Of a DNA stretch of 36,305 bases, positions 1-36,305 are shown one piece after another. The DNA lies in the NCBI GenBank assembly GCA_900320795.1, contig ONTQ01000020.1, positions 1 to 36,305 of the forward strand. The letters run 5' to 3'. How positions within the stretch are numbered: the first letter of the stretch is position 1; every line of letters starts with the position of its first letter. Both the position numbers and the translations under genes were made by a program. Source of the DNA: an uncultured Bacteroidales bacterium. GTDB lineage: Bacteria > Bacteroidota > Bacteroidia > Bacteroidales > UBA932. Below the pieces are notes generated by a model that saw nothing but the letters and a program-made list of their open reading frames with translations, ran no database searches and had not been told where the DNA came from.

Positions 1-8
1 CGCATCTA

Positions 9-16
9 CAAAGATA
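9..16 (-). promoter_or_regulatory. -7 box of a leftward promoter at the window edge
   Basis: On the minus strand this reads TATCTTTG, a perfect match to the Bacteroidota -7 consensus TAnnTTTG. An ATG lies three bases downstream at 5-3, so a leftward gene may begin at the edge with almost no leader. The gene lies outside the window, so its start cannot be confirmed. Confidence 0.4.
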
Positions 17-49
17 AATAAAGAAAGCGACAAATCACGCAAAAAATAC

Positions 50-57
50 TATTTTTG
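50..57 (+). promoter_or_regulatory. -7 box of the phytase-like gene
   Basis: TATTTTTG matches TAnnTTTG and ends five bases before the ATG at 63. The expected transcription start falls at or next to the start codon, which suggests a leaderless mRNA. No clear TTG -33 element is visible. Confidence 0.5.
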
Positions 58-62
58 TGCCG

Positions 63-1016
63 ATGAACTATCCGATTCTTCCCCTGCTTTTCCTGCTGGC
101 CCTGCCGCTTCAGGCCCAGGACCTGTCCGTAGAGCTTATCCAGCAAAAGAGACTGGAGATTGCGCCCGGACAGTATTCCGGCATCACCCATGTCAGCGAA
201 GACATTTATGCCGTCGTTCACGACAAGGCCGTGGGCGGAGGAATTTTTTTCTTTACGATCGGATGCAACGAAGACGGCACCATCGGCCCGGTGACCGCCT
301 TCGAAACGGATGCCGGCGGGCCCGGGGGACTGGACAATGAAGACATCGTCTATGTTCCTGAAACCAAAACGCTTTTCGTATCTGCCGAGGGCGACCAGAG
401 CATCCGGGAATACTATCTGAACGGAGCCCCCACCGGACGCCGGATGCAAGTGCCCTCTCCACTGCTCTCCCCCAAGGCCAATGCCGGATTCGAAGCATTG
501 GCCTATTGTGACGGCACCTTCTGGACCACCACCGAATCCCCCCTCCCGGGCGAAACGCTGCATCGGCTGCAGAGTTTCCGTCTTTCCTCCCTGAAGAGTG
601 GAAAATCCTGGAACTATCGGGCCGAAAAGCCTTCCGTTCCGGCCGCGGAGGCGGCATCGGCACAGGCGTATGTGTTCGGAATATCGGCCCTCACCGCCCT
701 GCCGGACGGGCGCCTGCTGGTTCTGGAGCGGGAAGTTTACGTTCCAAAAGGGAGTGTCCTGGACATGCTAAAATCCTTCACCAGCAGCAGTCTTTTTTTG
801 ATCGATCCGCTGCATGACGATTCTCCTGAGCTCAAGAAAACGCTGTTGACGCATTTCTACACGTCCTTCATGAACATCGCCAATTTCGAGGGGATGTGCC
901 TGGGGCCGATCCTTCCGGACGGCAGACAAACGCTCCTGCTGCTGGCCGATTCCCAGGACGGAAGCCAAGGGCTCACGGGCGAGTATCTCTGGGTTTTGGC
1001 TTTAGATATCCGTTAG
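63..1016 (+). CDS. Secreted esterase-like activity of phytase family protein
   Basis: The 317-residue product begins with a signal peptide (MNYPILPLLFLLALPLQAQ) and is probably exported to the periplasm. The rest resembles the 'esterase-like activity of phytase' beta-propeller family (the type of PF13449). Two family-like blocks are visible: NAGFEALAYCDG followed by a Trp and a Thr/Glu-rich turn near residue 145, and NIANFEGMCLG with LLLLADSQ near the C-terminus. The substrate cannot be read from sequence. I chose the ATG at 63 over a GTG at 57 because the signal peptide starts there and the GTG overlaps the -7 box. The stop overlaps the end of the convergent ABC-F gene by 15 bases, so the two transcripts are antisense at their 3' ends. 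The family call is good; the activity is inferred. Confidence 0.8.
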   Translation: MNYPILPLLFLLALPLQAQDLSVELIQQKRLEIAPGQYSGITHVSEDIYAVVHDKAVGGGIFFFTIGCNEDGTIGPVTAFETDAGGPGGLDNEDIVYVPETKTLFVSAEGDQSIREYYLNGAPTGRRMQVPSPLLSPKANAGFEALAYCDGTFWTTTESPLPGETLHRLQSFRLSSLKSGKSWNYRAEKPSVPAAEAASAQAYVFGISALTALPDGRLLVLEREVYVPKGSVLDMLKSFTSSSLFLIDPLHDDSPELKKTLLTHFYTSFMNIANFEGMCLGPILPDGRQTLLLLADSQDGSQGLTGEYLWVLALDIR

Positions 1017-2780
1017 TTCCAGCCAGCGCATCTCGGCATTGTCCAATTCCTCCTGGAGGACACCGTACCGGGTAGAGGCCTCCTGCAACTCGCCGGCATC
1101 CAGCGCACCTGACGAGAGCCGGGCTACCAAAAGGGCCTTTTCCGCCTCCAGGGCCGGAAGACGCTCTTCCAGCGCCTTCAGTTCCTGCTGCACCTTCCAA
1201 CTGAGTTTGCGCCTGGAAGGGGATTTGGGCGCTTGCTGCTTGGCGGCGGAAGGTTTTTCTTCGGACTTTTTCTGCCCCGTCTCATAGTCTTTGATGAACG
1301 TGCGGTACTCTGTATAGTTTCCCACGAAATCCTTGACCACCCCGTCTCCGCAGAAGACGAAGAGGTGGTCCACCAGACGATCCAGAAAATGACGGTCGTG
1401 CGAAACGATGATCAGCGACCCCTTGAATTCCATCAGGTACTCTTCCAGAATTTCCAGCGTAACGATATCGAGGTCGTTGGTAGGCTCGTCCAGGATGAGG
1501 AAATTGGGCTGCCGCATCAGGATGGTCAGGAGATACAGACGCCGTCTTTCCCCGCCGGAGAGGCGCTCTACAGGGTTTTGGAGCATGTCATGCGGAAAGA
1601 GGAAGCGGTTTAGAAGATGGGTGTCATTTACGGTTTCCAGCACCGTCTGCCCCGGTTTGAACTGCATCCCGTTCTGGTGATAATAACCAATCTTCAGGGA
1701 TTCTCCCAGGTCGATGACGCCCTCCAGTGTTCCTCCCAGCTCCGGCCGCCACCCGCCAGTGATGAGGTTCAGGAAAGTGGTTTTTCCGGCCGCATTCCGG
1801 CCCACGATGCCCACTCTTTCATAGCGTTGGAAATTATAGGTAAAATGCTTCAAGTAGCACTTTTCATCCCACCAAAAACTGACATCCTTGCAGTTGATGA
1901 CCTTGTTTCCCAGATAGGTGCTGGAGGCTTTGGTCTCGGAAAGGTCCACCTTCTGCTGGACGTAGGTATCTTCGGCCCGGTCCTTGATGTCCCAGAAGGC
2001 CTGCTTGCGGTATTTGGCCTTGCCGGTCCGGGCGCAGGGGCTTGCGTGCATCCATTCCAGTTCGCGCCGGTACAGGTTACGCACTTTCTCGGTTTCAGCG
2101 TTGTAATTGTCTATCCTTTCCTGCCGCTTTTCGAGGAAATTCATGTAGTCTCCCCGATAGATATAGATATTGCCCCTGTCCATTTCCATGACCGTGTTGC
2201 ACACCCGGTCCAGAAAATAACGGTCGTGCGTGACCATGAAAAGGGTGCAGCGGCTATGCTTCAGATGGTTTTCCAGGAATTCGATAGCGTCGATGTCCAG
2301 GTGGTTGGTGGGCTCGTCCATGATATAGAAATCCGCCTCGCTGGCGAGCATCCGGGTGAGCGCCACCCGCTTCACTTCCCCGCCGGAGAGGTCCTTCATG
2401 GGCTTATCTGGGTCTGTGAGGCCGAACTGGGTGAGGAGTTGGGTGACCCTCAGTTCATACTGCCACAGATGGTCCGTATCCAGTTGCCGGGTCCATTCCC
2501 CGGAACTGTCCATAATCTGGCGGAAGATGGATTTTTCCGGATCATAACTATACTCCTGCTCCAGAAATGCGATACGGATATCCTTGAGAAACAGCACCTT
2601 GCCGCCACTGTCAGAGGCATCGGTTCCGGCCAGTATCCGAAGCAGGGAGGTCTTTCCCGTCCCATTGGGGGCGATAAGCGCCACTTTGTCGCCTTCATTG
2701 ATGTTGAAGCCGATATTCTTGAACAGGACCTTGGGGCCGTAACTCTTGGATATGTTCTCTATCTGCAGGTAACTTGCCAT
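1002..2780 (-). CDS. ABC-F family ATPase (Uup-like)
   Basis: This 592-residue protein has two ABC ATPase domains and no membrane segments, as in the ABC-F translation-factor family that acts on the ribosome. Domain 1 has Walker A APNGTGKT, signature LSGGEVKR and Walker B DEPTNHLD. Domain 2 has GRNAAGKT, LSGGERRR and DEPTNDLD. Between the domains is the charged linker typical of the family. The C-terminal 90 or so residues are rich in Lys, Glu and Ala and look like the coiled-coil tail of Uup or of similar Bacteroidota ABC-F proteins. The ATG at 2780 is seven bases from a TAACTTTG -7 box. The repeat array at 2868-2997 lies just upstream, between this promoter and the RAYT stop codon. Family assignment is secure. 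Whether it is the Uup orthologue is not. Confidence 0.92.
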   Translation of the reverse strand: MASYLQIENISKSYGPKVLFKNIGFNINEGDKVALIAPNGTGKTSLLRILAGTDASDSGGKVLFLKDIRIAFLEQEYSYDPEKSIFRQIMDSSGEWTRQLDTDHLWQYELRVTQLLTQFGLTDPDKPMKDLSGGEVKRVALTRMLASEADFYIMDEPTNHLDIDAIEFLENHLKHSRCTLFMVTHDRYFLDRVCNTVMEMDRGNIYIYRGDYMNFLEKRQERIDNYNAETEKVRNLYRRELEWMHASPCARTGKAKYRKQAFWDIKDRAEDTYVQQKVDLSETKASSTYLGNKVINCKDVSFWWDEKCYLKHFTYNFQRYERVGIVGRNAAGKTTFLNLITGGWRPELGGTLEGVIDLGESLKIGYYHQNGMQFKPGQTVLETVNDTHLLNRFLFPHDMLQNPVERLSGGERRRLYLLTILMRQPNFLILDEPTNDLDIVTLEILEEYLMEFKGSLIIVSHDRHFLDRLVDHLFVFCGDGVVKDFVGNYTEYRTFIKDYETGQKKSEEKPSAAKQQAPKSPSRRKLSWKVQQELKALEERLPALEAEKALLVARLSSGALDAGELQEASTRYGVLQEELDNAEMRWLELTDI

Positions 2781-2787
2781 AGGAAGA

Positions 2788-2795
2788 CAAAGTTA
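2788..2795 (-). promoter_or_regulatory. -7 box of the ABC-F gene
   Basis: On the minus strand this is TAACTTTG (TAnnTTTG), seven bases before the ATG at 2780. The predicted leader is only a few bases long. Confidence 0.5.
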
Positions 2796-2863
2796 CAGAT
2801 TATTTTCGGATTTTTCCGGGCCGATAGTCCACAAATCTGCCGGCAGAACCAGTTTTCCATCCC

Positions 2864-3002
2864 CCGCGGGGCATTTCGGCCCCTTTTTGCCCCTGGCAAC
2901 GTCGTTTCCCACCACCCGCGGGGCATTTCGGCCCCTTTTTGCCCCTGACACCGTCGTTTTCCACCCCCCGCGGGGCATTTCGGCCCCTTTTTGCCCCTGG
3001 AG
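2864..3002 (-). repeat. 52-bp tandem palindromic repeat array A1 (3 units)
   Basis: Three palindromic cores, GGGGCA-N14-TGCCCC, occupy 2868-2893, 2920-2945 and 2972-2997, spaced exactly 52 bp apart. Each core is flanked by CCGCGG on one side. The inter-core segment (with an AACGACG-type motif on the minus strand) is close to that of the array at 5593-5982, but the orientation is opposite. The last core ends five bases from the stop codon of the RAYT gene. No coding function is likely. The array separates the RAYT 3' end from the ABC-F promoter and could act as a terminator or as a RAYT target. Confidence 0.9.
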
Positions 3003-3929
3003 TCAGCGGGTTTTTGAAGTGAGAGGGTACAGTTGATTTACGATGCCTATATCAATACCGGCCAAACGTGCAATCTGCCCGTTGGATGCGGAATACTCTT
3101 TACGAAGAATCATGGCAAACTCCTTTTTTTGAGGCTCAGTCATCTCCGACGGAGAATGGCTTGCGAACCGTTTTCTACAGATGTCGCGGGATATTTTGAA
3201 CAACTCATCATCGGAGAGGCTTAAACTCTCTCCATAACTTTTAGCCACCTCTATTTGCGCTTCAACATTTCGAATCACCCAGAACAGAAACTGTCGGGCA
3301 TTGCCAAAGAGGTTTTCGACAAGCCGATAATTTACAAAACTTTGCGGAAGAATCAGGCCATTTTCCACCATAAGCCCTTCCGGGATATCCCCATCACTGG
3401 TTTTGCAAATCTTTCGGCGCTCTCTATAACTGAGTTCCCGGCCGGGTTTCCCGGACACGGCGTTCAGAAAGGGATTGAAATACAGGAACCCGCTACACCA
3501 ACGATAGGTGAAAAGATTGATGTCGTCCCGAACAACGAACGGATTCCGGATTACATAGGCCACTTCATCACGGAACTGTTTCAGGGACGTGATGCGCGTG
3601 GTTCCGCATGTCATCCCGGCAATCTGCTCCTTTTTTCCTCTTCCGTTCAAATAGCGGATGATACGCCTGTGAAGGTTATCATAGAAAACGCGGGATGCCT
3701 CCTCATCGGCCTGAAGAATCAAATGAAAATGATTGCTCATCAGGGCATAGGCCAGAATATCAATGCTCTGTTCCCTGGATTCCAGTGCTATCAGGTTCAG
3801 AAGCGTCTTCCGGTCCTGCTCATCTTCGACCAGCAAGGTGGTTTCCAGCGGTTTTGTATAGAGGTGAACGAAGGGACCGTTTTTTACGAAGAGTTGTTCC
3901 CATTTCCAGTTTGAAGCGTAGTTTTCCAT
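3003..3929 (-). CDS. REP-associated tyrosine transposase (RAYT, IS200/Y1 family)
   Basis: This 308-residue protein carries the marks of the Y1 HUH transposases. The metal-binding HUH motif is His67-Phe-His69 in YALMSNHFHLIL, and the likely nucleophile is Tyr125 in DEVAYVIRNP. RAYTs of this group nick and join single-stranded REP palindromes. They are normally single-copy domesticated genes flanked by REPs rather than by IS ends. That fits here: a three-unit palindrome array abuts the stop codon and an eight-unit array lies beyond mnmA. Residues after about 190 form a C-terminal extension of unknown role, ending in a predicted helical, DNA-binding-like segment (NGQIARLAGIDIG). The ATG at 3929 follows an A-rich leader. 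No IS terminal repeats are seen. The family call is firm; the link to these particular repeats is inferred. Confidence 0.88.
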   Translation of the reverse strand: MENYASNWKWEQLFVKNGPFVHLYTKPLETTLLVEDEQDRKTLLNLIALESREQSIDILAYALMSNHFHLILQADEEASRVFYDNLHRRIIRYLNGRGKKEQIAGMTCGTTRITSLKQFRDEVAYVIRNPFVVRDDINLFTYRWCSGFLYFNPFLNAVSGKPGRELSYRERRKICKTSDGDIPEGLMVENGLILPQSFVNYRLVENLFGNARQFLFWVIRNVEAQIEVAKSYGESLSLSDDELFKISRDICRKRFASHSPSEMTEPQKKEFAMILRKEYSASNGQIARLAGIDIGIVNQLYPLTSKTR

Positions 3930-3941
3930 GTTTTGTTTTTT

Positions 3942-3975
3942 TAAAACTACGCAGACATTTTTGTAACAGCAACAG
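3942..3975 (-). promoter_or_regulatory. Weak candidate promoter of the RAYT gene
   Basis: On the minus strand TAGTTTTA (3949-3942) matches seven of eight positions of TAnnTTTG. A TTG lies about 20 bp upstream. It ends 12 bases before the ATG. The imperfect -7 box suggests low expression, as expected for a transposase. Confidence 0.3.
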
Positions 3976-4081
3976 ACAAGTCCCTTCCGGCAGTAATTAT
4001 TGACGTTTTTTACGATTTTTAAGTGTTTTGCTATGCCAATCGGAAGAAAAAGAAGCAGTACGGCAAATGTTTTTTAATGGG

Positions 4082-5470
4082 TCATATCACCCCGGAACCC
4101 AGCATTTCCTCGCCGGCGTACCAGACGGCGAACTGACCGGGGGAAATGCCCCGCTGAGGGGCGTCGAAAAGGATGTAGAGGCCACTTTCCCGCTGGATAA
4201 GCGTAGCACTTTGGAGGGGCTGGCGGTAGCGGATGCGCACGCGGTAACGGCACATTTGCCCGGGCTGCAAGGCAAGGTCCGGCCTGATCCAATGGATTTC
4301 CTCCGGAGCCACCCGCAGGCAGAACCGGCTCAGCCCTTTGTGCGAATGTCCTTCGCCAACATAGATGCGGTTGGCTTCCGTATCGGTGGCTATTACAAAA
4401 ACCGGCTCCGAATGGCCGCCGATGCCCAGTCCTTTCCGCTGGCCGATGGTATAAAATTGAGCCCCCTCATGCTTTCCGACGATTTTCCCGCAGGGATTCT
4501 CCTTGAAGCGGGTCTTCTTGATGTGATGCTTCCCGCTGCGGTAAGTCTCTGTCTCAAAACGGATATCATACCGGATGGGCATTGCCAATCGGGTCAGTTC
4601 GTCATCCGTGAGGGCCGATATCTTTGCTTCCTCGAACGGGCTGATACCCAGCGGTTTTCCGTCCGAAGTGAGTATTTTCTCCTCCGGTGCATAGCGGACG
4701 GTGCGCTCCAAAATGGCATCGGCCTTCAAAAGACCCGATAGTATCTCCTGCTGCCAGTTATACAAGGCATCCGTCGTGTAATATGCATCGAAAACCTCCA
4801 CCACGTCCCCTTCCACGGAGGCAAGTTTCTGCTTGAGGAAAGTGGGAAGGTCCACCTTGCCCACAAAGCAAATGCCCTGGGAATCCTTTTTTTCGGCCGA
4901 TGGAAGATCTGCCTCCCTGGCGATGCGCCGCACCTCCGGCTTCACGATGTCTCCAATCGGAAACAGAGCCTTGGAGAGTTGTTCCTGGGTAAGTTGGCAC
5001 AGGAAATAAGTCTGGTCCTTGTTGGGGTCTGTCCCTTCCAGAATGCGGCAAGTACCGTCCGGAAGCACTTCCTTTCGGCAATAATGGCCGGTAGCCACAA
5101 AATCGGCCCCGTATTTCTGCGCCACCTGGAGGAAGGCGTCGAATTTGATTTCCCGGTTACAGAGCACGTCCGGATTGGGGGTGCGGCCTTTGGCATATTC
5201 GTCGAACATATAGTCCACCACGCGCTGACGGTACTGTTTGGAAAGATCCACGAAATAAAAAGGGATGCCGATTTTCCGGGCCACCATCTCCGCCACAAAG
5301 CGGTCTTCTTCCCACTCGCAGTCTCCGTGGAGGGTGCTGTCGGCATCATGCCAATTCTGCATGAACATGGCGAAGACGTCGTACCCCTCCTGCTTCAGAA
5401 GATAGGCGGCCACCGACGAGTCCACCCCGCCGGAAAGCCCCACGCATACTTTAATCTTGCTCTTGTCCAT
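4082..5470 (-). CDS. mnmA: tRNA-specific 2-thiouridylase MnmA with a large insertion
   Basis: MnmA installs the 2-thio group on U34 of tRNA-Lys, -Glu and -Gln in the cytoplasm, using ATP and a sulfur relay. Visible here are the PP-loop SGGVDSS (residues 13-19), the first catalytic Cys104 in NPDVLCNREIKF and the second, Cys201, in DSQGICFVG. The conserved YTIGQRKGLGIGG block starts near residue 340. The protein has 462 residues against the usual 350-380. The excess is a segment of about 100 residues (roughly 226-326) between the Cys201 region and that block, where typical MnmA has only a short loop. The frame stays open upstream through the repeat array, but MDKSKIKVC at 5470 is the natural start: homology begins there and a -7 box ends four bases before it. 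Function is secure; the insertion is unexplained. Confidence 0.95.
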   Translation of the reverse strand: MDKSKIKVCVGLSGGVDSSVAAYLLKQEGYDVFAMFMQNWHDADSTLHGDCEWEEDRFVAEMVARKIGIPFYFVDLSKQYRQRVVDYMFDEYAKGRTPNPDVLCNREIKFDAFLQVAQKYGADFVATGHYCRKEVLPDGTCRILEGTDPNKDQTYFLCQLTQEQLSKALFPIGDIVKPEVRRIAREADLPSAEKKDSQGICFVGKVDLPTFLKQKLASVEGDVVEVFDAYYTTDALYNWQQEILSGLLKADAILERTVRYAPEEKILTSDGKPLGISPFEEAKISALTDDELTRLAMPIRYDIRFETETYRSGKHHIKKTRFKENPCGKIVGKHEGAQFYTIGQRKGLGIGGHSEPVFVIATDTEANRIYVGEGHSHKGLSRFCLRVAPEEIHWIRPDLALQPGQMCRYRVRIRYRQPLQSATLIQRESGLYILFDAPQRGISPGQFAVWYAGEEMLGSGVI

Positions 5471-5474
5471 GTTG

Positions 5475-5482
5475 CAAAGGTA
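5475..5482 (-). promoter_or_regulatory. -7 box of mnmA, four bases from the ATG
   Basis: TACCTTTG on the minus strand is a perfect TAnnTTTG. Only four bases separate it from the mnmA ATG at 5470, so transcription should begin within a base or two of the start codon. Confidence 0.55.
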
Positions 5483-5592
5483 CTCATTTTCCGGGAAATC
5501 TCCACACCTGCCCATCTCCCCTGGGGCCAAAAGAGGGGCCGAAATGCCGCTGTGCTTCAACACTTGAAGCACACTTTTGGTGTGTATTGCCA

Positions 5593-5984
5593 GGGGCAAA
5601 AAGGGCCCAATTTGCCCCGCGGGTGATGGGGAACGACGGTGCCAGGGGCAAAAAGGGGCCAAAATGCCCCGCGGGTGGTGGGAAACGGCGGCGCCGGGGG
5701 CAAAAAGAGGCCAATTTGCCCCGCGGGTGGTGAGAAACAACGGCACCAGGGGCAAAAAGGCCCCGAAATGCCCCGCGGGTGATGGGGAACGACGGTGCCA
5801 GGGGCAAAAAGGCCCCGAAATGCCCCGCGGGTGATGGGGAACGACGGTGCCAGGGGCAAAAAGAGGCCAATTTGCCCCGCGGGTGGTGGGAAACGACGGC
5901 ACCAGGGGCAAAAAGGACCCGAAATGCCCCGCTAGAGGTGCAAAACAACGGCACCAGGGGCAAAAAGGCCCCAAAATGCCCCGC
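5593..5984 (+). repeat. 52-bp tandem palindromic repeat array A2 (8 units)
   Basis: Eight cores GGGGCA-N14-TGCCCC start at 5593, 5645, 5697, 5749, 5801, 5853, 5905 and 5957. All seven intervals are exactly 52 bp. Each core is followed by GCGGG or a close variant, then by a G-rich linker containing AACGACGG and ending in GTGCCA or GCACCA. The arms are invariant, while the 14 central bases vary (GGGCCC, GGGGCC or GGCCCC with A-rich flanks). The array fills the gap between the SGNH hydrolase stop (6001) and the mnmA promoter. Because 52 is not a multiple of three and the units contain few stop codons, long open frames cross it on both strands. I regard these as non-coding. Confidence 0.93.
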
Positions 5985-6000
5985 GGGTCAAAAGAGAAGA

Positions 6001-6663
6001 CTACCGGAGGGTCTCCACGAGGAGGCGCTCCATGAGGGCGTAGCCAGCGGCGTTAGGATGGACGGTGTCACCGGAGTATTCGGCACGAATTTTTCCGTCG
6101 GGACCGGCCAGGACGGCAGCATAGTCGATGAAGGTGATGCCATGGCGCTCGCAATAGGCCTTCAGGCGGGCGTTAAGGGACTGCACTTTCTGGAAGGTAT
6201 CGGTGATTTCCGGCCGCCAGCCAAGTTTATAGGAAGGAAGGAGGGCGCAGATAACCGGGCGAACGCCGTTGTGCCTGGCCAAGTCAATCATACTGAGGAT
6301 ATTGGCATAGGTAAGCTCCTCTACGTACGGATCTCCCATATTCTGGGCGATGTCATTGATACCCCCCAGAAGAACGAAGGTAGAAGCATGGATATCAAGG
6401 ACATCCTGCCGGAAACGGAGCAGCATCTGGGCCGTTTCTTCTCCGCTGATACCCCGGCCGATAAAACCGGTTTCGGCAAAGAAATCCGGGCGCTGGGACG
6501 CCCAGCCGTCGGTAATGGAATCTCCGTACAGTACAACACGGGGGCCGTAGCAAGCAGCCTTAAGCGCCTCATTGGCAGCGGCATAACGGTTCAGGTGGGC
6601 AACATTCTGAGCCTGGGCGCCCACGCCAAGCAGCACGGCAAGAAGGAGGAAGATACGTTTCAT
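6001..6663 (-). CDS. Secreted SGNH/GDSL-family hydrolase
   Basis: The protein (220 residues) starts with a signal peptide, MKRIFLLLAVLLGVGAQAQ, so it is exported. The four SGNH blocks are present: GDSITDG with the catalytic Ser (near residue 49), the Gly of GRGISGE, Asn in GGINDI, and Asp and His in SGDTVHPN near the C-terminus. Enzymes of this type remove acyl or acetyl groups from carbohydrates or lipids. The substrate here is unknown. Its promoter (TATATTTG, 6687-6680) sits back to back with that of lplA. The stop codon is 18 bases from the last core of repeat array A2. The start at ATG 6663 is supported by the signal peptide; an in-frame TTG lies three codons upstream. Confidence 0.88.
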   Translation of the reverse strand: MKRIFLLLAVLLGVGAQAQNVAHLNRYAAANEALKAACYGPRVVLYGDSITDGWASQRPDFFAETGFIGRGISGEETAQMLLRFRQDVLDIHASTFVLLGGINDIAQNMGDPYVEELTYANILSMIDLARHNGVRPVICALLPSYKLGWRPEITDTFQKVQSLNARLKAYCERHGITFIDYAAVLAGPDGKIRAEYSGDTVHPNAAGYALMERLLVETLR

Positions 6664-6679
6664 AACAGTCAAATTTCTT

Positions 6680-6687
6680 CAAATATA
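6680..6687 (-). promoter_or_regulatory. -7 box of the SGNH hydrolase gene
   Basis: TATATTTG on the minus strand, 16 bases before the ATG at 6663. Its upstream region overlaps the divergent lplA promoter. Confidence 0.5.
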
Positions 6688-6699
6688 ACTATTTTTTCG

Positions 6700-6707
6700 T
6701 ACTTTTG
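6700..6707 (+). promoter_or_regulatory. -7 box of lplA, four bases from the ATG
   Basis: TACTTTTG is a perfect TAnnTTTG ending four bases before the ATG at 6712, which predicts a leaderless mRNA. It is only 12 bp from the divergent -7 box of the SGNH gene, so the two promoters probably compete for polymerase. Confidence 0.5.
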
Positions 6708-6711
6708 GAAT

Positions 6712-7647
6712 ATGAAGTATGTGATGAATGCCAGCACCGACCCGCACTGGAACATGGCCCATGACGAATTTCTCCTGGACGGCCTACGGGAGCAGGTTTT
6801 CTGCCTGTGGCAGAACCGTCCGTCAGTGATTATCGGCCTTAACCAGAGTCCGTATGCCGAGGTGGATCTGAAATACCTGGAAAGCCGGGGAATCGTTTTA
6901 GCCAGGCGTGTCACCGGTGGCGGCGCCGTCTATCACGACCTGGGCAACCTCAACTACAGCATCGCCGGTCCCGTGGCCCACATGGAGAACGCTTACGGCC
7001 TCATGGCCGAAACCCTCCGTAGCCTGGGCGTGCAGGCTGAGCGTTCCGGCAGGAACGATATCCTGGTGGAGGGCCGCAAGTGCTCCGGCTACGCCAAGCG
7101 TCTGAACAAGGACCGGATGATCATTCACGGCACCCTCATGTGGGACGTGAACCTCGACACCCTCACAAAGGCCCTTTCCGTTCCCGGCAGCAAACTTCAG
7201 GCGGCCGGCATCGCCTCGGTCCGAAGCCGCGTAGCCAATCTCAAGGAGTATCTTCCCCAGTTCCCGGATATCCGCGCCTTCCGGGATGCCCTGCAGGAAA
7301 AGTTGGCCGACGGCAGTCCGGAAATCCTTCTCACCCAAGAGCAGATAAGCAGCATCAATCAAATGGCCGACAGCAAGTTCAGCACCTGGGAATGGAACTT
7401 CGGCCGCTCCCCTTCCGCTACTTTCGCCGCCAGCCGCAAATTCTCCTGCGGCACCGTCCAGGTCCGGTACACCCTCCGCCACGGGGTATTCGAAAGCCTG
7501 CATTTCAGCGGAGACTTCATCGGCAACCGTCCGGCCGAACAACTGGCCGCATCCCTCATCGGCCAAAAGCCCGAAGCGCTGCGCAACAGGCCCGTATCGG
7601 ACTTTTTTGACGGCATCGGCCCGGAAGAACTGGCCTCTTTGTTCTAA
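6712..7647 (+). CDS. lplA: Lipoate-protein ligase A
   Basis: LplA activates lipoate with ATP and attaches it to lysines of lipoyl domains (2-oxoacid dehydrogenases, glycine cleavage H protein) in the cytoplasm. The 311-residue protein shows the BPL/LplA signature RRVTGGGAVYHD (residues 65-76), NDILVEGRKCSGYAKR with the likely catalytic Lys129, and HGTLMWDVN. The C-terminal third (from about residue 240) matches the LplA accessory domain. The frame continues upstream without a stop into repeat array A2, but homology starts at MKYVMNASTD and the -7 box is four bases before this ATG. No other lipoate genes are nearby. Confidence 0.93.
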   Translation: MKYVMNASTDPHWNMAHDEFLLDGLREQVFCLWQNRPSVIIGLNQSPYAEVDLKYLESRGIVLARRVTGGGAVYHDLGNLNYSIAGPVAHMENAYGLMAETLRSLGVQAERSGRNDILVEGRKCSGYAKRLNKDRMIIHGTLMWDVNLDTLTKALSVPGSKLQAAGIASVRSRVANLKEYLPQFPDIRAFRDALQEKLADGSPEILLTQEQISSINQMADSKFSTWEWNFGRSPSATFAASRKFSCGTVQVRYTLRHGVFESLHFSGDFIGNRPAEQLAASLIGQKPEALRNRPVSDFFDGIGPEELASLF

Positions 7648-7671
7648 ATCCCCGTTTTTTTGCTATCTTTG
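7638..7671 (+). promoter_or_regulatory. Promoter of the membrane protein / S9 peptidase pair
   Basis: The -7 box TATCTTTG (7664-7671) has TTTG 22 bp upstream, at 7638-7641 inside the lplA coding end. The leader to the ATG at 7693 would be about 17 bases. Confidence 0.5.
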
Positions 7672-7692
7672 TAAGACTATAATTTAACCGAA

Positions 7693-8115
7693 ATGTCCAG
7701 ACCTGGCAAATCCATCGGGTGGATGATCACCCTCATCATTCTGGCCATCCTTGCAGGATTGGCGTACTTCAAATTCTTCTGGGTATTCTCCGACGGCACC
7801 AAGACCGGCGAACTGAATTCGCTCACCTACACGGGCTATGTTTTCAAAACCTACGAAGGTGAAATGATTCTCACCGGCTACGGCAGCAAAAACGCCTCCG
7901 GAACCGTCCAGTCCAAAACCTTCAAGTTCTCCGTTGCCGATAAGGATGTGGCCGAAAAACTCACCCAGATGACCGGCCTCCGGGTCACCGTCCACTATAA
8001 GGAATACAAGGGAGCCCTCCCTTGGCGCGGCTACGAAAAAGCCATCGTGGACAAAGTTGAAGAAGAGCCCGTTGGCACCACAAACGCCCCGAACGAAGAT
8101 CCGTTTTTCCTTTAA
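7693..8115 (+). CDS. Conserved small membrane-anchored protein of unknown function
   Basis: The 140-residue protein has one N-terminal membrane segment (about residues 9-30, rich in Ile, Leu and Ala) and no cleavable signal. The soluble part, about 100 residues, contains Tyr/Gly-rich beta-like stretches (TYTGYVFKTYEGE, GYGSKNASGTV) and a short Glu/Pro tail. I recall similar Bacteroidales proteins annotated without good reason as '6-phosphogluconate dehydrogenase'. There is no nucleotide-binding motif here and I do not support that name. It is followed after three bases by the S9 peptidase gene, so the two are almost certainly co-transcribed. The role is unknown. Confidence 0.75.
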   Translation: MSRPGKSIGWMITLIILAILAGLAYFKFFWVFSDGTKTGELNSLTYTGYVFKTYEGEMILTGYGSKNASGTVQSKTFKFSVADKDVAEKLTQMTGLRVTVHYKEYKGALPWRGYEKAIVDKVEEEPVGTTNAPNEDPFFL

Positions 8116-8118
8116 AAC

Positions 8119-10074
8119 ATGAAAAAACAGTTACTTACAGCTGCAAGCGTGCTCCTCGCCTGCTGCGTTGCTTATTCCCAGAATACCGTCATCGACATCA
8201 AACCCGCCCACGATGGAAAAAACCTCACCATGGAGGAAGCCATTTACAAGGGCGTAGGATATGCCCGCACGCCCTTCTACTCATTGGAGGCCGACGGCTC
8301 CGTCCATGAAGGAATGCCCGAGCTCCCCGAGCCCCGCTATACCCTCTTCACCGACCGTGGCAGCCTTTTTGCCAAGGACAACGCACGGGAGGAGAGCTTT
8401 GTCATCGCCCCGGCCGACGGCCCCAACCTGGTTTTCGGGGAAACGGTAAGCCGCAACGAATTCGGAATCGACGCCGGCTGGTATATGTCTCCGGATAGCG
8501 CCAAGGTGGCCTTCTACCGGAAAGACCAGGCCATGGTAACCCAGTTCCCACTGCTGGACATCAATACCCGCACCGGAACCCTCATGCAGATCAAGTACCC
8601 CATGAACGGGATGGCTTCCGAGGAGGTGGCCGTTGGTATCTATGATTTTTCCTCCGGCACCACCGTATGGCTGGACGTGGAAGATTTCACCAAGGAGCGG
8701 TACATTACCAACCTTTCCTGGAGCCCGGACACCCGCTATGTCTTTGCCCAGGTTGTGGACCGCAGCCAGCATCACATGCGGCTCAACCAGTACCGTTCGG
8801 CCGACGGCAGTTTTGTGCGCACCCTCCTTACGGAGGACAACGAGGCGTGGATTGAGCCCCTGGACCCGATTCGCTTCCTGGAAGGGCGCACCGATGTCTT
8901 CCTCTATCGGACCGACAACCGTGACGGTTACCGCAACCTGTATCTGGTAGATACCTTGGGAGCCGTCCGCCGCCTGCCCACGGCATCGGCCGACATAGAA
9001 TACGTGGACAACGACGGAACCAACGTATATTATACATCTGCGGAGAATTCGCCCATACAGAACCACTTGTACAAGATAGCCCTCAAACTTCCCAGGAAGA
9101 GCCCCGTACAAAAGGCCAGGTTCTACAAACCTGTGCAACTCACCAGCGGCCGAGGCTGGCATAGCATCCAACTCAATGCCACCCATACCCATTTCCTGGA
9201 CCGGGTTTCCAACCTCAGCAGTCCCGGAGAACTTCGCCTTTGCAATACCAAGGGAGAGATTGAGAAAGTCCTCTTCAGCGTAAGCGACCCGCTGGAAGGC
9301 TATGCCTCCTGCCAGGTTGAACTGGGCAGCGTTCCCAGCGCCGACGGGCAGTTCCAGAATTATTATCGGCTCATCTATCCCAAGGACTTTGACCCTGCCC
9401 GGAAATACCCGCTGGTGGTGTATGTCTATGGCGGTCCGCACAGCCAGATGGTGCAAGACTCCTGGCTGGGCCAGATTCGCATGTGGGAAATGCTGATGGC
9501 ACAGAAAGGCTATATGGTCTATGTACAGGACAACCGCGGCACCCAGAACCGCGGCGCGGCCTTCGAAAAGGCCATCAACCGCCGCTGCGGCCAGGAAGAG
9601 ATGTTGGACCAGATGGTGGGCATCCGCCGGCTCATGGAACTGCCCTATGTAGATGAGAACCGCGTGGGCGTCCACGGCTGGAGTTACGGCGGATTCATGA
9701 CCATTTCGCTCATGACCACATACCCGGAAGTTTTCAAGGTAGGCGTGGCCGGCGGCCCGGTCATCGACTGGAAATGGTATGAAATCATGTATGGAGAGCG
9801 TTACATGGACAATCCCGACACCAATCCCGAAGGATTCCAGGCCACTTCCCTTATTAACAAAGCACAGAATCTCAAGGGGAAACTCCTCATCTGCCAGGGC
9901 GCCATCGACGACACCGTTGTCTGGGAGCACAGCCTCAGTTTTGTGCAAGAATGCGTGAATCGGCTCATCCCCGTGGACTATTTCCCCTACCCTGTTGCCA
10001 AGCACAACGTGAGGGGACGCAACCGTATCCACCTCATGGACAAAGTCACCCAGTATTTTGAAGACTATCTATAG
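8119..10074 (+). CDS. S9 family (DPP-IV-like) secreted peptidase
   Basis: The 651-residue protein has a signal peptide (MKKQLLTAASVLLACCVAYSQ), a DPP-IV-type beta-propeller (about 40-400) and a C-terminal alpha/beta-hydrolase domain. Catalytic Ser522 lies in GWSYGGF, the Asp is 597 or 598 in GAIDDTVVW, and His629 lies in AKHNVRG. Members cleave N-terminal dipeptides, often after Pro or Ala, from peptides in the periplasm. It is slightly shorter than typical DPP-IV (about 720-760), and the shortening lies in the propeller. Translation is probably coupled to the small membrane protein gene three bases upstream. After the stop come two copies of a GTCATTCTGAGC repeat and then tRNA-Val. Confidence 0.92.
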   Translation: MKKQLLTAASVLLACCVAYSQNTVIDIKPAHDGKNLTMEEAIYKGVGYARTPFYSLEADGSVHEGMPELPEPRYTLFTDRGSLFAKDNAREESFVIAPADGPNLVFGETVSRNEFGIDAGWYMSPDSAKVAFYRKDQAMVTQFPLLDINTRTGTLMQIKYPMNGMASEEVAVGIYDFSSGTTVWLDVEDFTKERYITNLSWSPDTRYVFAQVVDRSQHHMRLNQYRSADGSFVRTLLTEDNEAWIEPLDPIRFLEGRTDVFLYRTDNRDGYRNLYLVDTLGAVRRLPTASADIEYVDNDGTNVYYTSAENSPIQNHLYKIALKLPRKSPVQKARFYKPVQLTSGRGWHSIQLNATHTHFLDRVSNLSSPGELRLCNTKGEIEKVLFSVSDPLEGYASCQVELGSVPSADGQFQNYYRLIYPKDFDPARKYPLVVYVYGGPHSQMVQDSWLGQIRMWEMLMAQKGYMVYVQDNRGTQNRGAAFEKAINRRCGQEEMLDQMVGIRRLMELPYVDENRVGVHGWSYGGFMTISLMTTYPEVFKVGVAGGPVIDWKWYEIMYGERYMDNPDTNPEGFQATSLINKAQNLKGKLLICQGAIDDTVVWEHSLSFVQECVNRLIPVDYFPYPVAKHNVRGRNRIHLMDKVTQYFEDYL

Positions 10075-10078
10075 TCCC

Positions 10079-10125
10079 GTCATTCTGAGCGAAGCCCTGT
10101 CATTCTGAGCGAAGCGAAGAATCTT
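10079..10125 (+). repeat. Two tandem copies of the GTCATTCTGAGCGAAG repeat
   Basis: GTCATTCTGAGCGAAG occurs at 10079-10094 and again at 10099-10114. The second copy continues into a longer GCGAAGAATCTT tail. The full element has matching ends (ATTCT/AGAAT), so it can form an imperfect hairpin. From memory this sequence is a widespread intergenic repeat in Bacteroidota and other phyla. It lies just after the S9 peptidase stop and could act as its 3' element. It is unrelated to the 52-bp arrays. Confidence 0.75.
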
Positions 10126-10134
10126 CTAAAAAAA

Positions 10135-10166
10135 TTTGGCAAATCCATTTTTTTAGCCTATCTTTG
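10135..10166 (+). promoter_or_regulatory. Promoter of tRNA-Val
   Basis: TTTG at 10135-10138, a 20-bp spacer and TATCTTTG at 10159-10166 make a textbook Bacteroidota promoter. The tRNA begins 11 bases after the -7 box. Confidence 0.65.
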
Positions 10167-10176
10167 TAATCCTTTT

Positions 10177-10251
10177 GAGGGCATAGCTCAGTTGGTTTAG
10201 AGCGCTTGCTTGACAGGCAAGAGGTCCGCAGTTCAAATCTGCGTGTCCTCA
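10177..10251 (+). tRNA. tRNA-Val (anticodon GAC)
   Basis: The sequence folds as a full cloverleaf. The acceptor stem is GAGGGCA/TGTCCTC with one G-T wobble, and the D stem is GCTC/GAGC. The anticodon stem CTTGC/GCAAG holds the loop TTGACAG, giving anticodon GAC. The T stem CGCAG/CTGCG has loop TTCAAAT. The discriminator is A and CCA is not encoded. Confidence 0.95.
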
Positions 10252-10267
10252 CAAAAGAAAAAGAAAC

Positions 10268-10303
10268 AGGCGTTTGCAAATATGTAAACGCCTTATTTTA
10301 TTT
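10268..10303 (+). terminator. Terminator after tRNA-Val
   Basis: AGGCGTTTGCA (10268-10278) pairs with TGTAAACGCCT (10283-10293) around an AATA loop, with one G-T wobble. A T-rich run follows. This is a typical intrinsic terminator. Confidence 0.75.
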
Positions 10304-10530
10304 ACCGCTTCGCCTCCCCTGCCGATAAAGAACTTTGCCAAACCATCCGTGAACAGAACGTGCTGGTAATTGACGATGTCACCACCAGCGGTTCCACGCT
10401 TGGCGAAATCCTCAAGACACTCCGCATCCTGAACGAGGACAACAGCATCACCATTTTCATTATTTTTGTTATCTTTGCATATACCGCCAAGAGTTATTGG
10501 CGGCGGCAATGGTTGACTTTGAACAGATAA
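10288..10530 (+). pseudogene. Remnant of a phosphoribosyltransferase gene
   Basis: A frame with no ATG start encodes KELCQTIREQ and then NVLVIDDVTTSGSTL (at about 10355-10400), the PRPP-binding signature of ComF-like type I phosphoribosyltransferases, followed by GEILKTLRILNED and an Ile/Phe-rich tail. The N-terminal two thirds of such a protein is absent. The piece begins inside the tRNA-Val terminator region and its end overlaps the promoter and start of the next gene. I take it as the surviving 3' part of a gene lost by deletion or insertion beside the tRNA. It is not likely to be expressed as a functional enzyme. Confidence 0.6.
10470..10477 (+). promoter_or_regulatory. -7 box of the phosphotransferase gene
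   Basis: TATCTTTG lies inside the end of the phosphoribosyltransferase remnant, 31 bases before the ATG at 10509. No clear -33 element is seen. Confidence 0.45.
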
Positions 10531-11423
10531 TTGTTTGTGAAATGAATGCAAAGATGGTTGACCTCCAGGAATGGAAGTCTTTTGGCGGAGGAGGATTCGG
10601 AGAGTCCTTTTTTAACAAAACAGACGATTCTGTAATCCTGAAACTCAATAAAACCAGTGTTTCGGCAGAAAAGGCGCTACAGGAATTCCAGCGTTCCAAG
10701 GCTGTTTTCGACATGGGGATTCCATCGGCCGAACCTTATGAATTCGTGACCGACGGGGAGCGCTATGGAATGATTGTCCAGCGTATCCAGGGAAAGGAGT
10801 CCTTTGGAAGAATCATTGCCGACCATCCCGAGCGGCTGGAGGAATTGGCCGCTGTCACGGCAGACTACGCCAAGGCCTTTCACAGCATTCCTTGCAATAC
10901 GGAAGTCTTTGATAACGAGAACTTACGCACACGTGAACTCATTGATGCCTGCAAAGTCTTTCCGGCCGATGTCAAGGCAAGGCTTCTTGCCTATGTCGAT
11001 GAGTTGGAACCCGCCACCACCTGCCTGCATGGAGACCTCAATCCGTGCAATATCATTACGGCCAACGGCAAAGTATATTGGATTGACCTGGGAGAGTTTG
11101 GCTACGGAGATCCGCTGATGGATTTCAGCATCCTTTGCCATATGAGTTACTGGGGACCCAATCCCTTGCTCCGGTATCTTTTCCACATGGACAGGAAACA
11201 GATGATCCGTTTCTATGAGTCCATGGCAAAGCAGTATTTCGGCTCCCGATGGGAAACCCCCGAACTCCAGGAGAGAATGGACCACATCGCCTATATCATG
11301 GCCGGGAAAGCCATCTGCATCTGGCCGCAGGCGTACCATGTCAATCTTCCTTATCTGCAAGGAAAGATGCTCAAAGCACGGATTAACCTCTTCATCGGCG
11401 ACCGAATCAAGCATAGCGCCTGA
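10509..11423 (+). CDS. APH/choline-kinase-like phosphotransferase
   Basis: The protein (304 residues from this start) has the kinase-like fold of aminoglycoside and choline kinases. The key motifs are CLHGDLNPCNII (HGD-x4-N, catalytic loop) and WIDLGEFGYGDPLMDF, the metal-binding Asp that replaces the DFG loop. A Gly-rich stretch, SFGGGGFGESF, near the N-terminus is the nucleotide loop. It resembles the TIGR02172-type paralogous family known from Bacteroidota and Fibrobacter. The substrate is unknown and nothing shows antibiotic resistance. In-frame ATGs at 10542 and 10554 are alternative starts; homology clearly begins around VDLQEWKSF. Repeat array A3 follows about 50-80 bases after the stop. 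Confidence 0.75.
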   Translation: MVDFEQIIVCEMNAKMVDLQEWKSFGGGGFGESFFNKTDDSVILKLNKTSVSAEKALQEFQRSKAVFDMGIPSAEPYEFVTDGERYGMIVQRIQGKESFGRIIADHPERLEELAAVTADYAKAFHSIPCNTEVFDNENLRTRELIDACKVFPADVKARLLAYVDELEPATTCLHGDLNPCNIITANGKVYWIDLGEFGYGDPLMDFSILCHMSYWGPNPLLRYLFHMDRKQMIRFYESMAKQYFGSRWETPELQERMDHIAYIMAGKAICIWPQAYHVNLPYLQGKMLKARINLFIGDRIKHSA

Positions 11424-11470
11424 AAAGGCCGATAATCCCCGCCAGACCCTTTCCCCGTCAACAACCTTGT

Positions 11471-11742
11471 TGCCCCGCGAAGGTCTAAAAGACTGCACTC
11501 CAGGGGCAAAAACGCCCCAATTTGCCCCGCGGCGGCTCCAAAGACTGCACTCCAGGGGCAAAATCGGCCCAAATTGCCCCGCAGTGGCCACGAAGACAGC
11601 ACCCCAGGGGCAAAAACGCCCCAATTTGCCCCGCGGTGGCCACAAAGACTGCACCCCAGGGGCAAAAACGCCCCAATTTGCCCCGCGGTGGCCACAAACA
11701 CTGCACCCCAGAGGCAAAATCGGCCCAAATTACCCCGCGGTG
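11471..11742 (+). repeat. 52-bp tandem palindromic repeat array A3 (5 units plus a decayed one)
   Basis: Cores GGGGCA-N14-TGCCCC start at 11503, 11555, 11607, 11659 and 11711, every interval 52 bp. The last has GAGGCA and TACCCC, one change in each arm. Upstream, TGCCCCGCG at 11471-11479 is the right half of a decayed sixth unit, exactly in 52-bp register. The linker (GGTGGCCACAAAGACTGCAC type) is clearly different from that of A1 and A2, although the core and the period are the same. The array lies between the phosphotransferase stop and the GH38 promoter. Confidence 0.92.
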
Positions 11743-11775
11743 GGGAAGGGGCCCGTGGTTTAAAGGAAAATTGTG

Positions 11776-11783
11776 TATCTTTG
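11776..11783 (+). promoter_or_regulatory. -7 box of the GH38 gene
   Basis: TATCTTTG (TAnnTTTG) lies 22 bases before the ATG at 11806 and about 40 bases after the last core of array A3. Confidence 0.55.
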
Positions 11784-11805
11784 GGTACACTAAACATCGG
11801 CAACC

Positions 11806-14574
11806 ATGAAAAGAACTCTGATAACCGCCTGCTTGCTGACCATAACGGTCCTGGGATATGCTCAGGACATTCTTTCCACCGGCGTTTCACTTCCTCTGCA
11901 GTACCGAAAATCGGACGGAAAACTGACCGCACTCTCTTATGTCAAGTTTTCCGGCCCGCTGAGAAAAGGAAGTACCCTGTACTTGGACGGCACGCTGATT
12001 CCCTGGGAAGCCACTTCGCAGACGGACAGCATCGGCCTTTGGCTTCCCCTTGTGGGCCAAAGCAATCTTTTGGAAATCAGAGGGAAAAAGGGTGTTGTGT
12101 CCTCTTATCGGATAACGGCGCCCATCAGCGATGACTGGGGATATTTCGCGAACGGTGAAATCAACCTGATCCAGTCTTCCCACCAGGACATCGCCTGGAT
12201 GGATGTGCCCGACTATTGCCGGGAAGAACGCATCAACGACATCATCATTCCCGCGCTGGACCTGATGAAGGAAGATCCGGACCTCACCTTCGAGATGGAA
12301 CAGACTCTCAATCTCATGGAATTTCTGGAAGCCCATCCCGAGCGCAAGGACGAAGTGATCCAGCGATACCGGGAGCGCCGCTTCTTCTGGGGCACAACCT
12401 TCAACCAGCCCTACGAGGGCCTCTCTTCCGGCGAGCAGTTGGTCCGTCAACTCTACTTCGGCCGAAAATGGATCAAGGACAACCTGCCCGGCTGCGACGA
12501 CCGCACCGCCTTCAATGTAGATGTGCCCGGAAGGGTGCTCCAAATGCCTCAGATTCTGGCCAAAAGCGGCGTGCGGAACCTTTTCATTTCCCGTTTCGGA
12601 GAAGGCTACTATGACTGGGAAAGCCCCGACGGCTCCAGCGTACTCACCTTCTCGCCGGGCAATTACGGCTGGGCCACCCTGGAATGGAAGTTTTTTGACG
12701 GCGACGTCCTCACGGCCTTTGACAAACTGCACAAGCGACTTGCCCTGTGGAACGAATACTATGAGCAGCACAACCTTCCGCCCTACTACTGCGTCCTCAT
12801 GAGTTGCGACGCCACCAAACCGCACACCTACACGGCCATTTTCAACGAGTGGAACCGCATTGCGGAACTTTCGGACACTCCTCTTCCCCGGGTACGTTAT
12901 GCCAATGCCGATACGTTCCTGGAAAGAATGGATACACCGGAAGCAAAAAGGGAACGGATAAAGGGAGAACGCCCCAACCTGTGGCTGTATATCCACGGAC
13001 CGGCCCACTACGAGCAGACCGTCGATAAACGCCGCGCTGCCGTCCTCCTTCCGGCCGCCGAACAACTCGCCTCCCTCAGCAGCATCCTGCTGGGGGCCGA
13101 TTATCCGGCCGACAAACTCGCCCGCGGCTGGATGGCGTCCATCTATCCCGATCACGGCCTGGGCGGGAAAAACGGACACATCACCGACCGCATTTTCGGC
13201 GATTCCCTGGCCGTAGGAAGAAGAATGGGAGAAGAAGTGATGGAGCAGCAGATGATGCTCCTCTCCGATGCCGTCAAAGGAAAGAAAGGGGAAATCATCG
13301 TTTACAACGACCTCCCCGAAACCCGCAGCGGTCTTGTGAGCCTTCCCGGCATCCGTCCTTTCATCGCCACCGTTCCCGGCTTCGGCTATGCAGCCTACAA
13401 TCCCAAAGCCCTCCCTGCCCAGAATGCCAGGCAGGTTGTCTGCGGCCCCAATTACTGTTCCAACGCCTTCTTTGACATCAGTTTCGGCCCCGGAGGAATC
13501 ACCCGTCTGTGGGACAAACGGCTGGGAATGAATATCGTAGAGAACGAGAAATACGCCCTGGGAGACATTTACAACGTGCCTTACCTTGGCAACGGCGCCG
13601 GAGAATTCACGGAAATCAAAGAGACCTCTCCTTATGACGGGAAGTCGCTCGGAGCCTATCAACCATCGGAGTGGAAACTGACGGAAAACACCCCTTTGTA
13701 TTCCGTTTTCGAAAGCCATACCCAGACTCCTTTCACGCTGGTAAAACAGAGCATCAGCGTCCATCACTGGACCGGAAAAATTGACTTTGACGTCACGCTG
13801 GAAAACTTCACCGGAGAGCATAACCAACAGTACCGCATCCTGTTCCCGCTCAAGATGAAACTGCGAGACTCAGACATCCGCTACCATACGCCGGCGGCCA
13901 TTTCCCGCGTAGGGAAAGACGAACTGGACCGTAAGCCCATGGGCTGGGCCGCCTGGGGCAGTTACGTGCATCACCCATCCGATAGCCATCCCCGTGAAAT
14001 CCAGCAGTTTATCACCGCCTCCGGCAAGGAATTCGGGGCCACTCTCTCCAGTTGCGTGGCCGTAGCCGACTGGATTGATCCCGCCCGTGAAATTGCCGAT
14101 TACACCGTCCTTCAGGGGATTCTCCTGTCGGCCCACAAAAGTTGCCACGGAGAGGGCAACTGGTACTCCCAGGAAGGGACTCACCACTACCATTTCTCCC
14201 TCGCCACCCATACGCCCGGATGGCAAAGCGGCTACCACGGGGCCATCGCCGAGAATCACCCGTTCTACACAGCGGTAAAAACGGCCAACGGAGGCACGCT
14301 TCCGCGTTCGCAGAGTTTAGTCACTCTCTCCGACCCGTATGTGAGCGTTCTGACCCTCAAACGGGCCGATGACGTCTCCTCCGCCCTCATTCTGCGTCTG
14401 GTGGAAATGGAAGGCCGGGACAAAAAGGTGGCGGTAACACTGCCCTTCGCCCTCAGGAAGGTAGTGAAATGCAGCATGATAGAGGAAGAGCAGGAAACGC
14501 TCCCGCTTTCAGGACAAACCCTTGAGTTCACCCTGGGGCACCACGCTATTGAAACGTATAAACTTTATTATTAA
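11806..14574 (+). CDS. Glycoside hydrolase family 38 alpha-mannosidase
   Basis: The 922-residue protein has a signal peptide (MKRTLITACLLTITVLGYAQ), an N-terminal beta domain to about residue 115, the GH38 catalytic barrel and GH38 C-terminal beta domains. The metal ligands His126 and Asp128 are in SSHQDIAWMD. The likely nucleophile is Asp239 in FNVDVPGR. GH38 enzymes release alpha-mannose, for example from N-glycans, with a zinc-assisted retaining mechanism. Its stop codon is immediately adjacent to the stop of the convergent GH20 hexosaminidase gene (no gap). The two activities could act on the same host glycans, which is inference from neighbourhood. No SusC/SusD pair is present. Confidence 0.9.
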   Translation: MKRTLITACLLTITVLGYAQDILSTGVSLPLQYRKSDGKLTALSYVKFSGPLRKGSTLYLDGTLIPWEATSQTDSIGLWLPLVGQSNLLEIRGKKGVVSSYRITAPISDDWGYFANGEINLIQSSHQDIAWMDVPDYCREERINDIIIPALDLMKEDPDLTFEMEQTLNLMEFLEAHPERKDEVIQRYRERRFFWGTTFNQPYEGLSSGEQLVRQLYFGRKWIKDNLPGCDDRTAFNVDVPGRVLQMPQILAKSGVRNLFISRFGEGYYDWESPDGSSVLTFSPGNYGWATLEWKFFDGDVLTAFDKLHKRLALWNEYYEQHNLPPYYCVLMSCDATKPHTYTAIFNEWNRIAELSDTPLPRVRYANADTFLERMDTPEAKRERIKGERPNLWLYIHGPAHYEQTVDKRRAAVLLPAAEQLASLSSILLGADYPADKLARGWMASIYPDHGLGGKNGHITDRIFGDSLAVGRRMGEEVMEQQMMLLSDAVKGKKGEIIVYNDLPETRSGLVSLPGIRPFIATVPGFGYAAYNPKALPAQNARQVVCGPNYCSNAFFDISFGPGGITRLWDKRLGMNIVENEKYALGDIYNVPYLGNGAGEFTEIKETSPYDGKSLGAYQPSEWKLTENTPLYSVFESHTQTPFTLVKQSISVHHWTGKIDFDVTLENFTGEHNQQYRILFPLKMKLRDSDIRYHTPAAISRVGKDELDRKPMGWAAWGSYVHHPSDSHPREIQQFITASGKEFGATLSSCVAVADWIDPAREIADYTVLQGILLSAHKSCHGEGNWYSQEGTHHYHFSLATHTPGWQSGYHGAIAENHPFYTAVKTANGGTLPRSQSLVTLSDPYVSVLTLKRADDVSSALILRLVEMEGRDKKVAVTLPFALRKVVKCSMIEEEQETLPLSGQTLEFTLGHHAIETYKLYY

Positions 14575-16476
14575 CTATTTCACGACAATTTCGTCCACAA
14601 AAAGCCACTCCTTGGAACGAGGGGCGAAAAAGCGGATATAGCGGGCGCGCCCGCTAAGCGGAACGCCAAAGAGAATGTAAGAAATGACGGGCTCTTTCAT
14701 TTCATTGAAGGCCTCGCCTGCCTTCGTGAAGGCTTTGCCATCGGCCGATACCCAGACTTCCACCTTTTCCGGAAGATAGATGCCGGGGCCGGGGACGCAC
14801 ATGAAGGTGGCGCCCACATAATGGATGTCCTGCAGGGATTCCAGGTCGATGGTGACGTCCACATCGCTGAGGAAGCCCTGCCAGCGGTCATCCTTGTAGG
14901 CCCAGCCGCCGCCCAGGCCGTCCGTGAGCGAGGCAGCGCCGGCCGCCGCATATTTGCCATGCCAAGGCTTGGCATAGGTTACCGGCTTTCCAAGAGCCAG
15001 ATGGTCATATCCATGCTTATAGGCCTCCCGCTCTCCCCTTTCCTTCCTGAGGTCGAAGACTTTATAGCCCTTGGAGGCCAGGTTTTCATTCCAGGCCGAT
15101 ACACGCTCGCGGAAATCGGCATGCGCAACCGGAGACCAGGCCCTCTCGGCCGTGGCGGCCACGCGAGGGTACATCATATATTCCGTATGCTCCGGCCTAG
15201 GGATGTATTCGTGCCACAAATTGGCCTGAAGGCCCAGGAGCAGCGGATGCAGTTCTTCGGGGATATCGGCCAGCGGATCATAACTGTACACCGTATCCAG
15301 AGAGAGGAAACCTCCCTGGCCCAGCGGTTCATAGAGCGGCGCATCCTGCGCATTGTTGATATAGCAGTAATCCCCGGGGGTCATGATGGCCTCGTGGCCT
15401 TCCTTCATGGCCTGGATGCCGCCTTCCGTGCCCCGCCAACTCATGACCGTGGCGTTGGGAGAAAGGCCGCCCTCCAGAATCTCGTCCCAGCCCAGGAGTT
15501 TTCGGCCGTGGGCGTTGAGGTAACGCTCAATTCGCTTGACCAGATAACTCTGCAACTCTTCCACGGAGGAAAGCCCTTCCGCCTTCATCCGGGCCTGGCA
15601 GTCCGGACAGGTGTGCCAGTCTCGCTTGGAGGCCTCATCCCCGCCAATGTGGATGTACTCCGAGGGGAAAAGGTCCATCACTTCGTCCAGGACACCCTCC
15701 AGGAAGGTGAAAGTAGCCTCTTTCCCGGGGCAGAGTTCGGCCGATCCTTCCTTGCAGCCCAGTTCCGGATAGGCAAAAACCACCTCCCGGCTATGGCCCG
15801 GCATCTCAATTTCCGGGACCACCGTAATGCCCAGCCGCTCTCCCGCTAAAAGGATTTCGCGGACATCGGCCTTGGTGAGATAGCCGCCGGAAGCCTCCGG
15901 GGCCCCTTCGTGGGAATACCGGCAGCCTCCGTTTTGCCATTCCTGCCAACTGGAGCCAATGCGCCAGGCGGCCTCCGTGGTGAGTTTGGGATAACGGTCT
16001 ATCCGGAGCCGCCAGCCGGCATCATCGGTCAGGTGCAAATGCAACTGGTTAATCTTGACACTGGCAAGCGCTTCCATCTGCTTGAGAATGAAGTCCTTGT
16101 CACGGAAATGGCGGGAAATGTCCAGCATGAATCCCCGGTACGCGAAACGGGGATAATCAAACACGGTGCAGCAGCGGTCCACCTGAGAGAGCGTTTGCAG
16201 GGCCCTGAGGCAGCCCGTCTCCGTATTGGCCTCTATCCGGTAGCCCTTGGGCGTCACTGTAAGAAGATAAGCCTCTTCCCGGGCAAAAGCCGGCAGGAAA
16301 GCCGTCTTGCGGGCAAAGGCCGATTTTCCAATCTTCCGGGAAAGTTCCCGGGTAAGATTAGGCGTCCCCTCTGTTTCAGACACTTGTACCGGAGCGGGAA
16401 TAACGGGAAAAACCTGCGCCCGTACCCCCAGCGAAAGCGCCAAGGCACAAAAAATAGCGACAACCGTGTGTTTCAT
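14575..16476 (-). CDS. Glycoside hydrolase family 20 beta-N-acetylhexosaminidase
   Basis: The 633-residue protein has a signal peptide (MKHTVVAIFCALALSLGVRAQ), the GH20b N-terminal domain (about 22-130) and the GH20 barrel. The catalytic pair is Asp280-Glu281 in YIHIGGDEASKRDW. Other barrel markers are HLHLTDDAGWRL and EIEMPGHS. The last 130 residues form a discoidin (F5/8 type C)-like domain. It removes terminal GlcNAc or GalNAc by substrate-assisted catalysis. The start is fixed by the signal peptide. One base separates it from the clpX stop, so it is probably translated from the tig-clpP-clpX transcript, an odd partner for a secreted enzyme. Confidence 0.92.
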   Translation of the reverse strand: MKHTVVAIFCALALSLGVRAQVFPVIPAPVQVSETEGTPNLTRELSRKIGKSAFARKTAFLPAFAREEAYLLTVTPKGYRIEANTETGCLRALQTLSQVDRCCTVFDYPRFAYRGFMLDISRHFRDKDFILKQMEALASVKINQLHLHLTDDAGWRLRIDRYPKLTTEAAWRIGSSWQEWQNGGCRYSHEGAPEASGGYLTKADVREILLAGERLGITVVPEIEMPGHSREVVFAYPELGCKEGSAELCPGKEATFTFLEGVLDEVMDLFPSEYIHIGGDEASKRDWHTCPDCQARMKAEGLSSVEELQSYLVKRIERYLNAHGRKLLGWDEILEGGLSPNATVMSWRGTEGGIQAMKEGHEAIMTPGDYCYINNAQDAPLYEPLGQGGFLSLDTVYSYDPLADIPEELHPLLLGLQANLWHEYIPRPEHTEYMMYPRVAATAERAWSPVAHADFRERVSAWNENLASKGYKVFDLRKERGEREAYKHGYDHLALGKPVTYAKPWHGKYAAAGAASLTDGLGGGWAYKDDRWQGFLSDVDVTIDLESLQDIHYVGATFMCVPGPGIYLPEKVEVWVSADGKAFTKAGEAFNEMKEPVISYILFGVPLSGRARYIRFFAPRSKEWLFVDEIVVK

Positions 16477-16477
16477 T

Positions 16478-17710
16478 CTATTTCTCCAGTTTGGACTGGG
16501 CGTAGTCCAGGGTGAGGTGGAAGACTTTCTTCCGGGAGGAAGGGGCTTCGAACATGGCGTCTCCCATGATTTTCTCGCAGATGCTGCGGAGACCGCGGGC
16601 GCCCAATTTGTTCTTGATGGAGGTGTCCACAATCAGGTCCAGCACTTCGGGAGCGACTTCCAGTTTGATACCGTCCATCTCGAATAGTTTCTCGTACTGA
16701 CGCAGGAGGGCGTTTTTGGGCTCGGTGAGAATGCGCCTCAGGGAGTCACGGTCCAACTGGTCCAGATAGGTCACCAGCGGCAATCGGCCTACGATTTCCG
16801 GAATGAGGCCATAGGCCCTGAGGTCCATGGCGTCCACGTATTCCAGCAGATTGTCTTTGTCGATGCGCTGCTTTTCCTCGGCCCCGAAGCCGATAATCTG
16901 GGTGTTCTTCCGGAGGGCGATGTGGCGCTCGATACCCTCGAAGGCGCCGCCGCAGATGAACAGGATATTCTGCGTATTCACATGGATGAACTCCTGCTCC
17001 GGATGCTTGCGGCCTCCTTTGGGCGGCACGTTCACGATGCTGCCTTCCAGGAGTTTGAGCATGGCCTGCTGCACACCTTCGCCGGACACGTCGCGGGTGA
17101 TGGAGGGATTGTCGGATTTCCGGGCAATCTTGTCAATCTCGTCGATGAAGACAATGCCCCGCTCCGCCTTCTGGAGGTCGAAATCGGCCTCCTGGAGAAG
17201 TCGGGTGAGGATGCTTTCCACGTCTTCGCCCACGTAGCCGGCCTCGGTGAGGACCGTGGCGTCCACGATGGTGAAAGGCACGTCCAGCATCTTGGCGATG
17301 GTGCGGGCCAGGAGCGTCTTGCCGGTTCCGGTGGGGCCCACCAGAAGGATATTGCTCTTCTCCAGTTCCACGCCGTCATCGGCCTTCTCTATGAGATTGT
17401 GGTTCACCCGCTTATAGTGGTTGTACACGGCAACGGCCAGCACCTTCTTGGCGCGGTCCTGCCCAATCACATACTGGTCCAGATATTCCTTGATTTCCTG
17501 CGGCTTGGGCGCTTTCCCCAGTTTGGGGGCCGATGCCGGCTGCTTCTGCTGCCCTTCCAACTCATCCACATACTGGGCGGCCAGTTTGGCGCAGTCCGAG
17601 CAAATATAACCGTCCAGTCCCTGGAGGAGGAACGGGACCTCGGCATCCGTGCGGCCGCAGAACACGCAATGACGGCCTTTTCCGCCGTCATGGATGTTTC
17701 TCCTGGCCAT
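16478..17710 (-). CDS. clpX: ATP-dependent Clp protease ATP-binding subunit ClpX
   Basis: ClpX is the hexameric AAA+ unfoldase that feeds proteins to ClpP. The 410 residues match the family length. Visible are the N-terminal zinc-binding domain with Cys15, Cys18, Cys37 and Cys40, Walker A GPTGTGKT (125-132), the pore loop [10 protein letters not shown], Walker [11 protein letters not shown], the RKH pore loop (GGRKHPEQ) and the sensor 2 region GARGLRS. The ATG overlaps the last base of the clpP stop codon (TGATG), which indicates translational coupling. The downstream neighbour is a GH20 hexosaminidase. Confidence 0.97.
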
Positions 17711-18378
17711 CAGCGGTTTCTTTTACGGAGGATTTCATCTACCATGCCATAGGCAAGGGCTTCCTCGGAAGTCATCCAATAATCACGCTCGCCGTCCCTG
17801 GCCACTTTCTCGAAAGGCTGGCCGCTGTGCTGGGCGATGATGTTGAACAGTTCCGTACGGGTTTTCTCAATCTCCTTGGCGGCGATGAGAATTTCCGTAG
17901 CCTGACCCTGGGCGCCGCCCAAAGGCTGGTGAATGAGTACGCGGGAATGCGGCAGGGCGCTGCGTTTGCCCTTTTCACCGGCGCATAGGAGCACGGCGCC
18001 CATGCTGGCGGCCATGCCGGTGCAAACGGTGGCCACATCCGGCTGGACCAGTTGCATGGTGTCGTAGATGCCCAGACCGCTGGTTACCTGGCCACCGGGA
18101 GTGTTCAGGTACATAGTGATATCGGCATGGGAATCATTGGAGGCCAGGAAAAGGAGCTGGGCCTGGATGATGTTGGCCACATCGTCGTCGATGGGAACGC
18201 CCAGAAAGATGATACGGTCCATCATCAGGCGGCTGAACACGTCCATCTGGGCCACGTTCAGTTTGCGCTCTTCGGTGATGGTGGGGTTGATGTATCCGTC
18301 CACAACGGACTGATAACGAGAGAGGGTCATCGAACTGATGCCCCTCCCCTTCACTGCAAATTTATCAAAATCTGTCAT
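17710..18378 (-). CDS. clpP: ATP-dependent Clp protease proteolytic subunit ClpP
   Basis: ClpP forms the tetradecameric serine protease chamber that degrades substrates delivered by ClpX. The 222-residue protein has Ser125 in GMAASMGA, His150 in [10 protein letters not shown], and the catalytic Asp within DGERDYWM. The PGG loop (NTPGGQV) is present. An N-terminal stretch of about 30 residues precedes the conserved region, so the protein may be processed. The gene starts five bases after the tig stop and overlaps clpX by one base. Confidence 0.97.
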
Positions 18379-18383
18379 AAGGC

Positions 18384-19700
18384 TTACTTGAGTTCACGGA
18401 ACTTCTCCTGGGAGATTTTCTTGTGCTGAAGCGTGACTTCTTCACGGACGCGGGCGATGGCCTTGTTGTCCTCGCACTGCTCTTCCAGGCGACGGTACTG
18501 ATTCTGGTCCTGAAGGATGTTCTCGGCAGAAGATTTGATAAGGTTATCCGGAACGCCGGCCATGCCATACATGGCATACTGGTATGCCACGAAGGATTCG
18601 GCAGCGGCCTGGAGGTCTTCACGGGTGACCTTGAGGTCGAACTTCTGCATCAGATAACCGCGGACAAGCTGCCATTTGAAGTCTTCGATGAAACCGGGGA
18701 ATTCCTTTTCTACCTGCTCAGCGGTGAACTTGCCGTCATTGGCATACACCAGCCAGCGCTTGAGGAAGGCTTCCGGAAGCTCCAGACCGGCCTTCTCCAC
18801 AAAGTACTTGTGAACGTCGGCGCCAAAACGATAATTGGCCTCCTGCTCGTGGGAACCTTTGATACGTTCCTCAATTTTCTCCTCGAACTGCTCGGGCGTA
18901 GTAACCACGTCCTTGCCGAAGATTTTGTCGTAGGTTTCCTGGTTTTCCTCTGCAGCCACAAAGGTCTTCACGTTCACGATGGTGAAAGTGAACATGGGAT
19001 TCAGGCCAGCCAGCTGGGATTTCTCCACCTTGAGCATGGCGGCACGGTCGGTCTCGTTCTCAAAGGCGGCATTTACGTCCAGGTCGAACTTATCGCCGGC
19101 TTTTCGGCCGATGAAGGCGCCACGGGCAGCCTCGGCCACGTTGGAGATGGAGATGTACACGCCTTCGGCCTTATGGGTTTCGTTGGCGATGTCGGCGATG
19201 ACATAGTCGTTTTCGCCGGCTTTCTTGCCTTCCTGCAGGGAACCGTACTGCTGCAGCAACTGTTCACGGGTGGCTTTCTTTTCCGCAGCGGTGATGTTGA
19301 TGTCGTAATACGGGAGCTTGTCCTCCTTGCCCACGGTGAAATTGAGTTCAGGAGTCTGGGCGATGTCGAACTTGAAGGTAAAGTCTTCACCGGACTTCCA
19401 GGACAACTGAGGCTGGTCCTCGGAAGGAAGGGGTTCACCGACGATACGGATTTTTTCTTCCTCGATGAAATGGTTGAGCTGGTCCGATACAAGTCCGTTC
19501 ACGCTCTCATAAAGGGCCTGGTCTCCGTACAGACGCTGGATGAGGCTCAACGGGGCCATGCCGGGACGGAAGCCCTTGATGTCGGCCTTGCGCTTGTATT
19601 CATTGAGGCGTTTGCGAAGAGGTTCGGCATAATCGGCCGCGGCAATCTCGATGGTTACCTGATAGTTCAGGGCATCGGGTTGGATTTTGCTTACGTTCAT
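18384..19700 (-). CDS. tig: Trigger factor
   Basis: Trigger factor is the ribosome-bound chaperone that meets nascent chains at the exit tunnel. The 438-residue protein has the ribosome-docking signature GFRPGMAP (residues 43-50) in its N-terminal domain. A central PPIase-like region follows, shortened and divergent as in Bacteroidota, then a long helical C-terminal domain. It is the first gene of a tig-clpP-clpX order that is conserved in many bacteria. Its own promoter has a good -33 and -7 pair 33 bases upstream. Confidence 0.93.
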   Translation of the reverse strand: MNVSKIQPDALNYQVTIEIAAADYAEPLRKRLNEYKRKADIKGFRPGMAPLSLIQRLYGDQALYESVNGLVSDQLNHFIEEEKIRIVGEPLPSEDQPQLSWKSGEDFTFKFDIAQTPELNFTVGKEDKLPYYDINITAAEKKATREQLLQQYGSLQEGKKAGENDYVIADIANETHKAEGVYISISNVAEAARGAFIGRKAGDKFDLDVNAAFENETDRAAMLKVEKSQLAGLNPMFTFTIVNVKTFVAAEENQETYDKIFGKDVVTTPEQFEEKIEERIKGSHEQEANYRFGADVHKYFVEKAGLELPEAFLKRWLVYANDGKFTAEQVEKEFPGFIEDFKWQLVRGYLMQKFDLKVTREDLQAAAESFVAYQYAMYGMAGVPDNLIKSSAENILQDQNQYRRLEEQCEDNKAIARVREEVTLQHKKISQEKFRELK

Positions 19701-19733
19701 AATATGTTGTTTTGTTTATTTCAAAAGGGGGCG

Positions 19734-19760
19734 CAAAGATAGTAAAAATATGCCGAACTA

Positions 19761-19764
<4 letters not shown>
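19734..19764 (-). promoter_or_regulatory. Promoter of the tig-clpP-clpX operon
   Basis: On the minus strand TTG (19764-19762), a 20-bp spacer and TATCTTTG (19741-19734) form a full Bacteroidota promoter. It starts within the last codon of the upstream 7TM-HD gene, giving a leader of about 30 bases. Confidence 0.65.
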
Positions 19765-23799
<4,035 letters not shown>

Positions 23800-23831
23800 T
23801 TATATCTCTTTTTACTTTTTTCTAAATCATA

Positions 23832-23862
23832 CAAAATTAATGTTTTTTTCAATAAAAAACAA
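23832..23862 (-). promoter_or_regulatory. Promoter of gyrB
   Basis: On the minus strand TTG (23862-23860), a 20-bp spacer and TAATTTTG (23839-23832) match the Bacteroidota consensus. The TTG lies at the foot of the preceding terminator hairpin, so the two signals overlap. The leader is about 30 bases. Confidence 0.6.
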
Positions 23863-23886
23863 GTCCCCTATCGAAGATAGGAGACT
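23853..23886 (-). terminator. Terminator after the outer-membrane barrel gene
   Basis: Read on the minus strand, AGTCTCCTATC and GATAGGGGACT form an 11-bp stem with one wobble around a TTC loop. TTGTTTTTT follows. It ends the TPR-barrel transcript, about 20 bases after the barrel stop codon. Confidence 0.85.
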
Positions 23887-23906
23887 GTTTTCGGCAAATG
23901 AACAAC

Positions 23907-25508
23907 CTACAGACTCAACGTTGCACCGATGGTGAAATAGATGCCTTTTTCGGCATAGAAAGGAACGCGCTGGATGGTCTGGTTCAGGAGGTTCCCTCCC
24001 TTGAGCCAGAAGCCCAGTTTGCGGGTCATCTGCAGGCTGGCCTGAAGTCCCAGGTCCACATAGCCGGGAACCACGACCGGCCCTGGCAATCGGGAACGGA
24101 TATCAGCCGTTACACCGCCTTTGATACGGCCGCCCCAGATGTAGAAAGCATGGGCTTGCGCCTTGAAAGGAGCGGGTGCGAAAAGGACCTGGCCTTTCAA
24201 GTCCGGAATGGGCGTGTAGCCATAGTAAATGTTGGTATCGACATCGATGGTCTCGCTCTTCCAGCCTGCGTTCGCTTTGACATAAAGCGTATGAAGCGGG
24301 CTGGCATAGCCCATGGAGGGAACCGCACCTTCGACACCCCAGGTCCAGGCATTGTCATCCCAACGGTAGCCCACGCACAAATCGTAATGGAAACGCCCGG
24401 CAATATTCCCCCTCAGGCCGATGTTCGCATTGACCCTGGTGACCATATTGTCTGTATGCCAGGAGAAGCCGCCGATAAAGGGATTCTGGGACAACAGACG
24501 GTCGTAGGAGATAATGTTGTCCCCACCTGTCACGGTGGTGAACAGGACCAGAGCATCCGGGATGGCATCATAGGAGATTCGGACATCCGGGAAGACGATG
24601 CCGGAAGGCTGGGGGCAGAATGCCGGATCGGAACGGAAGAGGAAGGAGAACTTGACACCCAGGTTCATATGGAATTTTCCGGTATTCAGGAAATAGTGAG
24701 GAGCCAGTCCCGCCTTTCCCACGAATGCGGCGGTCTGGGACACCGTCTCGGCAAACAAGCCCAGAGCGACGCGATGGGCGCCGAAGTGCGTTCCCAGGGA
24801 ACCTTCCGTATCCGTATGAAACTCCCGGACGGACGGCTGGGTGATATTCGCAAGACGGGTATGGGCCTCGTACTCCAGCGCCGTTCCTGGAGCGCTCTTC
24901 ACGCCAGCCCGCAGCTGCAGGACATTGTTGGAGATGTCTCCCTTGGAGAAGCTGGTTCCCAGAATATTCTTGTACTGGAAGTCGGCCGCGAAAGTGCCTC
25001 CTGTCCAGGTATAGAGTCCATCCGCTCCCACGGCAGTACGCATTTCTCTGCCGCCGGAATAGGTTCCGTCGGCATCGTAAGAACCATTCTGAAGGGTAAT
25101 GTTGCGATAGTCTCCGAAGTAGGAATAGTGGTCCCCGAAGATGTTCAGGCGGAAATTGTTCTTTTTGACGGGCGTCCAGACCACCGTAGCCTCCGGATGG
25201 AGGGAATAACCCGCGCCCAGACGGACAAACAGCGTCCCTTCGTCAGAAGGACGGACCTGGGGACGAAGCTGCACCAGATAGGGCTTGAACTCATAGGAGC
25301 CCCGGTACGGCGTATTGTTCACCGTATAGTCCATGTCCAGGTTGAAATGCAGGACGGAATCTGGCATTTCCAGTAGCTGGGAGGGCTTTTCGATGCCCGT
25401 AGCTTCCCGGGCGTAGATGTTGGTCACCTCCACCGTCGGGTTCAGATTCTGGGCAAAGACGCCGGCGCTTGTACCAAGCAACACGGCAAATATGAAGATT
25501 CTTTTCAT
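23907..25508 (-). CDS. Outer-membrane beta-barrel protein (TonB-receptor-like barrel)
   Basis: The 533-residue protein has a signal peptide (MKRIFIFAVLLGTSAGVFAQ). A long series of alternating amphipathic strands ending in aromatic residues follows, as expected for an outer-membrane barrel. The C-terminal region, with GGNLLNQTIQRVPFYAEKG and then YFTIGATLSL, resembles the last strands of TonB-dependent receptors. No plug domain or TonB box is visible, and the protein is shorter than a true receptor. A porin-like or orphan barrel role is therefore as likely as transport. It starts three bases after the TPR gene stop, so the two probably form one transcript. Confidence 0.75.
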   Translation of the reverse strand: MKRIFIFAVLLGTSAGVFAQNLNPTVEVTNIYAREATGIEKPSQLLEMPDSVLHFNLDMDYTVNNTPYRGSYEFKPYLVQLRPQVRPSDEGTLFVRLGAGYSLHPEATVVWTPVKKNNFRLNIFGDHYSYFGDYRNITLQNGSYDADGTYSGGREMRTAVGADGLYTWTGGTFAADFQYKNILGTSFSKGDISNNVLQLRAGVKSAPGTALEYEAHTRLANITQPSVREFHTDTEGSLGTHFGAHRVALGLFAETVSQTAAFVGKAGLAPHYFLNTGKFHMNLGVKFSFLFRSDPAFCPQPSGIVFPDVRISYDAIPDALVLFTTVTGGDNIISYDRLLSQNPFIGGFSWHTDNMVTRVNANIGLRGNIAGRFHYDLCVGYRWDDNAWTWGVEGAVPSMGYASPLHTLYVKANAGWKSETIDVDTNIYYGYTPIPDLKGQVLFAPAPFKAQAHAFYIWGGRIKGGVTADIRSRLPGPVVVPGYVDLGLQASLQMTRKLGFWLKGGNLLNQTIQRVPFYAEKGIYFTIGATLSL

Positions 25509-25511
25509 AGG

Positions 25512-28321
25512 CTATTGGAGTTTACGGAGTCTGAGTTCCACCTGGTCCAGGACATCGTCCTGGGTACCGGTGGACGTGTAACCGGAGCGAATGCTCTCGA
25601 AAGTAGCTTTCGCCTGGGGCAGATTACCCTGTTCGACAAAACTGTCACCCAGTACGATGAAAGCCTTGGCCAGCCAGTAATTCTGCCCGCCGGCCTTCTC
25701 GGCAAAACTGTAGACGCGCTCCTGAATACCCTCGAACTGGCCACGGTCATACTGGTCTTGAATAAGGACGTAGGCAGCTTCGGCGCCTTCATCCGTAGAG
25801 GGTTCCGTTGCAAGGGCCTTGAATTCCTCCAGGGCTTCAGCACGGTGGCTGGTGCTCAGGAAAGATTTGGCCCGTACATAATGAGCTTCCCGTTTCAAGG
25901 CGGCATTGTCGGTCTTCAGGACAGGAGCGGCATCACGGATGGCATCCTCCCACTGACGGGCCCGGAATGCAGAGCGCATCAGGCCGACAACGGCATTCTC
26001 CACATTGGCATCCAGTTTGGCCACCTCCTTCAGTTTCAAATAACTGCCGTATGCCTTTCCATAGCTGCCCAGTTCGTAACTGAGGGTGGCAAGCTGCAGG
26101 AGGGCGCTTTCGGCCAGTGCACCGTCCAGACCGGCATCCAGTGCGTTCTGATACTGGTCAACGGCCTGTTCCCGCTGGTCCGTAAATCGATAGCAATCGG
26201 CCAGATAATAGCGGGCTTTGGCACCGAAAGCCGCTTCAGGATATTTCTGCAGATAAGCCTTCAGCGTTCCCTGCGCCTTGGCATAGTCTCCGGAAAGATA
26301 GATTTGCTCGGCACTGGAGAAATAGACTTCCTCTTTCTGGGCCTCAGTACGGTTGGCGGAACCACCCAGGCTGTTCACATAGTCCAGATAGGCCTCGGGG
26401 TCTTCCCGGGTGCGGTAGATGGCCTCGATGGCCAACAGGGCGTCTTCAGTGAACGCACCGCCCTGGGCAACCACCTGCTTGTAATAGTCCAAGGCCTCGT
26501 TGCTGCGGCCGGCATTGCGGGAAATCATACCCAGCTCCAGGAGCGCCTTTGTACCCAGATCGGGATCTGAAGTGGAACTCCGGAGGGTACGGAAAGCCCG
26601 AATAGCATCGTCCTCATCCCGCAAAGCCACATAGGCACGGCCCAATTCATAGAGCGACTCTCCGTAGTAGGGAGACTGCGGACTGGCAAGCTTGGCATCT
26701 TCCAGGAAATGGACCTTGCGGTTGTTGTCTTCCAGAAGGCCGCAGGCCACGCCCGCACGGTAACGCGGATACAGGTTGTCCGGATCCGGATAAGCGGCCA
26801 TCTGGTGTTCATAGGCCGCCACAGCGGTAGCATAATTGCCGCTGAAAAAGTAACAGTCGGCCACGCGGGTTTCGGCATCGGAACCCATCTTGCGCGCGTC
26901 TCCGTCCAGATAATTGCGGAACCATTTGAGGGCCTGCTCGTAATTGGCTTCCTTGAAAGGTACAGGGCCTCCGCCTGATAATAACGGGCCAGTTGGTTGA
27001 ATCCATCCCTTCTGGGGCTGTAATAAGCGGCAGCCTTCAGATGCGGAACAGCATTTCTCCAGGAGCCGCTTTCCATCAGTTCTCGGGCCCGGAGGAAATA
27101 GGCCTTCATGTAGTTGGACTGCATGCGGGGATCCAATTCGTCAATATGGTCATAAGCGTCCACGGCGGCCTCGTAATCGTGGTTCTGGAGGGAAACCATG
27201 GCCATATAGGAGTAAATCTGGTCCCCTTTCTTTCCGGTGCCGTAGCGCTGCATGTACTCCTGGAAAGGAGCCGTGTCGCGGCCCAGGTCAAAGGCGAGTT
27301 TGGCGTAATTGTAAAGGGCGTCTTCCTGGATGTCGGGCGTGAATTCCTGCTCCGAAGCCTCCCGGAAGGCTTCCATGGCCTCCACCTTGTTCTTGAGCTG
27401 GATATAACTGTAGCCCAGTTGGTAGTTGGCCACCTGGCCCAGGGAATCGGACCGGTGATCCATGCGGGTGAAGTTTTCCACCGCGCCTTCCCAGTTTTCA
27501 ATAAGATAGTTGATTTCACCGGCGTAGAAGCGGTCGCTGCGGGTGAGATTGGCCTTGTTGCGGAGATTCTTCTCATAATAACTGCGGGCTTTCTCCACAT
27601 CTCCGAGCACCAGGTAGCTCTCGCTCATGATACGGGCCATATGCGGCTGGCGGTCTTCAGGAACTTTGTCAAAAAGATCCTCACCGAACTTGACCACGTA
27701 TTTGTAATCCTTCTCATTGAAGCGGCATTCCAGGATGTAGTAATTGGCCAGCGTCGTGAAACGATGGTCGTTTCCGGCCATCTCGAACCAGTCGGAAGCT
27801 TCCCGGAAATTCTTTTCCGCGTAATTGATATATCCCAGCGTATAATAAGCGGGAGCCGAATAATCCGAATAAGGGAGGCCGCGCGTACGGCTCAATAGCC
27901 CTTTGGCCCTTTCCCACTCCCCACCGGCAAAAGCACAGTAGCCTACTTTGTAGGTATATTCCGGTTGCTGGGACTCCTGGATGTCCGAGAGGGAGACCAT
28001 ATTGAACTGCTGAAGGGCTTCTTCGTATCGCTCTGCGTCAAACAGGTCCAGACCCAGGAGATAACGGACCTGCGGGACCAGGATATTCTCATGATACTGT
28101 GCAACGAAAGCATGGGCCATTGCGTGAGAATTGTCCGTACGAAGCTTCAAGGCACAGAGCGCACGGTATCCTTCTGCCAGCGGAGTATGGGCATCCTGCA
28201 CCAGACGGAGGGTTTCCGAATACATGCCCGCCCGGTAGAGGTTTTTCACCTGTTCCCAGTCCTGGGCATAAAGGCCTGATGCAATGATGAGAGCGGCACC
28301 AGCCGCAAGAAGTTTTTTCAT
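25512..28321 (-). pseudogene. Large periplasmic TPR-repeat protein gene, split by a frameshift
   Basis: Two overlapping frames together encode one protein of about 936 residues. It has a signal peptide (MKKLLAAGAALIIASGLYAQ) and many tetratricopeptide repeats (for example AYYTLGYINYAEKNFREASD and KARYYLADCYRFTDQREQA). The first frame runs from 28321 to about 26955. TPR homology then continues in the other frame (KEANYEQALKWF and onward) to 25512. A single missing base near 26953-26961, in the CTTTCAAGG stretch of the minus strand, explains it; adding one C would restore the frame. It could be a real mutation or a sequencing error. TPR proteins of this size are protein-interaction scaffolds, often in the envelope. 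The barrel gene follows after three bases, so a partnership with that protein is plausible. Confidence 0.8.
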
Positions 28322-28357
28322 GCCGATTGTATTAAACCAACTAAATATACATTTTGA

Positions 28358-28365
28358 CAAATTTA
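28358..28365 (-). promoter_or_regulatory. -7 box of the TPR gene
   Basis: TAAATTTG on the minus strand, 36 bases before the ATG at 28321. It lies 14 bp from the divergent ftsE -7 box, so the upstream part of each promoter overlaps the other. Confidence 0.5.
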
Positions 28366-28379
28366 CGAAAAAATCTGAT

Positions 28380-28387
28380 TATATTTG
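28380..28387 (+). promoter_or_regulatory. -7 box of the ftsE-nth operon
   Basis: TATATTTG is a perfect TAnnTTTG, 21 bases before the ftsE ATG at 28409. A TTTTG at 28352-28356 is a possible but distant -33 element. Confidence 0.5.
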
Positions 28388-28408
28388 TATGATTTTGGAA
28401 GAATTCAC

Positions 28409-29101
28409 ATGGAACCGCTCATTCATTTTAAAGAAGCCGATATCCTCAACGGGGAAAACGTCGTCATCTATGGTCTGGACATGGACATCATGCCCGGAGA
28501 CTTCGTTTATATCGTAGGAAAAGTCGGCTCCGGCAAAACCTCCATCATCCGGACCATCACGGCCGAGAACAAACTGCTGAAAGGGGAAGGAACCGCCTGT
28601 GGCTATGATTTGAGGAACATCCGGGAGCGCGACATCCCCTATCTGAGACGTTCCATGGGCGTGGTATTCCAGGACTTCCAGCTCCTCACGGACCGCAGTG
28701 TGGAAGCCAATCTGGAGTTCGTGCTCCGCGCCACCGGCTGGAAAGACCGCCAGCAGATCGACGCCCGCATCACCGAAGTGCTGGATTCCGTCGGGATGGG
28801 TACCAAGGCGCACAAAATGCCCCACCAGCTCTCCGGCGGCGAGCAACAGCGCATCGCCATCGCACGCGCCCTTCTCAATCAGCCCAAAGCCATCCTGGCC
28901 GATGAGCCCACCGGCAACCTGGACGGAGAAACGGCCGATGAGATTCTGCAGCTGCTGATGGATCTCAATCAGGAAGGTACCGCCATCGTCATGGTCACCC
29001 ATAACCGTTCCATCTTCGAGAAATATCCCGGACGCGTCTTTTCCTGTGAGAAAGAGCATTGTGAAGAAGTGGTGGAAGAAGGCATCGATATCACCCTATG
29101 A
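28409..29101 (+). CDS. ftsE: Cell division ATP-binding protein FtsE
   Basis: FtsE is the ATPase of the FtsEX complex that controls peptidoglycan hydrolases at the division septum. The 230-residue protein has Walker A GKVGSGKT (37-44), signature LSGGEQQR (141-148), Walker B AILADEPTGNLD (161-172) and the switch His in MVTHNR. The length and the MEPLIHFKEADI start fit Bacteroidota FtsE. ftsX is not adjacent, which I recall as usual in this phylum. The stop codon overlaps the start of nth (ATGA). Confidence 0.85.
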   Translation: MEPLIHFKEADILNGENVVIYGLDMDIMPGDFVYIVGKVGSGKTSIIRTITAENKLLKGEGTACGYDLRNIRERDIPYLRRSMGVVFQDFQLLTDRSVEANLEFVLRATGWKDRQQIDARITEVLDSVGMGTKAHKMPHQLSGGEQQRIAIARALLNQPKAILADEPTGNLDGETADEILQLLMDLNQEGTAIVMVTHNRSIFEKYPGRVFSCEKEHCEEVVEEGIDITL

Positions 29102-29736
29102 CCCGGAAAGAACGTTTCAACGCCATTATCGGCTGGTTCGCAGAGAATCAGCCTGTGGCTCAATCGGAACTGCACTATGACAACCCCTATCAACTGCTGG
29201 TGGCTGTCATTCTCAGCGCCCAGTGCACCGACAGGCGGGTGAACACGGTCACCCCTCCCCTGTTTGAACGTTTTCCCACGTCCGGAAGCCTGGCCGCCGC
29301 CACTTTCGATGAGGTGTATCCTTTTGTGAAAAGCGTTTCGTACCCCAATGCCAAGGCCCGGCACCTGATTGCCATGGCCCAGATGCTGGAGCAGGAATAT
29401 GGCGGCGTGGTTCCGTCGGACATCGACGCCCTGATGCGCATGCCGGGTGTAGGCCGCAAAACCGCCAACGTGATTGCCTCCATCGTGTACGACAAGCCCG
29501 TCATCGCCGTGGATACGCATGTTTTCCGCGTCGCACACCGGCTGGGGCTTTCGGATGGTACCACGCCCTATGCGGTGGAACAGGACCTGGAGCGGCACAT
29601 TCCGCTGGAGCAGCGTGCTGTCTCCCACCACTGGCTTATCCTGCATGGCCGATACATCTGCACCGCCCGCAATCCCAAATGCAGCCAATGCCCCCTCACC
29701 GCCTGGTGCCGTGAGTTTCCCCTTCTTTCCCGCTGA
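29098..29736 (+). CDS. nth: Endonuclease III
   Basis: Nth is the DNA glycosylase/AP lyase that removes oxidised pyrimidines in base excision repair. The 212-residue protein has the helix-hairpin-helix MPGVGRKTANV with catalytic Lys121 and the essential Asp139 in VDTHVFRV. The 4Fe-4S cluster ligands are Cys188, Cys195, Cys198 and Cys204 in C-x6-C-x2-C-x5-C spacing. It is coupled to ftsE by a four-base overlap. Its 3' end overlaps the convergent methyltransferase gene by 41 bases. Confidence 0.96.
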   Translation: MTRKERFNAIIGWFAENQPVAQSELHYDNPYQLLVAVILSAQCTDRRVNTVTPPLFERFPTSGSLAAATFDEVYPFVKSVSYPNAKARHLIAMAQMLEQEYGGVVPSDIDALMRMPGVGRKTANVIASIVYDKPVIAVDTHVFRVAHRLGLSDGTTPYAVEQDLERHIPLEQRAVSHHWLILHGRYICTARNPKCSQCPLTAWCREFPLLSR

Positions 29737-30979
29737 CATTGCACGCCTCGCGGGTGCAGACATAAAGAAAATCGGCCATGGCACAGTCATCGTGCAGGCC
29801 GAAGATGTGCACGACGCCACCGGAGCGGCATCCCAGACGGGCACGGAGCTGGTCGGATGTCATAGGGATGTTCCGGGCGGTCACTTCCGCCAAAGGATAG
29901 TGTTTTCCCAATTCCTTGAACGAACGCCTGGAGAGCGGCACCACCTCCAGGAGACGGAACCATTTGCCGAAAGGGGTCAATTCGGGCACCGGCTCTTTGG
30001 CCATAAACACATGCGTATGCCGGCCGATGGGGGCCACGCCAAACCGGCAGGGCCAGGTGAAGGCACCAGCCTTGAGAAGGGCTTTCCCGGGCTCGAAAAG
30101 CCACTTACCCCCGATGCATCCGAAACTATCTTTAATCCAAGGGGAGATATCATCCCCAATACGATAGAACTTGTCGATCTCCGCCACAGTTCCGGAGTCG
30201 TAAACCTTGAGGCTTTCCTCCCCTTCGAATCCCCTTTCCAGAAGCAGAAGCAGTTCTTTGCACTCCCCTCCGGAGGCCACCACATGCACCTGCTTCACAC
30301 AGCCCAACTGCTTGCACACCAGTGTTATATCGGCCATGGGCGATAATTTTAGCAGCACCAACGGACAGGCGTCCAAAAGTTCCGGAAGAAGTTGCAGAAC
30401 AGCGGGCTGGCAATCCTCCAGGCGGAAGACTTTCCGGCCATCGGACGCCCGCCTTGCCGGGTCCAGGAAAATGATGTCGGGGCAGAAATCTCCCAACACC
30501 TCCCGGACGGAGGACAGACCGGCCGATGACCGGTCTGACGCTGGACACAATGCACAGTTCCGGACCGCTATGTTCGTCACGCCCAGTTCCCGGAAGTTGT
30601 ACTCCGCAGCCCGCGCCAGTTCCGGCTTCATCTCATTGTACAACACCCGTCCAAACACCTGCGAAAAAGCCCAGGAGTCCACGCCCAGGCCGCCGGTCAG
30701 GTCGGCCAGGGAAGTCCCACGAGACGCAGCCAGGGCAACGGAAGCCTTGTAACGGGCGGTTTCGGCGGAGGAACATTGTTCGGCCGACAGGCGGAACGGG
30801 TACTTGAGCGAAGGAACGGCCACCCACCCCGGGACCTTTCCCCGCAGTTTCCGCCGGGCCTCCAGGGTATTGAGAGCCAGATCAAAGTCTTCGACATCGG
30901 CCCTGTAGCGTTCCCGCGAAAGCGCAAGATGACCCAAATCGTCCGCATCATGTGCCCGTATAAAATCTCCGAAATCCAT
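29696..30979 (-). CDS. THUMP-like class I SAM-dependent methyltransferase (PG_1098 type)
   Basis: The 427-residue protein has a Rossmann methyltransferase core. SAM motif I is ADLTGGLGVDSWAF, followed by an acidic strand end (YNEMKPEL). Motif IV is DIIFLDPARR. The C-terminal part (about 290-427) corresponds to the THUMP-like and ferredoxin-like domains described for the Porphyromonas PG_1098 family. The likely target is RNA, but this is not established. I start it at ATG 30979 (MDFGDFIRAHD): conserved sequence begins there, and a TATTTTTG box ends four bases before it. A longer frame upstream would run through the promoter. The stop lies within the end of nth. Confidence 0.82.
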   Translation of the reverse strand: MDFGDFIRAHDADDLGHLALSRERYRADVEDFDLALNTLEARRKLRGKVPGWVAVPSLKYPFRLSAEQCSSAETARYKASVALAASRGTSLADLTGGLGVDSWAFSQVFGRVLYNEMKPELARAAEYNFRELGVTNIAVRNCALCPASDRSSAGLSSVREVLGDFCPDIIFLDPARRASDGRKVFRLEDCQPAVLQLLPELLDACPLVLLKLSPMADITLVCKQLGCVKQVHVVASGGECKELLLLLERGFEGEESLKVYDSGTVAEIDKFYRIGDDISPWIKDSFGCIGGKWLFEPGKALLKAGAFTWPCRFGVAPIGRHTHVFMAKEPVPELTPFGKWFRLLEVVPLSRRSFKELGKHYPLAEVTARNIPMTSDQLRARLGCRSGGVVHIFGLHDDCAMADFLYVCTREACNVSGKEGETHGTRR

Positions 30980-30980
30980 A

Positions 30981-31011
30981 TTGCAAAAATACAGATTATT
31001 CTTTAAATTTG
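30981..31011 (+). promoter_or_regulatory. Promoter of the phosphoglucomutase gene
   Basis: TTG (30981-30983), a 20-bp spacer and TAAATTTG (31004-31011) make a good promoter. Its -33 element lies between the -7 box and the ATG of the divergent methyltransferase gene, so the two polymerase sites occupy the same DNA. Confidence 0.6.
30984..30991 (-). promoter_or_regulatory. -7 box of the methyltransferase gene, four bases from the ATG
   Basis: On the minus strand TATTTTTG ends four bases before the ATG at 30979, which predicts a leaderless message. It lies wholly within the spacer of the divergent phosphoglucomutase promoter. Confidence 0.5.
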
Positions 31012-31058
31012 TATGCTTTAGAGAAACCTTAGAAATAACACTAAAACACTGCATTCAT

Positions 31059-32726
31059 ATGAAAAATTACAAGGACGTAGCACAAAGCTGGCTCATCGGG
31101 AATTTTGACGAGGAAACCAAAGCCGAAGTCAAACACCTCATGGAAACAGATCCCGTGGCCCTGGAAGACGCATTTTACCGCAACCTCGAGTTCGGCACCG
31201 GCGGCCTCCGCGGCATCATGGGCGTCGGCACCAACCGCATGAACAAATACACGGTGGGTATGGCCACCCAGGGTCTTGCCAACTACATCAAGGCCCATGT
31301 GAAAGGCGCCGCCAGTGTCTGCATTTCGCACGACAGCCGCAACAACTCCCGCCTTTTCGCGGAAATATCGGCCGATGTCCTGAGCAACAACGGCATCAAG
31401 GTATTTCTGTTCGACGGCCTGCGCCCCACGCCGGAACTCAGTTACAGCATCCGCCTCAAGAAGGCCACCGCAGGCATCATGGTCACGGCCAGCCACAACC
31501 CCAAGGAATACAACGGCTATAAGGTATTCTGGAGCGACGGCGGACAAATCACCGCACCCGTGGACAAAGACATCGTCGCAGAGGTCGCCAAGATTGAAGA
31601 CCCGGCTGACGTCCGTTTCCAGCCCGTCCCCGGTGCAGACAAAGCCCCCATCGAAATCATGGGTGCCGAAGTAGATGAATGCTACCTCCGCGACATCACC
31701 TCACTCGCCCTCACCCCCGAGGCCGTGAAAAAGCATGCCGACATGAAAATTGTCTATACCCCGCTGCACGGCTGCGGCGTGCGCCTGATGCCCGCCGCCC
31801 TGAACCGCATCGGCTTCAAGAATATCATCCACGTGCCCGAACAGGACATCTCCGACGGCAATTTCCCCACCGTGGTCTCCCCCAACCCGGAAGAGCCCGC
31901 CGCCATGGCCATGGCCCTCAAGAAGGCCGATGAAACCGGTGCGGACCTCGTCCTCGCCACCGACCCCGACGCCGACCGCCTGGGCATCGCCGTACGCGAC
32001 AACGAAGGCAAGATGGTGCAACTCACCGGCAACCAGACCTGGAGTTTCCTCACCTACTATGTGCTCACCCGCTGGCAGGAACTGGGCAAACTGCAGGACG
32101 GAAAAGGCTATGTTGTAAAGACCATCGTCACCTCCGAACTCATCGCCGCCATCTGCGAGAGTTTCGGCGTCAAGTGCTACAACGTGCTCACCGGCTTCAA
32201 GTACATTGCCGAGGTGGTCAAGCGCAACGAAGGCAAAGGAGTGTTCATCTGCGGCGGTGAAGAAAGCTACGGCTTCAACCTGGGAGAATTCGTCCGTGAC
32301 AAGTGCGCCCAGGTAGCCGGCATCATGGTGGCCGAATGCGCCGCCTGGGCCGCCGAGAAGGGACTCACGCTTTATCAACTCCTCCAGGAAGTGTACAAGA
32401 AATACGGCCTCTATGTAGAGAAAATGGTATATATCGTGCGTAAGGGCAAAACCGGCGCCGAAGAAATCCAGAAAATCATGGCCGATTACCGCGCCTGCCC
32501 GCCGAAGGAAATCGCCGGCAGCCCCCTCGCCAAGGTCATCGACTACAACAAGCCCGAAGAGACCGGTCTTCCCAAGAGCAATGTACTGCAGTTCTTCAAC
32601 CAGGCCGGAGACGTAGTTTCCGTGCGCCCGTCCGGAACCGAGCCCAAGATCAAGTTCTATTTCGGTGCCAAGGGCAGTGATGCTCCCGAGAAGATTGAGA
32701 AACTCAAAGCCCAGTTCATCCAGTAA
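31059..32726 (+). CDS. Phosphoglucomutase/phosphomannomutase (PGM2 type)
   Basis: This 555-residue alpha-D-phosphohexomutase interconverts hexose 1- and 6-phosphates in the cytoplasm. The phosphoserine is Ser145 in VTASHNPKEYNG. The metal loop is DPDADR (Asp302, 304, 306). The sugar-binding loop is CGGEESYGF and the phosphate-binding loop near the C-terminus is RPSGTEPKIKFYF. The N-terminal NLEFGTGGLRGIMG is typical of the PGM2/PgcA subgroup. Several in-frame non-ATG starts lie upstream, but ATG 31059 gives the family-like start MKNYKDVAQSWL. The RidA-like gene begins one base after its stop. Confidence 0.93.
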   Translation: MKNYKDVAQSWLIGNFDEETKAEVKHLMETDPVALEDAFYRNLEFGTGGLRGIMGVGTNRMNKYTVGMATQGLANYIKAHVKGAASVCISHDSRNNSRLFAEISADVLSNNGIKVFLFDGLRPTPELSYSIRLKKATAGIMVTASHNPKEYNGYKVFWSDGGQITAPVDKDIVAEVAKIEDPADVRFQPVPGADKAPIEIMGAEVDECYLRDITSLALTPEAVKKHADMKIVYTPLHGCGVRLMPAALNRIGFKNIIHVPEQDISDGNFPTVVSPNPEEPAAMAMALKKADETGADLVLATDPDADRLGIAVRDNEGKMVQLTGNQTWSFLTYYVLTRWQELGKLQDGKGYVVKTIVTSELIAAICESFGVKCYNVLTGFKYIAEVVKRNEGKGVFICGGEESYGFNLGEFVRDKCAQVAGIMVAECAAWAAEKGLTLYQLLQEVYKKYGLYVEKMVYIVRKGKTGAEEIQKIMADYRACPPKEIAGSPLAKVIDYNKPEETGLPKSNVLQFFNQAGDVVSVRPSGTEPKIKFYFGAKGSDAPEKIEKLKAQFIQ

Positions 32727-32727
32727 A

Positions 32728-33732
32728 TTGAAATCATATACGATTCTTCGCCCCGTCCCCGGAGGCTCCTTCGACCAGGCACTGGAGTCCCTGCTGAATA
32801 AGCTGCAGACTTTTTTCCGGACGGAAGCCTCCGAGGACAGGCATCCTGTTTTCATCCGGTTTTTCCTCAGCGATGCCCAAAACCAGGCATCGGCACTCAA
32901 AAAGGCATTTGAGGCGTTTCCCCGGCCTTGCCCGGCGCTCTCCATTGTCGAGCAGCCGCCCCTGGATGGCAGCCGCATTACCGCGCTGGCCATAACGGAC
33001 TCCTCTCCGCAGGACATTCTCTTCCACAGCCTCCGCCTTACCGAAGAAGAAGCCCGGGGGCTGGATTCCTATCGGCAGTCCAGGCTGTTGTTCCAAAAGT
33101 ACCTGGATATAATCCGCCCCTTGGGACTGACGCTGAAAACCCACTGCGTGCGTACCTGGATCTATGTCCGGGACATCGACACCAACTACGCCGGGCTGGT
33201 GAAAGCCCGGAACGATGTGTTCGAAGAGGAAGGGCTGAGCCACCTTACCCATTATATCGCATCCACAGGAATCGGAGGCGCCACAGAAAGCCGGTCGGAG
33301 ATAACTGCCATCGACTTCCTTACTTACCCGCACATCCTGGAAAGCGAAAAGACCTATCTGAAAGCCCTCTCCCACCTCAGTCCCACCCATGACTATGGAG
33401 TGGCTTTCGAAAGAGGGGTGCGGTTGTCTGACGGCCACATTTTCATCAGCGGAACGGCCAGCATTGACCAACGGGGAGCGGTTTTGTACGAAGGAGATGT
33501 ATTGGCCCAGGCCAGGCGCCTGCTGGACAATATCTCCGCGCTCCTTGCCGAAGGCGGCTCCTCGCTGGAAAAAGTACGGTATTTCGTGGCTTACCTGAGG
33601 GACATCTCAGATTACCCGGTAGTGGATGCTTATCTGCAGCAGCGCTTCCCTGAGGTTCCACGCGTGCTGCTGGAAGCCCGCGTCTGCCGGCCGGCCTGGC
33701 TCATCGAAATGGAATGCGAAGCCCTCTTGTAA
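32728..33732 (+). CDS. Two-domain RidA/chorismatase-like protein
   Basis: The protein (334 residues) ends in a RidA (YjgF/UK114)-like domain: GHIFISGTASI, the helix with LEKVRYFVAYLRDISDYPVVDAYL, and VPRVLLEARVCRPAWLIEMEC. The N-terminal half is a second, divergent domain, and the overall layout recalls FkbO/Hyg5-type chorismatases. The RidA family removes reactive enamines or imines, while chorismatases cleave chorismate; which applies here I cannot tell. The most natural start is a TTG at 32728, one base after the phosphoglucomutase stop, giving MKSYTILRPVPGG. Earlier in-frame starts would overlap the mutase. A terminator follows at 33745. Confidence 0.75.
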   Translation: MKSYTILRPVPGGSFDQALESLLNKLQTFFRTEASEDRHPVFIRFFLSDAQNQASALKKAFEAFPRPCPALSIVEQPPLDGSRITALAITDSSPQDILFHSLRLTEEEARGLDSYRQSRLLFQKYLDIIRPLGLTLKTHCVRTWIYVRDIDTNYAGLVKARNDVFEEEGLSHLTHYIASTGIGGATESRSEITAIDFLTYPHILESEKTYLKALSHLSPTHDYGVAFERGVRLSDGHIFISGTASIDQRGAVLYEGDVLAQARRLLDNISALLAEGGSSLEKVRYFVAYLRDISDYPVVDAYLQQRFPEVPRVLLEARVCRPAWLIEMECEALL

Positions 33733-33744
33733 AGAAGAAAATAG

Positions 33745-33784
33745 CGGGATTTCTTGCAACTTTGCCGGAAATCCCGTATTTTTG
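33745..33784 (+). terminator. Terminator of the phosphoglucomutase operon
   Basis: CGGGATTTC (33745-33753) pairs perfectly with GAAATCCCG (33768-33776), followed directly by TATTTTTG. The T-run is also the -7 box of the tRNA-Ala promoter. Confidence 0.8.
33754..33784 (+). promoter_or_regulatory. Promoter of tRNA-Ala, overlapping a terminator
   Basis: TTG (33754-33756) lies in the terminator loop. After a 20-bp spacer, TATTTTTG (33777-33784) starts at the base after the stem. The tRNA begins 15 bases downstream of the -7 box. Confidence 0.6.
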
Positions 33785-33798
33785 CATTCCTTTCAAGC

Positions 33799-33872
33799 GG
33801 GGTATTAGCTCAGTTGGCTAGAGCGATAGGTTCGCAATCTATAGGTCAGGGGTTCGACTCCCCTATACTCCA
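33799..33872 (+). tRNA. tRNA-Ala (anticodon CGC)
   Basis: A full cloverleaf is visible. The acceptor stem is GGGGTAT/ATACTCC, including the G3-U70 wobble that marks alanine tRNAs. The D stem is GCTC/GAGC and the anticodon stem ATAGG/TCTAT has one wobble. The loop TTCGCAA gives anticodon CGC, and the T stem is AGGGG/CCCCT. The discriminator is A. CCA is not encoded. Confidence 0.9.
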
Positions 33873-33876
33873 CAAC

Positions 33877-33909
33877 ATCCCTCTTAGAGTAGTCTGAGGG
33901 GGATTTTTT
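33877..33909 (+). terminator. Terminator after tRNA-Ala
   Basis: CCCTC pairs with GAGGG, and AGA with TCT around a GTAG loop. GGATTTTTT follows. It begins within about ten bases of the tRNA 3' end. Confidence 0.7.
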
Positions 33910-33929
33910 GTGTCTTATATCCCAAATAG

Positions 33930-34115
33930 TATCCCATTTTCGCAGTATTCGTAGTCGCAGCGGCAATTGTCCTCGTTATCTACTTCCTTTCGACATCCTC
34001 CGGCCACACGGCCGACAACAACTGCTCCCGAGAGAACACCTTTCCCTTTTCATCGGAAATGTGTAAACAACATCCTGATCAGCAAATTGTTCCTTATGAA
34101 TCCTCAAGCCAATAA
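33930..34115 (+). other. Gene-poor stretch with an ATG-less open frame (possible remnant)
   Basis: From the tRNA-Ala terminator to the thioesterase start there are about 280 bases without a convincing gene. One frame of 61 codons is open and encodes a plausible membrane helix (IFAVFVVAAAIVLVIYFL) followed by a polar tail, but it has no ATG, GTG or TTG ahead of the helix. It may be the remains of a small membrane protein or chance. I see no integrase, no repeat of the tRNA end and no array here. Confidence 0.25.
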
Positions 34116-34190
34116 TAATTTATACCGGGGCCCCTGCGAGACTGTTGCCAAAAAGTAAAATTATTTGTATTTTCACGGGGAAAACACAAT

Positions 34191-34577
34191 ATGTTAGCAA
34201 TCGGTATCAAGTATCATTTGGAATCCTTTACTACGAAGGAGAATTGCGCGGACAGCCTTGGAACGGGCAATGTCCCCGTTTTTGCCACCATCATGATGAT
34301 TGGCCTCATGGAGAAAACCTGCGTGGAGAGCGTTCTCCCCTATCTGGAGCCCGGGCAGGACACGGTGGGAACACACGTAAACGTCTCCCATGCAAAAGCA
34401 ACACCCATCGGGATGAAGCTGTGCTGTGACAGCGAACTCATCGAGATCGACCGCCGGAGGCTCGTCTTCCATGTCGCGGCCTATGATGAACGGGGGCTCA
34501 TCGGCGAAGGCACCCACGAGCGCTTCATCATTGACAAGAAACGATTCGTGGAGAAAACCTACTCACAAACCCAATAG
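34191..34577 (+). CDS. FlK-like hot-dog thioesterase
   Basis: The 128-residue protein resembles the fluoroacetyl-CoA thioesterase (FlK) group of hot-dog-fold enzymes. Visible family blocks are PVFATIMMIGLMEKTC, with the acidic residue in the LME turn, GQDTVGTHVNVSHAKATPIG, with the conserved His, and the final strands RRRLVFHVAAYDE. FlK homologues hydrolyse small acyl-CoA esters. The real substrate in gut-type bacteria is not known and fluoroacetate should not be assumed. The next gene starts two bases after its stop, so the two share a transcript. No clear -7 box precedes it. Confidence 0.8.
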   Translation: MLAIGIKYHLESFTTKENCADSLGTGNVPVFATIMMIGLMEKTCVESVLPYLEPGQDTVGTHVNVSHAKATPIGMKLCCDSELIEIDRRRLVFHVAAYDERGLIGEGTHERFIIDKKRFVEKTYSQTQ

Positions 34578-34579
34578 AC

Positions 34580-35230
34580 ATGGCAACAAGACCTTTCGGC
34601 ACTTGCTTTTTCGAGCAGTATGCGCAAATTTTGCTCACCGCCATCCTCGGCCATGAGTTCTCTCCCCTTGTGAACCGGGACCGTCCCGACCTGCAAACCC
34701 CGGACGGGTGCACCTTCGGCATCGAAGTTACGCGTGCCATGGAAGAGAGCAAGCGGGCAGAAGAAGAGCTCTTGAAGGATATTTCCGGCATCACTCCGCC
34801 TCCGGGAGATGAAGAGTTCGGCCAGATTCTCGAATACGGGTATGCCTATGGCCTCAAGAAAGGGAAATATATCGGCATCAAGGAACTGTCCTACTGGTCC
34901 ATGGCCCTTCCCATGAGGCGCATCCTGGAGAGCAAGGTATCCAAAGTGGGTAACGGTTTCTACGGCCACTTCGAGAAAATGGGACTCTTTGTCTTCTCCC
35001 GGGAAAACATGAAAGAGGCGGAAGCCGTGAAGGCCATGAACTATACCCTCCAGCTCCAGAAATATCTGGATGTCCGTTATAACCAGCTCTATCTGGCCGA
35101 TGTAAACGATCTCTTTGTCTGCAATCTGGATGATGGTCTCAAAGACAGTTCCCGTCTGATCCGATATCCCATCACCCAGGAACAGCGCCGGGAATTCTAC
35201 CAGACGGCCGTTCAGGATGCCCATTATTGA
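34580..35230 (+). CDS. Hypothetical protein, possible nuclease-like fold
   Basis: I do not recognise this 216-residue protein with confidence. There is no signal peptide or membrane segment. The N-terminal part contains RPDLQTPDGCTFGIEVTRA (from about residue 35), where a PD is followed some ten residues later by E-V-T. This recalls the PD-(D/E)xK nuclease core, but the expected Lys is a Thr, so the resemblance is weak. The middle is charged and helical. The C-terminal half has YLDVRYNQLYLADVNDLFV, which looks like a core beta-strand. It is tightly coupled to the thioesterase gene. Nothing nearby suggests a restriction or defence locus. Confidence 0.6.
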   Translation: MATRPFGTCFFEQYAQILLTAILGHEFSPLVNRDRPDLQTPDGCTFGIEVTRAMEESKRAEEELLKDISGITPPPGDEEFGQILEYGYAYGLKKGKYIGIKELSYWSMALPMRRILESKVSKVGNGFYGHFEKMGLFVFSRENMKEAEAVKAMNYTLQLQKYLDVRYNQLYLADVNDLFVCNLDDGLKDSSRLIRYPITQEQRREFYQTAVQDAHY

Positions 35231-35256
35231 ATGTTACTCGATGCCACTAGCCTTTT

Positions 35257-35418
35257 TTATTCGATGGACAGCCGAAACTGCCCGCTCTCCCGACTCAAAT
35301 TGATGCTCAGGTTTCCATCCGGAGAAGGGACGGTAACGACAGACGGGGTGCAGGAGGATACTCCCACCAAGAGGAGTGCCAGGAGGGAGAATCCGATTAC
35401 AGGAAGTTTGGAATTCAT
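35257..35418 (-). CDS. Small predicted lipoprotein, possibly a truncated GH97 start
   Basis: A 53-residue frame starts with a signal peptide and lipobox (LVGVSSC), so the product would be lipidated at Cys23. The mature 30 residues read PSPDGNLSINL and then RESGQFRLSIE, which resembles the first strands of the N-terminal domain of GH97 glycosidases, where SPDG followed by hydrophobic strands is common. The frame then stops, and no continuing homology is seen before the next gene. A TATATTTG -7 box lies 23 bases upstream. It is either a real small lipoprotein or a stump of a GH97 gene. It overlaps no other gene. An end at repeat array B is just upstream. Confidence 0.45.
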   Translation of the reverse strand: MNSKLPVIGFSLLALLLVGVSSCTPSVVTVPSPDGNLSINLSRESGQFRLSIE

Positions 35419-35441
35419 TGAATAGTGTATTTGCGATACTA

Positions 35442-35449
35442 CAAATATA
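35442..35449 (-). promoter_or_regulatory. -7 box of the small lipoprotein gene
   Basis: TATATTTG on the minus strand, 23 bases before the ATG at 35418. The first hairpin of repeat array B is about 27 bp further upstream, where activators or the -33 element would sit. Confidence 0.45.
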
Positions 35450-35468
35450 CTACTCTTTTTTCAATTCT

Positions 35469-35835
35469 TTGCGTCAAGGTCCGGCCGATGGACCTTCAGG
35501 CAAGTTTTCCAGCCAAATCTTTGCGCCAAGGTCCAAGCGATGGACCTTCAAGCAACTTTTTCAGCCAATTCTTTGCGCCAAGGTCCAGCCGATGGACCTT
35601 CAGGCAACTTTTTCGGCCCCATTCCTTGCGCCAAGGTCCAGCCAATGGACCTTCCGGCAACTTTTCGGCCCCATTCTTTGCGCCAAGGTCCGGCCGATGG
35701 ACCTTCAAGCAAGTTTTCGGCCCCATTCTTTGCGTCAAGGTCCGGCCGATGGACCTTCAAGCAAGTTTTCGGCCCCATTCTTTGCGTCAAGGTCCAGCCG
35801 ATGGACCTTCAAGCAAGTTTTCGGCCCATTCGAGC
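35469..35835 (+). repeat. 52-bp tandem hairpin repeat array B (7 units)
   Basis: Seven hairpins AAGGTCC-N7-GGACCTT start at 35476, 35528, 35580, 35633, 35685, 35737 and 35789. The intervals are 52, 52, 53, 52, 52 and 52 bp. The loop is usually GGCCGAT or AGCCGAT. Between hairpins is a conserved segment with CAAGCAAGTTTTCGGCCCC and TTTGCGCCA or TTTGCGTCA. The sequence is unrelated to the GGGGCA core family, yet it has the same period and leads directly into two units of that family. Open frames across it have no codon-like signal and I treat it as non-coding. Confidence 0.92.
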
Positions 35836-35843
35836 AAGATCCG

Positions 35844-35922
35844 GGGGCAAATTAAGCCTGTTTTGCCCCGCGGAGGGGGGAAAATCATAGTGCCAGGGGC
35901 AAAACAGGCCGTTTTTGCCCCG
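35844..35922 (+). repeat. 52-bp palindromic repeat array A4 (2 units)
   Basis: Two cores GGGGCA-N14-TGCCCC lie at 35844-35869 and 35896-35921, again 52 bp apart. Their stems extend to eight and nine pairs (GGGGCAAA/TTTGCCCC and GGGGCAAAA/TTTTGCCCC). The linker is G-rich and ends in GTGCCA as in array A2. The second core ends one base before the stop codon of the ABC ATPase gene on the minus strand, where it would form a hairpin right after that stop. Confidence 0.9.
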
Positions 35923-36305
35923 CTACAGTTCGTTCTTGACGTCGGAGACAATCTGGCCGTCGAAGAGGTCAATGGCAACCCGCTGCTGCTGACCGCCGGA
36001 GAGTTGCTGCGGGAAATGCTGGGCGCGGTGGCTGATGGCCATGCGCTTCATGATTTCCGTGACCTTCTGCTTGCGCTCACTGGCCGATATGTTCAGGTAC
36101 CGCAGCGGCAACTCAATGTTCTCATACACATTGAGTTCGTCAATCAGGTTGAAACTCTGGAACACAAAGCCGATGTTGCCCTTGCGGAACTTGGTGCGCT
36201 CCTTCTCCTTGAGGCCACCCACTTCTGTACCGAGGAGTTCATACGAGCCGCTGGTGGGATTGTCCAGCAGGCCCAGGATGTTCAGCAGCGTGGACTTGCC
36301 GCAGC
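35923..36305 (-). pseudogene. LolD/MacB-type ABC transporter ATPase with internal deletion (5' end outside window)
   Basis: The visible part starts within Walker A (CGKSTLLNILG), passes the Q-loop (GFVFQSFNLIDEL) and reaches the signature LSGGQQQRVAI. The next residues are DLFDGQIVSDVKNEL, which is the normal C-terminus of this family. The roughly 70-80 residues that should lie between, with ARA, Walker B (LADEPTGNLD) and the switch His, are missing in frame. Such a protein could not hydrolyse ATP normally. The junction is close to repeat array A4. An assembly collapse is possible but a real deletion is more likely. The family exports lipoproteins, peptides or antimicrobial compounds with a MacB-type permease, which would lie beyond the window. 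Confidence 0.75.

Follow-up and report, generated by a model that had tools for sequence, protein, structure and literature searches.

Tandem repeat arrays of 50-53 bp period beside RAYT-like genes in one genus: a probable lineage-linked constraint on unit length

The GGGGCA-N14-TGCCCC palindromes of the window (the whole stretch of 36,305 nt that was analysed) probably form REP/RAYT-like arrays which vary by whole units and whose unit length is constrained in association with certain clades of RAYTs (REP-associated HUH/Y1 transposases). Since two RAYT clades keep a period of 50-53 bp although the sequence of the unit has been replaced, we infer a length constraint that is linked to the RAYT lineage.

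Every RAYT-like HUH/Y1 protein would have a repeat family of its own, in most cases a hairpin; it probably recognises the repeat in a folded single-stranded form, cuts it and rejoins it. Whole repeats would thereby be gained, lost and homogenised, resulting in head-to-tail arrays adjoining the gene and, in the genome of the window, also in dispersed arrays away from it. A length constraint accompanying the RAYT lineage would act on these arrays. The cutting and amplification of the units would be due to the RAYT, and the constraint may likewise originate from the protein, either from its reach across neighbouring units or from phased duplex binding.

GGGGCA arrays in the window and in the genome

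A search allowing up to two mismatches detected 19 copies of the palindrome in the window, compared with a mean of 3.89 and a maximum of 10 in 100 dinucleotide shuffles, none of which reached 19. Seventeen copies of the 26-bp unit are perfect (3 + 8 + 4 + 2), while two carry two mismatches, namely the copy at 11711, which closes array 3, and a stray copy at 4127. The initial annotation gave four arrays with 3, 8, 5 and 2 units; these 18 copies were recovered as 17 perfect units and one with two mismatches, and the half unit at 11471 was indeed found in the 52-bp register. All GGGGCA arrays of the window are intergenic (Table 1), their units run head-to-tail and their stem arms show hardly any variation. 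Arrays 1 and 2 have a common unit in opposite orientations.

Table 1. Position and composition of the repeat arrays and the RAYT-like gene in the window
Position	Strand	Feature	Composition
2852..3000	-	Array 1	GGGGCA hairpin, three units (2868, 2920, 2972) at a period of 52
3003..3929	-	RAYT-like HUH/Y1 protein	308 aa; motif H67-x-H69, tyrosine Y125
5589..5988	+	Array 2	GGGGCA, eight units at a period of 52; higher-order repeat of 156 bp
11470..11743	+	Array 3	GGGGCA, period of 52; four units perfect, one decayed (11711), one half unit (11471)
35464..35831	-	AAGGTCC array	AAGGTCC-N7-GGACCTT hairpin, seven units at a period of 52 with a single interval of 53
35844..35921	+	Array 4	GGGGCA, pair of units spaced at 52 bp

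Within the GGGGCA arrays of the window all 14 intervals measure 52 bp, so that the initial claim of a spacing without exception holds here, but it does not hold genome-wide. The window and eight further stretches of the genome together contain 62 units with 49 intra-array intervals, of which 39 measure 52 bp, eight measure 51 bp (in two arrays) and two measure 53 bp, one 27-bp unit that had matched twice being counted once by hand; the peak at 52 bp is a feature of the genome as well. Neither are the copies confined to one locus. The genome contains 68 perfect copies, of which 58 were listed, on 10 contigs, the one on contig C177 being probably a chance match. A duplication restricted to a single locus was ruled out because these 68 copies are distributed over at least 10 contigs. 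The GGGGCA doublets of G036 are spaced at 50 bp, and no RAYT was detected in the surrounding 16 kb, which counts against the REP/RAYT reading.

Regularly spaced palindromes between genes may also indicate a CRISPR-like array, transcription terminators or a structured RNA. However, the linkers recur inside an array instead of providing unique spacers, and an Rfam search of the whole window returned two tRNAs only, on which grounds CRISPR and known structured RNA were rejected. Taking furthermore into account that arrays occur up- and downstream of one gene in a single orientation, explanations of this type appear highly improbable.

The protein encoded beside array 1

Array 1 is located directly downstream of the gene at 3003..3929 and shares its orientation. 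The assignment of the gene product as a divergent, RAYT-like member of the REP-associated HUH/Y1 transposases is well supported, and the protein is presumed to be the cognate enzyme of the GGGGCA arrays. H67, H69 and Y125 are invariant in all 91 aligned relatives, as are N129, resulting in the motif YxxxN and not YxxxQ, and the residues Q285 and R288 within the C-terminal region. The best fold match in the PDB, and the only one below 0.001, was 4er8 (E 1.9e-4), the complex of a RAYT with a REP hairpin, followed by weaker matches to the Y1 core of the IS200/IS605 family (2vic, 2f4f, 2xqc and others). The models NF047646 (REP_Tyr_transpos) and Pfam Y1_Tnp were matched by 60 and 63 of the 91 relatives, respectively (E 0.01); the window protein itself scores under the curated cut-offs of both (24 bits vs 80 for NF047646 and 17.1 vs 23 for PF01797).

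The same genome encodes nine other homologues with 23-40% identity, and across the array-bearing clades the identity to the RAYT of the window decreases to about 20%. In an order-wide search three of 247 sampled genomes had a match at 1e-20; two of the three belong to the same genus, and one of these two is the window's own genome. The involvement of a RAYT, which had been a guess in the initial annotation, is well supported by the RAYT-like gene abutting array 1 and by the recurrence of this association throughout the genus.

The protein has the Y1 core fold in common with the IS200/IS605 transposases but differs from them in its length, the YxxxN motif and the low identity of at most 40% to homologues in the same genome. 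An IS200 element was rejected due to the lack of YxxxQ and of near-identical genomic copies. The protein resembles TnpA_REP and the REPtron of E. coli (PMC8266576) in its HUH/Y1 fold (4er8) and in the hairpin family adjoining the gene, whereas it has roughly double the length and an additional C-terminal domain, and the repeats lack a GTAG foot and form head-to-tail arrays instead of BIMEs.

The motifs NHxH and YxxxN of TnpAY1 class 2 are also found in the proteins described here (Quentin et al. 2018, PMC6006769). In the same paper, atypical structures are reported on the flanks of a Bacteroidetes subclass (2.6), and subclass 2.1, reported without REPs, possesses an HTH-like C-terminal domain; a word search of the main text returned no occurrence of "tandem", "array" or "spacing". 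With regard to the C-terminal helix-turn-helix of TIRYTs (subclass 2.1), the C-terminal region of the window protein was modelled as helical (confidence 82-88 per block; pLDDT 71 for the predicted structure), while HTH models gave scattered matches in one or two of the 91 relatives each.

Like canonical REPs the GGGGCA unit is an intergenic palindrome within the range of 20-40 bp that is present in many perfect copies (26 bp and 68 copies). The canonical 5' foot GTAG/GTGG was not found, the feet of the hairpins being mostly CCA and GCGG. Inverted pairs as in REPINs and BIMEs were not detected either, since the units are arranged head-to-tail and the arrays run in one direction at all eight RAYTs flanked on both sides.

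Array period and RAYT clades in the genus

The relation between period and RAYT was counted in 108 RAYT-centred loci, which comprise most of the best-scoring matches listed, together with the RAYTs of RUG13929 (three) and a genus member recovered in the order-wide search, and omit the window, L079-L086, L177 and L215-L221. At these loci 58 tandem arrays lie no more than 600 bp from a RAYT, and 35 of them have a period of 50-53 bp, compared with none of the 30 more distant arrays, which come from a roughly tenfold larger amount of DNA. The stretches chosen for the pattern were omitted because of an earlier count of 100 stretches, in which periods of 49-54 bp were found in 29 of 46 near and 7 of 37 far arrays; all seven far arrays were GGGGCA arrays of the window's genome and sat in such stretches. 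For the 109 RAYTs among the matches listed, an array of 50-53 bp was detected in 23 cases and other periods only in 14, while for 72 a tandem array was not detected at distances up to 600 bp.

Autocorrelation of 177 RAYT flanks revealed a peak at 51-53 bp relative to 862 control windows. The lag of 50-53 bp was assigned to 32 of 50 RAYTs in two clades and to one of 31 in a third clade, a count that omits three partial RAYTs (L094, L155, L157), and the neighbouring bins are nearly empty (2 and 1 of 45). All seven members of the window's clade are accompanied by arrays of 50-52 bp in a tree in which the window and L056 were labelled by hand, and sister RAYTs have hairpins in common. In the relative RUG13929 the orthologous arrays comprise two and three units compared with three and eight in the window, still at 52 bp, so that the two species differ by whole numbers of units.

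At a cut of 60% identity, with shuffled units reaching at most 52%, the units of 35 arrays (29 near arrays of the earlier count, two window arrays and one each from L229, L230, L231 and L200) fall into 21 sequence clusters. These are not all independent, since several have the arm cores CATGTGG or GGTCC in common. That unrelated families are so often spaced at 50-53 bp suggests that the spacing itself is controlled, and the many families with this period support the initial view that it reflects more than free slippage.

Ordinary tandem repeats which expand and contract by slippage or unequal crossing-over, their period being inherited from an ancestral array beside an ancestral RAYT, would require neither a ruler nor a RAYT that is active now. 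The period tracking the RAYT clades, the common arm cores and the higher-order repeats of 104, 156 and 207 bp, indicative of growth by multi-unit duplication, are in line with such an origin. It nevertheless seems unlikely, as the sequence of the unit is replaced between families at the identities given above and the periods remain at 50-53 bp, with hardly any in the adjacent bins, beside RAYTs that have diverged to about 20% identity.

The helical repeat of DNA is 10.4 bp per turn, and 52 bp thus correspond to five turns (5 x 10.4). If the RAYT or another protein bound the double-stranded palindromes, a five-turn spacing may have been selected that places the units on one face, as in the cooperative binding considered in the initial annotation, supposedly with a role in regulation or nucleoid organisation. 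The modal period of 52 bp would fit this assumption, as would the constant total length of units whose hairpin span varies (sd 4.7 in the 15 best hairpins), although the narrow spread of periods in this and the inverted-repeat test is partly due to the selection of arrays at 50-53 bp. In the model, the helical C-terminal part with its invariant Q285 and R288 also looks HTH-like, but few relatives match any HTH model (e.g. MarR_2 in 2 of 91). Beside other RAYTs periods of 46, 66, 70 and 81 bp occur, which are not whole turns, so that whole helical turns were rejected as a rule for all RAYT-linked periods, and the spacing of 22 bp in another clade of the same genus is one base off two turns. Selection of a duplex platform therefore appears rather unlikely. 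In the inverted-repeat test 11 of 36 units were no better than shuffling (P > 0.4), and the GGGGCA unit reached P 0.07 only. This result counts against the REP/RAYT reading, as do the missing GTAG/GTGG foot, the scores of the window protein under both cut-offs and the 72 and 14 RAYTs with no array or with other periods only.

Returning to REP/RAYT-like arrays under a lineage-linked constraint, we tentatively consider that one RAYT lineage may possess a built-in DNA ruler setting units of five turns (50-53 bp) whatever the repeat, while the related clade uses 22 bp. The arrays would then be made or kept by the protein, perhaps as a phased nucleoprotein array. The genus offers dozens of RAYT-repeat pairs of known spacing in which the sequence was replaced and the period kept, and the idea of a ruler set by the protein is therefore directly testable.

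In Pseudomonas fluorescens SBW25 each class of palindromic repeats is found beside its own RAYT and has a class-specific spacing, with doublets at 71 and 110 bp and GI-GIII arrays at 112 and 72 bp (PMC3116915). The arrays described here resemble this REP/REPIN system in the repeat class located beside a RAYT and in some evenly spaced tandem arrays; most units of SBW25 are, however, inverted doublets, in contrast to the direct tandem units of many families at 50-53 bp (PMC3116915). Among the openly licensed PMC papers listed in literature searches, none was recognised as describing a period common to REP families.

A second array with a 52-bp period

The AAGGTCC array of the window ends 12 bp before array 4 and its sequence is unrelated to the GGGGCA unit. 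The same unit forms the array beside a RAYT on contig C158, and the RAYT belonging to the AAGGTCC array is likely encoded on another contig than the window. Both this array and the RAYT-like gene beside array 1 had escaped the initial annotation.

Palindrome arrays in the window and its genome

The initial annotation described eighteen copies of GGGGCA-N14-TGCCCC in four intergenic arrays, with every interval within an array exactly 52 bp. These copies were recovered as 17 perfect palindromes and one with two mismatches, all arrays being intergenic; allowing up to two mismatches gave 19 matches in the window, a number reached by none of 100 dinucleotide shuffles. Within these arrays each of the 14 intervals measures 52 bp, a register that the half unit at position 11471 also keeps. 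The genome of the window (2.8 Mb in 266 contigs, 85% complete; the window is contig C229) holds 68 perfect copies, and among the matches listed 58 lie on 10 contigs. Tabulation of 62 distinct units from the window and eight stretches, a 27-bp unit matched twice being counted once, yielded 49 intra-array intervals, of which 39 measure 52 bp, eight 51 bp (two arrays) and two 53 bp. The genome-wide peak at 52 bp and the spread beyond one locus are thus borne out, but the exact step applies to the GGGGCA arrays of the window and not to the genome. Among 60 relatives the palindrome gave one to four matches in five and none in 55.

Furthermore, Tandem Repeats Finder detected an array missing from the initial annotation, consisting of seven AAGGTCC-N7-GGACCTT hairpin units, unrelated to the GGGGCA palindrome, with a consensus period of 52 bp. 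This family comprises 36 perfect copies on six contigs with a step of 52 bp, except for one of 51 bp (contig C158) and one of 53 bp (window).

Positions of repeat arrays and other features
Feature	Sequence	Positions	Strand
GGGGCA array 1	window	2852-3000	-
RAYT-like gene	window	3003-3929	-
GGGGCA array 2	window	5589-5988	+
Dispersed repeat	window	10079-10125	
Segment with array 3 and GH38-type gene	window	11430-16333	
GGGGCA array 3	window	11470-11743	+
AAGGTCC array	window	35464-35831	-
GGGGCA array 4	window	35844-35921	+
ABC-transporter frame, contig end	window	35923-36222	
GGGGCA doublets (L177, L221)	G036:C1	311-386; 3416-3491	
82-bp-unit arrays	RUG13929 L237	768-1064; 2406-3073	

RAYT-like proteins and the shared period

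The 308-residue protein encoded 2 bp from the end of array 1 is a remote relative of the REP-associated tyrosine transposases (RAYTs). It contains MSNHFHLIL and, further along, AYVIRNPF. Alone it scores under the curated cut-offs of NF047646 and PF01797, which at E 0.01 match 60 and 63, respectively, of 91 aligned relatives; H67, H69, Y125 and N129 are invariant in all 91. For a structure model computed on an alignment of eight rows (mean pLDDT 71, with ten-residue blocks scoring 74-91 across residues 21-130), the best PDB match was 4er8, the complex of a RAYT with a REP hairpin (E 1.9e-4, no other match falling below 0.001); many IS200/IS605 transposases followed. A sequence-profile search recovers these structures only weakly (E 0.02-0.95).

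RAYT-like proteins are present in 52 of 61 same-genus genomes, that of the window counted. The latter encodes nine further homologues (23-40% identity), and three of their loci bear arrays of other repeats with periods of 51, 52 and 52 bp; the locus on C158 carries the AAGGTCC unit of the window. In 108 RAYT-centred loci (109 RAYTs, 1.49 Mb), sampled as the best scorers of a model made from the window's genome, 35 of 58 arrays within 600 bp of a RAYT have a period of 50-53 bp (24 at 52), versus none of 30 arrays farther away. Per RAYT, 23 have a 50-53-bp array, 14 other arrays only and 72 none, in draft genomes where tandem arrays may be collapsed or broken at contig ends. As a second measure, autocorrelation at 51/52/53 bp was 0.085/0.164/0.034 in 177 RAYT flanks versus 0.009/0.000/0.000 in 862 control windows, with further flank peaks at 104 and, separately, 22 bp.

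The units of a set of 35 arrays, two of them from the window, fall into 21 clusters at a 60% identity cut (shuffled units reach 52% at most), or about 15 after merging by eye on common arm cores (CATGTGG; GGTCC; GGGGC). Evenly spaced tandem REP arrays adjoining RAYTs have been described in P. fluorescens SBW25 (PMC3116915); there, however, spacing is reported to vary by class, whereas here 50-53 bp is common to many families. The main text of a superfamily survey (PMC6006769) lacks the words "tandem", "array" and "spacing", and searches of openly licensed PMC papers gave none recognised as describing a common period across REP families.

RAYT lineage and possible origins of the period

In a quick tree of 91 proteins, arrays at 50-52 bp were counted in 7/7 of the window's clade, and at 50-53 bp in 14/45 of the second and 0/31 of the third. 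When the clades are compared by lag, 50-53 bp occurred in 32 of the 50 RAYTs that belong to the first or second clade, 1 of 31 in the third and 0 of 8 others; a lag of 22 bp was seen in 8/31 of the third versus 2/50 of the first and second together. Neighbouring bins in the large clade are sparse (46-49 bp, 2/45; 54-57 bp, 1/45). Since the clades differ in this manner, and a RAYT of long-branch type in RUG13929 is flanked on each side by an array of 82-bp units (3.6 and 8.1 copies), the period varies with RAYT lineage rather than being universal. Sister RAYTs have hairpins in common (L090 with L102; L112 with L115, L117 and L133).

Members of the third clade show CAGGTGG motifs at 22-bp spacing in inverted clusters. 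Downstream of the RAYT in loci L107, L120 and L156, CAGGTGG/CCACCTG-type motifs flank a central inverted repeat with a 22-bp step (42 in L156), a second regular spacing with different geometry.

An inverted repeat better than shuffled (P 0.025) was found in 15 of 36 units and no convincing one in 11 (P >0.4); three of 38 units fold more poorly than their own shuffles. The 15 best hairpin units have a mean span of 28 (sd 4.7), a linker sd of 4.7 and a period sd of 0.7, the last partly a selection effect because arrays were picked at 50-53; the case for a common period rests on the near/far survey and the clade lag counts. A single-strand ruler between hairpins would entail constant linkers; a constant total agrees better with copying of a unit of fixed size or with phasing on the duplex. 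One helical turn being 10.4 bp, five turns would set 52 bp (5 x 10.4); we offer this as a hypothesis, since other RAYTs have arrays nearby with periods of 46, 66, 70 and 81, which do not correspond to whole turns. The period may also have been simply inherited from an ancestral array, but this seems less likely because the unit sequence was replaced between families.

Higher-order repeats of 104, 156 and 207 bp represent growth in whole multiples of the unit. Arrays on both sides of a RAYT run in a single direction in 8/8 cases, one pair being merely 58% alike. E. coli TnpA_REP is reported to process cognate single-stranded REPs in vitro (PMC8266576). By analogy, the RAYT-like proteins here likely process their cognate repeats in the same way, and the arrays would turn over by whole units.

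Comparison with related genomes

In RUG13929, an uncultured Bacteroidia assembly (RUG presumably denoting rumen genomes), the RAYT-like ortholog is 84% identical and synteny extends at 80-87% nucleotide identity. Array 1 has two units there versus three in the window and array 2 three versus eight, at a 52-bp step, with unit sequences that are not those of the window; two perfect 26-mer copies occur in this genome. The array-4 site is occupied by a different pair of hairpins, GTCCC-N7-GGGAC with a 51-bp step, resembling a GGTCC-N7-GGGAC pair (step likewise 51 bp) adjoining another RAYT of the same genome. The segment containing array 3 is replaced by 36 bp, which puts one indel boundary roughly 40 bp from that array.

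The relative G036 carries two identical GGGGCA doublets, each with a 50-bp step, 3.1 kb apart, and no RAYT in 16 kb of sequence around them. The ABC-transporter frame of the window lacks about 176 bp mid-frame compared with RUG13929 contigs C52 and C25, owing either to a genuine deletion or to misassembly. The sequence at 10079-10125 reads GTCATTCTGAGCGAAG twice, then CGAAGAATCTT; since many of the 52 matches of the RUG13929 search fall there, this stretch belongs to a different sort of dispersed repeat. A repeat with this sequence is widespread in bacteria.
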